NCBI RefSeq assembly: GCF_028463845.1
Contig: NZ_CP116805.1
Location: forward strand, 248,001-312,000
DNA from: Gimibacter soli
Lineage (GTDB): Bacteria > Pseudomonadota > Alphaproteobacteria > Sphingomonadales > Kordiimonadaceae
Direction: 5' to 3'
Length of the DNA: 64,000 nucleotides
Shown here: positions 1 through 64,000 of the stretch, in pieces
Layout of the letters: the number at the start of each line of letters is the position of its first letter
Position numbering within the stretch: the first letter of the stretch is position 1
Made by a program: the position numbers and the translations under genes
The notes under the pieces: model-generated
What the model was told of the DNA's origin: nothing
The model's input: the letters and a program-made list of their open reading frames with translations, nothing else
Database searches by the model: none

Positions 1-147
1 CCGTTTGTTGCCTCTGCCCCGAAGCCTAGTGGCCCCGGAAATCCGGCAATTCGAGGTCGGGTCTATAGCTCCGATCCCGACCCCAGTCAACACGAAAGGC
101 TGGCAATGCCACCCTTTTTCGGGGCTGGAGCCACCCCGGCGCTTCCG

Positions 148-924
148 TCAGCGGTTCTTGAACTGCGGCTGGCGCTTCTCGGCAAAGGCATTCATGCCTT
201 CCTTCTGGTCTTCCGTCGCGAAAAGCGAATGGAACACCCGGCGTTCGAAAAGAAGGCCTTCCGAGAGGCTGACTTCGAGCGCACGGTTGGTGGCTTCCTT
301 GGCAAGTGCCACCGAGGGGCGCGACAGGGCAGCGATTCCCGCTGCGATCTCGAGCGCCTTTTCGATCAGGTCCTCGGCCGGGAAGATACGGCTGACAAGG
401 CCTGCGCGTTCGGCTTCCGTTGCATCCATCATGCGGCCGGTCAGCATCATGTCCATCGCCTTCGACTTGCCGATGACCCGGGTCAGGCGCTGGGTGCCGC
501 CGATGCCGGGAATAACGCCAAGCTTGATTTCCGGCTGGCCGAATTTCGCATTCTCGCCCGCCACGATGAAATCACACGCCATGGCGATCTCGCAGCCGCC
601 GCCAAGCGCGTAGCCCGCGACCGCCGCGATGACCGGCTTCCGGACTTTCGCGAACACCGCATTGATCTCGGCGAACTTGTCTTCGGCCAGCACGTCGGCG
701 AATTCGAGCTCGGCCATTTCCTTGATATCGGCGCCGGCGGCGAAAGCTTTCTCGCTGCCCGTGATGACGATGGCGCCGATTTCCTCATTCGCCTCCAGCG
801 ACAGGAGCGCCTTGCCGAGTTCGGACAGGAGCTCCGCGTTCAGCGCATTGAGCGCTTCGGGGCGGTTGAGGGTGATAAGCCCGACACCTTCCTGGTGGTC
901 GAGCAGAATGGTCTTGAAGGACAT
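148..924 (-). CDS. Enoyl-CoA hydratase/isomerase family protein
   Basis: A 258-residue crotonase-fold protein, the usual length for a short-chain enoyl-CoA hydratase. It is expected to hydrate trans-2-enoyl-CoA in the cytoplasm during fatty-acid or amino-acid breakdown. Visible signatures are the oxyanion-hole segment AAGADIKEM and the glycine-rich [15 protein letters not shown] block, followed by a glutamate-containing [12 protein letters not shown] segment that matches the second catalytic region. I start it at the ATG at 924 ([10 protein letters not shown]) because family homology begins there; the frame is open 16 codons further upstream without family-like sequence. It stands alone on the minus strand. 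The exact acyl-CoA substrate cannot be read from sequence. Nothing is recognisable in bases 1-147 downstream of it. Confidence 0.9.
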
Positions 925-1013
925 GGGTTTCCCTATGATTGCCTCGTTGGACCCGACTCCTACCCGCGACACCGGATTGAATCAAAGAAAATTGTATCTA
1001 TCCGCTAGCGCTA

Positions 1014-1397
1014 TCACTCGGCAGGTTCGAGCTTGATGACGATATAGCCCGCGCGACCCGTGGTCTTGCGGGGGCTGAGGGCCAGCTTGTCCTTGCCGCG
1101 TTCGCAGGCGAGCACCCCGCCATGCTCCAGGCAGTTCCAGCCAAGCGGCGGCAAGGCAAGGGCATAGGCATCAATCAGTTCGGCCGAGCTTTTGCCGCCC
1201 ACCAGATGCACCTCGCCAAGGGTGCCCGATGGCGTGTCGAACAGCATCTTTTCGCCGTCCACCTCGCGCACGCCCGCAATCAGCGGCACGTCAGGAAAAC
1301 CTTCGATAAATGCGTCGTCCGCCCCGGCATGGGGCGCGGCGAAAAGGCTGAGGGCAAGGGCGGTGAAGGCGAGTCGCAAAGGAAATTCCCGGGTCAT
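1014..1397 (-). CDS. Exported protein of unknown function
   Basis: A 127-residue protein that starts 8 bp after the mutM stop codon, so the two are probably cotranscribed. The start at 1397 gives a clear signal peptide (hydrophobic [14 protein letters not shown], then cleavage near AGA-DD); starting further upstream would put a long charged tail in front of it. The mature part has two cysteines ([14 protein letters not shown]) that could form a disulfide in the periplasm. I recognise no domain. Its pairing with mutM is positional only and does not imply a DNA-repair role for an exported protein. Confidence 0.65.
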
Positions 1398-1405
1398 CTG
1401 TCGTC

Positions 1406-2239
1406 TCAGCGCTGGCACGAAGGGCAGAAGAAGGTGGACCGGCCGGCCTGCGTGATACGGTGGATCGTACCGCCGCAGCCTGCTGTCCGGCATGCCTCGC
1501 CCTCGCGGCCATAGGCTTCGAACCTATGTTGGAAGTAGCCGAGCTCCCCGTCAACCTGTGCATGGTCCTTGAGGGTCGATCCGCCGGCGGCAATCGCCTC
1601 GTTCAGCACGTCTCTTATATGGGGCACCAGCCGTTCGGCCCGCTTGCCGGCGACCGTGGATGCCGTGCGGCGCGGACTGATCCCGGCCCGCCAGAGCGAT
1701 TCGCAGACATAAATATTGCCAAGCCCCGCCACAAGCGTCTGATCCAGAAGCGCCGTCTTGATCGGCCCCGAGCGCCCCTTGAGGCCTGCCGACAGGATAT
1801 CGGCATCAAAGCCATTCCCCAAGGGTTCCGGCCCGATCCGGGCGAGAAGCGGGTGACTGGCCGCCATATTCACATCAGTGAAGGCCACAAGGCCGAATCG
1901 CCGGGCATCGTTGAAGACGACCCGGTAGCCGGCGTCGGTGACAAAGATGATATGGTCATGCTTTGCGCGCGGCGGGGCACCCGCATCCGCCATGATCTGC
2001 ACGCGGCCCGACATGCCGAGGTGCCAAATCATCACAAGGCCGTCATCCATCTCCATCAGCATATATTTGCTGCGCCGGGAAAGCCCTCTCACCTGCCGCC
2101 CCGTCAGGCGCGCAGCAAAATCAGCGGGCACCGGCAGGCGCAAGGTAGGCGCATGCGCCTCCACCCGGGCGAGCGTGCGACCGACAAGGACGGGGGCAAG
2201 GCCCCGCGTGACGGTTTCGACTTCGGGAAGTTCCGGCAT
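1406..2239 (-). CDS. mutM: Formamidopyrimidine-DNA glycosylase (Fpg/MutM)
   Basis: A bifunctional DNA glycosylase/AP lyase of 277 residues that removes 8-oxoguanine and ring-opened purines. The N-terminus [10 protein letters not shown] supplies the catalytic proline and glutamate that must follow the initiator methionine, so the start is certain. A conserved lysine lies in [11 protein letters not shown], the H2TH-type asparagine region is in [17 protein letters not shown], and the C-terminus carries the zinc finger as two CxxC pairs (CRTAGC..., CPSCQR). Length and all motifs are normal. It is divergent from ubiE across a 93-bp gap that must hold both promoters, an arrangement common in alphaproteobacteria. 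Confidence 0.97.
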
Positions 2240-2332
2240 AAGGCTAGTATTCCTGTCCCCGTTTGCGCTTGGCGGGACCGCCTCTCCGGGCTATGGTCCG
2301 CCGCGCACCAGCAATCGAGCGGAAGAAGGCAT

Positions 2333-3103
2333 ATGTCAAGGACGGATCAGACAGCACAAGGCAGCGCCGGGACCACCCATTTCGGGTTCCGCACCGTGGC
2401 CGAAGGCGACAAGGCGGGCCTTGTCCGCGCCGTGTTCGATTCGGTCGCTGACGATTATGACCGCATGAACGATGCCATGAGCTTCGGTGTCCACCGGCTG
2501 TGGAAAGACAGCCTGATGGACAGCATGCGCCCGCGACCCGGCATGAAGCTTCTGGATGTGGCGGGCGGCACCGGCGATATCGCCTTCCGTTTCCTTGAAG
2601 GGGCGCCGAACACCGAAGTTACCGTCTGCGATATCAATGCCGAGATGCTGCGCGTGGGCAAAAAACGCGCCGAGGAGCGCGGCTTTGCCGACCGTTCGGC
2701 CTTCGTGTGCGGTGACGCGCAGAAGCTGCCGATCCCGGATCGTTCGATGGACGCCTACACCATCGCCTTCGGCATCCGGAACGTGACCCGCATCCAGGAT
2801 GCGCTCGATGAAGCCTACCGCGTGCTGAAACCCGGTGGCCGCTTTTTCTGCCTTGAATTCAGCCCGGCGGTCGTGCCGATGCTGAAAGGCGCCTATGACG
2901 CCTACAGTTTCCACCTCATCCCCTGGATGGGCGAAAAGATCGCCGGCGACCGCGACAGCTACCAGTATCTGGTGGAAAGCATCCGCCGTTTCCCGGAGCC
3001 CGAGACATTCGCCTCCATGATCGCCAAGGCGGGCTTCGGCCGGGTGAAATACCGCACCATGTCGGCAGGCGTGGTGGCGCTTCACAGCGGCTGGCGGCTC
3101 TGA
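2333..3103 (+). CDS. ubiE: Ubiquinone/menaquinone C-methyltransferase UbiE
   Basis: A 256-residue class I SAM-dependent methyltransferase for the C-methylation step of ubiquinone (and menaquinone where present) synthesis. The SAM-binding loop is [15 protein letters not shown] and the UbiE signature is the block [27 protein letters not shown]. The ATG at 2333 is chosen because it has a GGAAGAAGG ribosome-binding sequence at the right distance and homology begins at THFGFRTV; the frame is open much further upstream, but that part is only the reverse of mutM. UbiB follows after 4 bp, so the two form a ubiquinone operon that continues into coaBC and dut. Confidence 0.96.
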
Positions 3104-3107
3104 CGCG

Positions 3108-4625
3108 ATGATCGCGAGCCTTCGTCACCTGTTCCGGCTTTATGGTCTGGCTGTCGGCCTGCGCCGCTACGGCGCGCTTCGCGCACTCGCGCAGATCGAA
3201 ACCGTGCCGCCCGCAGCGCCGGGGCTTCTGCGTGCCCTCACCTTCTTCATTCCGCGTCGCCGCGGCCTGCCGGATGCGGCAGGCGAACGACTGGCGCTGG
3301 CACTGGCCGCCATGGGGCCGACCTATATCAAGATCGGCCAGACGCTGGCGACCCGGCCCGATCTTGTCGGTCGGCCACTTGCCGAAGGGCTCGCTACCCT
3401 GCAGGACAGCCTGCCGCCGTTCCCCTTCAAAGCCGCCCGCGCCACCATCGAGGCCGAGCTTGGCGGCAAATTGGAAGACCATTTCTCGGCCTTCGAGGAA
3501 ACACCCGTTGCCGCCGCCTCCATCGCGCAGGTCCACAAGGCTATCACCAAGGATGGCCGCACGGTTGCGGTGAAAGTGCTGCGCCCCGGCATCGAGGCGC
3601 GCTTCTCGAAGGATCTTGCCCTTTTCTCGTGGCTTGCCGGGATCGCCGAGGCCAATGTGCCCAAGGCCACCCGCCTGCGCCCGGTCGCGGTCGTCGCCAA
3701 GCTGAAAGAAACCGTGCTGCGCGAGATGGACCTTAGGCTTGAGGCTTCGGCTGCGGCCGAGCTTGCCGACAATATGGCAGGCGAAGACGGGTACCGCGTG
3801 CCGCAGATCGACTGGGACCGCACGTCGAGAAGCGTGATGACGCAGGAATGGGCCGATGGTATCCGCCTTGGCGACCGCGACGCGCTCGTCGCTGCCGGAC
3901 ACGACCTTGAGGCCCTGTCCGCCCGCATCGCGCAGATCTTTCTGCGGCAGGCCATGCATGACGGTTATTTCCATGCCGATCTCCATCAGGGCAACCTGAT
4001 CGTGGAGCCGCACGGCGGCATCGTTGCTGTCGATTTCGGCATCATGGGACGGCTTTCCAAACATGACCGGCGATTCCTGGCTGAAATCCTTTATGGCTTT
4101 ATCGCGCGGGACTATCGCCGCGTGGCCGAGGTGCATTTCGACGCGGGCTATGTGCCCGCTAACCAGTCGGTCGAGGAGTTTACGCAAGCCCTGCGCGCCA
4201 TCGCCGATCCGATCATGGACCTGCCGGTGGAAAAGATTTCTGCGGGCAAGCTTCTCGCTCAACTTTTCGCGACGACCGAGCGTTTCTCGATGCAGACCCA
4301 GCCACAGCTTCTCTTGTTGCAGCGGTCGATGGTGATGGCCGAAGGCATCGCCATGCATCTCAATCCGCAGGTCAATATGTGGCAGGTCTCGAAGCCGGTC
4401 CTTGAAGGCTGGATGCGCGATAACCTGTCGCCCGAGGCCCGCATCGCCGATTTCCTGAAAAGCCTGCCGCGCCTCATGGAGCGCCTGCCCGACCGGATCG
4501 ACCGGCTGCTCGCCGAAAAGCAGGCAACTGCCCCGACCGTGATCGTGAAGCATGAAAGCCGCCTCGGCGCCTTCGCACTCGGCCTGTTGGCCGGTGCCAT
4601 CCTGTTGAAACTTCTCCTTCTATAA
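3108..4625 (+). CDS. ubiB: Ubiquinone biosynthesis atypical kinase UbiB (ABC1/ADCK family)
   Basis: A 505-residue protein of the ABC1/ADCK/UbiB atypical kinase family, needed for ubiquinone synthesis. The KxGQ signature sits in YIKIGQTLATRPD, the alanine-rich nucleotide loop in PVAAASIAQVHKA, the lysine in VAVKVLRPG, the catalytic segment in FHADLHQGNLIV and the metal-binding DFG in VDFGIMGRLS. A hydrophobic C-terminal helix (LGAFALGLLAGAILLKLLLL) anchors it to the inner membrane. It directly follows ubiE, as in many proteobacteria. The biochemical role of UbiB proteins is an ATPase/kinase-like accessory function rather than a defined ring-modifying step. Confidence 0.95.
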   Translation: MIASLRHLFRLYGLAVGLRRYGALRALAQIETVPPAAPGLLRALTFFIPRRRGLPDAAGERLALALAAMGPTYIKIGQTLATRPDLVGRPLAEGLATLQDSLPPFPFKAARATIEAELGGKLEDHFSAFEETPVAAASIAQVHKAITKDGRTVAVKVLRPGIEARFSKDLALFSWLAGIAEANVPKATRLRPVAVVAKLKETVLREMDLRLEASAAAELADNMAGEDGYRVPQIDWDRTSRSVMTQEWADGIRLGDRDALVAAGHDLEALSARIAQIFLRQAMHDGYFHADLHQGNLIVEPHGGIVAVDFGIMGRLSKHDRRFLAEILYGFIARDYRRVAEVHFDAGYVPANQSVEEFTQALRAIADPIMDLPVEKISAGKLLAQLFATTERFSMQTQPQLLLLQRSMVMAEGIAMHLNPQVNMWQVSKPVLEGWMRDNLSPEARIADFLKSLPRLMERLPDRIDRLLAEKQATAPTVIVKHESRLGAFALGLLAGAILLKLLLL

Positions 4626-4661
4626 TGGCCCCGAAACCGCTTATATGACGGGGAGCAGGAA

Positions 4662-5888
4662 ATGACGGAAAATCAGGCCATGACCCTTCAGGGGAAAAGC
4701 ATCCTTCTTATCATCGGGGGCGGTGTTGCCGCCTACAAGGCGCTGGACCTTTCCCGCCGCCTGATGGAACGGGGGGCGCGTGTGCGCGGGGTGCTGACAG
4801 ACGGCGGCCAGCAGTTCATCACGCCGCTTTCGGTTGCAAGCCTGACGGGCGAGCCCTGCTATACCGATCTTTTCAGCCTGAAGGATGAGGCCGAGATGGG
4901 CCATATCCGCCTGTCGCGCGAGGCGGACCTTGTGCTGATCGCACCGGCAACCGCCGACCTGATGGCCAAGATGGCAAACGGCCTCGCGAGCGATCTGGCC
5001 TCGACCATTCTTCTCGCCACCGACAAGCCGGTGATGGTGGCCCCCGCGATGAATGCCCAGATGTGGGCGCATCCGGCCACCCGCCGCAATATCGCCACCC
5101 TCAAGGGTGATGGCGTCACCTTCATTGAGCCCGGCGACGGCATCCTCGCCTGCGGTGAGGTCGGCCCCGGCCGGCTCGCTGAAGTGATGGATATGGTGAC
5201 CGCCGTAGAAGCCCATTTCGGCAAAAGTCCTGCCCGTCCGCTCAAGGGCCGCCGCGTTATCGTAACCGCCGGGCCGACGCATGAGCCCATCGATCCGGTA
5301 CGCTATATCGCCAACCGCTCGTCGGGCCGTCAGGGCTTTGCGGTGGCCGGTGCGCTTGCCAAGCTCGGCGCCGAGGTCACGCTTGTCTCCGGCCCCACCC
5401 ATCTCGCCACCCCGGATGGGGTTTCCCGTGTGGATGTGGAAACCGCATGGCAGATGCAGGCGGCGGTCCGCAAGGCGCTGCCCGCCGATATCGCCGTGTG
5501 TGTGGCCGCCGTTGCCGACTGGCGGGTCGAGGGCGAAGGCGCCCAGAAGATCAAGAAGACAAAGGCCGGTATCCCGGCGCTCAATCTGGTTGAAAACCCG
5601 GACATCCTCGCCGGGCTTTCCTCGATGAAGGAAGGCCGCCCGGCGCTGATCGTCGGCTTCGCCGCCGAGACCGAACAGGTGATCGATTTCGCCCGTGCCA
5701 AGCGCGACCGCAAGGGCTGCGACTGGATCGTGGCGAATGATGTGTCCGCCGCCGGCGGCGCCATGGGCGGGGCCGACAACCAGATCCATCTCATCACACG
5801 GGAAGGCGAGGAAAACTGGCCGCGCCTCCCGAAGGAACAGGTCGCGGACCGGCTTGCCCACCGCATTGCCAGCCATTTCGGAGTTTGA
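4662..5888 (+). CDS. coaBC: Bifunctional phosphopantothenoylcysteine decarboxylase/synthetase CoaBC
   Basis: A 408-residue fusion that makes 4'-phosphopantetheine for coenzyme A. The N-terminal flavin decarboxylase domain (about residues 8-185) shows GGVAAYKALDLSRRL, the active-site PAMNAQMW and the substrate-clamp cysteine region GILACGEVGPGRLAE. The C-terminal synthetase domain (about 195-400) shows VTAGPTHEPIDPVRY, NRSSGRQG and the lysine pair KIKKTKA. Two in-frame ATGs lie six codons apart at the start; I keep the upstream one. It lies between ubiB and dut, the usual alphaproteobacterial order. Confidence 0.96.
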   Translation: MTENQAMTLQGKSILLIIGGGVAAYKALDLSRRLMERGARVRGVLTDGGQQFITPLSVASLTGEPCYTDLFSLKDEAEMGHIRLSREADLVLIAPATADLMAKMANGLASDLASTILLATDKPVMVAPAMNAQMWAHPATRRNIATLKGDGVTFIEPGDGILACGEVGPGRLAEVMDMVTAVEAHFGKSPARPLKGRRVIVTAGPTHEPIDPVRYIANRSSGRQGFAVAGALAKLGAEVTLVSGPTHLATPDGVSRVDVETAWQMQAAVRKALPADIAVCVAAVADWRVEGEGAQKIKKTKAGIPALNLVENPDILAGLSSMKEGRPALIVGFAAETEQVIDFARAKRDRKGCDWIVANDVSAAGGAMGGADNQIHLITREGEENWPRLPKEQVADRLAHRIASHFGV

Positions 5889-5894
5889 AACTTT

Positions 5895-6350
5895 ATGACC
5901 GACACGCTTTCGATCCATGTCACCCGCCTGCCCCACGGCCAGAACCTGCCGCTGCCGAAGTATGAAACTGAGCAGAGTGCGGGGATGGACCTGATGGCCG
6001 CGATCGATGCGCCCATTGAGCTGAAGCCGCTTGCCCGCACGCTTGTCCCCACCGGCCTCGCCATGGCACTGCCAAAGGGATACGAAGCCCAGGTCCGTCC
6101 GCGTTCGGGCCTTGCCGCCAAGAACGGCGTTTCGGTCCTCAATTCGCCGGGCACCATCGATGCCGACTATCGCGGCGAAGTGAAGGTGATCCTTGTGAAC
6201 CTTTCCGACACGCCCTTCACCATCGAGCCCGGCATGCGGGTCGCCCAGATGGTGATTGCGCCCGTAACACAAGGCCACTGGGTCGAGGTCGACACCCTGG
6301 ATGAAACCGCGCGCGGTGCAGGCGGCTTCGGCTCCACCGGTACGCGCTGA
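5895..6350 (+). CDS. dut: Deoxyuridine 5'-triphosphate nucleotidohydrolase (dUTPase)
   Basis: A homotrimeric dUTPase of 151 residues that converts dUTP to dUMP and keeps uracil out of DNA. All five family motifs are present in order: [39 protein letters not shown] and the C-terminal arm [10 protein letters not shown]. Length is typical. It starts 6 bp after coaBC and is followed 4 bp later by the E1-like gene, so it sits inside one transcription unit. Confidence 0.97.
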
Positions 6351-6354
6351 CATC

Positions 6355-7125
6355 ATGGATTTCACTGACGAGCAGCTGGAGCGCTACGCCCGCCATATCG
6401 TCCTCAAGGAGGTCGGCGGCGAAGGGCAGAAAGCGCTCCTGAAGGCACGTGTACTGGTGATCGGTGCAGGCGGCCTTGGCTCGCCGCTTCTCCTCTATCT
6501 CGCCGCTGCTGGCGTCGGCACCATCGGTATTGTCGACGATGACCGGGTGGCGCTGTCGAACCTGCAGCGCCAGATCGTTTATGGCAGTGACGATCTTGCC
6601 CAGCGCAAGGTGGATGCCGCGCGCGACCGGCTGCAGGCGCTCAATCCTGATGTGAAAATCGAACGCCACGTCCTGCGGCTCGATGAAACGAACGCCCGCG
6701 ACATCGTGAAGAACTATGATCTCGTCGCCGACGGGTCGGACAATTTCGCCACGCGCCTGACGGTCAACGACGCCTGCGTGGCGCTCGGCAAGACGCTCGT
6801 TTCCGCCGCCATCGCCAGCTACGACGGCCAGATCGCGACCTTCAAGCCGCACGCCGGCAAGGGCCTGCCCTGCTACCGCTGTTTCGTGCCCGACCTGCCG
6901 GGCGAGGACGCCGACCGTACCTGCGCTGATACCGGCATCCTTGGCGCGGTGGCCGGTGTTGTCGGCAGCCTGCAGGCCTTGGAAGTGATCAAGGAAATCA
7001 CCGGGATCGGCGACAGCCTTGCCGGCAAGCTGATGATTTTCGACGGGCTTTCGATGCGCACACGGCTGATCAGCCTGCCGAAAGAACCCGATTGCCCGGT
7101 CTGCCGCAAGGTGACCGAGCAATGA
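6355..7125 (+). CDS. moeB: MoeB/ThiF-type sulfur-carrier adenylyltransferase
   Basis: A 256-residue E1-like enzyme that adenylates the C-terminal glycine of a sulfur-carrier protein (MoaD- or ThiS-like). It has the nucleotide loop GAGGLGSPLLLYLAAAGVG, the NLQRQIVY motif and two zinc-binding CxxC pairs (CYRC and CPVC). I choose the ATG at 6355, just after the dut stop, because the family start DEQLERYARHI follows directly; an upstream start would overlap dut by 50 bp. Without a neighbouring moaD or thiS, molybdopterin versus thiamin specificity stays open. It overlaps the next gene by ATGA. Confidence 0.88.
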   Translation: MDFTDEQLERYARHIVLKEVGGEGQKALLKARVLVIGAGGLGSPLLLYLAAAGVGTIGIVDDDRVALSNLQRQIVYGSDDLAQRKVDAARDRLQALNPDVKIERHVLRLDETNARDIVKNYDLVADGSDNFATRLTVNDACVALGKTLVSAAIASYDGQIATFKPHAGKGLPCYRCFVPDLPGEDADRTCADTGILGAVAGVVGSLQALEVIKEITGIGDSLAGKLMIFDGLSMRTRLISLPKEPDCPVCRKVTEQ

Positions 7126-7544
7126 GCGCGCAGCGACCGAGCCGCCGCCCGATGACCCTGATGGTCATCAGCCCCTTTGCCGAACGCATCCATATGGCCC
7201 TGATGACCGGCGCCACCGGGGCCGCGATGGGCCTGCCCGTCACCTTCTTCTTTTCGAAAGGCGCGGTTCACGCGCTGAAAAAGGGCGGCTGGGAAACCCT
7301 AAAAACCAGCGACGGCCGCACGGTGCCGGATATGGACAAGGCGCAGGACAAGAAGGGGCTGGCGGATTTCTCGGTCCTGATCGACGCCCTTGCCGCCCTC
7401 GAGGTCCGCTTCGTGGCCTGTGAAAACGCCATGACGGAAGAAGAGCTGACGGTCGACGAGCTGATCACCCGCCCGGCCATAGAGCTTTCCGGCCTTGCCG
7501 ACATCATCGAAAAAGGCCATGGCGGCGACTGGCTGACCTTCTGA
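7122..7544 (+). CDS. DsrE-like protein
   Basis: A 140-residue protein whose start codon overlaps the stop of the E1-like gene (ATGA at 7122), so translation is coupled. The layout MTLMVISPFAERIHMALMTG, then TFFFSKGAVHAL, and late cysteine in VRFVACENAMTEEEL fits the DsrE/DsrF/DrsH sulfurtransferase-like fold; one cysteine (in VACENAM) is at the position used by TusD/DsrE proteins to carry sulfur. Coupling to a sulfur-carrier adenylyltransferase suggests a role in sulfur relay. This is inference from fold and neighbour. Confidence 0.7.
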   Translation: MSAQRPSRRPMTLMVISPFAERIHMALMTGATGAAMGLPVTFFFSKGAVHALKKGGWETLKTSDGRTVPDMDKAQDKKGLADFSVLIDALAALEVRFVACENAMTEEELTVDELITRPAIELSGLADIIEKGHGGDWLTF

Positions 7545-7570
7545 AAAGTACCTTCCAAAAGGACAAATGA

Positions 7571-8374
7571 ATGGTTTTGGCCCAATACCGCATCACCAAA
7601 TACGACAAGTCGAAGCGTGATGGCGACGGAATATATTGGGACTGGTGGGACCAATGGACCGAAGCTCATCAAATTGGACGAGTGATTAGCGGACGCAAGG
7701 TCCGGTTTCGCGACTATCTCCGTGTCGAGAACAAATATATTGAGGCCGTGCTGAAATTGTTCGACGCCGCCGGTCACGCTCACCTGAGGCTTACGAACGT
7801 ATCGCTCGACAAATGGAAGATGCAGAACCTGCGTAAGCGCAACAAGGATCTGCACAAAAGTGAGTTTTTTCTCCATCCTTTTGAAGAAGACATAGTCCTT
7901 GAAAGAGACGATATTCCCCGCGTCATGCGGATGATCCTGCGCGGCATTGGCTGGGGCAAGCTAGAGCTGCGGGACAAGTTTTACGTTCATTTCGCAGACG
8001 ACTTTTACATGTTCGTTGGAACTGATCGCCCAGACAAACGTATCATAGCAAATATCGAGCAATCGGGGCTCTATTGCGAAGACTTTCAGACCCCCTTCTT
8101 TGTCGAGCCCCAGCTATTGGATATCTCGAGAGGTGGTCCGATAAATCATGACGATCCGGATGATTTTTTAGCTTGGGATGAGGCGTTCAGAATCCGCATC
8201 CCGCTCGAATCCCATGCAGCAGTTAAAGAGGCCTTTGGCTTTAGCGACGATCATCCCTTTGTGGGAGCGTGGGAAATAGAAGATATCGTCTCGCCGCAGC
8301 TCCAAGCCATCTGCGGTCACAATTTCGACTTCGCCAACTTCCGGTATTGGCTCCACACAGAAAGATGGGGCTGA
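7571..8374 (+). CDS. Hypothetical protein, AT-richer than its neighbours
   Basis: A 267-residue soluble protein with no signal peptide or membrane helix and no domain I recognise. It is rich in aromatic and charged residues (WDWWDQWTEAH near the start, FYVHFADDFYMFVGTD in the middle, and a WLHTERWG C-terminus). AAAGGA at 7558 is a good ribosome site for the ATG at 7571. Its codon use is visibly less GC-biased than the ubi/coa genes before it, and it fills a gap between the moeB-type operon and convergent pheA, which suggests acquisition by transfer. Function unknown. Confidence 0.7.
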   Translation: MVLAQYRITKYDKSKRDGDGIYWDWWDQWTEAHQIGRVISGRKVRFRDYLRVENKYIEAVLKLFDAAGHAHLRLTNVSLDKWKMQNLRKRNKDLHKSEFFLHPFEEDIVLERDDIPRVMRMILRGIGWGKLELRDKFYVHFADDFYMFVGTDRPDKRIIANIEQSGLYCEDFQTPFFVEPQLLDISRGGPINHDDPDDFLAWDEAFRIRIPLESHAAVKEAFGFSDDHPFVGAWEIEDIVSPQLQAICGHNFDFANFRYWLHTERWG

Positions 8375-8403
8375 GCTGAACCTGGCGCCGTTGCTACCAA
8401 AGC

Positions 8404-9264
8404 CTAGCCGACGGTGCGGAGCCGCGCCTGCGGATAGGTGCCGAGAAGCCGCACACGCTTGGTGTGGAAACGCAGTTCCTCCATCGCGCGGGAAACATTT
8501 GCCATGCCTTCGTGGCCTTCGATATCGGCATAAAACTCGCTCGCGGTGAAGCTGTCCGATTCGTAATAGCTTTCAAGCTTGGTCATGTTCACATTGTTGG
8601 TCGCGAAGCCGCCGAGCGCCTTGTAAAGCGCGGCGGGGATGTTGCGCACCTCGAAGGTGAAGCTTGTCATCATCGGCACGCTGAAATCGGGGTTGGCAAG
8701 CGGGCTGCGCGACAGCACCACGAAGCGCGTGGTGTTATGCCCCTGGTCCTGCAGGTCGGCTTTCACGACGCGCAGGCCATAAACCTCTGCCGCCAGCTGG
8801 CTGGCAACCGCCGCGACCGACTTGTCGCCGCGCTCGGAGATTTCCTTGGCGGCCCCGGCGGTATCATAGAAAGGCATCGAGGTCAGCCCGCGGTCGCGGA
8901 TCGCGTTGCGACACTGGCCGAGCGCCTGCACGTGGCTGATCACAGCCTTGAGGTCGGCATCGGTCGATTCCTTCAGGGCCAGAAGGCAGTGGCGGATCGG
9001 CTCGAAATGCTCGTCGATAATATAAAGGCCCGAACCCGGCAGCAGCATATGGATATCGGCAACCCGGCCCGCGGTCGAATTTTCGATCGGGATCATGGCA
9101 AGTTGCGCCTTGCCCTTCTTCACTGCCTCAAGCGCGTCATCGAAGCTCGGGCACGGCAGAGCGGCCATGTCCGGAAACTTGGCCGTCGCTGCCATGTGCG
9201 AATAGGCGCCAAGCTCGCCCTGGAAGGCGATTGTGTTCGATGGATCGGTGGCAGTCGGGCTCAT
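8404..9264 (-). CDS. pheA: Prephenate dehydratase
   Basis: A monofunctional prephenate dehydratase of 286 residues converting prephenate to phenylpyruvate in phenylalanine synthesis. The catalytic domain starts at IAFQGELGAYSHMAA and includes the hallmark NTTRFVVLSR. It is followed by an ACT domain (from about residue 200, TSFTFEVRNIPAALYKALGGF, ending in the ESYYESDSFTASEFY block) that gives feedback control by phenylalanine. There is no chorismate mutase domain, as usual in alphaproteobacteria. It is convergent with the orphan gene on its 3' side. Confidence 0.95.
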   Translation of the reverse strand: MSPTATDPSNTIAFQGELGAYSHMAATAKFPDMAALPCPSFDDALEAVKKGKAQLAMIPIENSTAGRVADIHMLLPGSGLYIIDEHFEPIRHCLLALKESTDADLKAVISHVQALGQCRNAIRDRGLTSMPFYDTAGAAKEISERGDKSVAAVASQLAAEVYGLRVVKADLQDQGHNTTRFVVLSRSPLANPDFSVPMMTSFTFEVRNIPAALYKALGGFATNNVNMTKLESYYESDSFTASEFYADIEGHEGMANVSRAMEELRFHTKRVRLLGTYPQARLRTVG

Positions 9265-9482
9265 TTCCGGGCTTTCGGTTAAATAATTCAGGGCTGACTT
9301 TGTGCCAAGCGCCCCCTCGGCTTGTCAACCGGCGTGAGCGCAGGCTGGCCGCGCATGCAAAGTTTTTGGCGAAAGGGCGAAAATCGTGTAAATCACGGCT
9401 TGAGTAAGGGCAGGGGTGCCGCTATTGTCGCCGCGAATTTTTGTCGCTTTGTGGCGCTTGCCCCTCCAAAGGAGAAGAGCCT

Positions 9483-10115
9483 GTGGATTCCTTCGAGTGG
9501 AATAAAGTCTTCGCGTCGGTTATTGCCGGTGCGCTTGTCATCATGGTGATCAGCACGGTTTCCGAGTCGATCTTCCATAAAGAACATGCCGAAAAGCCGG
9601 CCTTCACGATTGAAGTTGCCGATGCTGATGCCGGTGCGGATGAAGCTGCGGCCGAAGAAGGCCCGTCGCTTGCCGTGCTGCTGCAAACCGCCGACCCGGC
9701 CAAAGGCGAGCGTCAGTTTGCCAAGTGCAAGGCCTGCCACACCGTCGATCAAGGCGGCAAGAACGGCACCGGCCCGAACCTTTACGGCCTGATCGGCCGT
9801 GCCATCGGCGGCCATGAAGGCTTCAAATATTCGTCGGCTGTTGCAGGCCATGGCGGTGAATGGACCTACGAGCTTCTGGACCACTGGCTTGCCAGCCCGA
9901 AAAACACCATTCCGGGCAACTCGATGTCCTTCGCCGGTATCGGCAAGGCCGACCAGCGCGCCGACCTGATCGCTTTCCTGCGCCAGCATGCTGACGCCCC
10001 GGCTGACCTGCCGGTTGTCGAGGAAGCCCCCGCTGAAGAAGCCCCGGCCACTGAGGAAGCTCCCGCTGAGGAAGCTCCGGCCGAGGAAGCCGCGACGGCA
10101 GCCACCGGCTCCTGA
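9483..10115 (+). CDS. Membrane-anchored class I cytochrome c
   Basis: A 210-residue c-type cytochrome. A single N-terminal anchor ([18 protein letters not shown]) is followed by an acidic linker, then one haem-binding CKACH motif at about residue 83 and a distal methionine in the GNSMSFAGI segment, the pattern of CycM/cytochrome c552 electron carriers between the bc1 complex and terminal oxidase. The GTG at 9483 is preferred: it follows AAAGGAGAAG and puts the membrane helix at the N-terminus. The C-terminal 35 residues are a low-complexity [10 protein letters not shown]-type repeat, an acidic tail not needed for haem binding. Confidence 0.88.
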
Positions 10116-10143
10116 TCGTTCGGGAAATGTAAATCAAGAGAAG

Positions 10144-10170
10144 CGGCGGGCCCCACGGTCCGCCGTTTTT
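10144..10170 (+). terminator. Rho-independent terminator after the cytochrome c gene
   Basis: A 9-bp stem (CGGCGGGCC / GGTCCGCCG, with one G-T pair) closed by a CCAC loop and followed by five Ts. It lies 28 bp after the cytochrome stop and 18 bp before the GNAT gene, so the two genes are probably separate units. Confidence 0.85.
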
Positions 10171-10187
10171 CGTTTGGGAGATACCCT

Positions 10188-10703
10188 ATGAAGGTGATGG
10201 AGCTGAGCGGCAATCAGGCGCGGGACCGTGCGAAAGAACTGGCCTTCGTGCTGTATGACTGCGTGGCCGGCGGGGCATCCGTCAGCTTCATGGCGCCCTT
10301 TCCGGCAAAAGACGCCTATGCCTTCTGGCTTTCAGTGGCAGAAGGCATAACGCGTGGTGAACGCCACCTTCTGGTCGCCGAAGTCGATGACCAGATCGTC
10401 GGCACCGTGCAGCTGGTGGTGAATACCCCGCCCAACCAGCCACATCGGGCCGACGTTGCCAAAATGCTGGTGCACCGGTCAGCGCGCGGCAAAGGCGTGG
10501 GCGCGGCCCTCCTGCAAAGGGTCGAGGCAACGGCCCTCGCGCTTGGCCGGACCCTTCTGGTGCTGGATACGGTCACAGGCAGCCCGGCGGACCGGCTGTA
10601 TCGCCGGCACGGCTGGCAGGAAGTCGGCGTTATCCCCGATTATGCCCTGCTGCCTGAAGGCGGACTTGTCTCGACCACTGTTTTCTACAAGAAACTTGGC
10701 TGA
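10188..10703 (+). CDS. GNAT family N-acetyltransferase
   Basis: A 171-residue acetyltransferase of the GCN5 fold. The acetyl-CoA binding motif is seen as VHRSARGKGVGAALLQRVE, preceded by the typical strand LVAEVDDQIVGTVQLVV and followed by LVLDTVTGSPADRLYRRHGWQEVG, which is common in the small-molecule (antibiotic-like) acetyltransferases. The substrate is unknown. A GGGAG ribosome site precedes the ATG. It ends 3 bp from the convergent NlpC/P60 gene. Confidence 0.88.
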   Translation: MKVMELSGNQARDRAKELAFVLYDCVAGGASVSFMAPFPAKDAYAFWLSVAEGITRGERHLLVAEVDDQIVGTVQLVVNTPPNQPHRADVAKMLVHRSARGKGVGAALLQRVEATALALGRTLLVLDTVTGSPADRLYRRHGWQEVGVIPDYALLPEGGLVSTTVFYKKLG

Positions 10704-10706
10704 ATT

Positions 10707-11567
10707 TCAGGGGCGACGATAGCCGAGGAAGGCGGGGTTCTTGCCCTCGGCGGTCAGCCAGTCGGCGACTTCCGACACCCGGTTGATCGTGACCGCCATA
10801 TGGGTGGCGTTTGCGTGGATCATCCGGGTTTCATCCACCATCACCCCCACATGGCCGGGGAAGAAGGCGAGATCACCGCGTGAGGGCGCCTCCCCGTCGG
10901 CGAGCGGGGTGCCGATGCTTTCGCGCTGCAGGTCGCTGTCGCGGTGAACGCGCTTGCCCACCGCCGCCATGGCGAGCTGCACAAGCCCGCTGCAATCAAG
11001 CCCCATGAAGGTGCGCCCCCCCCACAGATAGGGCGTGCCGATGAAGCGCTCGGCAATCGTGGTAAAATCGAGCGCCGGCACCGCACAGAGCGACGCCACA
11101 TGGCCCGAGAAGATCCAGCCCCCGTGGCTGAGCGGCAGGAAACGCTGGCGCGGTACATCGTCCGCGAGCGACACAAGCGCCCCCATCGGCAGCGGCATCA
11201 CGGGTTCGGCCTTCAGGTCCGGGTCGCTGTAAAGATGGGTGATACCGGCGGTGACGCGGTGCGAAGCCACCAGCCCGCCGATGCGTTCAAAGCCGCTCGC
11301 CTGCGCCCAGCCGACATAGGCATCCATCAGATTGACGACCTTCACCCAGCCGCCGGCCTGATCGAGGATCGCGACCGGCTCGCCGTAAAGGATTTCGCTC
11401 ACCGCGCGGGCGCCGTCATCGGGCGTTGCCTTCAGGGCTGCCCAAGGCAGGCGGCAATGGGCATCGACACTGACAGCCGGATCGAGCCGGTTGTCGGTTT
11501 TCACCCGCTCCTTGGGATCAAGGAGCGGCGGGAAACGGTCGATTGTCCAGAGGTCGGCACGGTTCAT
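10707..11567 (-). CDS. NlpC/P60 family peptidoglycan endopeptidase with SH3-like domains
   Basis: A 286-residue cell-wall hydrolase. The C-terminal NlpC/P60 domain (about 160-286) has the catalytic cysteine in GLDCSGLVQLAM, the histidine in PGHVGVMVDETRMIHAN and the RGDLAFF strand. The N-terminal half contains bacterial SH3-like segments (EILYGEPVAILDQAGGWVKV; a second around HRVTAGITHLYSDPD). No signal peptide is visible at the start used, as is usual for this YkfC-like alphaproteobacterial form, which is thought to act on recycled muropeptides. It overlaps the MarR gene upstream by 4 bp (ATGA). Confidence 0.88.
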   Translation of the reverse strand: MNRADLWTIDRFPPLLDPKERVKTDNRLDPAVSVDAHCRLPWAALKATPDDGARAVSEILYGEPVAILDQAGGWVKVVNLMDAYVGWAQASGFERIGGLVASHRVTAGITHLYSDPDLKAEPVMPLPMGALVSLADDVPRQRFLPLSHGGWIFSGHVASLCAVPALDFTTIAERFIGTPYLWGGRTFMGLDCSGLVQLAMAAVGKRVHRDSDLQRESIGTPLADGEAPSRGDLAFFPGHVGVMVDETRMIHANATHMAVTINRVSEVADWLTAEGKNPAFLGYRRP

Positions 11568-11956
11568 TGGTCGGACTTGCCCTCCGACACTGCTGCTTCT
11601 GCGGCGTCTTGCTCGTCCAGTTCACGCTCGGCCTGCACCAGCCGGTCCGAAAGCTCGCTCAGGAACACCGCGCCCTTCACCGTGCGCTGCACCAGCACGC
11701 TACGCTTGTCGGCGTCATCGCGCTTGCGCTTGGCGAGGCCAAGGCGGGACAGTGTATCGAGCGCGCGGGTGATCACCGGCTTCGTCACATTATGTTCTGC
11801 GGCAAGACCCCGCACCGTATGGGGCGGCTCGGTCATATAGACACTGAGAAGGACAGACATCTGACGCATCGTCAGGTCCGGCTTGCGGTCGCGCACATCG
11901 GCGAGCATCGCCTCGCGCCACAACCGCAGCATCTTCGGGTTCGTTTTTTCGCTCAT
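11564..11956 (-). CDS. MarR family winged-helix regulator
   Basis: A 130-residue winged-helix protein. The HTH is seen in PPHTVRGLAAEHNVTKPVITRALDTLSRLGL and the wing in AKRKRDDADKRSVLVQRT, the standard MarR pattern. The ATG at 11956 is chosen because family homology begins just after it; a start further upstream would add unrelated sequence. Its end overlaps the start of the NlpC/P60 gene, so they are cotranscribed. Ligand and target are unknown. Confidence 0.85.
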   Translation of the reverse strand: MSEKTNPKMLRLWREAMLADVRDRKPDLTMRQMSVLLSVYMTEPPHTVRGLAAEHNVTKPVITRALDTLSRLGLAKRKRDDADKRSVLVQRTVKGAVFLSELSDRLVQAERELDEQDAAEAAVSEGKSDQ

Positions 11957-12074
11957 CGCCCAACCCCCATGACCGGAGGCCGGATGATCAGCACGCCCCC
12001 GAAACAATCATGGTCGGAGGGTCGCCGATTCGGGCCGCCGGGTCAAGGCGGGCACCATCACTTTTGGTTGGATT

Positions 12075-13481
12075 TCAGGCGCCGAAGCGATCCTCAAGGT
12101 AGCGGAGCATGGCACGGATGACCTGCGCCTCCCCGCCCTTGGGCCGGCCGGGGCGCGGCTTGGCGTTCCAGGCATAGATATCGAAATGCAGCCAGGGGAG
12201 CCCCTCGCCCACGAACCGCTGCAGGAAAAGAGCTGCGGTGATCGATCCCGCAAAGCCGCTTTCGGACGAATTGCAAAGGTCGGCAATGGGGCTGTCCAGA
12301 TCGTCGCGGTAGCCGGTATGCAGCGGCATCCGCCACATGGGGTCGCGCACGTCGCCCGATGCTTTCTCAAGCGCTTTCCAGACACCCTCATCGTTTGCAT
12401 AAGCCGGTGGCAGCTCCGGCCCGAGCGCCACGCGCGCCGCGCCGGTGAGGGTCGCAAAATCGATCAGGATATCCGGCGTTTCCTCGCTTGCAGCCGTCAG
12501 TGCGTCCGACAGGACCAGCCGGCCTTCGGCGTCCGTGTTGCCGATCTCGACCGAAAGCCCCTTGCGGGTCGGGAACACATCGCCGGGGCGGAAAGACGAA
12601 CCAGACACCGAGTTTTCAACCGCCGGGACAAGCACCCGCAGGCACACCGGCAGGTTACGGCTCATGATCAGGCGGGCAAGGCCCAGCGCATGGGCAGCCC
12701 CGCCCATATCCTTCTTCATCAGCCGCATGCCGGAGGCGGTCTTGAGGTCCAGCCCGCCGGTATCGAAACACACGCCCTTGCCGACAAGCGTCACTTTCGG
12801 CGCGTCCTCGTCGCCCCATGTCATGTCGATCAGGCGGGGGGCACGCCCCGCTTCCGCTGCGCGGCCGACCGCATGGATCATCGGGTAATTTTCGTCGAGC
12901 AGCTCCTCGCCAACGAGGGTGGAAATCGCGGCGCCGAATTCCTCAGCCAGTTCCTCGGCGGCGTCCTGCAGCGCGTCCGGCCCCATGTCTTCAGCCGGTG
13001 TGTTGACAAGATCGCGCACCAGCGTCACCGCCTCGGCTTCTTGCCACACCGGCACGGGGTCGGCACCGTCCGGCAGCATCAGCACCACGGGTGTCTTGCC
13101 GTTTGCTGCCTTGTAGCGGTCGAACCCATATTGGGCGAGGCACCAGCCAAGGGCTGCCGTTTCGGCGAAGGTGCGGCCCGCAGTTGCCAGCTTGTAGGTA
13201 CCCGCAGGCACTGCCGCCGGGACAGCTGCGATCACGAAGGGATCAAGCGCCTTGGCGTCACGGGCGCCAAGCCCCACGAGCACCGCCTTCACACTGCCCT
13301 TCGGGCCGGGCACGAGGCAGACGCTGTCTTCCCCCGCCTTGAAACCGACCGTCGCCGCCCATTCGCGCGCGCCTACCGGCAGGCGTTTCCCGTTCGCGAG
13401 ATCGGCGGGCGACACCAGATAGATCGGCGTGGCGTCCAGCGTCTTGTCAAACGGGGCGAGGCATTCGATGGGGGCGGGCAT
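12075..13481 (-). CDS. Leucyl aminopeptidase family (M17) metallopeptidase
   Basis: A 468-residue M17 peptidase that removes N-terminal residues from peptides in the cytoplasm using two metal ions. The catalytic core is intact: GKGVCFDTGGLDLKTASGMRLMKKDMGG (first lysine, aspartates) and the family signature NTDAEGRLVLSDAL. The N-terminal domain is shorter and different from E. coli PepA, as in the PepB-like alphaproteobacterial group, so I give no symbol. It is followed downstream by the MarR/NlpC pair on the same strand but across a 118-bp gap. Confidence 0.92.
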   Translation of the reverse strand: MPAPIECLAPFDKTLDATPIYLVSPADLANGKRLPVGAREWAATVGFKAGEDSVCLVPGPKGSVKAVLVGLGARDAKALDPFVIAAVPAAVPAGTYKLATAGRTFAETAALGWCLAQYGFDRYKAANGKTPVVLMLPDGADPVPVWQEAEAVTLVRDLVNTPAEDMGPDALQDAAEELAEEFGAAISTLVGEELLDENYPMIHAVGRAAEAGRAPRLIDMTWGDEDAPKVTLVGKGVCFDTGGLDLKTASGMRLMKKDMGGAAHALGLARLIMSRNLPVCLRVLVPAVENSVSGSSFRPGDVFPTRKGLSVEIGNTDAEGRLVLSDALTAASEETPDILIDFATLTGAARVALGPELPPAYANDEGVWKALEKASGDVRDPMWRMPLHTGYRDDLDSPIADLCNSSESGFAGSITAALFLQRFVGEGLPWLHFDIYAWNAKPRPGRPKGGEAQVIRAMLRYLEDRFGA

Positions 13482-13517
13482 GGGATATCCTTTCCGCTGG
13501 ATGACCGGGCGGGGATC

Positions 13518-13838
13518 TTAAACTTCAGGCGCGATGGTGACGGTGAGGCCTTCCATGTCGCCCGAGACCTCGATCTGGCACGACAGGCGGCTTTTGCCCG
13601 GCTGGAAGCATTCGCTGTCTTCGATCAGCATGGCTTCATCATCTGCCTGGGTCGGGAGCTTTTCATACCAGCCGTCTTCCACATAAACGTGGCAGGTGCA
13701 GCAGGAACAGCAGCCGCCGCAGATGGCTTGCAGATCGTCGAAATCGTTGGCGCGGATATTTTCCATCAGGCTCATGCCTTCGTCGGCATCGATGGTGCGC
13801 GTCTGACCTGCGAGATTGGTGACCGAAATCTTGACCAT
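13518..13838 (-). CDS. 2Fe-2S ferredoxin, adrenodoxin type
   Basis: A 106-residue plant/vertebrate-type [2Fe-2S] ferredoxin. The cluster ligands are in CGGCCSCCTCHVYV with the fourth cysteine in SRLSCQIEV. This spacing fits the adrenodoxin/putidaredoxin group that feeds cytochrome P450s, Rieske oxygenases or Fe-S assembly. Unusually, the loop has additional cysteines (a CCSCC run) where most relatives have serine or alanine. No oxygenase or reductase lies next to it, so the partner is unknown. Confidence 0.9.
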   Translation of the reverse strand: MVKISVTNLAGQTRTIDADEGMSLMENIRANDFDDLQAICGGCCSCCTCHVYVEDGWYEKLPTQADDEAMLIEDSECFQPGKSRLSCQIEVSGDMEGLTVTIAPEV

Positions 13839-13934
13839 TGCTGGCTCCTGTAACGTAACTGAAATCGGGCGCCAGTGGAGCCCATGACCGACCCAAAATC
13901 AAGGGGGCTTTCGGCTAAGGGCCGACGCTGAGGC

Positions 13935-15560
13935 TCAGTCGCCCGCTTCCGGCGGCCAGCGGCGAAGATGATCCAGAACGAAGTCGAGCGTTTCGGGTTT
14001 GCGGAAACTGTCGTGGCCCGAGCGGACAACCAGTTCGTCCGCACCTGCTACATGTGCGCTTTCATAGGACACCACCCCGTCCGTAGCCGTGCAGTCCGGA
14101 TCGACCACACAGTCAGCCCCCTTCTTGACACCGATCACGGAAACTACCGTCGCGCCTTCGGGCAATGGCAATTCCGACAGCTTCTGCACCATCGGATGAC
14201 GGGGACTGAGCGCCCCCACGCTGCTGGAGCCCCGCCGCGCGATATAGGGTGCCATGTCGGGGGTCACCTGCGCTTCAAATTCGGATTCTCCCGCAAAAAT
14301 CTGCCGAAACTCGCTCGGGATGGAAATCAGCGCCGAGCCGATCCGGCCGATAACACCATCCGCAATCGCGCTGCCCCGGTGCGGCGTATTGATGAAGCCG
14401 ACAAAGCCGATGCCGGGCTCGCGCCGGGGCATCATGATTTCCTTCCATGTCTGCAGATGTGCCGGGTCCACCGCCAGTTCTTCGGGCGGTACTGTGAAGG
14501 TGATGTCCCAAAGCGCGCTGCCGGCATCTGTGGAAAGGATGCGGGCGATGATCCCGCCCATGCTGTGGCCGATCACCGCCATATGGCGCCGTGGCATGTC
14601 GGCCCCTGCCGGATCATTCCGGTCCAGAAGCTCATTCAGCGCCCGACGCAGGCGTGAGGCAGTGTAGAAAGACGGCACTCCGGTCGGATAGAAAGCATGC
14701 CACACCTGATAGCGGGCATGCAGGTCCGAATCCGACAGGATGCCGAGCGTCAGATCCCGCCAGATGAGCGGGCTCGATTTCAGCCCGTGGATCAGGAGTA
14801 CGGGGATACGGCCCGGGTCATAGGGCTCGATCAGGTAAATGCCATCCGGGTGCCCGGTCATGCCGGCAGGGTTCGCCAGCCCCTTGCGGATTTCACGGTC
14901 GATCTGTTGCCGCGAGGCCGCAACCAGTTCCAGAAGCTGGAGATAGGCCTGCCCGCTGGCATCCGCATAGCCACGCCGGTGCAGCGCAGGTTCGGTTTCC
15001 TCGTAAAGCCGAATCAGGAGGCCACCATCCGCATCGAGCGTTGGATCGGCCACCATGGCCACAGCATCATACATGCCTTCAGGCGGATAATTGGGGAAGT
15101 GTTCGTCGCTATTATCGCGCTGGCGCACCAGCGGCATGCCAAGGCCCGGCAACACACCGATAGCCGGGGTGCCATCGACCCCATAATCTTCGGCCAAGAG
15201 ATACGTGGCGTCCGCCTGCGTCTCGGTCACGATGCGGATATTGGGGGCGATCTGAAGCTCGGGCCGGAACCGGCGTTTGCCGCGCTCATAGGCGAGCCGC
15301 GCGAGATAGCGAAGGCTTTCCGCTTGCGCTTCGCCCCCGCACCAGAGGCGCAGGGCGTGCCCTACTGATTCCGATGGCGCCGCACTTGCGGCTTTTTCGC
15401 ACGCTGCGGCTTCTTGGCTGTCTGGAATGGCAACTGCCGTTTCCACCACCATCAGCCGCGGCTTCGGCTCTGGCCTGTGCTGCAGCGTCAGCGGCCCGCA
15501 ACCGGCAAGCAGCGAAACAGCCGCTGTCAGCAAGGCACGACGGGAAAGCGCGAATATCAT
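13935..15560 (-). CDS. Alpha/beta-hydrolase lipoprotein
   Basis: A 541-residue protein starting with a lipoprotein signal: a basic start ([11 protein letters not shown]), hydrophobic stretch and lipobox SLLAGC, so it should be anchored in the periplasm by a lipid. The hydrolase half contains the nucleophile elbow [14 protein letters not shown], preceded by the oxyanion strand [17 protein letters not shown]; a late histidine lies in [16 protein letters not shown]. This is the layout of lipase/esterase-like PGAP1-related proteins. I choose the start at 15560 because only this gives the lipobox at the correct distance. Substrate unknown. Confidence 0.8.
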
Positions 15561-15684
15561 ACGGCAACTCCGGCACGGCAGGGGAAAGCGACAGTCAAGC
15601 GCCTGAACAGACACCGTCATCCTGCCACAGAGCCCGTGCCCGCAACAGGTGCTTGGCGGTGCGCCTCTCAATTAATCTTGTTTT

Positions 15685-15712
15685 TCGATTACTAAATCGA
15701 AATCTATCGATT
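15685..15712. promoter_or_regulatory. Alternating TCGATT half-sites upstream of ahpC
   Basis: Three half-sites alternate in direction at about one helical turn: TCGATT at 15685, AATCGA at 15695 and TCGATT at 15707, with a weak fourth (GGATCA) after it. OxyR-family regulators bind four half-sites with this kind of spacing, and the gene downstream is a peroxide-induced peroxiredoxin. The assignment to an OxyR-like activator is inference; the repeat itself is plain in the sequence. Confidence 0.5.
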
Positions 15713-15790
15713 GGATCAATTTCAGCGCCACGGGTATCTAGGGGGTGCAGCCGGAAACGGCGACCCATTTTTCAAACAGGAGACATTCCC

Positions 15791-16354
15791 GTGAGCTTGA
15801 TCAACAAATCGATCCCGACCTTCAAAGCCGAAGCCTTCCATGACGGCGAATTCCGCACCATCACCGATGCCGACGTGAAAGGCAAATGGGCGATCTTCAT
15901 CTTCTACCCGGCCGACTTCACCTTCGTCTGCCCGACCGAACTTGAAGACATGGCCCATCACTATGAAGAGCTCCAGAAGCTCGGCGTTGAAGTTTACTCG
16001 GTCTCGACTGACACCCACTTCAGCCACAAGGCCTGGCACGATAGCTCGGATGCCATCGGCAAGATCAAGTTCCCGATGCTCGGCGACCCGACCGGTACCA
16101 TCACCCGCGGTTTCGACGTGATGATCGAAGAAGACGGCCTTGCCCTGCGCGGCACCTTCCTCGCCAACCCCGAAGGCATCATCAAGGTTGCCGAAATCCA
16201 CGACCTCGGCATCGGTCGCTCGGCCAAGGACATGGTCCGCAAGGTCAAGGCTGCCCAGTATGTCGCGACCCACGATGGTGAGGTCTGCCCGGCTGCCTGG
16301 GAAGAAGGCCAGAAGACCCTGACGCCGAGCCTCGACCTCGTCGGCAAGATCTAA
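15791..16354 (+). CDS. ahpC: Alkyl hydroperoxide reductase, peroxiredoxin subunit AhpC
   Basis: A typical 2-Cys peroxiredoxin of exactly 187 residues, the length of E. coli AhpC. The peroxidatic cysteine is in [14 protein letters not shown] and the resolving cysteine in [13 protein letters not shown]. It reduces hydrogen peroxide and organic peroxides and is re-reduced by AhpF. I start at the GTG at 15791 (AGGAG upstream, homology from [10 protein letters not shown]); the open frame upstream is not conserved sequence. The gene is followed by a strong hairpin and then ahpF. Confidence 0.97.
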
Positions 16355-16380
16355 GTAACACGCGTTTCCTCCCTGAGCAC

Positions 16381-16419
16381 TGGCGGCACACCTTTCAATC
16401 CCCTCGGGGTGTGCCGCCA
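16381..16419 (+). terminator. Hairpin between ahpC and ahpF (partial terminator)
   Basis: A 12-bp perfect stem (TGGCGGCACACC / GGTGTGCCGCCA) with a 15-nt loop followed by TTTCTTT. It lies between ahpC and ahpF. Partial termination or mRNA protection here would give more AhpC than AhpF, which is the known ratio in cells. That functional reading is inference. Confidence 0.7.
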
Positions 16420-16454
16420 TTTCTTTGCCCAACGCCCAAACACGGAGCCCCATC

Positions 16455-18035
16455 ATGTTCAACAAGGAAACCCTCGACGCCCTCAAAGGCTATCTGGCCT
16501 CCATGCAGCATGACATCACCTTCGTGCTGCAGACGGGTGAGCACGCCAAGCGTGCCGAACTGAAAGAATTTCTGGAGGCCGTAGCCTCCACCTCCCCGCG
16601 CGTGGCCCTCACCGAGCGCGACACCGGAGGCCTGCTCGCTAGCCCCGTCAGCTTCCTTCTGGAACGCGACGGCGTGGACAGCGGCGTGCGCTTCTCCGGC
16701 ATCCCGGCAGGCCACGAGTTCAATTCGCTGATCCTTGCAGTGCTGCATCTCTCCGGCACGCCGATCAAGCTGGATGACACGATCCGCGGCCTGATCGAAG
16801 GCGTGGCCGAAACTTTGGACTTCAAGGTTTTCGTCAGCCTGTCGTGCCACAATTGCCCGGACGTGGTTCAAAGCCTCAACCAGTTTGCGGCCCTCAACCC
16901 CGAGATCCGCAGCGAGATGATCGATGGCGGCGTCTTCCCGGAACTTGTGGCTGAGCACAATATCCAGGGCGTGCCGACGGTGATCCTGAACGGCAAGCCG
17001 TTCGCCACCGGCAAGATCGATACGTCGGTCATCATCGCCAAGCTTCTGGAAGCCTATCCGCACCTGAAAGACGGTGCCGCGAAGAAAGCCGAACCCCTGC
17101 CCCTGCAGGACGTGACAGTGATCGGCGGCGGCCCGGCCGGTGTGAGTGCCGCCATCTATGCCGCCCGCAAGGGCCTGAAGGTGACGATGATTGCCGAACG
17201 CTTCGGCGGTCAGGTCAAGGATACGATGGGAATCGAGAACCTCATTTCCGTGCCCAAAACCACCGGCCCCGAGCTTTCGAACAACCTGATGGCGCACCTC
17301 AAGGACTATGAAGTGACGCTGAAGGAGCATGTCCGCGTCGAGACGGTTGAAAAAGGCCCGATCAAACGTCTGACACTGACCTCCGGTGAAGTGATTGCCA
17401 CCCGCAGCCTGATCGTCGCGACCGGCGCCCAGTGGCGCCAGCTGGGCGTGCCCGGCGAGCGCGAGAATATCGGCCAGGGCGTGGCTTACTGCCCGCACTG
17501 CGACGGCCCCTTCTTCAAAGGACGCGACGTGGCGGTGATCGGCGGTGGCAACTCGGGCATCGAGGCAGCCCTTGATCTCGCCGGGATCGTGAAATCCGTC
17601 ACCGTGTTCGAGTTCCTGCCCGAACTGAAGGCCGACAAGGTTCTCGTCGATCAGGCCCTGAAGCGCAGCAACATCACGATCGTGAAGAATGCCGCGACGA
17701 AGGAAGTGACCGCCGCCGACGCCAAGGTGAACGGCCTTGTCTACGAAGACCGCGCGACGGGCGAACAGAAGCGCTGGGACGGCGCCGGCATCTTCGTGCA
17801 GATCGGCCTTGTTCCGAACAGCAAGTTCATGGAAGGCATCGTTGACATGACCCGCTACGGCGAGATCAGGATCAACGAGAAGGGCGAAACCTCGGAGCCC
17901 GGCATCTATGCCTGCGGCGACGTGACGACCGTGCCCTACAAGCAGATCGTGGTTGCCATGGGCGAAGGCGCCAAGGCATCGCTCGCCGCCTTCGAATATC
18001 TGATGCTCAACGAGGCCGAAAGCCTCGCCGCCTGA
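16455..18035 (+). CDS. ahpF: Alkyl hydroperoxide reductase subunit F (AhpF)
   Basis: A 526-residue flavoprotein disulfide reductase that passes electrons from NAD(P)H to AhpC. The N-terminal domain (1-195) is the tandem thioredoxin-like module with its CxxC in [11 protein letters not shown]. The FAD-binding motif is [19 protein letters not shown], the second redox pair CPHC lies in [13 protein letters not shown], and the NADH motif is [17 protein letters not shown]. The ATG at 16455 begins the conserved [11 protein letters not shown]. Length and motif order match the family. Confidence 0.97.
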
Positions 18036-18058
18036 CCGGCACAGACCAGAAAAACCAG

Positions 18059-18092
18059 AAGCCCCCGTGCCCCCGTGGTCCGGGGGCTTTTC
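18059..18092 (+). terminator. Rho-independent terminator after ahpF
   Basis: A 9-bp stem (AAGCCCCCG / CGGGGGCTT) with a 13-nt loop followed by TTCTTTTG, 23 bp after the ahpF stop. It separates the ahpCF unit from the PadR promoter. Confidence 0.85.
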
Positions 18093-18132
18093 TTTTGTCC
18101 TGAACGCACCCCGGCAACATCATCGGTGGCTC

Positions 18133-18161
18133 TTGACAAAAACATATTAAGATATATCTTA
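18133..18161 (+). promoter_or_regulatory. Promoter and palindromic operator of the PadR gene
   Basis: A consensus -35 box TTGACA (18133-18138) is followed 16-17 bp later by a -10-like TATCTT/ATCTTA. The -10 lies inside a perfect 14-bp palindrome, TAAGATATATCTTA (18148-18161). A repressor bound there would block the promoter. AT-rich palindromes of this type overlapping their own promoter are known for PadR regulators of the YqjI group, so autoregulation is likely. Confidence 0.75.
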
Positions 18162-18192
18162 GTCACATCTGAAACACTCAAAGAGAAAAACA

Positions 18193-18774
18193 ATGAGACA
18201 CAGACAGCACAGATTCGCCCATGGCCCGAACCGTCACGACGAAGCGAGGGACGACGATCTTTTCCATGAAGGTCATGAACACCGGCACCGCCATGGTCCC
18301 GGCTACGGTCGGCGCCGCATCCTGGATTCCGCCGAGCTGCGGCTTGTCCTCCTCAAGCTGATCGCCGAGGAACCCTGTCATGGTTACGACCTGATCCAGG
18401 CGGTGGGGACGCTGACCTCCAGCGCCTATGCACCGAGCCCCGGTGTGGTTTACCCCGCGCTTTCGATGCTGGAAGACACCGGGCTGATCGATCCCGTCCA
18501 GTCCGAAGGGGCGAAGAAGGCGTTTGCCATCACCAATGCGGGCGAGACGGAACTCGCCGAGAAAGCGGACATGGCGGAAGCCATCTTCCAGAAGCTTTCG
18601 TCGCTGACCCCGGCTGAGGAAATGCCCGACGCCGCCCCCGTGAAGCGCGCCATGAACAACCTGCGTTTTGCGCTGCGCACTGCGCTGCACCGGACGGGTG
18701 CCCGCAAGGATCTGGCCCACGATATCGCCACCATCCTTGATACGGCGGCCCAGCAGATCGAGCGGCTGGAATAA
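18193..18774 (+). CDS. PadR family regulator with His-rich metal-sensing tail (YqjI-like)
   Basis: A 193-residue PadR winged-helix regulator. The HTH domain starts near residue 40 (RRRILDSAELRLVLLKLI) and includes PCHGYDLIQAV and SPGVVYPALSMLEDTGLI; a C-terminal helical region gives the dimer. The first 35 residues contain nine histidines, several as HxH (HEGHEHRHRHG), a probable metal-binding tail like that of E. coli YqjI, which senses nickel/iron balance. The gene is preceded by a palindrome over its own -10 box and followed 11 bp later by a DUF2218 gene. Confidence 0.88.
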   Translation: MRHRQHRFAHGPNRHDEARDDDLFHEGHEHRHRHGPGYGRRRILDSAELRLVLLKLIAEEPCHGYDLIQAVGTLTSSAYAPSPGVVYPALSMLEDTGLIDPVQSEGAKKAFAITNAGETELAEKADMAEAIFQKLSSLTPAEEMPDAAPVKRAMNNLRFALRTALHRTGARKDLAHDIATILDTAAQQIERLE

Positions 18775-18785
18775 GGAGAAAGGCC

Positions 18786-19109
18786 ATGACACACGCATCG
18801 AAAGCCGATGTCCCCACCCCCAATGCCAGCCGTTACCTGCAGCAGCTGTGCAAGCACTGGGGCCATAATCTGGCGGTGGAATTTACCCGCGAGGCCGGCA
18901 CTGTCACCTTCCCCCGGGACGCCCGCGGGGCCGACTGGCCGGGAGACGCGCGGCTCACGCTTGCGGCCAATGCCGACACACTGACCTGCCATCTGGCAGC
19001 AAGTGCGGACGCGCAACTTGAAGCCCTGCAGGGCACGGTGGAGCGGCATATCAATCGCTTCGCCTTCCGCGAAGGCGAGCTCGCTTTCGACTGGCAGCAG
19101 AGCCAATAG
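18786..19109 (+). CDS. DUF2218 domain protein
   Basis: A 107-residue protein filled by the DUF2218 domain (ASRYLQQLCKHWGHNLAVEF through RHINRFAFREGELAFDW). Members of this family occur on their own or attached to siderophore-interacting ferric reductases, so a role in iron handling is suspected but not shown. It is in the same operon as the His-rich PadR regulator (11-bp gap with AAGGAGAAAGG as ribosome site), so it is the likely regulated output of that sensor. Confidence 0.82.
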   Translation: MTHASKADVPTPNASRYLQQLCKHWGHNLAVEFTREAGTVTFPRDARGADWPGDARLTLAANADTLTCHLAASADAQLEALQGTVERHINRFAFREGELAFDWQQSQ

Positions 19110-19118
19110 ATCAAACGA

Positions 19119-19147
19119 AAACGGCGGTGCCAGTGGCACCGCCGTTT
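19119..19147. terminator. Bidirectional terminator between DUF2218 gene and katG
   Basis: A 13-bp perfect stem (AAACGGCGGTGCC / GGCACCGCCGTTT) with an AGT loop, between two convergent genes. The A-run on one side and T-run on the other let it serve both strands. Confidence 0.88.
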
Positions 19148-19170
19148 CCCTGTTCAGCTATGAGGCCGGA

Positions 19171-21531
<2,361 letters not shown>

Positions 21532-21605
21532 TTAAGGAGAATTCGATTAGTCAGGCTATGGCTTCACCGGCTTTTTCGATGAAGCCGAGTCGCGGATACT
21601 GCAAT

Positions 21606-22475
21606 TCAACCAGCCGTGCTGGTGTCATCGCTTAGCTGGCTGCGGAATTTCTCATAGCGGGCCATATGATCGGCGAAGCTGCCATCCATCCGGTTGGTCA
21701 CCGCTGCAACAAGCGCCTCGCTCAAAGCCACCGCCGCCGCCTGGCTGTCGAACGGGGTCGGAAACTCGATCCGCACCGGCAGCACGATATCGGCAACCTC
21801 CGCCACCGGCGACAGGTAAGGATCGGTGATCAAGAGCACCGTTGCGCCGGCCTTGGCAGCTGCACTGGCGAAGCGGCGGGTGCTTTCGCTGTAGCGCCGG
21901 AAATCATAAACAACCGCCAGCGTGTTGCGGCCCATCTCCATCAGGGCACGGGTCCGCGCCTGTGCGTCCTCGGCCACGAAGGCGGTGCGCGGGCGCAGCT
22001 GCTGCAACTGCAGCACCAGATAATGGGCGACAAGCTGCGAAGTGCGTCCGCCGACGGCCACCACCGGGTGCTTCTGGTCACTCAGCAGCTCGACCGCGCG
22101 GTCGAACTCGGCAAGCGGCAGGCGCGACAGGGTTTCCCTGAGGCCATCTTCAAGCACCGAAAAGGCAGCTGCCGCCGGATGATCGCCGGGAGGCAGCTCC
22201 TGCCCTTCAAAGCGCGAAAGCGGCGTCTGGCTCCTTGCCTTCACCTCGCCGATCAGATGCTGCTGGAAGGCCGGATAGCTTTCGAACCCCAGCCGGGCAA
22301 CAAAGCGGATCACCGTCTGCCCGCTGACCGCGCTGCGGCTGGCGAGCTCCGCCACCGTTTGCAGGCCCGCGGCGGGATAGTCGGCAAGCAGCACGCGCGC
22401 CACCTTGCGTTCCGATTTGGTGAAGCTTTCCGTCTCGTTGCGGATACAGTCGAACAAGGATTGACCGGCTTCCAA
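21606..22475 (-). CDS. RpiR/MurR family regulator (HTH + SIS domain)
   Basis: A 289-residue regulator. The N-terminal HTH_6 domain (about 10-85) shows SERKVARVLLADYPAAGLQTV and SGQTVIRFVARLGFESYPAFQ. The C-terminal SIS domain (about 125-265) shows VVAVGGRTSQLVAHYL and ATVLLITDPYLSPVAEVADIVL, which bind a phosphorylated sugar or related ligand. It is divergent from the kinase/aminotransferase fusion gene, with 260 bp of AT-rich DNA between them holding both promoters, and probably regulates that gene. Ligand unknown. Confidence 0.88.
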   Translation of the reverse strand: MEAGQSLFDCIRNETESFTKSERKVARVLLADYPAAGLQTVAELASRSAVSGQTVIRFVARLGFESYPAFQQHLIGEVKARSQTPLSRFEGQELPPGDHPAAAAFSVLEDGLRETLSRLPLAEFDRAVELLSDQKHPVVAVGGRTSQLVAHYLVLQLQQLRPRTAFVAEDAQARTRALMEMGRNTLAVVYDFRRYSESTRRFASAAAKAGATVLLITDPYLSPVAEVADIVLPVRIEFPTPFDSQAAAVALSEALVAAVTNRMDGSFADHMARYEKFRSQLSDDTSTAG

Positions 22476-22735
22476 ATTTCATCTCCCCTGATCGCCAAGC
22501 AGGCAGGCAATTCAACTCGTTGTCGCATATTGTGCAGAACATGCCAATAATGCGCTGGCATCCGGCAAACGGGCTATCTGTGCCAGATGTGAACGCTAGC
22601 ATTATTTTGGAATAAATATCACATATTTCCTTTGTGCAGCAATTTTGGTGTGTTAACAACAATCGAAAGCGGCAGAAGCCGAGCCAGAAATTCGGCCCAA
22701 CTGCCCCCATGTCCCGCTTGGAGTTGTCAGCAGGT

Positions 22736-25084
22736 ATGAGCACATTCAGGACTTCCCCGCCCGCCTTGACGGGTGACGAGATTCTGGCACTGGCCGAACA
22801 CCTTTACGGGCTTCAGGGCCGCCAGTCGCCGCTTGTCAGCGAACGCGACCAGAATGCGCTTATCGATGCGGATGGCGCCCGCTATGTGCTCAAGATCGCC
22901 AACCGGGCGGAACGGACCGAATTCCTCGCCTTCCAGAACGCGGCGCTGACCCATGTGGCAACCGCAGCCCCCGGCCTTGGCGTTCCCCGCCTGATTGCGG
23001 ACCGCAGCGGCAATGCCATCGCCACCCACATGGCACTGGGCGAACCGCATGCCGTGCGGCTGCTGACCTATCTCGAAGGCAAGCTTTTCAGCGAGGTGCC
23101 CAAGACCCCTGCCCTCTTTGCCGGGCTTGGCCGTTATATGGGCGGTCTTTCGAAAGCGCTGAAAAGCTTCGGCCACGCCGAGGCGCATCGCAGCGATTTC
23201 CTGTGGAATCTCGATAACGTCGCGGCGCTTAAGCCCTATGTCGCCGATATCGTCGACCCTGCGACCCGCGCCCGCGCCGCCGCCGCCTTCGCGCATTACC
23301 GCCAGCATGTGCTGCCCCGACTTGGGGAACTGCGCGCTGCGGTGATCCATAATGACCTCAATGACAATAATATCGTCGTCGCGGCAGACGGCGAAACGAT
23401 CGCCGGCGCCATCGACTATGGCGACATGGTCTTCGCCCGCCAGATCAATGAGCTCGCCACCGCGCTCGCCTATGCCTTGTTCGATGTGGCGGATGTGCCC
23501 GCCACCGCCAGCACGATCATCACGGCCTATGCCGAGGTCTTCCCGCTGGAGCCTGCCGAGGCCGACCTGCTGTTTGACCTTGTCACCATGCGGCTGGTGA
23601 TGAGCCTGTGCATTTCCTCGCACCGGGCGAAGGATTTCCCCGATAATGACTATCTGCTGATCTCGCAGGCGCCGGCGATGGAGCTGCTGGCGAAGCTTGA
23701 GGCGATGGACAGGGGTGCCCTCGTCGCACTCGCCCGCCGCGCCGCCGGTTTCAGCCCTTACGGCGACATCGTCACGACGCCCGAAAACCCGCAAAGCATC
23801 GAGGACATGATTGCCGAACGCGGCCGTCTCCTTGGGCCGTCGCTCAGCCTTTCCTACCGGAAAAAACTGAAGATCGTAAAAGGCCGGGGCGCCTGGTTGT
23901 ACGATCAAACGGGCCGCGCCTTCCTCGACTGCGTGAACAATATCAGCCACGTGGGCCACTGCCACCCGCATGTGGTGCAGGCGCTATCGAAACAGGCTGC
24001 CGTGCTGAACACCAACACGCGCTACCTGAACGACAATATCCAGCGCTATGCCGAACGGCTGCTCGCCACCTTCCCCGATCCCCTGTCGGTCGTCTATTTC
24101 GTCTGTTCGGGCTCGGAAGCGAACGAGCTGGCACTGCGCCTTGCCCGCACCGCCACCGGGCGGCGCGGCACTGTGGTGGTCGACTGGGCCTATCACGGCA
24201 ACACATCGAGCCTGATTGAGATCAGCCCCTACAAGTTCAATCGCAAGGGCGGCAAGGGACGGCCCGATCATGTGCGGATCGCTGCCCTGCCCGACCCCTA
24301 CCGCGGCCCTTACAAGGGATATGGGCCTGAGACCGGCAAGCTTTACGCCGCCGGGGTCGAGGCCTGCATCGCCGACCTGAAGGCCGCGAGCGGCGAAGGC
24401 CCGGCTGCCTTCATTGCCGAATCGATTGCCGGCGTGGCGGGCCAGGTTGTCTATCCCGAAGGCTATCTGAAGGGCGCCTACGCGGCCACGCGCGCGACGG
24501 GCGGGCTTTGCATCGCGGACGAGGTTCAAACCGGTTTCGGCCGGGTCGGCACCCATATGTGGGCATTCGAGCAGCAGGGCGTGGTGCCGGATATCGTCAC
24601 GCTCGGCAAGCCGATCGGCAATGGCCACCCGATGGCGGCGGTTGTCACCACCCGCGCGATTGCCGATGCCTTCGCGAACGGCATGGAATATTTCAACAGC
24701 TTCGGCGGCAACCCGGTTTCCTGTGCCGTCGGTATGGCGGTGATGGATGTGATCGAACGCGAAGGGCTGCAGGCCCATGCGCTTGAAACAGGTCGCCATC
24801 TGCTCGCCGGGCTCGAAGGCCTGCGCAAACATCCGCTCGTCGGCGATGTGCGCGGCACCGGGCTGTTTGTGGGTATCGAGCTTGTCGAAGACCATGAAAC
24901 GCTCACGCCTGCCACGGCAGCGGCTGACCGTGTGGTGCAGTTTGCACGGGAAGCAGGCGTCCTCTTGTCCACCGACGGGCCGTTCGAGAATATCATCAAG
25001 ATCAAGCCGCCGATGGCCTTCGGCAAGGCGGAGGCGGACCTGCTGGTCGCCACGCTCGATGCGGCTTTGCAAGCGGAATCCTGA
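22736..25084 (+). CDS. Fused aminoglycoside-phosphotransferase-like kinase and class III PLP enzyme
   Basis: A 782-residue two-domain protein. The N-terminal part (about 1-340) is an APH/choline-kinase fold with the catalytic loop VIHNDLNDNNIVV and metal-binding AIDYGDM. The C-terminal part (about 375-782) is a class III aminotransferase-like enzyme: ADEVQTGFGRVG and the PLP lysine in LGKPIGNGHPMAA. Related proteins include phospho-lyases acting on ethanolamine phosphate or 5-phosphohydroxylysine, so a kinase followed by a phospho-lyase on an amino alcohol is plausible. The ATG at 22736 is preferred to ones further upstream because homology begins at LTGDEILALAEHLYG. It is divergent from an RpiR regulator. 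Confidence 0.85.
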   Translation: MSTFRTSPPALTGDEILALAEHLYGLQGRQSPLVSERDQNALIDADGARYVLKIANRAERTEFLAFQNAALTHVATAAPGLGVPRLIADRSGNAIATHMALGEPHAVRLLTYLEGKLFSEVPKTPALFAGLGRYMGGLSKALKSFGHAEAHRSDFLWNLDNVAALKPYVADIVDPATRARAAAAFAHYRQHVLPRLGELRAAVIHNDLNDNNIVVAADGETIAGAIDYGDMVFARQINELATALAYALFDVADVPATASTIITAYAEVFPLEPAEADLLFDLVTMRLVMSLCISSHRAKDFPDNDYLLISQAPAMELLAKLEAMDRGALVALARRAAGFSPYGDIVTTPENPQSIEDMIAERGRLLGPSLSLSYRKKLKIVKGRGAWLYDQTGRAFLDCVNNISHVGHCHPHVVQALSKQAAVLNTNTRYLNDNIQRYAERLLATFPDPLSVVYFVCSGSEANELALRLARTATGRRGTVVVDWAYHGNTSSLIEISPYKFNRKGGKGRPDHVRIAALPDPYRGPYKGYGPETGKLYAAGVEACIADLKAASGEGPAAFIAESIAGVAGQVVYPEGYLKGAYAATRATGGLCIADEVQTGFGRVGTHMWAFEQQGVVPDIVTLGKPIGNGHPMAAVVTTRAIADAFANGMEYFNSFGGNPVSCAVGMAVMDVIEREGLQAHALETGRHLLAGLEGLRKHPLVGDVRGTGLFVGIELVEDHETLTPATAAADRVVQFAREAGVLLSTDGPFENIIKIKPPMAFGKAEADLLVATLDAALQAES

Positions 25085-25118
25085 CCGGCCGCGCACCCTC
25101 TCTCCCGGCTGGCAGTGA

Positions 25119-25156
25119 AAAGCCCGGCAGACCTGTTAAAAGGCCTGCCGGGCTTT
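25119..25156. terminator. Bidirectional terminator
   Basis: A 12-bp perfect stem (AAAGCCCGGCAG / CTGCCGGGCTTT) extended by CCT/AGG after one mismatch, loop GTTAAA. It lies between the convergent fusion gene and sugar isomerase gene. Confidence 0.85.
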
Positions 25157-25182
25157 GCGCTTCAGGGAGGGGAAGACAGGTA

Positions 25183-26022
25183 TCAGAAGCGCAGTTTCTT
25201 GAGATATTCGACACTCGCGCGCACGCTCGCTGCCGCATCGGCGGGCTCGTCATGCTCGACAAAATAATGGCGGATGCCGGCTTTTTCGCTCGCCGCGAAA
25301 ATACGGGAGAAATTGATGGTGCCGCTGCCAACTTCCGTCATTTCGCCGTCCGCCCGCATATCCTTCACATGGCAGCTGACGAAGCGGCCAGGATAGCGCG
25401 CGAAGTAATCGAGCGGGTCGCGGCCCGCCTTGGTCGTCCAGTATAGATCGAGCTGGATTTTCAGAAGCTCGGGGTCGGTTTCACCCATCAGGATGTCATA
25501 GGGCTCGATGCCATCCACCGCTTCAAACTCGAATGCATGGTTATGGTAGGCAAGCGTCAGCCCGGCCTTGCGGCACGCTTCGCCGGCGCGGTTCAGCTGC
25601 TCGGCATAGGTCCGGTAAACGTCGGCACCGCCGCGTTCCTCGGGCGCCAGCCACGGCATCACCACATAGCGGTGTCCGACCGTCAGCGCAGTTTCGATCA
25701 CCGCATCGATATGCTCGTTAAGATGGGTCATGCTGACGTGCGTTGAAGGCGCCGTCAGGCCCTCGCTTGCCAGCATCGCCTTGATCTCGGCGGGTGTGTG
25801 ATCGAAATAGCCGGCAAACTCCACTTCGCGGTAGCCAAGTTCCGCCACAAAGGCGAGCGTTTTGGCGACGTCCTTCTCCATGAGGGAACGAAGCGTGTAA
25901 AGCTGCAGGCCGATCCGGTCGAGCCCGCGTCCGCCACCAGCCAGCGCCGGCAATCCACCAAGGGCCGCTGCCCCGAACCCGGCGGCGGCTGCCATCAGGA
26001 AATTACGCCTGTTCATCTGCAT
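25183..26022 (-). CDS. Exported sugar phosphate isomerase/epimerase family protein
   Basis: A 279-residue TIM-barrel protein of the xylose-isomerase-like AP endonuclease 2 superfamily. It starts with a Tat signal (NRRNFLMAAAAGFGAAALGG), so it is exported folded. The barrel is seen in IGLQLYTLRSLMEKDVAKTL, ELGYREVEFAGYF, YHNHAFEFE and QLDLYWTTKAG, with the metal-binding glutamate and histidine positions typical of the family. In 3-keto-glycoside pathways such proteins isomerise or lyse the oxidised sugar, which fits the downstream-coded dehydrogenase and DUF1080 protein. It is the last gene of the minus-strand run that starts at 28360. Confidence 0.88.
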   Translation of the reverse strand: MQMNRRNFLMAAAAGFGAAALGGLPALAGGGRGLDRIGLQLYTLRSLMEKDVAKTLAFVAELGYREVEFAGYFDHTPAEIKAMLASEGLTAPSTHVSMTHLNEHIDAVIETALTVGHRYVVMPWLAPEERGGADVYRTYAEQLNRAGEACRKAGLTLAYHNHAFEFEAVDGIEPYDILMGETDPELLKIQLDLYWTTKAGRDPLDYFARYPGRFVSCHVKDMRADGEMTEVGSGTINFSRIFAASEKAGIRHYFVEHDEPADAAASVRASVEYLKKLRF

Positions 26023-26043
26023 TGCTGTTTCCTTTCCGAGCGG

Positions 26044-27747
26044 TCAGAGGAGGCCGGCCTGCATCTGGTCCGCCGCATAGTTTGCCGCGCGGGCCGTGAT
26101 GGCCATATAGGTGAGAGACGGGTTCTGGCACGCGCACGAGGCCATCGCCGCCCCGTCGGTGACAAACACATTCGGCACATCGTGGCACTGGTTATAGCGG
26201 TTGAGGACCGAATCCTTCGGGTCCTTGCCCATGCGCGCCGTGCCCATTTCATGGATCGCCATCCCGGCAATCGAATCGCTGCTGTAGGAGCCAACATCCT
26301 TCAGCCCGATGGCCTTCAGCATCGACGTGGAGGTCTCCACAATATCCTTCAGCATCTTGCGGTCATTGTCGCCAAGCGAACAATCGATATGCAGGACAGG
26401 CATGCCCCATTGATCGAGCTTGTTATGGTTGAGGCTGATCGAATTTTCATAGCGCGGCAGCATCTCGCCGTAGCCTTCGATATGGAAGACCCACGGGCCG
26501 GGCTTGCGCACCGCCGCCTTGAGGTCCGCGCCCACACCGGGCTGATCGGCCACCGAATTCCACGCCGCGCGCGAGGCACCACCCTGGAAGCCATAACCGC
26601 GCAAGAAGTCGGCGTCGTCCGCCTTGATATTCTTGAAGCGCGGGATATAGACGCCGGTCGGCGAGCGTCCCTTGTAATAATGCTCCTCGAACCCTTCGAG
26701 GATGCCATAGGCGCCGTGCATCGACAGGTGATCCATCAGATAATGGCCAAGCGCCCCGCTCGAATTCGCGAAGCCGTTCGGGAAGGCTTCGGACGTACTG
26801 TTAAGGAGCACCTGCGTGGAGCCGATGGTGGACGCGCAGATGAAGATCACGCGGGCATGATGCTCGCTCTTTTCCTTCGTCAGCCGGTTGATGACCCGCA
26901 CGCCGGTCGCACGGCCGCTTTTCGGGTCATGGATCACGCTATGGACAATGGCATCGGTCAGCATCGTCAGGTTGCCGGTACGCTCCGCCGCTGGCAGCGT
27001 GGCGCTGAGACTAGAGAAATAGGCCCCGAACGAACAACCGCGCTGGCACTGGTTGCGCGACTGACAGCGACCGCGACCGAGTTCCAGCTGTTCTTCGGTC
27101 GGTTCCGTCAGGTGCGCGCAGCGGCCGACGATCAGCTGGCGGTCATCATAGGTTTCGGCGATGCGGCGCTGAATTTCGATCTCGGCGCAGTTCATCTCGA
27201 TCGGCGGCTGGAACTGCCCGTCCGGCAGCTGCGGCACACCGTCGCGCGCGCCTGAAATACCGGCGAACCGCTCCACATGATCGTACCAAGGGGCGAGGTC
27301 TTCATACCGGATCGGCCAGTCGCTACCATAGCCGTCGCGGGCGTTCGATTCGAAATCCTGCGGGCCGAAACGATAGCTCTGCCGGTGCCACAACACCGAT
27401 TTGCCACCCTTGTGATAACCCCGGATCCAGGTGAAGGGATTACCTTCCTCCTGCGTGTAGGGATTTTCGCGGTCATTGACGAAGAAATGCTTCGTCGTTT
27501 CCTTGAAGGCATAGCATTTCGACTGGATCGGATAGTCGCTTTCCGCAAGATTGCGGTCGACCCGGTCGCGGAACTCGGTTTCCCAAGGGCCTTTGCCTTC
27601 GCCCGTATAATCGGTGCCGTGCTCGACATTCTTGCCGCGCTCGATCACCAGCGTCTTGAAGCCGCGCTCCGTCAGTTCCTTCGCGGCCCAGCCGCCCGAA
27701 ATGCCTGAGCCGACAACGATCACGTCAAATTCTGGTTGTCCTGCCAT
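26044..27747 (-). CDS. GMC family oxidoreductase, sugar dehydrogenase large subunit
   Basis: A 567-residue FAD-dependent glucose-methanol-choline oxidoreductase. The dinucleotide motif is VVGSGISGGWAAKELTERG; the C-terminal catalytic region has IHEMGTARMG and NPSLTYMAITARAA. A cysteine-rich segment (LGRGRCQSRNQCQRGC) lies in the middle, as in gluconate/glucoside dehydrogenase large subunits that pair with a 'subunit 3'. It has no signal peptide of its own; the partner gene, one base away upstream, carries a Tat signal and would carry it across. Proposed reaction: oxidation of a glycoside to the 3-keto form. Confidence 0.92.
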   Translation of the reverse strand: MAGQPEFDVIVVGSGISGGWAAKELTERGFKTLVIERGKNVEHGTDYTGEGKGPWETEFRDRVDRNLAESDYPIQSKCYAFKETTKHFFVNDRENPYTQEEGNPFTWIRGYHKGGKSVLWHRQSYRFGPQDFESNARDGYGSDWPIRYEDLAPWYDHVERFAGISGARDGVPQLPDGQFQPPIEMNCAEIEIQRRIAETYDDRQLIVGRCAHLTEPTEEQLELGRGRCQSRNQCQRGCSFGAYFSSLSATLPAAERTGNLTMLTDAIVHSVIHDPKSGRATGVRVINRLTKEKSEHHARVIFICASTIGSTQVLLNSTSEAFPNGFANSSGALGHYLMDHLSMHGAYGILEGFEEHYYKGRSPTGVYIPRFKNIKADDADFLRGYGFQGGASRAAWNSVADQPGVGADLKAAVRKPGPWVFHIEGYGEMLPRYENSISLNHNKLDQWGMPVLHIDCSLGDNDRKMLKDIVETSTSMLKAIGLKDVGSYSSDSIAGMAIHEMGTARMGKDPKDSVLNRYNQCHDVPNVFVTDGAAMASCACQNPSLTYMAITARAANYAADQMQAGLL

Positions 27748-27748
27748 G

Positions 27749-28360
27749 TCAGATCCCCCTGATCGCCCAGGGGCGGCCGATTTCTGAAAAAGGTACGCAG
27801 CCCTCGAACGGGCCGGGAACCGGGTCGTAAAGCAGTTCCTGCGTCGCCCCGATCTCGGATGTGTAATAACCCGCCACGGTCAGTGATTTGATCTGGCGGA
27901 AGAAATGCTCGCCTTCGCTGCTGCCGTAGGCCTCGGCGTCAAACCCCTGCAGGAGGGAGAGCCGTTCAGCGGGTGTAAGTTTGGTGAAGTCGCGCCCATG
28001 GCGTTCGCGAGCCCGCGCACCAATGGCCTTGAAGCCATCAAGGATCACCTTGCGCTCGTCGGATTTGTACCAGCGCGCCAGCATCAGATGGATGTAATCC
28101 GGCACGCCGGCAGCAATCGCGCCAGGTGTGTCGGTTGTCGGGATGATGGTTTCCACAAGGTCGGAAACGAAGGCCATCTCGTCAGGGCTGAGGAGATCGA
28201 GCCCCTTGGCGTCGGCGCTTGAGGCCCCAGAAAGGATCGCTGACATCAGGGGGGCAGCCAGCACGCCGCCCGTCAGCATGGTGATGCGGGCCAATACCTG
28301 CCGCCGGGACAGGTTGGCCACGCGGCGCGCGTCTTCGGCGCCGGTTTCTTGTTCGGTCAC
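27749..28360 (-). CDS. Gluconate 2-dehydrogenase subunit 3-like small subunit, Tat signal
   Basis: A 203-residue small subunit of a membrane-linked sugar dehydrogenase. A Tat signal (LSRRQVLARITMLTGGVLAAP) is followed by the family core LLSPDEMAFVSDLVETIIPTTDTPGAIAAGVPDYI and the LTPAERLSLLQGFD region. I choose the GTG at 28360 because GGGAGGG stands 5 bp upstream. It ends one base before the GMC subunit and is expected to chaperone that subunit through the Tat pore. It is first in a three-gene unit with the GMC enzyme and sugar isomerase. Confidence 0.87.
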   Translation of the reverse strand: MTEQETGAEDARRVANLSRRQVLARITMLTGGVLAAPLMSAILSGASSADAKGLDLLSPDEMAFVSDLVETIIPTTDTPGAIAAGVPDYIHLMLARWYKSDERKVILDGFKAIGARARERHGRDFTKLTPAERLSLLQGFDAEAYGSSEGEHFFRQIKSLTVAGYYTSEIGATQELLYDPVPGPFEGCVPFSEIGRPWAIRGI

Positions 28361-28435
28361 GTTTTCCCTCCCTGCGGCGGGCACGCCGCGCATAGTCCCT
28401 CCCCAGGGACAAGTCTGACCTGTGTCATGGGCAAG

Positions 28436-28449
28436 TGTAACCGGTTACA
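28436..28449. promoter_or_regulatory. LacI-type palindromic operator
   Basis: A perfect 14-bp palindrome, TGTAACCGGTTACA, 75 bp before the start of the dehydrogenase small-subunit gene. A central CG within such a dyad is the hallmark of LacI/GalR operators. A second near-copy lies at 34680 in front of the halogenase-like gene. No lacI-type gene is in the window. Confidence 0.72.
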
Positions 28450-28493
28450 TTTTCGCATGCAAGCCACAGATATTCGTGCCGCCCAAGCCGTCA

Positions 28494-31662
<3,169 letters not shown>

Positions 31663-31702
31663 CGTTTCCCCCTCCGGTTTGCCGGCAGGCCCGGCATGAA
31701 TG

Positions 31703-31729
31703 AAAGAGGAATGTAACCCATTCCTCTTT
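31703..31729. terminator. Hairpin between TonB receptor and DUF1080 genes
   Basis: An 11-bp perfect stem (AAAGAGGAATG / CATTCCTCTTT) with a TAACC loop. It lies after the TonB receptor gene (minus strand) and before the DUF1080 gene on the same strand. The T-run is short, so it may act as an attenuator or processing site rather than a full stop. Confidence 0.6.
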
Positions 31730-31763
31730 CTTCTTTCAGCAACTGATCACCTGCCTGAAGCGA

Positions 31764-34481
31764 TCAGAACTTGCCCCGGATGCCGAGCGTGTAACGCGGG
31801 CCGGTTTCGGTGACCTCAAGCGTCTGGTTCTTGAATTCGGCATTCTTGATATAAAGCTCGTTCGTCACGTTGATGCCCTCGAGGAAGATCGAGAAATTAT
31901 CGTTGATCGCATAGCTGGCGCTGACATCGACCTGATAATAATCATCCACATAATGGCCATCGCGGTTGGAGCGCGGCTTGCTTTGCAGGAAGCGGTCGCG
32001 GTTGTTGTAGGCAACCCGGAACGACAGCGGGCCTTTCTCGTAGAACAGGATCAGGTTCTGCGAGTTGCTGAGGCCGATCAGCGGCAGCTTTTCGCCCGGC
32101 ACATCGGTGCTGCTGGAGCTGTCCACGAAGGTCATGTTCGCGGTGATACCGATGCCATCGAACGGCGAAGGCAGGCTCGTGAACATATGCTGCACGGCAA
32201 TTTCCAGCCCCTTGATCTTGGTGCTGTCGAGGTTGATCGGCCGCGAGACTTCATACTCGTACGTCCCGCTCGGGACCGTCACGCTTTCCTTCACCTCGCC
32301 GGTGCCGAGATAGCCGTCGACATCCTTGTAGAAGCCGGCAACCGCCACATAGCTGCCTTCCGAATAATACCATTCAAGCGACGCATCGAAGTTGTTCGAC
32401 TTGTAGGGCATCAGGAGCGGGTTGCTGCCCGAGGCTGTCAGCTGCCCGATCTCGCCACCCGAGTAGCTCGTCAGCGGCGACATCTGGTCCAGCTCCGGCC
32501 GGGTCAGGCTCTTCGACCAGGCAACACGACCGATGAGGCTGTCGGTGATATCGAGCTTGGCGTTGATGCTGGGCAGGAAGTCACTGTAGGTGTTCTTCAC
32601 GCGCACCGGCACATAGTCATCAGATTCGATCGCCACCACCTGGTTAGGCTTCGAGGGATCGACATTGATCAGGTTCACAAGGGCGACCTGACGGCCGATC
32701 GAGGTGCTGGCGGTGCGCACATAGCGAAGGCCGAACACCGCCGACCACGGCATGCTGCCAAGCTCGCCGTCAAGGTGGGCGTCGGCATAGAGCGACATCA
32801 GCTCTTCATTCACCTTGTAGGCCGCAGGATCGGCAACCATGTCGAACCCGCCGGTGCGGGCGATCAGCTCGCGGATCGGGTCCGGGTCATCAAGCTGCGA
32901 CAGGGCTTCTTCCGAGGTAAGGAAGGCGAACAGCTCGTCCGAATTGAAGGTCAGCCAAGACTGGGTCGGCGAGCCCGACGCGCCCGAGAGGAAGCCATCG
33001 GAATCGTAGGTGCGGAACAGGCTCATCGGCAACACGACGCGGGTGCTGTTGTCGCCGAAAATCCACGGCAGCGGATATTCGGTCTCGCCCCAGGTGGAGC
33101 CGAGCGTGCGGTCCGAATAATGGCCGCCGAAGCGGATCTCGGAGAGAAGACCGCCCGAGAATTCGTAGCTGTTGTCGACCTTGGCTTCGAGGACTTCGTC
33201 CTTGATCTGGGTGCCTTGCAGCGAAGCCCAGCCCGCGGTCAGCGGTGCGTTTTCGTCCGCCGGCGCGTAGGTGATGGTCGGCACCAGATCACCCGACGAG
33301 CGATCATAGGAGAAATCGCCCGGACGACCGGCAACTGTATCCGAATAGCCCTGCTTGGGATCGGATTCGGCGCGCGACTTCGAAACATCCACAACCATGT
33401 TCCAGCGGTCATTCACCTGCCAGTCGATATTGAGGCCGCCACCGAGAAGATCGTCGCGGGAGCTTGATTGGCGCACCAGCGTTTCCACGAAAGTACCTTC
33501 AAAATCGCCCTTCACGACCGTGTTGTTTTCATCAAGGACGGGGTTGCGGATCGTGCCGGTTTCAAACCAGTGCGGCAGCACATCCTGGCGGTAATCGAGG
33601 TCGAGCCGCGAGTAGATCCCATCAACCGTGACTTCAAGATTGTCGCTCGGCCGGTATTGCAGCACGAGGGTGCCGCTGATGCGCTCGCGCGCTTCGGTTT
33701 GCGCGATCTGGTCATAGTTGCGCGGGAAATAAACCTCGCCGTAATTCACCCCGTCGAGGTCAGCGCTTGTCTTGAAATAGCTGGCGGTGTTCGCCTGATC
33801 ATACCGGCTCTTGCGGTTATAATAGGAGAAGGACGCCAGCACGCCGAAGGTGTCGTCGGCAAAGGTGTTGCTGATGAGGCCAGAGAATTGCGGGCGGACC
33901 TTTTCGGTCATGCCGTCATAAAGCGCCTTGGTGCTGCCCACGGCCTGAAAACCCGGGAAGTTCATCGGCTTCAGCGTGGTGATATTGACGGTCGCGCCAA
34001 TCGCGCCTTCCTGCAGCTCGGCAGACTGGGTCTTGAAGACCTCGGCACCGTTGATCAGCTCGGACGCCAGGATATCGAAGTTGAAGGCGCGGCCACCGCT
34101 GGTGGTCGCCAGCGTGCGGCCATTGAGGAGCACGGCGTTGAATTCCGGCCCCATGCCGCGCACGGTCAGAAGCTGGCCTTCGCCGCCGCTGCGGTCGATC
34201 GTCACGCCGGTGATCCGCTGCAGCGATTCCGCGACGTTCTGGTCCGGGAACTTGCCGATGTCTTCAGCGGTGATCGCATCGACCACCACGCTCGCGTCGC
34301 GCTTCACGCCAACCGAATTGATCAGGCTGGCGCGCAGGCCGGTAACGACGATTTCCTCGAAAGCCGGATCGTCGCTATCGCTGCCTGCATCCTGCGCGGA
34401 CGCCGCCTGATAAAGGCCGCCGAGATTAAGAATCAGGGCGGATGAAAGAAGTCTGGTTTTCAGTGTCATATTTCTGGGCAT
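31764..34481 (-). CDS. TonB-dependent receptor (carbohydrate-type)
   Basis: A 905-residue outer-membrane receptor. A signal peptide ending in ASA precedes the TonB box FEEIVVTG and the plug (SVVVDAITAEDIGKFPDQNVAESLQRITGV, RGMGPEFNAVLLNGR). The barrel ends in the usual YTLGIRGKF with terminal phenylalanine. This is the Xanthomonas/Caulobacter-type receptor often found in sugar-use loci. AGGAGG stands in front of the first ATG. It heads the minus-strand genes for glycoside breakdown, so it is the likely importer of the substrate. Confidence 0.93.
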   Translation of the reverse strand: MPRNMTLKTRLLSSALILNLGGLYQAASAQDAGSDSDDPAFEEIVVTGLRASLINSVGVKRDASVVVDAITAEDIGKFPDQNVAESLQRITGVTIDRSGGEGQLLTVRGMGPEFNAVLLNGRTLATTSGGRAFNFDILASELINGAEVFKTQSAELQEGAIGATVNITTLKPMNFPGFQAVGSTKALYDGMTEKVRPQFSGLISNTFADDTFGVLASFSYYNRKSRYDQANTASYFKTSADLDGVNYGEVYFPRNYDQIAQTEARERISGTLVLQYRPSDNLEVTVDGIYSRLDLDYRQDVLPHWFETGTIRNPVLDENNTVVKGDFEGTFVETLVRQSSSRDDLLGGGLNIDWQVNDRWNMVVDVSKSRAESDPKQGYSDTVAGRPGDFSYDRSSGDLVPTITYAPADENAPLTAGWASLQGTQIKDEVLEAKVDNSYEFSGGLLSEIRFGGHYSDRTLGSTWGETEYPLPWIFGDNSTRVVLPMSLFRTYDSDGFLSGASGSPTQSWLTFNSDELFAFLTSEEALSQLDDPDPIRELIARTGGFDMVADPAAYKVNEELMSLYADAHLDGELGSMPWSAVFGLRYVRTASTSIGRQVALVNLINVDPSKPNQVVAIESDDYVPVRVKNTYSDFLPSINAKLDITDSLIGRVAWSKSLTRPELDQMSPLTSYSGGEIGQLTASGSNPLLMPYKSNNFDASLEWYYSEGSYVAVAGFYKDVDGYLGTGEVKESVTVPSGTYEYEVSRPINLDSTKIKGLEIAVQHMFTSLPSPFDGIGITANMTFVDSSSSTDVPGEKLPLIGLSNSQNLILFYEKGPLSFRVAYNNRDRFLQSKPRSNRDGHYVDDYYQVDVSASYAINDNFSIFLEGINVTNELYIKNAEFKNQTLEVTETGPRYTLGIRGKF

Positions 34482-34679
34482 TGTTTCCTCCTGTAGTTCT
34501 TGACGCAGTCAAGTCCCACCCCCTTGGGCCCGACCGGATGACGCTTCTCCCTGCCGGGACGCACCGCCAAACACAGCAGCGACAGCGCCTTTCGACCGGA
34601 ATTGTTACGCCATTCCAAATTAGAATGTTTATAACATTTTTGTATTGTGATTATATAATGGAATGTGTCAATCACAAAA

Positions 34680-34693
34680 TGTAACCGGTTTCA
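34680..34693. promoter_or_regulatory. Second LacI-type operator with promoter upstream
   Basis: TGTAACCGGTTTCA matches the palindrome at 28436 in 13 of 14 positions. A TATAAT box lies upstream at 34654-34659, placing the operator just downstream of the transcription start of the halogenase-like gene. The TATAAT is flanked by 8-bp inverted arms, TTGTGATT (34645) and AATCACAA (34670), which could bind another regulator. The 270-bp gap also contains the promoter of the divergent TonB receptor. Confidence 0.6.
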
Positions 34694-34751
34694 CGCGCAC
34701 ATTCCGGGCGTGGTTGCGCTTTGGCGATGGTGGGAAAACGGGAGGGAATCG

Positions 34752-36299
34752 GTGATACGGTCGATTGTGGTGGTGGGCGGCGGTGCCGCGGGATGGATCA
34801 CGGCGGGCCTGATCGCGGCGCGTTACCGCTGCGGGGACGCTGGCGCCCCGATCAGCGTCACACTGGTCGAATCCCCCACAATCGGCATCATCGGTGTCGG
34901 CGAAGGCACGTGGCCGACGATGGGCCAGACGCTTCGGCAGATGGGGATCGCCGAATCCGATTTCATCCGCGCGTGCGACGCCACTTTCAAGCAGGGTTCA
35001 AAATTCATCGGCTGGGTGACGGGTGCGCCGGGCGACGCCTATTATCACCCCTTCTCGCTGCCGCAGGGTTTTGATGAGGTGAACCTCGCCGCCCGCTGGC
35101 AGGAAAAGCACCGTGACATCCCGTTCGCCGCGGCGGTCGGCATCCAGGCAGCCTTGTGTGATGCCTGGCGGGCGCCGAAGCCGCTGGATGCTGCCGATTA
35201 TGCGAGCGTCGAAAACCACGGCTATCATCTGGATGCGGGCAAGTTTGCCGCCTTCCTCGCCGACCATTCTATCCGCCGCCTTGGGGTGCGGCACCATCTT
35301 GCCGACATCACAGGCGTGAAGGCGCGCGAGAACGGCGATATCGCCTCGCTCACCTGCGCAGACGACCGCGAAATCCCCGGCGACCTTTTCATCGATTGCA
35401 GCGGTACAGCGGCACTCCTCATTGGCCGTCACTATAAGGTGCCCTTCATCAGCCGGAAGGACACCCTGTTCATCGACCGCGCAATTGCCGCACAGGTGCC
35501 CTATCCGGCGCCGGACGCTGAAATCGAATCCGCCACGCTTTCAACCGCCACCGATGCCGGATGGATCTGGGATATCGGCCTGCCGTCGCGGCGCGGGGTC
35601 GGGCATGTCTATTCCTCGACCCACACAACGCCCGATGCGGCGAAGGCGACACTTGAGGGTTACATCGCCCGCCTCGGCGCTGATCCCGCCAGCCTGCAAT
35701 TCCGCGACCTGGCGTTCGAGCCCGGCCACCGGGAAACCTTCTGGGTCAACAATTGCGTGGCCGTCGGCATGGCGGCAGGCTTTCTGGAACCGCTCGAAGC
35801 CTCGGCCCTTGTGATGGTCGAGCTGGCCGCTGCCATGATCGCCCGTCATCTGCCGGCGGCACGGGAAGGGATGGATGTGGTGGCAGGCAACTTCAACCGC
35901 ATCTGCCGCTTCCGCTGGGACCGGATCGTCGATTTCCTGAAACTGCATTATATATTGAGCCAGCGGAGCGACAGCGCCTTCTGGCGCGACAACCGGCGCG
36001 CAGAGAGCGTCCCCGAAAGCCTCACGGACCTTCTCACCCTCTGGCGCCACCAACCGCCGGCCAACAACGGCTTCCTCAGTCCCTATGACCCGTTCCCGGC
36101 GTCAAGCTACCAGTATGTTCTTTATGGCATGGGGTTCGAAACGCTGCCCTGCCATCTGGAACAGGTGCCCGAGCGTATCGCACTTGCCGACATGCATCTG
36201 CAAAAAGCCCGCGACCGCAACAAACGTATCCCCGCCCTCCTGCCCGGCAATCGCGCGCTGATTACAGCAATCCGGTACCGATTGCAGATCGCCGGTTGA
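34752..36299 (+). CDS. Tryptophan 7-halogenase-like flavoprotein
   Basis: A 515-residue flavin-dependent protein of the tryptophan halogenase family. The FAD motif is VVVGGGAAGWITAGL, followed by the family signature GVGEGTWPTM, a lysine in CDATFKQGSKFIGW, and a tryptophan-rich block GWIWDIGLPSR equivalent to the WxWxIP halogenase motif. The GTG at 34752 begins homology directly and has GGGAGG upstream. It is divergent from the TonB receptor. Such genes commonly accompany TonB receptors in sugar-use loci of alphaproteobacteria and xanthomonads; whether they halogenate anything there is unknown. Confidence 0.88.
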   Translation: MIRSIVVVGGGAAGWITAGLIAARYRCGDAGAPISVTLVESPTIGIIGVGEGTWPTMGQTLRQMGIAESDFIRACDATFKQGSKFIGWVTGAPGDAYYHPFSLPQGFDEVNLAARWQEKHRDIPFAAAVGIQAALCDAWRAPKPLDAADYASVENHGYHLDAGKFAAFLADHSIRRLGVRHHLADITGVKARENGDIASLTCADDREIPGDLFIDCSGTAALLIGRHYKVPFISRKDTLFIDRAIAAQVPYPAPDAEIESATLSTATDAGWIWDIGLPSRRGVGHVYSSTHTTPDAAKATLEGYIARLGADPASLQFRDLAFEPGHRETFWVNNCVAVGMAAGFLEPLEASALVMVELAAAMIARHLPAAREGMDVVAGNFNRICRFRWDRIVDFLKLHYILSQRSDSAFWRDNRRAESVPESLTDLLTLWRHQPPANNGFLSPYDPFPASSYQYVLYGMGFETLPCHLEQVPERIALADMHLQKARDRNKRIPALLPGNRALITAIRYRLQIAG

Positions 36300-36448
36300 A
36301 ATATACGAATCAAGATTGCTGCCTTGATACTTCGTTAATACTAATTAATTGGTAATTAATGAAAAAATTAACCGTATTTTATCTATGTGACAGTAAACAG
36401 AGCCTATCCAGGTAACGCATTTTGATTACTGAGAGATAGGTGCTTCCA

Positions 36449-36994
36449 ATGAAAAATAAGGTAACAGGCTTTGCTGCGCGGGCGGCAGGGCTGGCGATGC
36501 TGGCCACCTGCATGGGCGGTATTGCACATGCCCAGTCAACCACCCTCGATATCCAGGTCGGTGCCAAGGCAGCTGCTTTTGTAGAACCGGCCCTGACAGG
36601 CGATGTCCCCACCGCCGTCGTGTTTGATCCTGCCAACCCCGCTTCGAAAGCCGATGCCGACGCCATCATGGCGGCCATGGGCGACGGCCTGAAGATCAAA
36701 AGCGGCACGCTCCGCCCTCAACTGGTAGCGGTTGGCGATGCGGCGAGCCTTGCAAACGTGCAGGTGGCTTTCCTCGCGCACGGTGTTGGCGACGGCATGG
36801 GTCCGGTGAGCGCGGCGGCTGCCGCCAATTCGGTCCTGACCATTTCAAACGACATGAGCTGCGTTGAGACCGACCGCTGCGTGGTCGGCGTCCAGTCAAA
36901 ACCGAAGGTCCTGATTGTCGTCAGCAAGAGTGCGACGAGCGCGTCCAAACTGCAGTTCGGCGCAGCCTTTCTCATGATGGTCAAGGAACGCTGA
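36449..36994 (+). CDS. YfiR-like (DUF4154) periplasmic protein
   Basis: A 181-residue exported protein. The signal peptide ends at GIAHAQS. The mature part fits the YfiR/DUF4154 pattern: VVFDPANPASKADADAIMAAM, then VQVAFLAHGVGDG, VLTISNDMSCVETDRCVVGV, VLIVVSKSATSA and FGAAFLMMV. A cysteine pair (SCVETDRC) could form a disulfide. YfiR-type proteins are periplasmic modulators of inner-membrane signalling enzymes. It stands 47 bp before a TonB receptor and is followed by a chemoreceptor. The start is taken at 36449 with GAGAGATAGG upstream. Confidence 0.68.
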   Translation: MKNKVTGFAARAAGLAMLATCMGGIAHAQSTTLDIQVGAKAAAFVEPALTGDVPTAVVFDPANPASKADADAIMAAMGDGLKIKSGTLRPQLVAVGDAASLANVQVAFLAHGVGDGMGPVSAAAAANSVLTISNDMSCVETDRCVVGVQSKPKVLIVVSKSATSASKLQFGAAFLMMVKER

Positions 36995-37041
36995 GCGCGG
37001 ACCTGACCCTTCGAGCCCCATTCCCCCAGGAGTTCTCCCAA

Positions 37042-39012
37042 ATGAAAAAACTGATTGTGATGGCGTCTGCCCTGATCCCGGCAACGGTGAGCAACGCAGC
37101 CTTCGCCCAGGCCGTGAACTACGGTGACCTGCAAGAACTGTTCGGCGAGCCCGTAACGACGAGTGCGACCGGCAAGCCGCAGCGCCAGTCCGAAGCCCCG
37201 GCTTCGATGGTCATCATCACCGGCGAGGAGGTCCGCCGTTCAGGTGTACGCACCATTCCCGATATCCTGCAGAACTATGCAGGCATCGATGTGAACCGCT
37301 ATGCCACCGGCCAGCGTGAAGTGGGCATCCGCGGCGCCAACATGCCGCTTAACCCGCGCCTCCTTGTGATGGTCAATGGCCGTCAGACCTATCTCGACCA
37401 TTATGGCTACACCGACTGGAGCCTCCTCGGCATCGAGATGAGCGAGATCCAGCAGATCGAAGTGGTAAAAGGCCCGAACAGCGCCCTCTTCGGCTTCAAC
37501 GCCGTTGCCGGCGTGGTGAATATCATCACCGTCGATCCGCTTTCCACCGGCAACAGCTTCCACGGCAGCGCCCAGGGCGGCACCGATGGCACCTACGAGC
37601 TTTCTGCTGTCGGCAACATGAAGATCAACGACAAGGTCGGCATGAAATTCTCGGGCGGCGTGACCGAAGCGAACGACTGGAAAGGCATCACCGCCGATCA
37701 TGACCCGGCGCGCGAAAACTTCTCGGCCGAACTTGTGGCACAGCTCGCCAGCAACATCCGCGCGGACGCCAGCTATACCTACAGCAAAAGCCGTCAGATC
37801 ATGCAGGCCTACCAGTATGATCTCTATAATTTCACGACCACGCTCGAAAGCCTCAATGGCTCGGTCGCAGCCGACACCAGCCTTGGCCTGATCAAGGCAC
37901 AGGTTTACAAAAACTCGGTCGAACAGGACACGCCGGGCATCGGGAATAGCATCAGCAACGTTGTCATCGCCAAGCTTGAAGACCTGTTCAAGATCGGCGC
38001 CCGTCACAGCGTCCGTCTCGGCCTCGAATATCGCCGCGACGAACTTGAATTCGTCAATGAAGATGCTGGCCAGACCTATTATTCGGTCTATTCCGGCAGC
38101 GGCATGTGGGAATGGCAGGTCACCGACAAGCTGGTACTGACGAACGCCCTGCGCCTCGACAAGCTGAACCTCGGCCACGGCCCCATCGGCGACCCGCGTT
38201 TCCCCTATACGCAGGCCGACTATGACCGCTCGATGACCGAATATAGCTATAACTCGTCGCTCGCCTACACGATCGACGACGAAACGCGGGTTCGCATCGG
38301 CACCGCGCGCGGCGTTCAGGCGCCGGCCCTTGTCGGCTTCGGCGCCGCAACCCAGCTGCCGAGCGGCTTCTATTACGCCGGCAGCCCGAACCTCAATGCC
38401 TCGATCAACCAGGCTTACGAAATCGCCCTTGACCGCAACGTTGCGGCCATCAATGGCGCTTTCAATATCACCGGCTCGCTGACCAAGGTTTCGGACTTCC
38501 TCGCCGCTGGCCAGAACGTCACGATCAACCTGCCCACCGCCGAATATCCCTATGTGCGGCTGACCGAAGACGTGATCGGTGACTTCAAGGCATATGCCAT
38601 CGAGGCAACGCTGCGCGGCCGCACCATGAACGACAAGCTTGGCTGGGCCGTGAACTATACCTGGACGGACGTGAAAGAGGACTTCCTGTCGCCTGCGACC
38701 GAAGCCATCATCTCGCTCGATGAAGGTACCGCAGCCCACAAGCTGAATGTGAAGCTCGATTATGTCGACGGCCCGTTCAACGCCTATGTCGTCGGTCGTT
38801 ACCGCTCGTCGACCGAACAGCGGCTCGTCACCGGCCCGGGCTACCGCGATCTCGGCGGCAATGTTACCGTTGATGCCAAGGTTGCCTATGCGATGGACAA
38901 CGGGATTTCGCTGTGGATGACCGGCGAAAACCTGACGGCCAACAATGCCGCCGGCCTCTCTGTCTTCAAGGCAGACACCCGCGTCCTGATGGGGATCGGT
39001 TTCAACTTCTGA
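37042..39012 (+). CDS. TonB-dependent receptor (siderophore/vitamin-type)
   Basis: A 656-residue outer-membrane receptor. The signal peptide ends at AFAQ. The plug is seen in SMVIITGEEVRRSGVRTIPD, INRY-type GIDVNRYATGQREVGIRG and VEVVKGPNSALFGFNAVAGVVNI. The barrel ends in DTRVLMGIGFNF with the terminal aromatic residue. It is shorter than the first receptor and nearer to the BtuB/colicin receptor group. It sits between a YfiR-like gene and a chemoreceptor, suggesting uptake and sensing of one ligand. Confidence 0.92.
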   Translation: MKKLIVMASALIPATVSNAAFAQAVNYGDLQELFGEPVTTSATGKPQRQSEAPASMVIITGEEVRRSGVRTIPDILQNYAGIDVNRYATGQREVGIRGANMPLNPRLLVMVNGRQTYLDHYGYTDWSLLGIEMSEIQQIEVVKGPNSALFGFNAVAGVVNIITVDPLSTGNSFHGSAQGGTDGTYELSAVGNMKINDKVGMKFSGGVTEANDWKGITADHDPARENFSAELVAQLASNIRADASYTYSKSRQIMQAYQYDLYNFTTTLESLNGSVAADTSLGLIKAQVYKNSVEQDTPGIGNSISNVVIAKLEDLFKIGARHSVRLGLEYRRDELEFVNEDAGQTYYSVYSGSGMWEWQVTDKLVLTNALRLDKLNLGHGPIGDPRFPYTQADYDRSMTEYSYNSSLAYTIDDETRVRIGTARGVQAPALVGFGAATQLPSGFYYAGSPNLNASINQAYEIALDRNVAAINGAFNITGSLTKVSDFLAAGQNVTINLPTAEYPYVRLTEDVIGDFKAYAIEATLRGRTMNDKLGWAVNYTWTDVKEDFLSPATEAIISLDEGTAAHKLNVKLDYVDGPFNAYVVGRYRSSTEQRLVTGPGYRDLGGNVTVDAKVAYAMDNGISLWMTGENLTANNAAGLSVFKADTRVLMGIGFNF

Positions 39013-39030
39013 TCCTGAGGACACTGTACA

Positions 39031-39056
39031 CGACCCGGCAGCACGCTGCCGGGTCG
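39031..39056 (+). terminator. Hairpin after the second TonB receptor gene
   Basis: GACCCGGCAGC and GCTGCCGGGTC form an almost perfect inverted repeat 19 bp after the stop codon. There is no long T-run, so termination is likely but not certain. Confidence 0.6.
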
Positions 39057-39128
39057 CCGGTATCTCTAGAACCGGCCTCTCGGCCAGCGTAGCGGCCCGC
39101 CCTGAAATGCTCGAAACACAAGGATGAC

Positions 39129-40937
39129 GTGACAATGATGCAGCGATTCTCCAGCGATAACTGGCCCCTCGCCGTCAAGGTTGGTCTGCCCCCGTTCCTG
39201 TCCCTCGCAGCGCTTGCCTTCATCGCTGTTCTCAGCCTGAACGCGCTTGGCCTGCAGGTTGGCAACTTCAGCCGCGTTCTCAATGAAAACGTGGGTGTCG
39301 TGACCGAACTGAAGGAAGTCGAGGCGGAACTCCTTGCCATCGACGGCCAGTTCTACAATGTCACGACCTCCATCGCCGCCGCCGGTGGCACCTATGACGC
39401 CGCAACCGGCTTTGGTGCCGTCAAGGACCGCGTTGACCGCCTCAATGAAAAGCTTGTGGAGCTCGCGGGCAAGGTCACGACGCTTGATGCCGGCGCCGGG
39501 CAGGAAATCGGCCAGTTGCCGGCTGAGCTTGAAACCTACAAAGGCACGATCGATGTGGTGCTGGAGCTTGCCGAGATCGATTTCCAGAGCGCGATTTCGG
39601 TAATCGAGCCGTTCCGGGAAAACTACGACAACCTGATCAACAAGACCCGCTCGGCCATCGCGCGCGTACAGGCGCTGTCGCAGGAAAGCCTGGAACATAG
39701 CGAACGGGAAGCCGCCAGCACCGAGACAAGCTTCATCCTGATCGCGGGCGGCGCCATCATCCTTGTGATCGCTTTCTCGGCCTTCACGATCATTGGCTTT
39801 GTGCGCTCTGCATCCAAACTCTCCAATGCAACCGGGGCCCTTGCCTCCGGCGACTATGACATCGACCTTGATGCCCTCGAGCGCGGCGACGAGCTTGGCC
39901 AGATCGTCGATTCGCTCAAACTGTTCCGTTCCGAACTCCTGCAGGCCCGCCAGCTGGAGGAAGAGCAGAAACAGGCACGCGAACAGGCCGAGTTTGAACG
40001 CCAGCAACGCCTGGAGGAAGAACTCCAGCGCGAACGCGACGAGCAGCAGCGCCGCCGTCAGGCCGAAGAAGAAGCAGCAGCCGAGCGCCGCCGTTTCCTC
40101 GCCGGCCTCGCCGAAGATTTCGACAAATCGGTGAACCTGACGGTCGAGGAACTGCAGACGACGGTCGCCTCCGTGATGCAGCTCGTGGACGAAGTCGGCA
40201 ACCGCGCTGAAGAAAACAACATGACGAGCGACAGCCTTCACAAGGTCGTCGAAAGCGTCACCGCCAGCATGAACAGCGTGATGGCCGCATCCGAGCAGAT
40301 GGCAGCATCGATCCAGGAAATCTCGCGGCAGGTAGTAAGTGCCGCCCAGCTCAGCAGCAGCGCGGTCGAGGTCGCAGGCCAGTCGTCCGACGGGATCGCC
40401 TCACTCAATGAACTCGCAGGCAAGGTGGGCGCGGTGGTGACCATCATCAATGATATCGCCGAGCAGACCAACCTTCTCGCCCTCAACGCCACGATCGAGG
40501 CGGCGCGGGCGGGCGAGGCCGGCAAGGGCTTCGCCGTGGTGGCAAGCGAGGTGAAGAGCCTCGCGAACCAGACAAGCAAGGCGACCGACGAGATTGCCAC
40601 CCAGATCGCCACAATGCAGGAAGCTACCGGCGACGTGGTGAAGATGATCGAGAATGTCGCATCGGTCATCCGCCAGATCGACGAAGTGTCGACCGCCATT
40701 TCCTCGGCAGTCGAGGAACAGGGCGCCGCCACCCAGGAAATCTCGCGCAGCGTGAGCATCGCGGCCGGCGAGATGGCCGAGGCGGCAACCGGGTCGACCC
40801 GCATGACCGAAATCGCCGCCGCCAACGGCACTGCCGCCCGCGAGATGACGGTCGCCATGTCGGTCCTGCACGAGAATGTCGACAAGATGCAAACGAGCGT
40901 CGGCTCGTTCGTCGGGCAGATCCGCGCCCAGTCCTGA
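39129..40937 (+). CDS. Methyl-accepting chemotaxis protein
   Basis: A 602-residue transmembrane chemoreceptor. One membrane helix lies near residues 15-35, a periplasmic four-helix sensor follows to about 200, then a second helix ([18 protein letters not shown]). A HAMP domain is followed by a long Glu/Arg/Gln-rich coiled coil (about 275-330). The signalling hairpin is clear: [20 protein letters not shown] and [20 protein letters not shown]. Candidate starts are GTG 39129 and ATG 39135; AAGGA suits the first. Its location after a TonB receptor suggests coupled sensing. Confidence 0.93.
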
Positions 40938-41195
40938 TACAACAAGCGCCCAGCAGCCCTCGCTGGTCGCCCTTCATCCCCGAGAGACCAGTCCGGTCGT
41001 GACGCCAGCCGTCACGGCCGGATTGTCATTTGCCACCCAGACGCATGGATCGCGCCAGGTGAAATGAAGTGCCGTGCCTGTAAGGGGAGTAATTGGCGCA
41101 CCAACGCGGTTGAAGATGGGAACTGGAGCCTGCAGATTCTGATCTGTCGTAAGACGTAATGAAAAAGCGACCCGAAGGCCGCTCTTTCAATTTCT

Positions 41196-41885
41196 TCAGG
41201 CAGCAACAGCGCCCTTGCGCCGCCGCGCCGCCACGGCGACAAAGCCGAAGCCCATGATCATCATCAGCCAGGTCGCCGGCTCGGGCACACCGCCAAGCAC
41301 GGTCATGCTGATGTTAGAAAGTCGTATTGTGCCTATCGTAGTATATATTTGACCCGAGTTGGAACCGGCCGCCACTTCATTCCAAGCGCCGATTGCAGAA
41401 GCATCAGCGGTCGTCAAAAATGTCTCATCCCAATTGTATGATTCTATTCTGGACTGAGTGATTGAGCCGCCTGCAATAGCATGATTGCTGCTAGTACCTT
41501 CAACTCTTAGGCTGTCACTGACATCCGATGTGCCATCATCACCGTCCAACACCGTCAACCAATCACCAGAGAAAAATGACCCATTATAAGCCCAGCTTAC
41601 CGACCCCAGCGACCATGAGAAGCTGTCATAGTCATAATAGGCGCGCGTGTAGCTAAAGTCCGAACCACTGCCCGAAAGGGTAATTATAGCGTCAGGGACA
41701 ATGGTCTGGCTGTCATCGAAATCGAGGAGCGCGGTGAAGCTGTCGCCCGTGACTGCCCCGAAGGCCGCCGCCAACGGATCATTGCCGCCAAAACTAACAG
41801 TGCCGGTAAACTGATAGACGGTCGCCTCAGCCGTACCGCCAAGCGCGAGCGCAGCGAGGCCCGCGAGCAGAGCTCTCCTGAGCAT
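41196..41885 (-). CDS. PEP-CTERM sorted exported protein
   Basis: A 229-residue secreted protein. It has an N-terminal signal peptide (LLAGLAALALGGTAEA) and ends in the tripartite PEP-CTERM tail: VPEPATWLMMIMGF, a hydrophobic helix, and a basic end (RRRKG). The middle is rich in Ser, Asp and aromatic residues and resembles other surface proteins of this class without a known domain. Proteins of this type need an exosortase, which is not in the window. The central part is less GC-rich than the chromosomal genes around it. Confidence 0.85.
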   Translation of the reverse strand: MLRRALLAGLAALALGGTAEATVYQFTGTVSFGGNDPLAAAFGAVTGDSFTALLDFDDSQTIVPDAIITLSGSGSDFSYTRAYYDYDSFSWSLGSVSWAYNGSFFSGDWLTVLDGDDGTSDVSDSLRVEGTSSNHAIAGGSITQSRIESYNWDETFLTTADASAIGAWNEVAAGSNSGQIYTTIGTIRLSNISMTVLGGVPEPATWLMMIMGFGFVAVAARRRKGAVAA

Positions 41886-42201
41886 GACGTTTCTCCCATC
41901 CGGTCAGGTCCATCGCCTGCCGGGTATATCAATTCAGTTTCAACAAGAAAAAGCTGTCATGCCTGATTGACCGCTAGCCCCAAAACGGCGGTGCGTAAAC
42001 TTTCTTTATAACAGTTTTGGCGGGTCGTCACGCGATTTGTTAACAAGTAGTTAACACGCAACTTGCCACTTATGCCCGCGATCATTAACGCAAGAGCAGC
42101 ATCAACAGCCGTGAGATTACACGCCCGGACGCTAATCCGGGCAAAACGCAGTCGCAGCACAAAAGTCTGGAAATGGGGAAGTGCCCATCTTTGACCGGAA
42201 A

Positions 42202-42259
42202 TGGCGCACCCGAAGGGATTCGAACCCCTGGCCTCTGCCTTCGGAGGGCAGCGCTCTAT
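42202..42259 (-). other. 3' fragment of tRNA-Arg(CCG), attachment-site remnant
   Basis: On the minus strand the segment reads as a tRNA from the end of the D arm to the CCA tail. The anticodon stem is CTGCC/GGCAG around the loop CTCCGAA (anticodon CCG), the T arm has the TTCGAAT loop with a 5-bp stem, and the end is CGGGTGC-G-CCA. The 5' half (acceptor strand GCACCCG and D loop) is missing; identity stops at 42259. This is what is left when an element recombines into the 3' end of a tRNA gene. Confidence 0.85.
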
Positions 42260-42260
42260 T

Positions 42261-42290
42261 GTTTACCCTGATTTACCGTTGCTTACCGAT
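42261..42290 (+). repeat. Three helically phased TTACC repeats beside the attachment site
   Basis: Three consecutive 10-bp units each carry TTACC at the same place: GTTTACCCTG, ATTTACCGTT and GCTTACCGAT. The exact helical spacing directly next to the tRNA fragment suggests arm-type or excisionase binding sites. A further TTACC lies at 42356. Confidence 0.6.
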
Positions 42291-42291
42291 G

Positions 42292-42317
42292 TCGTGTAAC
42301 ATATATATTTTACACGA
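42292..42317. promoter_or_regulatory. 26-bp near-palindrome, copy 1 (upstream of the integrase)
   Basis: Arms TCGTGTAA and TTACACGA flank an AT-rich centre, 26 bp in total. Near-copies lie at 51336-51361 and 60204-60229. This copy is 104 bp before the integrase start. It probably binds a protein coded by the element, either a repressor or a recombination/partition factor. Confidence 0.65.
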
Positions 42318-42385
42318 TAATTAACGTATTACATGAACTTCATGGCTTTCCTGAGATTACCCAGAATCGCCTGAATTGGATTTTT

Positions 42386-42406
42386 TTGGCTACCTATTGG
42401 CTACCT
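42386..42406 (+). repeat. Tandem TTGGCTACCT repeat before the integrase
   Basis: TTGGCTACCT occurs twice, at 42386 and 42397, with an 11-bp period, ending 14 bp before the integrase ATG. The position suggests either integrase/Xis binding with autoregulation or a site in the leader of the integrase mRNA. Confidence 0.55.
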
Positions 42407-42420
42407 GAAGGAAGCACACT

Positions 42421-43686
42421 ATGCCCAAGATCAACAAGACCCTGGTCGATAGCCTCACATCCACAGAGAAGGACTTCGTTCTATGGGACGATGAGGTGAA
42501 AGGGTTTGGTGTTCGGGTGTGGCCTTCTGAAAAGAGAACATTCTTTTTTCAGTACAGGCCCAGGGGCTTCCGGCAAATCAAAAAAATCACGCTTGGACAT
42601 CACGGCAAGGTAACGGCCGAAGAGGCGCGGCGCCAGGCAAAGACATATGCTGGCCAAGTGTCAGCGGGAGGTGATCCAGCCGCAGACATTGCCATGAAAC
42701 AGAAGGAAAAGGCCCAGCAGGTTCTTCTTGCGGATTTTTGCGATCGATATCTTGAAGCCGCCGACAAAGGACTGATTCTTGGGCGAAGCGGCAAACCTAA
42801 AAAAGAAAGTACGCTCAAAATCGATCGGGGTCGCGTTGCGCAGCACATCAAACCACTGCTCGGCAAGATCAGCGTGAAGGATATTTCTCAAGCCGACATC
42901 TCCAAATTCATCAAGGATGTGACGGTTGGCAAAACTGCCAAGGACGTTGAGTCAGGGAATCTGAGGGGTCGAACGGTAGTGAAAGGCGGGGCTGGTACAG
43001 CAACTAGAACGGTTGGCTTGCTTGGAAGCATTATGTCCTATGCCGTTTCAGAAGGATTGATCGCATACAACCCGGTGACTGGTGTGAAAAAGCCAGCCTA
43101 CGTTAAGCGAACCACGCGCTTAACTAAAAAGGAGTATCTAAAGCTCGGAAATGGCTTGGAAAAGTCAGAGTGGGAAGGTGATACGTATCAGGCGATCCTA
43201 GCGGTTCGCCTATTCGCTCTGACCGGATGCCGCAAAGCAGAAATTATCAACCTTAAATGGGATGAAGTGGACTTCACGAACCGATGTTTACGCTTGGGTG
43301 ATTCCAAGACAGGTGAATCGGTTAGACCTCTTGGCAAGCTGGCCATCGACCTCCTTAAGAATGCCCCACGATCCAACGAATGCGACTTCGTACTGCCTGG
43401 TGCTCGACAAAAGACGAAGCCCTTTGGTGGAATGGCAAGGGCATGGAAAAGAATTTTGAAGAGATCTGAATTGACCGGATTCACAATTCATACGCTTCGT
43501 CACTCGTATGCCAGCATGGCTGGTGATTTGGGCTATTCAGAAATCACTATCGGCGCCCTAATCGGCCACGCAGCAGGATCTGTAACGAGCCGCTATGTGC
43601 ACCACCTTGATGAGGTCCTTTTGGCTGCTGCGGATCGGGTTTCAGAAGCGATCGACACGGCCATGAGTGAAAAAAATGACGATTGA
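42421..43686 (+). CDS. Tyrosine integrase (P4-type, DUF4102 arm domain)
   Basis: A 421-residue site-specific recombinase. The N-terminal DUF4102 arm-binding domain is seen in VLWDDEVKGFGVRVWPSEKR and ITLGHHGKVTAEEARRQAK. The SAM-like core domain follows and the catalytic domain has the arginine in LTGCRKAEIINLKWDEV, the HTLRHSYASMAGDLG box, the second histidine in LIGHAAG and the nucleophile in SRYVHHL. It lies directly inside the tRNA-Arg remnant, as P4-type integrases do, and should catalyse integration and excision of this element. Confidence 0.95.
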   Translation: MPKINKTLVDSLTSTEKDFVLWDDEVKGFGVRVWPSEKRTFFFQYRPRGFRQIKKITLGHHGKVTAEEARRQAKTYAGQVSAGGDPAADIAMKQKEKAQQVLLADFCDRYLEAADKGLILGRSGKPKKESTLKIDRGRVAQHIKPLLGKISVKDISQADISKFIKDVTVGKTAKDVESGNLRGRTVVKGGAGTATRTVGLLGSIMSYAVSEGLIAYNPVTGVKKPAYVKRTTRLTKKEYLKLGNGLEKSEWEGDTYQAILAVRLFALTGCRKAEIINLKWDEVDFTNRCLRLGDSKTGESVRPLGKLAIDLLKNAPRSNECDFVLPGARQKTKPFGGMARAWKRILKRSELTGFTIHTLRHSYASMAGDLGYSEITIGALIGHAAGSVTSRYVHHLDEVLLAAADRVSEAIDTAMSEKNDD

Positions 43687-43769
43687 TGCATTTTTTTCGG
43701 GTCGATCTGCATGGATTTTCAGTTTCGTTTGATACGGTCATCTCAAGCAAACAACAGCGAGCTTGAGAA

Positions 43770-43994
43770 ATGATCGACAACGATAATAAACCTGCACTCC
43801 TGACCAAACCGCGCCTTCGGCGTGATGAGGTGCCAACTTATCTGTCACTCGTGCACGGCATCGAGATTGCCAAATCCACATTGGCAAAGTGGGCGGTGGT
43901 GGGAGGTGGGCCCCACTTCCAAAAATTTGGTCGCCGGCCGCTTTATCAGCCCGCTGACATTGATGCATGGGTGGCGAAGCGGCTAAGCATCTAA
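43770..43994 (+). CDS. AlpA-like HTH protein, possible excisionase
   Basis: A 74-residue protein in the position and size of an AlpA/Xis factor. The HTH-like part is [32 protein letters not shown], followed by [23 protein letters not shown], the wing pattern of MerR-like excisionases. It follows the integrase by 83 bp in the same direction. Probable role: directional control of excision or transcription control of the integrase region. Confidence 0.78.
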
Positions 43995-44097
43995 CAAGTT
44001 TCACCTGCCCTCTCTGACTTTTCGGTTGCGACTGAACTTTGTGCCACGCCAAAATCTCCCCAGAGGTTGAGATTATTGCTTTCTGGGGGAATGCGGC

Positions 44098-45888
44098 ATG
44101 GAGGACAGGATAGTTTACGGAATTGGTGTCCTGCTGGTGCTGATCTACCTCTGGCGTCAGACCCGACGAGATCATTCCCGCAAATCAGGCGAGCCCCGAA
44201 AAGAGCCTCGCATCCACACACCCAGGGTCCGGGTGTCAACCTATGTTGACACAAACACGATGGACGCCTCCTACGCGCGCCGCGAACAAGCCCTCGCTTC
44301 TTTCAAAAAATCCCACCAGTTCCCGAAAGACACCGACCAGGCCCTGCAAATGGCCCATATGGCGATGGAATACTATGCGACCAATCATGGACAGGATCTG
44401 GCGCTGGTGCGCTCAGAGGCTTTCGATCTAGGATTGTCTGAGGATCCGGTAGAGCGCGACAAGGTCCTACGCAAAGCGATTGCGACCTACTACAAGGACC
44501 GTGACGACCCGTTCGCCAAGACGGTCGCCGTATATCTCTCCCTTGAGCATGTCATCCTGCAGCTGACCAATCCCTTGCAGGGCTGGAAAAACTTCCTTGG
44601 TCTCCAAAAACTTCAAACCAACTGGAAGGCTGAAGAATATTTTGAGGCCTTGCTAGGGCTCCAGAATGCATACGTCGTCACTTTTCCCTTCTCGACAATG
44701 GATATAGCGACAAAAACCAAACAGGACATCGGCAGGACCCTGGAGCTGTGGCATGGGCGCACAGCGGCACACGAGCATTACGAGACCAACAAGGCCTATT
44801 ACGAGGAGGCAACACGAGCCGGTCAAAGATACTTTGCTGCTGTTTCGGTCGTGGACTATCTGACACGCCGCTACAAGTTCAACCCCGTAGGGTTTAGGGA
44901 TGAGCTGGTCATGTGGTGCGAGCGCGGAGTTTCCCTAATCGAGCCGTTCCTGGTTGAGTATAACGCTCAAAAAGCCTTCGACATCTATGACCCGAACAGG
45001 GACAGGAAAATCGCCAGAATGACACTGGAGAAGGTTCAAGCACTGCCATCATATGAAGTCCCGCGCCTGTCTCTTTATGAGACCCTGAAAGGCGTTCTGG
45101 AAGGCGAGAATGACCGCGAGGGACTGGCCAGGCTGCATCATCTTGGCGCCAGAATCAGATACGAGGATGGTGCCGAGGTAGCAATGGCGGCCCCAGATGT
45201 AACCGAGTCCCTTTCCATCGATGATATTACAACAATGATCGAAGTGAAGGCCTCTGGCGAAAAGGGCAAATTGGCCTTTTTGCGGAAAGATGGAACGCCT
45301 TGCTCAACAGAAGACGCGTTCGCCGATCATATGGAAGCGGATGGATGGAAGGTTATGCGGGCTGAAGTTTCATTCTGGCAAGCCATGTTCTGTCTTACCT
45401 TCTGGGACGAGATATTCACCGGGATGGGAACTCCGCAGCACGGAGCAGATATTCCCATCGACTTGTTCCGTGATGAAACCTTCTACAGAGCGCGCGAACA
45501 AAGCATCGATCAAAAGTTTGCAAACCTGTCATCGGCCAATCTGAAGGTCTTCATTAATCGGCAGATCGGCAAGACAAGAGGGGCCTGGACCCGGCTATTG
45601 TTCGATGGGGATGAGGATCTCCTTCGCTATGCTAGGTCGTCAATCGTGCAGGAGTTTCTGGAGATTTTCCCGGCTCCTCTTTTCGCCAAGATCGTCTACA
45701 GGATTGCTACAAATCCAAACCAGAACCGTGCTGGTTTGCCCGACTTTATTGTGTGGAAGGAAGACACGATGAAGTTCGTAGAAACCAAGAAGGTCCGCGA
45801 GCAGCTACGGGAGGCGCAATTCGAATGGCTCCAATGGCTTTCAGACGAAAATGTGCCGATCGAAATTTGTCGGGTGAAGGCTGCTTAG
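44098..45888 (+). CDS. Membrane-anchored VRR-NUC nuclease-like protein
   Basis: A 596-residue protein of unknown family with three visible parts. Residues 5-20 (IVYGIGVLLVLIYLW) form one membrane helix; then comes a basic linker and a long alpha-helical region to about 440. The C-terminus is a VRR-NUC/FAN1-like PD-(D/E)XK nuclease: PIDLFRDETFYRAREQSID, then GLPDFIVW (Asp549) and VETKK (Glu562, Lys564), then QFEWLQWLSDENVPIEICRV. All catalytic positions are present. VRR-NUC enzymes cut branched or flapped DNA. A membrane tether on such a nuclease is unusual and would fit defence against incoming DNA, which is inference. It is convergent with the next gene. Confidence 0.78.
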   Translation: MEDRIVYGIGVLLVLIYLWRQTRRDHSRKSGEPRKEPRIHTPRVRVSTYVDTNTMDASYARREQALASFKKSHQFPKDTDQALQMAHMAMEYYATNHGQDLALVRSEAFDLGLSEDPVERDKVLRKAIATYYKDRDDPFAKTVAVYLSLEHVILQLTNPLQGWKNFLGLQKLQTNWKAEEYFEALLGLQNAYVVTFPFSTMDIATKTKQDIGRTLELWHGRTAAHEHYETNKAYYEEATRAGQRYFAAVSVVDYLTRRYKFNPVGFRDELVMWCERGVSLIEPFLVEYNAQKAFDIYDPNRDRKIARMTLEKVQALPSYEVPRLSLYETLKGVLEGENDREGLARLHHLGARIRYEDGAEVAMAAPDVTESLSIDDITTMIEVKASGEKGKLAFLRKDGTPCSTEDAFADHMEADGWKVMRAEVSFWQAMFCLTFWDEIFTGMGTPQHGADIPIDLFRDETFYRAREQSIDQKFANLSSANLKVFINRQIGKTRGAWTRLLFDGDEDLLRYARSSIVQEFLEIFPAPLFAKIVYRIATNPNQNRAGLPDFIVWKEDTMKFVETKKVREQLREAQFEWLQWLSDENVPIEICRVKAA

Positions 45889-45951
45889 CTGTTAGTGCCC
45901 CGGTCGAAGCACCAGCCTGCTCGTACAGATGCAGTTTATCTTCACCCTATA

Positions 45952-47070
45952 TTAGACTCCAGGAAGAGCATCCAATATCTGATTAGGATCAGGCAGTGGG
46001 GGCACGATGAACTGACCTGGCCTATCAATAGAAGCTAGATACTCACCGATCCTGATATCCACTCTACGACTTGTGAAAGTGACCGATTGGGATGGAGATA
46101 CCATAGGCGCCCATTGGCTGAGAAGGCCTAGATTCTGATTAGAATAAAATCGGTTAGCGCTCTCAAAAATTGGCAAACAATTATCGATTTCCTTGAAAGC
46201 AGCTTTTGCTGCCTTAATCAAATCTTCAAGCTCGTCATTGCTGAAAGAGTCGCTCGATGTAGCATGCCTCATTTGTTTCATGGTTTTTCTAAGGACAATA
46301 TCTGCCTCAGCGAATCTCGTCTGTTCTGAGGAGGCCTCCTTCAAAAATTCAAATCCAAGAGCTCGATCCTTAAGATACTTAGTAACCTGTCGCATGACAG
46401 GCTTAACGGCTCTGATCCGTAGATTTATGTCTTGGACTCGTTTCTTAAAGATTGTCTCTTTTATGCGATTTTGTTTGAAGTCAGCTTCGATTTTTTCCAG
46501 CTCCTTAGCGACGGCTTCCTTTGCCCGCTGAGTGGCCTGAAAATCCTCTTCGAAGGTGTCGTAAGCTAGTCTCCCATCAGATCCTATGTGATCAAGCAGA
46601 GAGTCAAACTTATCGATCGAGTTATCAGCCAGCTCAATAAGACGGGGAAATAAGTCATTCTCGATTCTGGTTATCTTCTCGAGGTATGTTGGAAGAAATT
46701 CCTTCAGTAAAATATATCGATTAACAGAAATCTGCCTTTTTCTGGCAGTGTCGTGCCGGGTCTTGAGTCCGGCAAAGTCACCCCCAAATTCCTTCTTCCC
46801 ACAGTCGATTCCAGCAAGGAATTTTACCCCGCTAGGGGACATCATTATGAAGCCCTGGTTGTGTTTATGTCTTCCAGGCAATGAGCACTGGAGCAGCTTG
46901 GTTCCCTTAGGTGCAGGCAAAGAGTATTTTGCTTGGATTACCGCCTCCGCCCAATCTGGGGGGGCGATGATCGCATATGGAGAAACAAGGGCGATATCAT
47001 CATAGAATAGCCTGAGTTTCAGGAGGTCTTCGTCAGACATTTCATGCTGGTTGTCATGCTTGTCAGGCAA
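45952..47070 (-). CDS. Hypothetical coiled-coil protein with Cys/His cluster
   Basis: A 372-residue protein not matched to a family I know. Near residue 65 it has a possible zinc site: a cysteine in LLQCSLPGRHKHNQGF, two histidines in the same stretch and a second cysteine in FLAGIDCGKKEFGG. The centre (about 150-290) is a charged helical coiled coil. Homologues of such Cys/His-then-coil proteins occur in accessory regions. It has AT-rich codon use compared with the chromosome. Function unknown. Confidence 0.6.
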   Translation of the reverse strand: MPDKHDNQHEMSDEDLLKLRLFYDDIALVSPYAIIAPPDWAEAVIQAKYSLPAPKGTKLLQCSLPGRHKHNQGFIMMSPSGVKFLAGIDCGKKEFGGDFAGLKTRHDTARKRQISVNRYILLKEFLPTYLEKITRIENDLFPRLIELADNSIDKFDSLLDHIGSDGRLAYDTFEEDFQATQRAKEAVAKELEKIEADFKQNRIKETIFKKRVQDINLRIRAVKPVMRQVTKYLKDRALGFEFLKEASSEQTRFAEADIVLRKTMKQMRHATSSDSFSNDELEDLIKAAKAAFKEIDNCLPIFESANRFYSNQNLGLLSQWAPMVSPSQSVTFTSRRVDIRIGEYLASIDRPGQFIVPPLPDPNQILDALPGV

Positions 47071-47186
47071 TGCACAATCTCAATACGTTTCTATTTTGTT
47101 CCAGATAATTATGTATATCAAATCTACTGACATTTGCGAGTCATAATGATCTACTTGAACGGGTGCCTCTCATCAAAAGGGGGGTC

Positions 47187-47504
47187 ATGTTGGGACGCGG
47201 ACTGATGATAGCAATCTCACTCCTAGCTGTTCATTTTATGCATGCTGCAGGTGTGCCAGCATGGGTAGCCGGGACATTAGCTGCTCTCAAATTTACTTGG
47301 TTTGCTTGGCAAACTTGGGTGGAGCCTTGGCTTGCCGCAAAGAATCTTCCAGACCATGTCAAAGAAGAGATTGCCGCACATAATGAGCGGATGGCACAAG
47401 CCAAACCAATAGAAGCCATGGCCCAGATTGTGAGAGCCAATGCAAAGAAGGAACCGGATTTTCTAAGATCACCCCAAGCCTCTGCTTGGCTAGCATCATA
47501 TTAA
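47187..47504 (+). CDS. Small membrane protein
   Basis: A 105-residue protein. Residues 1-25 (RGLMIAISLLAVHFMHAAGV) and the next stretch (VAGTLAALKFTWFAWQTWV) are hydrophobic and likely form two membrane helices; the rest is a soluble tail with a charged helix. The ATG at 47187 is preferred to a GTG 24 bp upstream because AAAAGGGGGG stands just in front of it. No family recognised. Confidence 0.6.
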   Translation: MLGRGLMIAISLLAVHFMHAAGVPAWVAGTLAALKFTWFAWQTWVEPWLAAKNLPDHVKEEIAAHNERMAQAKPIEAMAQIVRANAKKEPDFLRSPQASAWLASY

Positions 47505-47631
47505 GCTCACCCCAACCCTAAAGACTTTGGATGGTGGGTGCATAATCTGACTGCGAAGGTTGAAGTTGCACGATCAGTGACAACAGACGAATGAAGCGAG
47601 CGGTAGCTCCGCTTCATTCGCGAGAATGGGA

Positions 47632-48045
47632 TCAGGTTCTCTTATCGATCTCTACGCCGGTCAGGGGCACAAGCCATTCTGATGCTTCCATCAAGGCCCG
47701 TTTCTGTGAGCGTGAAAACCTCCCCCATACCTCACCGTGGCAGGGGTTGCTGTCCAGCGGATCCAGTCCGACCATGAGCTCAACATCTCTGGCCGCGCCT
47801 GCCGTAAACTGCACAGCGCCTTTCCACTTGGGGGTAACGACATATTCTTCCGGCATGCTGCCGGTAGCAGTGATCAACTTTTCAATATCGACTGACATCC
47901 CGCCACCAGAGGACGGAGAAAATACCTGACTGGACAGGCGATTGGTCTGCAGGTTCTCATCGTAAACGAGGTGGTTTTCGGGATCGATGCGGCGAATGAT
48001 CAGGTCGTCTGCCTCAATCGAGTCATCATCGTACGGCGCCACCAT
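47632..48045 (-). CDS. Hypothetical protein, third gene of the TIGR04255 cassette
   Basis: A 137-residue acidic protein (N-terminus with DDDSIEADDLIIRRID) with no known domain. It starts 8 bp after the preceding gene and is probably cotranscribed with the two genes upstream on the minus strand. Confidence 0.6.
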   Translation of the reverse strand: MVAPYDDDSIEADDLIIRRIDPENHLVYDENLQTNRLSSQVFSPSSGGGMSVDIEKLITATGSMPEEYVVTPKWKGAVQFTAGAARDVELMVGLDPLDSNPCHGEVWGRFSRSQKRALMEASEWLVPLTGVEIDKRT

Positions 48046-48053
48046 ACGAAAAA

Positions 48054-48587
48054 TCAGCCTTCAGCAGCGACGGCTACAGCATCAGTCCGCCCGCGGTTCG
48101 AAAGCTGCTTCACCCAATTTTGGACCGAACTGAAATCGTTTGTCAGGTTAAACTCTTCTTCATGCCCGGAGTTCCTATCGTAACGATACGCATTCACCTT
48201 ATTTGGGGCCAAGACATGGATTTCGACATCATAGCCGTTGCGATGCCATTCGATCTGAACGGTGCCGTCACTTCCAGGTACTAGGCTCGGCGGCGGTACA
48301 TACTCTTCATTGAGACGGTCCAGAATGTTTGCCGCGAATTCGGCACAACTCCATGAGACAGGAACCCCCTGATAGCCATCCCACCCTCTGGGCAAAGCCG
48401 TCAGTTCATCAAATCGCGGACGCAGAACGGACATCCATTCAGACTGATACGTCTCGACAACAATACGATGAGGTCTGAAGTCGCGTCGAATTATCTGGCC
48501 TGAGCTCTGTGACAAGTTGAGAGTCGAAAACAGGTCCATGTGATTTTGAAACGCACTTGTGAATATTGCATTGGCTTTTGGGCTCAT
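48054..48587 (-). CDS. Hypothetical protein, second gene of the TIGR04255 cassette
   Basis: A 177-residue protein with a LPRGWDGYQGVPVSW stretch and a later strand pair SDGTVQIEWHRNGYDVEIHV. This GWDGY...EWH pattern recurs in small proteins of accessory regions but has no assigned function. It overlaps the upstream gene by 4 bp (ATGA), so translation is coupled. Confidence 0.62.
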   Translation of the reverse strand: MSPKANAIFTSAFQNHMDLFSTLNLSQSSGQIIRRDFRPHRIVVETYQSEWMSVLRPRFDELTALPRGWDGYQGVPVSWSCAEFAANILDRLNEEYVPPPSLVPGSDGTVQIEWHRNGYDVEIHVLAPNKVNAYRYDRNSGHEEEFNLTNDFSSVQNWVKQLSNRGRTDAVAVAAEG

Positions 48588-49387
48588 TGCACTTTACCCC
48601 ACGCTTTGTGGGCCTGCTCTGTTGTTACTTTGTCGAAGGTGGTAACGATTTTGTCTCGCCCCATCTCAAGAAACTTAATGGCTGATACCAGATCTGTTCC
48701 GTCCGGTGCCCCCCGAACAGTGAAGTTCAGCCTTAAGGCAAAGGAGGAACCATCATTCTTCAGCCCTGATATAAGTTCACCGAACAGCCTCCCGCAAGGC
48801 CTGCCATCTGAATGCTTCAGGATTTCTACGAAACTTGACGATACATTCTCGATGTCGCCATCCTTCAATGAGCTGAACCTGAACCAGTCCTCGATCTCAC
48901 TATAACTCGAAACCGGGATTATATTGAAATAGCTGATCTCCGCTTGGGTCACTTCCGGGACGAAGTTATGAAAAGCTTTGTACCAAGCTTTCAGACGCTC
49001 GAAATAAGTGCTGAAATTTTCCGCCATCCCCTCAAAGCGAGGGTAGCGGTTTCCGTCCCTCCGGCGCCAGTTCAATAGTAACCGGTCGTTCTGGAACTGA
49101 AGCAAATGGCTTTCATCAGCAGCAATAAACCACGAGCGAGGACGCAGCGGCGGCGGCGATAACCTAAACTGGACACCTGGAGGTCGTGACCCTCCGAACG
49201 TCTCGAAAGTGGCATCCATAGGGAATTGCTCTTGGAAACTAGGGAATTCCTCACTGAAAAGGTCATGGAGCGTATGAAGGCCTAGTGACGTATAGGTCGG
49301 ACAAGCCGTGAATTGCAAACCAACCACCACTTCATCGAGTGGCGGATGTGTATAATCAGGTAAATGATCAGGTCGGCTAGTTTGCAT
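48584..49387 (-). CDS. TIGR04255 family protein
   Basis: A 267-residue protein of the sporadically distributed TIGR04255 family, recognised by the start PPLDEVVVGLQFTACPTYTS and the later strand FSPPLR-like RPRSWFIAADESHLLQFQNDRLLLNWRR. No function is established for the family; members are patchily spread and often next to other orphan genes, as here. It is first of three overlapping or closely spaced minus-strand genes. Confidence 0.72.
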   Translation of the reverse strand: MQTSRPDHLPDYTHPPLDEVVVGLQFTACPTYTSLGLHTLHDLFSEEFPSFQEQFPMDATFETFGGSRPPGVQFRLSPPPLRPRSWFIAADESHLLQFQNDRLLLNWRRRDGNRYPRFEGMAENFSTYFERLKAWYKAFHNFVPEVTQAEISYFNIIPVSSYSEIEDWFRFSSLKDGDIENVSSSFVEILKHSDGRPCGRLFGELISGLKNDGSSFALRLNFTVRGAPDGTDLVSAIKFLEMGRDKIVTTFDKVTTEQAHKAWGKVQ

Positions 49388-49448
49388 GATGTCCCCGTAA
49401 TGCGCCTAGAACACTCAAATTTGGCGCGTTCGTCAATGGCTAGTATTA

Positions 49449-49910
49449 TTGCCGCTTACTCAGAACAGCAACTGGGGCCCAATCGCATTGGCGCGTGATG
49501 CCTTTGAAAGGGAATACGACAAATTGCAGAAAACTCTCAACACCTCAAAAGGATTGATTACCATCCTTACAGACGAGCATTCGGCATCGGCATTCAATAC
49601 GAGTGGCGAGAAAGTTGGTGAAATCATCTGTGGTGAATGTTGCGTTAGGCTCGATGCGATGGGCGAACCTCAGTATGAATTATTGTTGACCTCAGCCAAT
49701 GTCGACCAAATGTATCGCAGGCTCGGGATTGCTGAAGCTTGCGTTGAAGCTATTTGTGAGACGAGTGGCCAAATCATATTTGCTAACATGGATGCCTATA
49801 TGCCCCAATCAGATGGGAGCCATTTAACAAGCGATGGCAAAGCGTTTGCGTACAAAATGATAAAAAAAGGAAAAATGAACAGAATGACATCTGATGATGT
49901 GGACTCCTAA
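49449..49910 (+). CDS. Small GNAT-like protein, weak start
   Basis: A 153-residue open frame. The stretch VDQMYRRLGIAEACVEAICETSGQIIF resembles the acetyl-CoA loop and following helix of GNAT acetyltransferases. No ATG is available in frame near the start; the first usable codon is TTG at 49449 and no ribosome site is evident, so a frameshift or degraded start is possible. It ends 14 bp before the antitoxin-like gene, so the two may form a pair. Confidence 0.5.
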   Translation: MPLTQNSNWGPIALARDAFEREYDKLQKTLNTSKGLITILTDEHSASAFNTSGEKVGEIICGECCVRLDAMGEPQYELLLTSANVDQMYRRLGIAEACVEAICETSGQIIFANMDAYMPQSDGSHLTSDGKAFAYKMIKKGKMNRMTSDDVDS

Positions 49911-49924
49911 AGCCTGATACGTCT

Positions 49925-50296
49925 ATGTCAGGAAAGCGATATACTGCTGAAGATGTGAGAATGCTGACCAAGGCGATCAATCGGATTGCTGACCTATGGA
50001 GCATCAAAAACTCAGATCTTGGCGCCATTCTTGGCGTCTCGCCTGCGAGCATCAGCCAACTTCGCAATGGCGCTCGGGAGCTTTCCCCCGAAACGAAAGA
50101 ATTCGAACTTGCACAATATCTGGCGCGCCTGTTCCACAGTCTTGATGCAATGGTGGGCAGTGATGATCGAGCCGCAAAGAGCTGGCTGAACACCGAGAAT
50201 AGAGAGCTTCAGGCTAGGCCGATTGATCTTCTCAAGACCATCCGAGGTCTCGTAGCTTGCGCTGACTACCTGGATGGGTATCTAGGCACAAACTAA
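49925..50296 (+). CDS. Xre/MbcA/ParS-like antitoxin-family protein
   Basis: A 123-residue protein. The N-terminal half is an HTH (AINRIADLWSIKNSDLGAIL, then GVSPASISQLRNG) and the C-terminal half resembles the toxin-binding domain of the Xre/MbcA/ParS family (ARLFHSLDAMVGSDDRAAKSW followed by LQARPIDLLKT). These antitoxins normally accompany a RES-domain toxin. No RES gene follows here; the next gene is a phosphoesterase on the opposite strand and the preceding one is GNAT-like. Confidence 0.75.
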   Translation: MSGKRYTAEDVRMLTKAINRIADLWSIKNSDLGAILGVSPASISQLRNGARELSPETKEFELAQYLARLFHSLDAMVGSDDRAAKSWLNTENRELQARPIDLLKTIRGLVACADYLDGYLGTN

Positions 50297-50307
50297 GAGC
50301 CGGATGC

Positions 50308-51132
50308 TCAGACCTCAACGACTCCCCATTGAAACGGTGGAAGCCCTTCTCCTGGATAACCTCTTTGACTAGATAGGATTCTGGTCCGACCGATTATCTG
50401 ATCATAATTCCAGTGAGTATGACCAGAAATCCAATAATCCGGGATTAGCTGACCACCTGCAATTTCATCGGCCCAGGAGTTGTAAAAGTAAGGCCCTAGC
50501 TCGTCTCCAGCATGAACAGGATCGGACATAAAAACGGGCGGGAAATGGGTGAGGACTACTGTTGTCCCGACATGAGTTTTAGCGAGTTCCTGATATAGCC
50601 AGTCCCGGGATTCCGCATTGATGCGCTCAGCATCTTTCGGCGAAAAAGGACGATCTACACCAAGCTGGCGGATTTGAATCTGCCGAAAATCGTGCAGAAA
50701 TTTTCTGGCGGCCTCCTGAGCAGACTCTTTCCACTCAGAGCCATACGCCAGAAAATCGGTCCAAAGCGTGCAGCCCAAAATCCTGACGCCATTAATCTCG
50801 ATAACATCTCTTTCTAGGAAAAAGACACTGCCCTGGAGACCATGTTTTTCGGCATATGTTCGGCAAGATTCGAGATAGTCATCCAGCACCGCGCCGTAAA
50901 ACTCATGGTTTCCGGCGACTGCTACTACCACTTTCCCAGTTCTTTCATGCACCAGATGCGCCCACACCATCAGCCGAGGGGATGATGGGTCGTCCCTCCC
51001 ATTCCACGCCGGCTCGTACCCGACATCGACGTCCCCCAGGAGAGCAATCAAATCCACGTCCAAAACAGGCGACAGATCCGGCAAACCTTGTCCAAATTCA
51101 AAATGCAGATCCGATCCGAATGCAATTTTCAT
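50308..51132 (-). CDS. Calcineurin-like metallophosphoesterase
   Basis: A 274-residue phosphoesterase with all dimetal motifs: SDLHFEFG at the start, LLGDVDVG, VVAVAGNHEFYG, a histidine in VVLTHFPPV and the final GHTHWNYD. It is a single-domain cytoplasmic enzyme. The substrate (nucleotide, phosphodiester, protein) cannot be told. It is convergent with the antitoxin-like gene, separated by only 11 bp. Confidence 0.9.
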   Translation of the reverse strand: MKIAFGSDLHFEFGQGLPDLSPVLDVDLIALLGDVDVGYEPAWNGRDDPSSPRLMVWAHLVHERTGKVVVAVAGNHEFYGAVLDDYLESCRTYAEKHGLQGSVFFLERDVIEINGVRILGCTLWTDFLAYGSEWKESAQEAARKFLHDFRQIQIRQLGVDRPFSPKDAERINAESRDWLYQELAKTHVGTTVVLTHFPPVFMSDPVHAGDELGPYFYNSWADEIAGGQLIPDYWISGHTHWNYDQIIGRTRILSSQRGYPGEGLPPFQWGVVEV

Positions 51133-51335
51133 GGGAGGTGATCTCAGTCTTTTGCAGAAGGGGTTGAAGCGGGAAAAGAGAGGGGCCGAAAGAGCGAGGA
51201 GACGTCAGAGATTTCGCCCGGCCCTACCTCCCGAGGAGGTGGATGATGGACTTACCCACAGAAGCCCGCCGGAGATCCCCATCAAGATACCAACTGTCTC
51301 AATTTTAGACAAGACATCCTCGCATGAAGTAATTG

Positions 51336-51361
51336 TTGTGTGTAATGTATATTATACACGA
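51336..51361. promoter_or_regulatory. 26-bp near-palindrome, copy 2 (upstream of the TSP1-like gene)
   Basis: Reads TTGTGTGTAA, centre TGTATA, TTATACACGA and is almost identical to the copy at 60204 (two differences). It lies 110 bp before the gene start, in a 339-bp gap that otherwise holds the promoters of two divergent genes. I saw no RNA gene in this gap. Confidence 0.65.
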
Positions 51362-51471
51362 ATATTGAAGTGAAAATCCGTCATGTCTGTGACTTTTTGT
51401 TGGATTTTCAATTACGTGCCGATTCTTTAAATGATAAATTGGCCTCATTAATACATTATGAGGCCAGCATA

Positions 51472-52959
51472 ATGACACATGCATCTCCCACCCTGAAAAT
51501 ATTCACTGCGTTATCTTTAGCCGTAGCGGGACTTTTGGCCTTTGAAGTATCCGTTCGTGCAGGTGAATCGGATGGTCGAACATCAGCATATGAAGCACAG
51601 GACGGGGCGTCGTTAACCCCGGAACAGATGGAGGCTGGCTATAGTCTCCCGATACTCGCTCACGCTAAAACGGTTGGACATGCAAGAGAGGTAGGCTTTG
51701 CCAATACGGCCGGCACGGCGGCGACCGTCGACCTCGCCACACAGGCGACGCGCGCACTGAAGGCAGATGATGCCGACAAGCTTTCGGGTAACAGCGCATC
51801 CTATTATACGAACGCGAGCAATCTCTCGAGCGGCACTCTCAACATCAATCGCCTGGTCGGATCGCTTGTCGATAGCGACAACAAGATTCTGAACTCGCTG
51901 ATGAGCGGTGAGACCTACGACATCTCGATCAGCGGGAATTCGTCGACGGCCACTTCTTCGGCAAATTGTACAGGCGGCAGTGCGAACTGCGATTATTTCA
52001 CCTTTGCCTGGAATCCATCTTCGTGGACCGCCTGGTCGGCTTGTATGGCTGGAATGCAGTCCCGGACACGCGCGGTAATTTGTGAACGCTCGGACAAGCC
52101 GGGTGTGGTGCAACTCGACACTAACTGCTCGGGCCTAAAGCCTGACATGTATGAGAGCATTGCATGTGCGGGCTATTCATATAGCTACCAGACCGGTAAT
52201 TGGGGCGGCTGGTCCGCTTGCTCCGGCGGGTCCCAATCCCGCAGCCGTTCTGTCTGGTGCGAGCGCTCTGACGGCGCCACGGTGCCTGACTCCTACTGCT
52301 CGGGATCGAAACCTTCGACGACATCATCGCAGTCCTGTACTGTCACGACTTATGACTGGGCCTACTCCGGCTGGAGCGGTTGGTCTTCATGCTCGGGTGG
52401 CAGCCAGTCTGCCACTCGGACAGTCTGGTGTGAGCGTTCAGATGGTGCAACCGTGTCCGACAGCTATTGCTCGGGCTCAAAGCCTTCGTCATCGAAAACA
52501 CAATCCTGTTCGTCGGCGTCTTACAGTTGGTGGGCTGGAAGCTGGGGCTCTTGGGCTGGGTGCGCAACGGACCCGTCAGCCGGCACTCGAACGAGGACAG
52601 TTCAGTGTCGCAACGACCTGACTGGTGCAAAAATTTCGACAACTTATTGCGCGGGCGCCACAAAACCGGCGACGTCGGAAACTAAGGCCTGCCCGCCGCC
52701 TCCAACTGGTTTGAAGTGGATTTTCACCCCCTTCCCTTCCACAGTCACCTGTCCGCGGGGCTGCACGCCTACGACTTACGCAAAGTCGCCCCCCATGGCC
52801 GGAGAGAAGCGTTCGCTAAGTGCTCCTTCCTCATCTGCCGCCTGCACCATCGGCTCGACGTACACGCATGTAATTAAGTCCGGCTGGACTGCGAAGTGCA
52901 CCGGCACTACCGGCATCTGCATGGAGACAATACAGATCAAGCGGTACAACTGCTCATAG
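51472..52959 (+). CDS. Secreted protein with tail-fibre-like segment and four thrombospondin type-1-like repeats
   Basis: A 495-residue exported protein. A signal peptide (LKIFTALSLAVAGLLAFEVSVRA) is followed by a segment like phage tail-fibre repeats (KLSGNSASYYTNASNLSSGT, about 105-135). Then come four Cys/Trp-rich repeats of the TSP1 type, starting about residues 183, 242, 300 and 357: WTAWSAC, NWGGWSAC, GWSGWSSC and SWGSWAGC, each with an RTR/RSR arginine strand and later paired cysteines. The C-terminal 90 residues have more cysteines but no known fold. TSP1 repeats are adhesive modules, rare in bacteria; a surface-binding role is inferred. The ATG at 51472 gives the signal peptide and has GAGG before it. 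Confidence 0.75.
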   Translation: MTHASPTLKIFTALSLAVAGLLAFEVSVRAGESDGRTSAYEAQDGASLTPEQMEAGYSLPILAHAKTVGHAREVGFANTAGTAATVDLATQATRALKADDADKLSGNSASYYTNASNLSSGTLNINRLVGSLVDSDNKILNSLMSGETYDISISGNSSTATSSANCTGGSANCDYFTFAWNPSSWTAWSACMAGMQSRTRAVICERSDKPGVVQLDTNCSGLKPDMYESIACAGYSYSYQTGNWGGWSACSGGSQSRSRSVWCERSDGATVPDSYCSGSKPSTTSSQSCTVTTYDWAYSGWSGWSSCSGGSQSATRTVWCERSDGATVSDSYCSGSKPSSSKTQSCSSASYSWWAGSWGSWAGCATDPSAGTRTRTVQCRNDLTGAKISTTYCAGATKPATSETKACPPPPTGLKWIFTPFPSTVTCPRGCTPTTYAKSPPMAGEKRSLSAPSSSAACTIGSTYTHVIKSGWTAKCTGTTGICMETIQIKRYNCS

Positions 52960-52978
52960 TTACTCACGAGTTAACTAT

Positions 52979-53905
52979 ATGACAAAAAACAAAAAACTTG
53001 CTCTTCTCGCTGCCACATGCTTGAGCGCCGCCTCACCAGGCGCCGCTCATGCCAGCGAGATAAAGATCGGCCTGCTTGACACGGAAATCTCGACAAGTTT
53101 GGATGACCGGCCAAACTTGTCGATCATCCTCGGCCCCAAGGCTCCGGACCGCCCAGGATATCATCGCGCGAGCTATCCGATTGCTGATGCAATGATTAGT
53201 CATGGCGACTTGATGGTGCACGGCATTATCGATGGAGTTGACCGAACGTTGGGCTCTGGCGGGGCGATCATGATCTTTCATGCGAACCCATTTCTGGAGA
53301 AGGATGGTTCAGGCGGCAAATTGGCGGTTGATTGGCGAGCGGCTCATGAAGCACTCAGTTGGTATCATGAAAATGGCGTGAAAGTTGTCGTCACAAGCTT
53401 TGTTAACGAAAAAACAGCTGCAACGGAGCACTTCATGAAAACGGCTGAAGAACTCGGCCTGCAGATCATAACTTCAACAGGGAATAAACGTGCTGACTTT
53501 GCACCCTGGCCTGCGTCACATCATGCGGCAATCTCCGTTGCGGGTACAAACAAAGGACTGCGGGTCAATTATGACAGTGTTTTAGAAGGGATTGTCGATC
53601 TGGTTATAGATGGAGAGCCGGCGATCAATTTCAGCCGCACCGGATTTGGTAAAAAGGATGCGACATCCAGCTCATATGCCACCGCCCGAGCCGGCGGCAT
53701 GATCGCCGCCCTGGTCTGCACCTTCGACCTTGAAGGGAGGGAGGAGATCATGGAGGTGCTGCATGGCCACACCGAGCCCCGCCAGTTCGGCAAGTTTACC
53801 TATGATTTTCTCGATTTCGACGCGCTGAGCCCGGGTGTCTGGGCAGCTTATCAGATGGCAGTAAAGCTCGGCGACGGTGGAGGCGGGTTGAGTCCGGGGA
53901 TGTGA
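52979..53905 (+). CDS. Divergent subtilisin-like (S8) serine peptidase
   Basis: A 308-residue exported protein (signal peptide ending AAHAS). The order and spacing of an S8 peptidase can be followed: GLLDTE (Asp34), SHGDLMVHGIIDG (His75), a GVKVVVTSF strand, the oxyanion Asn169 in TSTGNK, PASHHAAISVAG, and the serine block SSYATARAGGMIAAL (Ser232) in place of the usual GTSMAAPHVAG. The triad is thus complete although the motifs are divergent. It starts 19 bp after the TSP1-like gene and may process that protein or act with it at the cell surface. Confidence 0.65.
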   Translation: MTKNKKLALLAATCLSAASPGAAHASEIKIGLLDTEISTSLDDRPNLSIILGPKAPDRPGYHRASYPIADAMISHGDLMVHGIIDGVDRTLGSGGAIMIFHANPFLEKDGSGGKLAVDWRAAHEALSWYHENGVKVVVTSFVNEKTAATEHFMKTAEELGLQIITSTGNKRADFAPWPASHHAAISVAGTNKGLRVNYDSVLEGIVDLVIDGEPAINFSRTGFGKKDATSSSYATARAGGMIAALVCTFDLEGREEIMEVLHGHTEPRQFGKFTYDFLDFDALSPGVWAAYQMAVKLGDGGGGLSPGM

Positions 53906-53944
53906 TCTCTCCTGACATACGAGCATAAATCAATAACTCCCCCC

Positions 53945-53973
53945 TTGAAATTATGGGCAATTGCCCATATATT
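53945..53973 (+). promoter_or_regulatory. Promoter with an 18-bp palindromic operator in its spacer
   Basis: TTGAAA (53945-53950) and TATATT (53968-53973) stand 17 bp apart. The perfect palindrome TATGGGCAATTGCCCATA (53952-53969) fills the spacer. Binding of a dimeric repressor would block this promoter. The HTH gene at 54008 is the first downstream and likely codes the repressor. Confidence 0.72.
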
Positions 53974-54007
53974 ATAAACATTGGTATGGTCGTGGAGTTT
54001 CCTTGAT

Positions 54008-54232
54008 ATGATGTTGCCAGACGAGATTAGGAAAGCTCGCGAGAGTTTGGGTTTGAAGCCAGCCCAGCTCGCTATCTTGCTTGATACGGATACTCTTTCG
54101 ATCAGGAGAATGGAGCTCGGCTCTCATTGTTCAACACACCGCAAGCCGGCACCACGCATGGAGCGACTGATACGCGCTTACCTATCCGGCTACCGACCCG
54201 ACGACTGGCCGGATAACAGAAAGGAAAAATGA
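54008..54232 (+). CDS. Small HTH protein, probable autorepressor
   Basis: A 74-residue HTH protein; EIRKARESLGLKPAQLAILL, followed by DTDTLSIRRMELGSHCS, fits the recognition-helix pattern of MqsA/Xre-like transcription factors. The start is one of two adjacent ATGs (54008 or 54011). A palindromic operator lies in the promoter upstream. The stop codon is followed after one base by the ATG of a 28-residue hydrophobic peptide. Confidence 0.72.
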   Translation: MMLPDEIRKARESLGLKPAQLAILLDTDTLSIRRMELGSHCSTHRKPAPRMERLIRAYLSGYRPDDWPDNRKEK

Positions 54233-54233
54233 C

Positions 54234-54320
54234 ATGGCGATTCTGAAGATCTTTTGGCCACCCAACTTGCTGGCTGCCATCTGCGTCCTGGAAGTGACCC
54301 TGAACACGGTCTTCTTCTAA
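54234..54320 (+). CDS. 28-residue hydrophobic peptide
   Basis: A tiny open frame coding for MAILKIFWPPNLLAAICVLE and eight more residues (VTLNTVFF). AAGGAAAAA forms a good ribosome site, the ATG is one base after the HTH stop, and a terminator follows 18 bp after the stop. The peptide is largely hydrophobic and could insert in the membrane. Such HTH-plus-hydrophobic-peptide pairs can be type I-like toxins or small regulators; which one applies is unknown. Confidence 0.5.
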   Translation: MAILKIFWPPNLLAAICVLEVTLNTVFF

Positions 54321-54337
54321 AAATTCGAAACCAAAAG

Positions 54338-54363
54338 GAAAGGCCCGAGAAATCGGGCCTTTC
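54338..54363. terminator. Bidirectional terminator between the peptide gene and the DotA/TraY gene
   Basis: An 11-bp stem (GAAAGGCCCGA / TCGGGCCTTTC) with a GAAA loop and A/T runs on both sides, located between convergent genes. Confidence 0.88.
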
Positions 54364-54376
54364 GCATTATTCCATC

Positions 54377-56665
54377 TTAATCCTTCACGTTCGGTCGTAG
54401 AGATCCACCCTCCGGATTGACATTTTCAATGTCGACACCAGCGCTGCGTACACGGCCAGTCGGGGTCTTGTTCATGGTAGCGGCAGCAGCCACGACCCCC
54501 TCAAATCTCTGGGTTATCCCCGTCCCCGCGAGTGCTCCAGCTACATCCCCCTCGACGTTGCCGCGGCTCTGGATATTGAACCAAACGTTGAAGATTGTAT
54601 CAGGGACCGACGTCATTAGTCGGAAGGAGAGCTTTCCGATGTACCAGGCCACCACGACCTGGAAAACGAGCATGACAATCGTTGCGGTGATTCCGACTTT
54701 CCCAGCAACCATCCCGTTAAAGAAGGGGATGAACTGACTCATGGCGATTGATATGAAAATATAGTAAACCGCTATCGTTAGGAAAAATCCGATCACGATC
54801 AGCATCGGTTTAATCAGCACGCCAAGGAGTATCAGCCATCCAGGCACCATCCGGTTGTCGACGAACTCATCGCCCTTGAAGCTCATGTGGATGACCATCC
54901 ACAGGGGGGCCGCCAGGATTGCTTCAACTACGCCTATCATCCACTGAAAAATGGCGAAGAGGTAATTGATCCAGACCATGAAGGGGATGACAAAGGCGAA
55001 ATACACACCAACAAGGAACAGCGTTCCAGCCATGCTATTCGTGTAGGTTGAGAGGCTCTGATGAAGAGAAACTGCCGCTGCCAGGCCTCCGGACAGTGGA
55101 GCAGCAGCGGCTCCTGCGACAGGTTGATTAGCCAGATTGTCCGCCGACTTGGCAGCTGCAGTAAGGATCATTTTTGCTCCAGCCATCCCGCCGAATATGG
55201 CCTCGGATGTATTCAGCAGGATGTGCCCGAACCCGGTCAGTGAAGTGATGGGGTCAACCACCCCTCCGCCTTCCATCATATCAGCGAGTTTTTCTGGATC
55301 TGCTCCATTTGCCATCGCTTCACGGTATTCAGCACTATCCTCGGCACTCCCGCCTTCCGCCGAGAAGTTTGTGATCGACAGGGTTGCATATTGTGCCCTT
55401 CTCACCGATTGCGTGAGGTACTTACTGAACCAGTTTTTCAGGCTGTCGAAGCCGTCGCTCCATACTTCGACGGACATCATGTCCGACCATTCCAGTTCTC
55501 GTTCTTTTTCATTCACATCGATTGAAAATCCGGTTCCGCGGTCAACCATCAGCCACGTGTCATTTATTGTGTGCCGGAACGCTTCAACCTTTCCCGAAAT
55601 GTGATCGTCGTTATTGAACTGTTCGATAATGTAATCCCAATCCGGCCCGACAATTTTCGGGAGGAAGCGCATCCCGCTTGCTGCGCGAGCGTTCAGCTTG
55701 CTAATTTCCAGCCAGTACATTCCCGCGCCGGCCCAACCACTTTTCAGGGCTCTGTCTTTGAAATCAGCCCGCAGGCGATCCCCTTCTTCGTCTGCAATCA
55801 TGGCAGCCTGCGCGATAACTAATTGATTATATTCTGAAATCGTACCGCCGATTTTGCCCGCAGCAGTGCGGTTGGAACTGTCTTTCCATTTCGTCGTTCG
55901 CGAATTGAGTGTCATCCCTGCGATATTGACAAGCATCGGCTGCGCAGCCCTTGCAATTTTTTTGATTTGCTGGGCGTGCAGATTTTGCATGGCGGTTACC
56001 GCCGGGGCTGACACATCTTCTCCCGCAATTGCTGGTCCACCAATTTGGGCACTGCCACACGCGTTCTTGCCAAGGATCTCTTCCCCGTCGACCATCAGTG
56101 GCGTTGTCGTTAATTGCAGATTACCCTGACCATCCTCGCCCATTAGGATGAGTTCTATCTCATTGATCTTTTCCAAGTCGTATCTTTCAAAAAAGATCGA
56201 ATTAATGAGCACTCTGCAGCTTTGGATTTCCCAGATCTGCTGCGCAACTCGCGTTACATCCAACCCGTTTGACGCCGAGATAGGCGATACGTGTTCGGTC
56301 ATCTGGTTCACGCCTCGCTCCCAAAGGTCGTTTGCCATACCAACAGCTTGCCCCGCGATCGCCATGATCACTGAAATAATAATAGGGTAGCCCGAGGCAG
56401 TCGGCGCCAGCATCGTGAAAGAGCCGACCACCCGGAGCATGCCCCAGGTGCCAGACCAGCCGCGGCCGAAGGCCTCACCATCTTTGGCGCTGTTCACGAT
56501 TCCAATCAGAAGAAGATAGGTCAGCCAACCCGTCGCTACGACAAGAACATACGAGTTGTACTGGTCAAATAAAGTTGCGATGACAGAGCCACCCTGCCCG
56601 CTGGCGGAGGTGATCACGTCAAGGGCGCGATAGATTTGATCGTTTTCATATCCAGTTTCGACCAT
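54377..56665 (-). CDS. DotA/TraY family inner-membrane protein
   Basis: A 762-residue multi-span membrane protein of the DotA/TraY family, a part of type IVB (Dot/Icm, IncI-type) conjugation systems. An N-terminal helix pair (YVLVVATGWLTYLLLIGIV; ISVIMAIAGQAVGMAN) frames a long periplasmic loop. A cluster of helices is found at the C-terminus (FLVGVYFAFVIPFMVW, WLILLGVLIKPMLIVIGFFL, ITATIVMLVFQVVVAWYIGK). The start at 56665 follows GGGGAAAAA and its ATG shares the TAATG of the upstream stop codon. No other Dot/Icm component appears in the window. Confidence 0.82.
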   Translation of the reverse strand: MVETGYENDQIYRALDVITSASGQGGSVIATLFDQYNSYVLVVATGWLTYLLLIGIVNSAKDGEAFGRGWSGTWGMLRVVGSFTMLAPTASGYPIIISVIMAIAGQAVGMANDLWERGVNQMTEHVSPISASNGLDVTRVAQQIWEIQSCRVLINSIFFERYDLEKINEIELILMGEDGQGNLQLTTTPLMVDGEEILGKNACGSAQIGGPAIAGEDVSAPAVTAMQNLHAQQIKKIARAAQPMLVNIAGMTLNSRTTKWKDSSNRTAAGKIGGTISEYNQLVIAQAAMIADEEGDRLRADFKDRALKSGWAGAGMYWLEISKLNARAASGMRFLPKIVGPDWDYIIEQFNNDDHISGKVEAFRHTINDTWLMVDRGTGFSIDVNEKERELEWSDMMSVEVWSDGFDSLKNWFSKYLTQSVRRAQYATLSITNFSAEGGSAEDSAEYREAMANGADPEKLADMMEGGGVVDPITSLTGFGHILLNTSEAIFGGMAGAKMILTAAAKSADNLANQPVAGAAAAPLSGGLAAAVSLHQSLSTYTNSMAGTLFLVGVYFAFVIPFMVWINYLFAIFQWMIGVVEAILAAPLWMVIHMSFKGDEFVDNRMVPGWLILLGVLIKPMLIVIGFFLTIAVYYIFISIAMSQFIPFFNGMVAGKVGITATIVMLVFQVVVAWYIGKLSFRLMTSVPDTIFNVWFNIQSRGNVEGDVAGALAGTGITQRFEGVVAAAATMNKTPTGRVRSAGVDIENVNPEGGSLRPNVKD

Positions 56666-57126
56666 TATTTTTCCCCTTTTCTTTTGAGGAGGTTGAGGCA
56701 CGAAATTACTGATTTCGGCAGTGGAAGTTGTTTCAACCAGTCGCAAAATTCGAGGAATGTCCGTTCTTCTGCCTGGCGCACCCGCCAAAACTTCTCGAGG
56801 CTGAGCACGAAAAAGAGAATGGAAACGGCCATAGGATACAGGCCACGATTCCACTCGGTTTGGCAAAAGTTGTAGATTCCGAGGCCGAGGCTGCTGATGC
56901 TCATCGCACCAAGTATCAGTCCAACCGTCCGCAGGTGTTCGACGGTGGATGAGAGATCAGCAGATGACATGTTTCGCATCTGCATCATTTCTCGAAACGT
57001 GCTGAATGGCATGGCGGGGCGAACCAGACGGTCTTTCAGCGCTCGCAGATTGTTGCGGCTTCGAAGAGCAATCCGCCCGACCTTGTCGGCACCGAGATCG
57101 GGTTTAACGAGATTTGTAATTTTCAT
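56665..57126 (-). CDS. Small membrane protein upstream of DotA/TraY-like gene
   Basis: A 153-residue protein with two adjacent hydrophobic helices (VGLILGAMSISSLGLGIYNF, then YPMAVSILFFVLSLEKFW). The remainder is basic. Its stop overlaps the DotA/TraY start (TAATG), so translation is coupled. In IncI1 plasmids traX stands directly before traY; I suggest this as a positional analogue only, since no sequence match to TraX is seen. Confidence 0.6.
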   Translation of the reverse strand: MKITNLVKPDLGADKVGRIALRSRNNLRALKDRLVRPAMPFSTFREMMQMRNMSSADLSSTVEHLRTVGLILGAMSISSLGLGIYNFCQTEWNRGLYPMAVSILFFVLSLEKFWRVRQAEERTFLEFCDWLKQLPLPKSVISCLNLLKRKGEK

Positions 57127-57215
57127 CTAGGAATCCTCTTCCGTTCACTGCCTGTTGCGGGCAGCGTTTTTCGACCAATCTTATCAGCTGAGACTGAAAA
57201 TCCCGGCGAAACGGC

Positions 57216-57422
57216 TCAGTAAAATTGCGGCTTTTCGCGATTTTCGAGATCGGCGATGAGCAGTTGGGCCTCTTCACAATCGAGGTCCGGGCAGGATGCG
57301 AGCATATCGCGGAGATCGGCTTCGTCTCCGTGCGCGCCAACGGCGTCGAGCTCTTCGATCCAGACCTGAAGAGGGGTGGCGATAGGATTGACGGTTTTGG
57401 AAGTGGCGGTTACGTTTGTCAT
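57216..57422 (-). CDS. Hypothetical 68-residue acidic protein
   Basis: A small soluble acidic protein with the start at the ATG at 57422 (AGAAAGAA upstream). LQVWIEELDAVGAHGDEADL and CPDLDCEEAQLLIADLEN form likely helices with a CxxxxC pair. The frame is open further upstream, but that part overlaps the preceding gene. It lies inside the mobilisation operon. No family recognised. Confidence 0.52.
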   Translation of the reverse strand: MTNVTATSKTVNPIATPLQVWIEELDAVGAHGDEADLRDMLASCPDLDCEEAQLLIADLENREKPQFY

Positions 57423-57493
57423 GTCGATTCTTTCTATCTTAGAGGTTAGGGTCGCGACCTTATGGCCAGGCTTGTTGCACCAAGCTTGGCCAT

Positions 57494-57694
57494 TCACTTT
57501 TGATCGTTTGGTTTTGATGGAAACAGCCCGCGCACAAAGACGGGGGCGGCGACTACGAACAACGCAAAAACGAAGCTTTTCGTAAGCCACCCATAGTAGC
57601 TCGCCACGGCACCGGCCATCGCCATTGCGCAAAAAAGGATATGCCAAGCTTCGGCGATATCCTCCACGAGCCTATTAAAAACAGGTTTTTTCAA
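57494..57694 (-). CDS. Small membrane protein of the mobilisation operon
   Basis: A 66-residue protein with two hydrophobic segments (WHILFCAMAMAGAVASYYGW and FVFALFVVAAPVFVRGLF). Its start overlaps the relaxase stop by 4 bp (ATGA), so it is translated together with the relaxase. A role in coupling the relaxosome to the membrane is possible but only inferred from position. Confidence 0.6.
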   Translation of the reverse strand: MKKPVFNRLVEDIAEAWHILFCAMAMAGAVASYYGWLTKSFVFALFVVAAPVFVRGLFPSKPNDQK

Positions 57695-59550
57695 AGGGTG
57701 ACTCCTTCATTAAAGTATGGATCGCTGTGATCGAATTCAAATTCGTCCTGGTTGTCGTTCGATTTTCGATTTTTGATCTCTTCTAGTTTTTCCTGCCATG
57801 CTGCGTGCAGGGCTGGATCTGTGGCTTCGATCGGCAACTTCATGCGTGCCGCTTCTTGCGCGATCAGCATCTGAAACGCAGCCCCCTCGCCTGGCGGGAT
57901 GGGCACGGCCTTCATTTTCCGGCGACGGGCCGAATAAACAAATTCTCGCGCCCGATCGGGAAGCTGTTCTACCGAGATTTTTTCGAGTTCAGCCTGGTAA
58001 ATTTCCTGGGCACGCGGGTCTTCTGCCTCGATGACGACGCCGATCCGGGCAGCCTCGCGAGCGGCTAGAAGTTGAAACTCGAGACCACCTTCGACCACGA
58101 CTGTCGACCATTCCTTGGCCTTGGCCATTTGAAGCATGACGGCGACAGCGTCTGCATCGACGGCACTCGCTTCAAGCGCATCGCCGCGATCTCGAATCTG
58201 GATAAATTTTGGCTCGGCATCCTGCTGCCGCGAACGGATAACTGTCTTTTCTTCGCTGGCCCAGACGATTTGAGGCAGGATCCAGCTCGGCAGATCTGCG
58301 TCACGGTAAATTACAAAAAAATGCCGAACGCGCCGCTCAGACTGCCTGCCTGCCGGTTTGACCGCGCACACCATCTCGGGCTCCCGAGCCACTTCGGCAA
58401 GGGCCTCAAGGGCATCTTCCTGCTCTTCCGCGATCGTTGCTGCGGGCTGATATGGCGGTTTGTGCGGGTCAATATTATACAAGCCATACCTTTTACGAAC
58501 CGCCGCCGCGCGTGCCTTCAGGACTTCGGCAAAATCTGCTGAGTAATATTCTGGGTCCTGGCGTCGCTGGCCAATTTCGCCGGCGAGCATCCCCATGATT
58601 TTATCGGCAGAGGTGAATTCGCGACTGAAGAGTGCACCAGCCACTTTGATTGGCCGGCCGCCTTCGCGTCCCGGGACGTTGAACGTGACATGTTTTCGGC
58701 CTTTCCCACCTGCCGCGCGAGACTTTTGCCAGGCCTCGGAGGGCGTCCATCCGGCCGCTGCAAACTCATCAACGAGCTCGTCGACATTATCAACGAGGCC
58801 GGCGCCGAACAAAATTCTTGCCGCGCGCCCAAGGCGACACTCCATAACTTGTCGATTAGCGCCCCGCGCGGAGTTTAGCGTCATCCGCACCAGGTCCCTA
58901 ACCGCCTTCTCATTTCCCAGGAATTCAATTTGTGGTTCTGCGAGCTCCGCCTGAAGATTTTCGTCCCCCGCTGCTGCTTTTTTCTGAATTTCCGGTCGCG
59001 CCCGAAACAGCTGCATCCGCTGCGGATTAAAGGGATCAGCTAAGCCGTATTTTTGATTGATGTGGTCGCCTAGAATGTTGAAGTGGGTGATGGAATAAGA
59101 GTTTGGCTGCGGGTCAAACGCGCGCTCTACCCCGTCCACAATGATAGAGGTAGAGAGCATGCAATTGATCTCAACGCGCCCCCGATCCAAATGGAAATTC
59201 CAAAACCGGGCCGGCCAAATTGATTCATCCAGGCCTGCGAACATCATTTTTTCGGCTAGCGAGACGATATCGGTGGCCCTCTTCAATTCAGCCGGGTCGT
59301 CAGTGAGAATTTTTTGCCAGTCGAGGTCAAGCTCATGACCGCTAAGAGTAAATGTTCGATATTTGACGTCTCGGCTGATCGCGCTAACTGCTGCAAGAAC
59401 CGCTTTCGGATCGCCAAGGAATGGCTTCGGCGGCACAGAACGTCTGATCAGCTGACCGCTCTGCCACTTCGTCTCTCCTGTCAAGTATCGCCAGGCGCCC
59501 ATTCCTGTTGGGTCGGCCTTGCCCTTGTGCTTTGACCACGTCGGCATCAT
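57691..59550 (-). CDS. Relaxase, HEN-type (MOB family with H-E-N motif)
   Basis: A 619-residue relaxase. The presumed nucleophile tyrosine is Tyr22 in GMGAWRYLTGE. The metal site is the variant HxxxxxxExN: His120, Glu127 and Asn129 in FHLDRGRVEIN, as in the ColE1 MbeA-type relaxases, instead of three histidines. The C-terminal half contains two similar segments (residues about 455-560), probably duplicated domains: AKEWSTVVVEGGLEFQLLAA and PIPPGEGAAFQMLIAQEAAR. It is preceded by mobC with a 4-bp overlap. It should nick the element's oriT and lead strand transfer. Confidence 0.82.
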   Translation of the reverse strand: MMPTWSKHKGKADPTGMGAWRYLTGETKWQSGQLIRRSVPPKPFLGDPKAVLAAVSAISRDVKYRTFTLSGHELDLDWQKILTDDPAELKRATDIVSLAEKMMFAGLDESIWPARFWNFHLDRGRVEINCMLSTSIIVDGVERAFDPQPNSYSITHFNILGDHINQKYGLADPFNPQRMQLFRARPEIQKKAAAGDENLQAELAEPQIEFLGNEKAVRDLVRMTLNSARGANRQVMECRLGRAARILFGAGLVDNVDELVDEFAAAGWTPSEAWQKSRAAGGKGRKHVTFNVPGREGGRPIKVAGALFSREFTSADKIMGMLAGEIGQRRQDPEYYSADFAEVLKARAAAVRKRYGLYNIDPHKPPYQPAATIAEEQEDALEALAEVAREPEMVCAVKPAGRQSERRVRHFFVIYRDADLPSWILPQIVWASEEKTVIRSRQQDAEPKFIQIRDRGDALEASAVDADAVAVMLQMAKAKEWSTVVVEGGLEFQLLAAREAARIGVVIEAEDPRAQEIYQAELEKISVEQLPDRAREFVYSARRRKMKAVPIPPGEGAAFQMLIAQEAARMKLPIEATDPALHAAWQEKLEEIKNRKSNDNQDEFEFDHSDPYFNEGVTL

Positions 59551-60014
59551 TTCGCGACACCCCGCTCGCGCTCGTCTGCGATACGGGCGAAATGGAAAGT
59601 TGCTTTTTTTGCCGATTCATCAATGGCATGAAGCACATCTTTCATGCGATCAATGAGGTTGATCATTTCATCGGCCCTGCCCGCGGCAACAAGGTAGTTG
59701 GCCGCGTGCGAGATCTGGTTGACGTTCACGCCGATTTTCTGAAGCTGGTACGAAAAATGGGTCATAGCTTGGGCAAGCGCGCGATCTGCTGACCTATCAG
59801 TGTCGCCGATTGTGGTGCTGCGATCTCGCCCCCATTCTGAATCGTTTGAGCAACCAGCAGCACGCGCGCAGCGAGTGATTAGGGCGCGCTCGCGCGGAGT
59901 CACACGAAATTTAAAGTCAACCGACTTGAGGTTATCGCACCCCCCACTTGCAGCACCATCCTCGGGAGAGGTGGGGAAAGTGGCACGGGAAGAGATTGCA
60001 GTTACATCATCCAT
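59547..60014 (-). CDS. mobC: MobC-like mobilisation protein
   Basis: A 155-residue relaxase accessory protein. The MobC family pattern is clear in KFRVTPRERALITRCARAAG (DNA-binding half) and YQLQKIGVNVNQISHAANYL (the IGxNxNQ signature). It assists strand opening at oriT. Its stop overlaps the start of the relaxase. It begins the minus-strand mobilisation operon; the region upstream (60015-60523) holds the candidate oriT and several repeats. Confidence 0.87.
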   Translation of the reverse strand: MDDVTAISSRATFPTSPEDGAASGGCDNLKSVDFKFRVTPRERALITRCARAAGCSNDSEWGRDRSTTIGDTDRSADRALAQAMTHFSYQLQKIGVNVNQISHAANYLVAAGRADEMINLIDRMKDVLHAIDESAKKATFHFARIADERERGVAK

Positions 60015-60063
60015 CTCGGTCGAACTCGTTCACACTGCGCGCCAGCGCCAGGCCAGGGGTGTC

Positions 60064-60119
60064 AAGAGGGGCGCAGCCCCTTTTGCAAGGATCAAATGGT
60101 GGCTGTGGCCACGTTTGAT
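60064..60119. promoter_or_regulatory. Candidate oriT hairpins next to mobC
   Basis: Two hairpins follow each other 50-105 bp upstream of the mobC start. The first is AAGAGGGGC-GCA-GCCCCTTTT (60064-60084). The second is an imperfect hairpin with outer arms ATCAAA / TTTGAT and inner GTGGC / GCCAC (60091-60119). Short hairpins like AGGGGCGCAGCCCCT next to mobC/relaxase genes are usual in oriT regions of mobilisable plasmids. The nick site is not identified. Confidence 0.5.
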
Positions 60120-60193
60120 ATGCTTGCTCCAAGCAACAACAGAATCACACCAACCAAGTGAACAGTCAATAATAATTATGAAAATCCATCAAT

Positions 60194-60239
60194 AAAACAA
60201 GTATCGTGTGTAATATATATTATACACGATACTTGTTTT
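60194..60239. repeat. 46-bp palindrome containing copy 3 of the 26-bp dyad
   Basis: Bases 60194-60239 pair with each other around the axis at 60216/60217 with one mismatch (60210/60223) in 23 pairs. The central 26 bp (60204-60229) match the dyads at 51336 (two differences) and 42292. It may be a protein-binding site, a cruciform-forming origin/transfer element, or a combined terminator. It lies in a 509-bp gap without genes. Confidence 0.75.
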
Positions 60240-60252
60240 TATAAAGACGCTC

Positions 60253-60440
60253 GAAAAGTTGAGATAGGAACATTAGACAAACCCTTACACCATATAGGAA
60301 ATCAGGCTAATTAACGAAGTTAAGTTCCTAACTATGAGATAGGAACTTATCTCGATTTATCGATAATACCACTGTCGATTTACGTAGTTAATACATGTAT
60401 TTAGATATAGGACCAATGAATGTTCCTATCTCAACTTTTC
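60253..60440. repeat. Inverted array of GAGATAGGAAC boxes
   Basis: A 22-bp sequence at 60253-60274 recurs exactly inverted at 60419-60440; its core is GAGATAGGAAC. A third GAGATAGGAAC lies between them at 60336. That middle copy is part of a second dyad, TAAGTTCCTA (60321) and TAGGAACTTA (60340). The layout resembles iterons or multiple operators around a promoter or origin. AT-rich DNA lies around them. Confidence 0.72.
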
Positions 60441-60473
60441 TGCAGCATCTGAAATTCACCCCCTTTACAGTTT

Positions 60474-60488
60474 GTTCTATTTTTGTTC
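60474..60488 (+). promoter_or_regulatory. Alphaproteobacterial LexA (SOS) box
   Basis: GTTC-TATTTTT-GTTC is an exact GTTC-N7-GTTC, the LexA site of alphaproteobacteria. It ends 35 bp before the ATG of a Y-family polymerase gene, the type of gene the SOS system controls. Confidence 0.85.
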
Positions 60489-60523
60489 TCATTGTGTGCC
60501 ATGACCCTATTGAGTCTCTGCAC

Positions 60524-61771
60524 ATGCGCAAACCCGACACCATCGAACGCCTTTATCTGGACTTTGACGGCTTCTTCGCCGCCGTCGAGGAAACCGCTCG
60601 TCCAGCCCTCAGAGGCAAGCCCATCGGGGTCATTCCTTTCGAGCACACCACGGCCACTATGGTCATCGCAGCGAACCGCAAAGCCAAGCTCAAGGGGGTG
60701 AAGACAGGTGTATCCGTAACCGATGCCAGAAGGCTATGCCCGGACATCGCATTAGTCCCCCAGTCGCCTGACCTGTACGAGCGAGCACATCGCCGCCTGT
60801 TGCTCTCAGTTGAGCGAGTTATCCCTATCGATGCCGTGTGCTCCATCGATGAACTGACCTGTCGATTGGACAAGGGTGACATCCGAGACCCACATGGACT
60901 AGGGCAGCGCATCAAAGCCCGGATCAGGGAAGATGTGGGCGACTATCTCACATGCTCCATCGGGATGGCTCCGAACCGTCAACTGGCCAAGATCGCTGCC
61001 GACATGGACAAGCCAGATGGCCTGACGATCCTGAGACCTGAGGAGCTACCGGGACGGCTGCTGACGCTGCCGCTTGAGGACATCCCCGGCATCGGTGGAC
61101 GCATCAAGACCCGGCTGATTGATGCAGGTATCTGGACCATGGAGGCGCTCTGGAAGACCCAGCCTAAACAGCTCAGAGCCATCTGGGGGAACGTGACTGG
61201 CGAGCGTCTCTGGTATGCCCTGCATGGGTACGAAGTGCAGGCCCTGCCGACCTCTCGGGCAATGTTCGGTCATGGCCGAGTGCTGCCCCCGGAGTGGCGG
61301 GACTTTACCCATGCGTTTGAGGCAGCAAGGCTGCTGACTATCAAGGCAGCCCGCAGGCTCAGGCGGGGCAAGTATCTCGCCAATACATTCGGCCTCTGGC
61401 TCATGATGAAAGAAGACAACTGGCACGGCGAAAGGCGACTGGGAGAGGCCAATGATGATCACGCTGGGCTCACCGCATTGACGACACTTTGGCAGATCGC
61501 CAGACGCGACCTGCCGAGCCGCAGCCGCATCGTTCAGGTCCATGTGGCCTTCTATGACCTCAAGCCCTCTGATGCCCGTCAGCTGGACCTTCTGGAGCAG
61601 GACGATGCAGTCCGCCGCAAGTGGGAGAAGCTAAGCGAGGCAGCCGATGCCATCAATAGCAAGTATGCGAAGACGGTCCTGAGCGTTGGTCCATGGACGC
61701 CGCCACCAGGGGGCTATGCCGGCGGGAAGATCGCCTTCAGCCGGGTTCCCGACATGGAGGACTTCTGGTGA
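60524..61771 (+). CDS. Y-family DNA polymerase (DinB/UmuC type)
   Basis: A 415-residue translesion polymerase. The catalytic carboxylates are in RLYLDFDGFFAAVEE and VCSIDELTC, the fingers in MVIAANRKAKLKGVKTGVSV, and the thumb helix-hairpin-helix in LTLPLEDIPGIGGRIKTRL. The little-finger domain follows to the end. I choose the ATG at 60524, because the LexA box lies directly upstream and homology begins at TIERLYLDFD; the open frame further upstream runs over the regulatory repeats. The stop overlaps the start of the next gene. It is likely induced by DNA damage, including single-strand transfer. Confidence 0.9.
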   Translation: MRKPDTIERLYLDFDGFFAAVEETARPALRGKPIGVIPFEHTTATMVIAANRKAKLKGVKTGVSVTDARRLCPDIALVPQSPDLYERAHRRLLLSVERVIPIDAVCSIDELTCRLDKGDIRDPHGLGQRIKARIREDVGDYLTCSIGMAPNRQLAKIAADMDKPDGLTILRPEELPGRLLTLPLEDIPGIGGRIKTRLIDAGIWTMEALWKTQPKQLRAIWGNVTGERLWYALHGYEVQALPTSRAMFGHGRVLPPEWRDFTHAFEAARLLTIKAARRLRRGKYLANTFGLWLMMKEDNWHGERRLGEANDDHAGLTALTTLWQIARRDLPSRSRIVQVHVAFYDLKPSDARQLDLLEQDDAVRRKWEKLSEAADAINSKYAKTVLSVGPWTPPPGGYAGGKIAFSRVPDMEDFW

Positions 61772-62013
61772 CCAAGGATCTCCAGCTGAGAGACTATGAG
61801 GAAGGCTACCGCTTTCGCGTCCTCTGTCGGACTTGCAGGTACGGCTGGAACGAGGAACCTGCCGGCCTGCTGACCCGCAAGGGACTGCGGAAGACCTTGT
61901 ACCTTGAGGAGCTTGAAGCCAAGCTGTGCTGCCCCAGGTGCCGCAGGACCAGCACGAAGATCACCCCGATCATCATCAAGCCACAGCATCACTTTGTGGG
62001 TGGGATGGCCTGA
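61768..62013 (+). CDS. Small zinc-ribbon-like protein coupled to the polymerase
   Basis: An 81-residue protein starting with GTG at 61768 that overlaps the polymerase stop (GTGA) and has GGAGG 7 bp upstream. Two CxxC pairs (LCRTCRYGW and CCPRCRRT), about 40 residues apart, suggest one structural zinc site. Coupled translation and shared SOS control imply that it works with the polymerase; its function is unknown. Confidence 0.66.
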   Translation: MTKDLQLRDYEEGYRFRVLCRTCRYGWNEEPAGLLTRKGLRKTLYLEELEAKLCCPRCRRTSTKITPIIIKPQHHFVGGMA

Positions 62014-62023
62014 GATCAATCTA

Positions 62024-62530
62024 TCAGCAGGTTCTCCCGCCTGCCCCATTGTAATATCCCTTTGAAAACCGGCAGTATTGGTCCGCAGTACCGGTCTCGA
62101 TCATGGCGCGGCTCACGTCGCGGCCGTCCGCCAAATAACAGCGACCGACCGTGCGATTGTAGCTCTCGCCCATGTCGTCACAGGTCACAAAGGAGCGGCC
62201 AACAATAACTTCAAGGGCCGCTGTGGCAGCTGGTCCTTCCGCAGTATCCCGTTCCGGGGCATCAAGACCCCAAAGCCGGATCCTGCGACCGTCCGCAAGG
62301 ACAAACGTGTCACCATCGATCACGCGCTCGACGTGTCCCGATAGGGCGCCATTTGTGCCTGCAGCAGCATCTGAATCAGTTGAGGTATAGAATCGGTCAG
62401 TGGCTACCGCTGCAAAGATGAGGACAAGCACAAGGAGGGGCTGGCGCGATAAACGTCGCAGCGTGCTTTGTTTACTCGTCGTGGCCCGTTTGCGGGGCCG
62501 GCGCGGAGGCAATGGATGCAAGGTGGCCAT
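62024..62530 (-). CDS. Membrane-anchored thermonuclease-like (SNase) protein
   Basis: A 168-residue protein. A basic N-terminus is followed by one hydrophobic helix (PLLVLVLIFAAVATDRF) that should export or anchor the rest. The SNase fold follows with VIDGDTFVLADGRRIRLWGL (Arg), DAPERDT (catalytic Glu) and YNRTVGRCYL (second Arg). It is a putative periplasmic nuclease. Such proteins are common on plasmids and integrated elements, where their role in entry or nutrient DNA use is unsettled. Confidence 0.84.
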   Translation of the reverse strand: MATLHPLPPRRPRKRATTSKQSTLRRLSRQPLLVLVLIFAAVATDRFYTSTDSDAAAGTNGALSGHVERVIDGDTFVLADGRRIRLWGLDAPERDTAEGPAATAALEVIVGRSFVTCDDMGESYNRTVGRCYLADGRDVSRAMIETGTADQYCRFSKGYYNGAGGRTC

Positions 62531-62682
62531 ATGACAAGTCCCTGCCTATAGGCTATTCGCTCAACCGCAGACACGATCTGAGAACGCCAAATAAAAGACG
62601 TGAGCTAACTTCAGAATAATGTCTTGCGCTTTCCAGAAAACGTCTATCTTTGAAGCAGCACCTGTTTTGGATTGCACCGCTG

Positions 62683-64000
62683 CTAATCAGACTTTCGCGA
62701 TAATGTGAACTTCCGAAACTCACCGTCTCCAAGAAAATCGAACTTCCGTTCGAACAGTGTCGCAAGTTTGTCATTAGCTGTAGCAAAGAAAATTTGACGA
62801 CGGCCTGTAATGGCTATTTCGCGCAGGTAATCGAAAAACGAAAGTGAGTTCAAATCGTCAACATGCGCGATTGGGTCGTCAATCAACATAACCGGCGGCG
62901 CTACTGTGAGTTGGCTGTTTTGAGCTAGAAAAAGTGACAACCCAAATGCGGCACGCTGTCCGGTGCTAATTTCGGTCAGTTTGGATTGGCACCTGTCACT
63001 CTTGCGGACCAAGGTCGCAAGCGAGGAACCCAACCCTGAGAATTCCCGCGGAGCGTGGATAGCAGAAAATATTGACTCGATCGCAGTACGGTTAAGCTGA
63101 AGTGTGGACTCCATCGCGGCCTTGAGTGAGTGGCCTTGCCTTATCTTGTTGAGGGCCTTTTGGGCTGTTGCAAAACGATCGATGCGTTGCGAAAGCTTCG
63201 TCAATTGCTCACTTAGTTGTTCCTTGCGCGCTCGCGCCTCCGATTGGATCTTATCAGCCTGCCTTTCACGAGCCGATGCTGCCTGCGTCTCAGCGGCCAC
63301 GCTGCGAACGGATTCCCCCGCAACGATGAATTCTGAAATAGGGTGATCGCCGGGCCATGGAATGGACTCACGAAATCCATCGAGCCGCGAAAGGATTGAT
63401 TCAGTCTTGGAGAGCTGTTCTTTGGTCTTGAGAAGGACAGGTCTAATCTCGTCTGCGCTTAGCGCGGCCCCCAGCCGATCCCGCAATGAGACTTGGAGTT
63501 CCGCCGCCTCCTTCGACAATAATTCGAGTTGTTCGGATGTCGTCGATATCTGCTCTTGGATTGACGACACCAACTGATCCGCAGCCTTGTGGGAAAGGTG
63601 CTCGAGAGGAAACCCAAGGTCATTCATTCGAGAGACGAGCCGATCCATTTCCTCGAGAGAAAGACCGGCATTGTCGAGATCTTCGATTTTCTGCGTCAGA
63701 GTTTGGAGGCGAGCCCGGGATGATGCCAAGCTTTCACTTATGCCCAAGGCTTGGGCCGCAGCTTCCCCTATCGTCAACTCCACCTTCTGGTCTGAGCGCT
63801 CGCAAAATTCGCGCAACCGAAGCAAGGCCGTTTCAACTCGTTTCGCATCATTGAGAGCGGCCTCCTGATTCTCTATCTGATTGAGGAGTGATCGCCCGAG
63901 CGGTTCAAGGTGAGCGTCCAAACCTCTGCTCATGTGGTTGGCCAACTCGCCCGGTTCGAACTGTGTATGGCACAGCGGGCATTCATCCGGATTGGTGGCG
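62683..64000 (-). CDS. Rad50/SbcC-like SMC ATPase, C-terminal half (cut by window edge)
   Basis: The frame is open to the right edge, so the gene starts outside the window; at least 438 residues are seen. The first visible residues contain CPLCHTQF, a Rad50-type zinc hook CxxC. A long coiled coil follows (to about residue 315 of the visible part), then the ABC signature ISTGQRAAFGLSLFLAQN and Walker B VMLIDDPIAHVDD, with the H-loop-like FFATAND. The Walker A half must be past 64000. A TTG at 63945 is not the real start. SMC-like ATPases of this type are frequent in phage and plasmid defence and in recombination. Confidence 0.82.
   Translation of the reverse strand, partial: ATNPDECPLCHTQFEPGELANHMSRGLDAHLEPLGRSLLNQIENQEAALNDAKRVETALLRLREFCERSDQKVELTIGEAAAQALGISESLASSRARLQTLTQKIEDLDNAGLSLEEMDRLVSRMNDLGFPLEHLSHKAADQLVSSIQEQISTTSEQLELLSKEAAELQVSLRDRLGAALSADEIRPVLLKTKEQLSKTESILSRLDGFRESIPWPGDHPISEFIVAGESVRSVAAETQAASARERQADKIQSEARARKEQLSEQLTKLSQRIDRFATAQKALNKIRQGHSLKAAMESTLQLNRTAIESIFSAIHAPREFSGLGSSLATLVRKSDRCQSKLTEISTGQRAAFGLSLFLAQNSQLTVAPPVMLIDDPIAHVDDLNSLSFFDYLREIAITGRRQIFFATANDKLATLFERKFDFLGDGEFRKFTLSRKSD

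Follow-up and report, generated by a model that had tools for sequence, protein, structure and literature searches.

A 26-bp dyad found on two mobile islands of a single Gimibacter soli genome is a predicted operator for one trans-acting protein

The window analysed here is a stretch of 64,000 bases (G000:C1:248001-312000) from a genome assembled as a single contig of 3,591,784 bases. It contains the left end of a mobile island of about 30.0 kb, element A, which is bounded by a perfect 62-bp repeat and runs past the window. The GC content is about 0.60-0.63 outside A and mostly 0.48-0.57 inside it. Coordinates beyond the window are given either as extended window positions or on the adjoining locus L007, whose position 1 is window position 60001. 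The features of A that matter here are the following.

42198-42259, no strand: left attachment repeat, whose 62 bp recur unchanged at extended 72151-72212, in the region of a tRNA-Arg(CCG) gene that is intact at L007:12155-12231
42292-42317, no strand: dyad s1, TCGTGTAACATATATATTTTACACGA, with the integrase ATG 103 bases further on
42421-43686, plus: tyrosine integrase (Pfam PF00589, 3e-19)
43770-43994, plus: AlpA-like small HTH protein (weak HTH_17 match, E 0.019, below cut-off)
49925-50296, plus: Xre/MbcA/ParS-type antitoxin-like HTH protein (PF09722, 7.8e-13)
50308-51132, minus: metallophosphoesterase (PF00149, 8.7e-11)
51336-51361, no strand: dyad s2, TTGTGTGTAATGTATATTATACACGA, intergenic, between a divergent pair
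51472-52959, plus: TSP1-repeat protein (PF19030, 1.7e-10 on ORF 51370-52959), first gene downstream of s2
54008-54232, plus: small HTH regulator (phrog_14076, transcriptional regulator, 2.2e-19)
54377-56866, minus: DotA/TraY-type type IVB transfer protein (TIGR04346, 1.4e-80, above cut-off)
56665-57126, minus: IcmV-like protein (NF038219, 4.9e-4, weak and below cut-off)
57691-59550, minus: relaxase with LPD7 C-terminus (PF18821, 9.2e-15)
59547-60014, minus: NikA/MobC-like relaxosome protein (PF21983, 4.7e-7; PF05713, 7.2e-7)
60194-60239, no strand: extended palindrome around s3, 46 bp, arms of 23 bases, 96% complementary
60204-60229, no strand: dyad s3, TCGTGTGTAATATATATTATACACGA, intergenic, between a divergent pair
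60395-61771, plus: Y-family DNA polymerase (PF00817, 5.6e-32; likely start 60524)
L007:8023-8112: iteron array, 21 bp in 4.3 copies
L007:8334-8636 (extended 68334-68636): excisionase-type HTH protein, first gene after the dyad s4 described below
L007:8780-9535: protein of 251 amino acids with no family match
L007:9525-10490: RepA-type helicase (match to 1g8y, which we take to be the RepA of RSF1010, 2.7e-18)
Beyond the helicase gene: TOPRIM protein, last gene of the replication operon of A

All 27 genes listed here for A were scanned with Pfam, most of them with NCBIfam too. The transfer genes recognised among them were limited to those for the relaxase, the NikA-like protein, the DotA/TraY protein and the weakly matched IcmV-like protein, and no ParA/ParB or FlhDC-type gene was recognised with Pfam. 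The element also encodes a VRR-NUC protein and a subtilase-like protein, while the TSP1-repeat protein, judged by eye from its sequence, is probably secreted. A gene for a PEP-CTERM-like protein adjoins the element. Beyond the window the order is iterons, s4, HTH gene, 251-aa protein, RepA-type helicase and TOPRIM protein. The 251-aa protein had no match in NCBIfam, Pfam, plasmids, the PDB or PHROGs (its structure model has a pLDDT of 39.5), and viral scans with this protein and the helicase confirmed no relatives. The genome holds no second DotA/TraY gene; among 59 relatives, own genome included, the protein was found in this genome only, and a sample of the class gave 17 of 385, again counting our own. 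Because of this gene content, we read A as a helper-dependent mobilizable element, one that would replicate after excision and would need a type-IVB helper.

The first-pass annotation had reported three near-identical 26-bp palindromes, and all three exist at 42292-42317, 51336-51361 and 60204-60229. The description as near-identical fits s2 and s3, which agree at 24 of 26 positions, and is too strong for s1, which is a cousin (20/26 to s2 and 22/26 to s3). Palindromic pairs number 12 of 13 in s1, 10 of 13 in s2 and 12 of 13 in s3. The first dyad starts 33 bases beyond the end of the left attachment repeat; s2 is flanked by the divergent starts of the metallophosphoesterase gene (51132, minus) and the TSP1 gene (ATG at 51472, plus), and s3 by those of the nikA-like gene (60014, minus) and the Y-family polymerase gene (plus). 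A search of the complete element, which extends to 72212 in extended coordinates, added a further and weaker copy, s4, outside the window at extended 68204 (genome position 316204), beside the replication iterons; it matches s3 at 20 of 26 positions and keeps 8 of 13 palindromic pairs by hand count.

A fifth site lies elsewhere in the genome, at 2857608, and is identical to both s2 and s3 at 25 of 26 positions. It belongs to a second low-GC island, element B, with an integrase beside tRNA-Leu(TAA) (L013:6860-6946) and a tentative attachment-like repeat, whose two copies agree in 20 of 21 bases and, placed at about 2825782 and 2866855, would delimit about 41 kb. This is the sole dyad on B, and it stands between a NikA-like gene and a TOPRIM gene, nearer the latter; s4 and the B site thus share the property of preceding an operon or gene that holds a TOPRIM protein. 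Between the two elements the relaxases are 24% identical (1.5e-23) and the TOPRIM proteins likewise 24% (8e-19), and A and B have in common a GC-rich stretch of 97 bp that is 78% identical. The relaxase of B matches MbeA of ColE1 (4.6e-19, below cut-off). Taken over the ten arms of the five sites (s1 to s4 and the B site), the half-site consensus is TYGYGTRTAATAT, in inverted orientation, with T1, G3, G5, T6, A10 and T13 invariant in 10 of 10 arms. The outer hexamers are spaced 20 bp centre to centre, that is, two helical turns.

The dyads stand out clearly from the background of the element. When ranked by similarity to s3, the sites of A score 26, 24, 22 and 20 and everything else 17 or less, the runner-up at 17 being a register shift of s3 itself, while in 300 dinucleotide shuffles of A the best match scored between 15 and 20, and a single shuffle got as far as 20. 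The outer hexamers alone, with two mismatches, gave four matches in the window, and at least four were found in 13 of 100 shuffles; such matches are not significant, and the significance thus rests on the full dyad. Across the genome, TCGTGT-N14-ACACGA with at most one mismatch occurs at six loci (s1, s2, s3, 2857608, 2292623 and 2571128) against one for the reversed control, and three of the six fall in element A, which makes up 0.84% of the genome (binomial 1.1e-5). The loci at 2292623 and 2571128 have the outer hexamers at one mismatch and no AT core. With the AT core included and up to three mismatches allowed, five loci remain, four in A and one in B, and the reversed control gives none. 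A separate genome search gave s1, s2, s3 and 2857608 as strong loci, and two further places, 316204 and 2571128, at three mismatches. Many copies spread over the chromosome, the outcome that the first-pass annotation had named as speaking against an element-specific site, were not seen: within its own genome the dyad is restricted to A and B.

All four sites on A are intergenic, although only 12.3% of the 26-mer positions of A are, according to the gene list made in this analysis (P 0.0019 for three sites and 2.3e-4 for four). Between pairs of sites the 40-base flanks match at 7-19 of 40 positions (mean about 12), which we take to be near chance, and the cores match at 17-25 of 26. Flanks near chance indicate that no long duplicated segment lies behind the copies and, since the copies on A are also intergenic, that it is the dyad which has been conserved. 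For s3 and the B site a few flanking bases are also common (33/38 in blastn), and a recent common origin of these two is conceivable.

In the material searched outside this genome we found no copy of the full dyad. It is absent from the 28 other genomes of the family (29 with our own, two mismatches) and from 395 other genomes in an even sample of the order (396 with our own, three mismatches); the exact pattern gave no match in GTDB species contigs, where the records of our own genome may be left out. It does not occur upstream of the integrase relatives at 20 loci (E 1e-80 or better; one of them, L068, offers only 277 upstream bases), and therefore it is not an arm site of that recombinase family. 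Nine plasmid loci with relatives of the relaxase or the polymerase hold no dyad, with best matches of 14-16 of 26 against 15-18 in eight plain shuffles of one locus. No relaxase relatives were confirmed in GTDB contigs or viral contigs, and an order-wide relaxase search matched our own genome only. Among 27 other genomes and plasmid records the outer hexamers occur in five, as they do for the reversed control, and the AT core in none. A looser core pattern found 45 stretches in viral contigs, about the number expected by chance on our estimate, and in none was the centre TATATA or TGTATA. When the s3 region was compared with plasmids by blastn, all matches had E values of 3-9; the core may have been masked by the low-complexity filter. 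The dyad thus has no evolutionary replication beyond one genome. Conservation in related elements, on which the first-pass annotation had made its idea depend, is accordingly split: the dyad is missing near the integrase, relaxase and polymerase relatives, and a 25/26 copy is present on element B.

These observations lead us to propose, with a probability of about 0.7, that the dyads are operators of one trans-acting protein common to A and B. This protein, dimeric or tetrameric, would bind the dyads on both elements and presumably act as a transcription regulator that times integration or excision, replication and transfer. On element A the main modules each have a site: integration (s1), the surface operon (s2), mobilisation with the polymerase (s3) and replication (s4). 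On B, the sole site would act upstream of the TOPRIM gene, whose product is a relative of the last protein of the replication operon of A. The earlier suggestion that one factor controls several modules of the element together fits the intergenic placement, the near-chance flanks and the lack of spread in the host; as the source of the factor, a helper element absent here and the element itself appear about equally likely.

The factor may be an activator or a repressor, and the geometry of the promoters near the dyads does not decide between the two. A TTGACW hexamer starts at the 7th base past the dyad for s4 and at the 8th for B, where it belongs to TTGACA-16-TTAAAT, and the B dyad is well placed for an activator. 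For s4, the best-scoring promoter nearby starts 40 bases past the dyad and not 7, and around s1, s2 and s3 the sigma-70-like promoters are only weak, the best scoring 8 of 12, with no good one at a constant spacing from the dyad.

Should the factor be encoded on A, the candidate HTH genes are those at 43770, 49925, 54008 and 68334. The first-pass annotation had pointed to 43770 and 54008; the product of 68334-68636 now appears the better local candidate, at the level of a suggestion. We prefer it because its gene directly follows s4 and because it has PHROG families in common with an HTH protein of B: both match phrog_66, annotated as 'excisionase and transcriptional regulator' (A at 2.3e-6, B at 8.8e-8), and they match each other directly at 1.3e-4. 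The breadth of the phrog_66 family weakens the weight of this match. The HTH gene of B (2865314) adjoins the B integrase and is not preceded by a dyad. The structure model of HTH 68334 has a mean pLDDT of 60.3, and neither this protein nor the 251-aa protein had plasmid relatives. We also considered the NikA-like proteins as a common binder, s3 being upstream of nikA, and rejected them as a first choice; their N-terminal strands differ by eye.

A narrower form of the proposal is that the dyads imitate sites, either operators or parS-like centromeres, of a conjugative helper plasmid or ICE that is absent from this genome, whereby both islands would respond to one helper or partition with it. 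Two different islands with a 25/26 identical site would be expected in this scenario, and A carries the DotA/TraY gene and the IcmV-like gene while no other DotA/TraY exists in the genome, so that a type IVB helper, if used, lies elsewhere. There is also a precedent, since the available parts of a report on SGI1 describe both kinds of site: xis, rep, traN and traHG have AcaCD-responsive promoters, and the ParB of the helper binds a pair of parS-like repeats located near rep and near traG (PMC10954446). However, with up to three mismatches the dyad occurred in none of six DotA/TraY plasmids (from Gluconobacter, Acetobacter, Roseomonas and Pseudomonas) and none of six Sphingomonadales plasmids, both very small samples, and it was also absent from two further plasmids and from the same-genus genome G004. 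We regard helper mimicry as possible, at rather less than even odds. It is tempting to go one step further and speculate that A and B each adopted their operator from a single type-IVB (DotA/Icm-type) conjugative helper, itself missing from this genome, a more specific idea that we hold to be unlikely as it stands. If true, entry of the helper would activate all at once the excision of the island, its RepA/iteron replication, its mobilisation and a replacement TraY pore part, in an SGI1-like way of life of separate origin that is built around a different transfer machine.

Much less probable is that the dyads are Xer/dif-like sites of a tyrosine recombinase that resolves or shuffles modules, with an 11-6-11 arrangement read as ATCGTGTGTAA-TATATA-TTATACACGAT. 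The dif and pdif sites of XerCD have the 28-bp 11-6-11 layout into which three of the dyads can be fitted; the TATATA centre is present in three of the four strong sites, TAA/TTA inner ends occur in three, and the inner 12 bp resemble what we take to be the dif site of Bacillus. Nevertheless, the inner TAA-N6-TTA motif is broken in s1 (ACA..TTT) and in the right arm of s4, and the arms of the dyads are nearly equal and symmetric, whereas those bound by XerC and XerD are unequal. Moreover, a search of the genome for a standard proteobacterial dif recognised none (best matches at 1-2 mismatches, no commoner than in the reversed control); one dif-like site near mid-chromosome is common to the same-genus genome, lies within a 93% identical stretch and is not convincing.

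Equally hard to sustain is a site of a host chromosomal regulator. The outer hexamers do occur at one mismatch at 2292623 and 2571128 in the chromosome, but without the AT core; there is no other strong chromosomal copy, and the negative searches of 28 family and 395 order genomes argue against such a regulator. Least credible of all are transcription terminators or RNA hairpins, to which the 21-bp stem of s3 (-26.3 kcal/mol, z -8.1) and s2 (z -3.5) might be assigned, whereas among the four folded sites (s1, s2, s3 and B) the folds of s1 (-10.1, z -1.5), s2 (-11.5) and B (-7.1, z +0.27) are weak, terminators are not expected at s2 and s3 because both lie between divergent genes, and the DNA dyad is the sole feature common to all sites.

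The proposed operator common to A and B has several parallels among known systems. Element A has like operators at several intergenic regions, as in a plasmid-wide regulon of the KorA/ArdK kind. KorA/KorB of RK2, compared by description with the part of the literature available, similarly act as one protein on the operators of several plasmid modules, and ArdK is a plasmid-wide repressor. However, these regulators act on one plasmid, while the dyads are common to two different elements. In its replication genes A resembles IncQ (RSF1010), with a RepA helicase matching 1g8y and iterons in the range of 20-22 bp (21 bp in 4.3 copies); at the position checked for RepC stands the 251-aa protein (L007:8780-9535), with no database match and a model pLDDT of 39.5. 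An integrating mobilizable plasmid of a sphingomonad, pPDL2 of Sphingobium fuliginis, is described as carrying an integrase together with an attP of the kind seen in integrative mobilizable elements (PMC3516476).

The closest parallel is SGI1. Like SGI1-type islands, A has att repeats with its own integrase, and relaxosome genes without a complete transfer apparatus. As far as the available parts of the reports go, SGI1 also places genes for excision, replication and the transfer pore, distributed over several operons, under one activator site, and it has its own iteron replication and its own mating-pore subunits (PMC4605294, PMC7433901, PMC5389848). Moreover, the AcaCD motif is common to seemingly unrelated islands, much as the dyad is to A and B (PMC4605294). 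The two systems differ in their details: the AcaCD core motif, GCCCTAAAAGGGC (PMC4605294), is not that of the dyad, in which no core site of the AcaCD/FlhDC type is found; A has a site before int, whereas the int of SGI1 is described as constitutive; the pore part is DotA/TraY (type IVB) on A and TraNHG on SGI1; and A targets tRNA-Arg, with no FlhDC-like gene recognised on it. The parS-like repeats of SGI1 are, as described, likewise a few near-perfect inverted repeats near the rep and transfer promoters, but they are 22 bp long (PMC10954446), no ParA/ParB was recognised on A, and the likeness is at the level of description.

In the literature searched, the motif and the element are new, and their kind, one operator serving several modules and common to different islands, is known. 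A search of the open literature for the letters of the dyad gave no match, and the parts available of the literature on TraY/DotA islands describe no such element. If our reading is correct, the dyad would serve as a sequence tag by which to recognise a single control protein that acts on both islands, different as they are, would point to type-IVB-dependent mobilizable elements in alphaproteobacteria, and could be used to trace both the helper and the regulator. A second independent case beside the AcaCD islands would help to show how islands gain a common trigger.

Element A, the integrative mobilizable element in tRNA-Arg(CCG), carries a plasmid-type replication block, consisting of iterons and the genes that follow them, and a candidate defence pair (L007 begins at window position 60001):

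Window 62683 to L007:7610, neighbouring genes for an SMC-like ATPase and a 616-aa protein
L007:8023-8112 (extended window 68023-68112), four 21-bp iterons
L007:8334-11432, genes for, in order, an HTH protein, an uncharacterised 251-aa protein, a helicase of the RepA type (1g8y) and a TOPRIM protein

The ATPase of the candidate pair is similar to Lamassu LmuB (5.2e-29), and its 616-aa neighbour is without any match.

A 97-bp GC-rich stretch is 78% identical between element A (L007:11439-11534) and element B, the different element integrated beside tRNA-Leu(TAA) (genome 2854713-2854808; L012:14713-14808). It contains potential hairpins, on reading apparently conserved through paired changes, and is possibly an oriT or an RNA element; no match to it was found in plasmids. 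Element B (genome 2825782-2866875; L011-L013) is a metabolic island by its cargo, which was named by eye from translations: TonB-receptor, tryptophan-halogenase-like and glycoside genes accompany the mobilisation genes.

Element A holds further repeats. Upstream of HTH gene 54008, a palindrome centred on TGGGCAATTGCCCA (window 53951-53976) differs from the 26-bp dyad studied here and is likely that gene's own operator. Immediately upstream of the Y-family polymerase, window 60253-60440 contains perfect 22-bp inverted repeats spaced 144 bases apart, and TGAGATAGGAAC in two direct copies and one inverted; judging from sequence, these would be either a small MITE or a set of operators of the polymerase's own. 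Clustered TATCAGGTATC-type repeats (L007:11897-12029) border the right att site on its inner side and could be arm sites or sites for a directionality factor.

For transfer, the mobilizable element A encodes DotA/TraY and a weak IcmV-like gene (window 54377-57126), the remainder of the type IVB system being absent. By analogy, their products may substitute for helper pore parts, a proposed parallel to the mobilizable island SGI1, whose TraG/TraH replace those of its helper.

Follow-up and report, generated by a model that had tools for sequence, protein, structure and literature searches.

A secreted TSP1/tail-fibre protein encoded on a predicted IME of an alphaproteobacterium is a candidate transfer accessory

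Analysis of a 64,000-nt window (contig NZ_CP116805.1, positions 248,001 to 312,000; coordinates below are those of the window) of the single-contig, 3.59-Mb genome of the alphaproteobacterium Gimibacter soli placed a gene for a secreted protein with a tail-fibre-like segment and four TSP1 (thrombospondin type 1) units, followed by an S8 peptidase gene, inside a ~30-kb integrated element with a tRNA-Arg target. We tentatively propose, as a reading with a chance close to even, that this predicted integrative mobilizable element (IME) carries the TSP1/tail-fibre protein as a secreted accessory of transfer that acts at the surface.

Results

The gene pair lies within a predicted IME at tRNA-Arg

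The element is delimited by a perfect direct repeat and encodes its own integrase and mobilization proteins:

42198..42259, unstranded: attL, 62-bp perfect direct repeat, 3′ part of tRNA-Arg(CCG)
42421..43686, + strand: tyrosine integrase (PF00589, E 3e-19)
57691..59550, − strand: relaxase-like protein with LPD7 domain (PF18821, E 9e-15)
59547..60014, − strand: MobC/NikA-like relaxosome protein (PF21983 and PF05713, both E about 5e-7)
72151-72212 on the window scale, 8.2 kb past the window end: attR, second perfect 62-bp copy

The relaxase-like LPD7 protein shows weak similarity (21%) to annotated relaxases. A Y-family polymerase gene (+ strand), Rep-like genes, and defence-like genes are also found between the att repeats. 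In a genome of the same genus the tRNA and right flank are present and the element is absent, while the left flank differs over 1–3 kb. The att repeats, integrase, MobC, and relaxase-like gene thus establish the location on a mobile element that the first-pass annotation of this DNA had assumed.

The element combines an integrase and flanking 62-bp att repeats at tRNA-Arg with its own mobilization genes (MobC and the relaxase-like protein) and no complete T4SS, as expected of an IME. Apart from icmV and dotA (see below), no T4SS genes were found among the element ORFs scanned, and a search of the whole single-contig genome found no coupling protein (PF02534). Because of these two results the element is probably, judging from its gene content, an IME that would need a helper, and a self-transmissible ICE was rejected on the same grounds.

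TSP1 units in the secreted protein follow a pairwise cysteine pattern

The secreted protein and its downstream neighbour are encoded as follows:

51472..52959, + strand: secreted TSP1/tail-fibre protein, 495 aa (Pfam, PHROG, sequence search)
51712..51975, + strand: tail-fibre-like stretch as searched (PHROG 5342, cyanophage tail fibres)
51997..52692, + strand: four TSP1 units, four Cys each (Pfam, cysteine comparison)
52979..53905, + strand: predicted exported S8 subtilase, 308 aa (Pfam Peptidase_S8, alignment)

The N-terminus of the TSP1 protein contains a hydrophobic, signal-like segment of the Sec type (residues 1–30), followed by a tail-fibre-like region (~88–165), the four TSP1 units (~176–407), and a Cys-rich C-terminal domain (~409–495). 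Residues 81–168 match PHROG 5342 ‘tail fiber protein’ (E 5e-6), and the segment shares 54% identity over 48 aa with tail fibres of T4-like cyanophages (E 2e-4). The Pfam family TSP1_ADAMTS (PF19030) matches four stretches with a whole-protein E of 1.1e-10 and a score of 42 bits, above the curated cut-off of 23.8. The ORF, Pfam, and PHROG results together confirm the earlier description of a signal peptide, a tail-fibre-like repeat, and four TSP1-like modules in one protein. No toxin family matched the C-terminal domain in profile searches, and no close relatives of the protein were found in viral contigs or phage records.

The window units contain four cysteines rather than six and keep the W and R positions. 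By analogy with canonical TSP1 domains, we infer that C1–C5 and C3–C4 are retained and that the C2–C6 pair is absent. Single-sequence AlphaFold2 models gave pLDDT values of 32 for the TSP1 protein and 35 for the S8 protein, and a comparison of cysteine positions in 44 TSP1 units from related prokaryotic proteins served as a substitute for fold prediction. The cysteine count at C1/C2 predicts the count at C5/C6 in 42 of the 44 units: two cysteines in the first strand (C1, C2) are in every case matched by two at the end (C5, C6), and a single one by a single one in all but two units. Units within a protein do not count as independent; taken by protein, the rule holds for all units in 10 of 12. 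This pattern, as expected if the C1–C5 and C2–C6 disulphides are kept or lost as pairs, supports the identity of the units as TSP1 domains. The window units appear to have lost the C2–C6 bridge, and the Erythrobacter units the other one.

The exchangeable C-terminal part of PilV adhesins is generated by a shufflon. Shufflon or silent tip cassettes were considered at this locus and rejected, with only weak short repeats found within 51300–54400, and the Sec-type N-terminus of the window protein is not that of a prepilin.

The S8 catalytic set is intact, and the pairing with TSP1 was found only at this locus

The S8 gene begins 19 bp past the TSP1 stop codon. Its product matches Peptidase_S8 (Pfam, E 5e-6, above the cut-off), and D34, H75, N169, and S232 all align in place with six other S8 proteins, giving the Asp/His/Ser triad and oxyanion Asn in subtilase order. 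An exported S8 peptidase directly downstream, as noted previously, is therefore upheld with its catalytic set intact. The protein lacks a ~200-aa N-terminal region present in its relatives, and its sequence matches in the PDB are distant subtilisins.

No close relatives of the S8 protein were found in genome contigs, viral contigs, or plasmids, and no S8 gene adjoins any other TSP1 locus examined. The suggestion that the two genes form an unusual pair, with the first product processed by its own protease, thus finds no support, and the pair sought in other genomes did not co-occur; the link between TSP1 genes and mobile elements is unaffected. Since the pairing was found only here, processing of the TSP1 protein by the S8 peptidase is a guess.

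A palindrome is shared by the integrase, TSP1, and mobilization genes

A putative operator occurs at three sites in the element:

42293..42316, unstranded: variant palindrome CGTGTAACATATATATTTTACACG, which starts 128 bp before the integrase
51338..51359, unstranded: 22-bp palindrome GTGTGTAATGTATATTATACAC, putative operator, which starts 134 bp before the TSP1 start codon
60206..60227, unstranded: same palindrome, between mobC/relaxase (−) and the Y-family polymerase gene (+)

The form at both 51338 (TSP1 gene) and 60206 (mobilization/polymerase) is GTGTGTAATRTATATTATACAC. In 122 kb around the element there are exactly three sites with up to three mismatches, all within the element and spread over 18 kb, while 380 kb of control chromosome and shuffled sequence contained none (none being expected in the latter). 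The regions upstream of icmV-dotA and of those other cargo genes that were checked yielded no copy, nor did the surroundings of the element's rep genes. Judging from these positions, the simplest reading is that a single regulator would govern excision, mobilization, and the TSP1-S8 operon. No copy turned up at other TSP1 loci; the link is therefore specific to the elements of this host.

A fourth copy is located in the mob region, beside mobC/relaxase genes, of a second IME in the same genome. This element, at tRNA-Leu(TAA) (G000:C1, about 2,855,000–2,867,000; loci L052 and L053), encodes a relaxase with 25% identity along with MobC-like and RepC-like genes. It carries different cargo, with no TSP1 and no TraX/TraY genes.

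TSP1 genes are rare and recur near conjugation genes

TSP1 genes were detected in 5 of 385 alphaproteobacterial genomes, one of these matches being treated as spurious (in G362, where an 86-aa frame overlies an integrase gene), and in 2 of 398 genomes of a phylum sample. On an Azospirillum plasmid, two tandem TSP1 genes lie inside an F-type transfer operon and adjoin the pilin gene traA. TSP1 genes are also found beside VirD4, relaxase, and NikA genes with an integrase nearby (G456), beside relaxase and VirD4 genes in Falsochrobactrum, and on plasmids of Sphingosinicella and Erythrobacter. In Falsochrobactrum (L028:6582-10447), the TSP1 gene directly follows a gene whose prepilin-like product (1,072 aa) contains an S74 tail-fibre chaperone domain. 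Counter-examples with no transfer genes near the TSP1 gene are G009 (a Calx-beta protein), UBA2136/G176, and G430. For comparison, coupling proteins of any kind are present in 41 of 133 genomes, mostly a few in each, and on this basis we roughly estimate that well under 2% of random genes would fall within 10 kb of one.

The two Azospirillum copies (L045:7942-11285) have 1,070 nt in common at 98.7% identity and then diverge into unrelated C-termini, and the single TSP1 gene of A. oryzae (L009:14113-15717) is a recombinant of both. A constant stalk bearing exchangeable tips would give this pattern, and such an arrangement is typical of receptor-binding proteins. TSP1 proteins elsewhere have little in common outside their TSP1 units, and a shared function is for that reason an extrapolation.

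The element encodes a lone IcmV/DotA pair

Downstream of the S8 gene, on the opposite strand, are two genes related to traX and traY of I-type systems:

54377..56665, − strand: DotA/TraY-family protein (TIGR04346, E 1.4e-80)
56665..57126, − strand: IcmV/TraX-like membrane protein (NF038219, E 5e-4; position beside dotA)

The dotA ORF as listed extends to 56866; its ATG at 56665 overlaps the stop codon of icmV. The IcmV match is well below the curated NF038219 cut-off; the gene overlaps the dotA start. Few genomes of this order encode a DotA-family protein (2 of 299), and the best plasmid matches to the window protein are only about 24% identical. The element has a full-length DotA/TraY with an IcmV-like neighbour, putative substitutes for helper T4SS subunits of the kind that an SGI1-like island would carry; excA and other tra genes were not found on it. 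As an I-type counterpart of SGI1's TraG, this lone pair on an IME (54377–57126) may be more informative than the TSP1 gene.

An expected co-occurrence of TSP1 genes with I-type plasmids was not borne out, the four TSP1 plasmids being absent among the 40 DotA matches listed. Elsewhere (L054, G028:C365:8639-13333), a further DotA gene, likewise beside a gene for a small membrane protein, adjoins what by eye appear to be TrwC-type relaxase and coupling-protein genes.

Discussion

Relation to known systems

SGI1 uses its own TraN, TraH, and TraG to remodel the mating pore of IncC and disables exclusion as well (PMC5389848). Like SGI1 and its relatives, and like Gisul2 (TrbJKL), the window element appears as a mobilizable island with a few mating-apparatus subunits rather than a whole system, and the subunits of SGI1 include the channel subunit targeted by exclusion (PMC5389848, PMC5704250). 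It differs in that its subunits are of the I type (IcmV/DotA, corresponding to TraX/TraY) and in having its own MobC and relaxase-like gene, plus the TSP1 fibre protein. In IncI plasmids, TraY is the entry-exclusion target of ExcA (PMC8923210, PMC6112013). The arrangement of a small membrane-protein gene beside a gene for a polytopic DotA-family protein resembles TraX-TraY of ColIb-P9, R64, and pCTX-M3, although the window DotA has only distant plasmid matches and excA and other tra genes were not found with it.

Secreted Ig-like proteins are required for IncHI conjugation; these RSP proteins are likewise multidomain and encoded with transfer genes, but contain an Ig-like domain and no TSP1, and are exported by the plasmid's T4SS, whereas the window protein has an N-terminal signal (PMC6764697). 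PilV of IncI conjugative pili is described (PMC9045228) as a pilin-borne adhesin whose exchangeable C-terminal part sets the mating partner; the window protein differs in lacking a prepilin N-terminus and a detectable shufflon at its locus. The Azospirillum proteins WP_136705936 and WP_136705937 are also secreted TSP1 arrays with a Cys-rich C-terminus and are encoded within a conjugation operon, although their N-terminal region differs, their TSP1 units have six Cys, they lack an S8 partner, and the transfer system is of the F type.

The open-access literature yielded nothing on point for bacterial TSP1 domains with conjugation or for IMEs with TraY/DotA. An IME review of 2017 includes carriers of TraG/H/N and TrbJ/K/L and makes no mention of TraY or DotA. 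Since the search covered open-access papers, the novelty of the TSP1-transfer link and of TraY/DotA on an IME is provisional.

Proposed role and alternatives

In the proposed model, a single regulator would switch on excision, mobilization, and the TSP1-S8 operon in cells that also contain a helper conjugative element. The TSP1 protein would be exported, with its fibre and TSP1 units forming a stiff, disulphide-bonded stalk, and its Cys-rich C-terminal domain would bind the surface of the partner cell and stabilize contact. Meanwhile TraX/TraY would take the place of the helper's own channel subunit, possibly as a way around that helper's entry exclusion. The least certain step concerns the S8 peptidase, which may shorten the stalk, set it free, or cleave surface proteins that stand in the way. 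An adhesive role for TSP1 domains is plausible from their uses in eukaryotes. The earlier idea of donor-recipient contact gains indirect support from the palindrome common to int, mob, and TSP1 and from the TSP1 proteins encoded elsewhere in or near conjugation genes.

The main competing account is that the protein is ordinary surface cargo that benefits the host cell by attachment to particles, biofilms, or eukaryotic hosts, with the palindrome as a general on-switch for cargo. IMEs usually bear cargo, this one has defence-like genes as well, and some TSP1 genes have no transfer genes nearby (the G009 Calx-beta protein, UBA2136), yet the palindrome occurs at int and mob, no copy turned up ahead of those other cargo genes that were checked, and TSP1 genes recur within or beside transfer genes; we consider this account unlikely. 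It is less likely still that the protein serves as a weapon against neighbours, either an exported effector or something like a bacteriocin, in which a stalk would carry a toxic C-terminal domain and the S8 peptidase would free the active part. The signal peptide, the receptor-binding-like modules, the C-terminal domains that vary among relatives, and the protease gene 19 bp behind would all suit a weapon, but the C-terminal domain has no toxin-family match, there is no evident immunity gene, and other TSP1 loci lack an adjoining S8 gene. Because the TSP1 gene has the same palindrome as int and mob, which a transfer role explains better, that role is preferred over the effector.

The palindromes themselves could instead be replication, partition, or DNA-processing sites of the excised element, leaving the TSP1 gene outside the transfer regulon. 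The copy in the second IME is near a RepC-like gene, and the half-site GTGTRTAA resembles an inverted DnaA-type box. The copies of the first element, however, lie upstream of the int, TSP1, and mob/polymerase genes over 18 kb, with none found near its rep genes, and we regard this explanation as improbable, on a par with the effector.

Returning to the transfer role, a broader form of it, which we hold as rather doubtful, is that proteins with TSP1 arrays make up a hitherto unrecognized class of adhesins for mating contact, found on mobile elements of Alphaproteobacteria and bearing C-terminal tips that can be exchanged. In this IME one such protein would be coupled, under the int/mob operator, to substitute TraX/TraY that hijack I-type helpers and bypass exclusion. 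If true, this would suggest a function for bacterial TSP1 domains, provide an I-type counterpart of the SGI1 strategy, in which the helper's mating apparatus is borrowed and altered, and allow the transfer regulon in such elements to be recognized by a short palindrome.

Other genes on the element

A small regulator gene follows the S8 gene:

53981..54232, + strand: small HTH regulator (phrog_14076, E 2e-19)

A separate palindrome, TATGGGCAATTGCCCATA, is located at 53952–53969 just 5′ of this gene and is probably autoregulatory. Between the integrase and the TSP1 gene are a small operon with matches to the PADLOC candidates PDC-M32A/M32B (47632–49387), a possible toxin-antitoxin pair consisting of a weak acetyltransferase-like protein and then an Xre/MbcA/ParS-type antitoxin (49449–50296), and a calcineurin-like phosphoesterase with a match to the PADLOC candidate PDC-S10 (50308–51132). 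Further downstream, from 62683 to ~67610 on the window scale (L015:683-5610), an SMC-like protein matching Lamassu LmuB profiles and a 616-aa partner form a candidate defence system.
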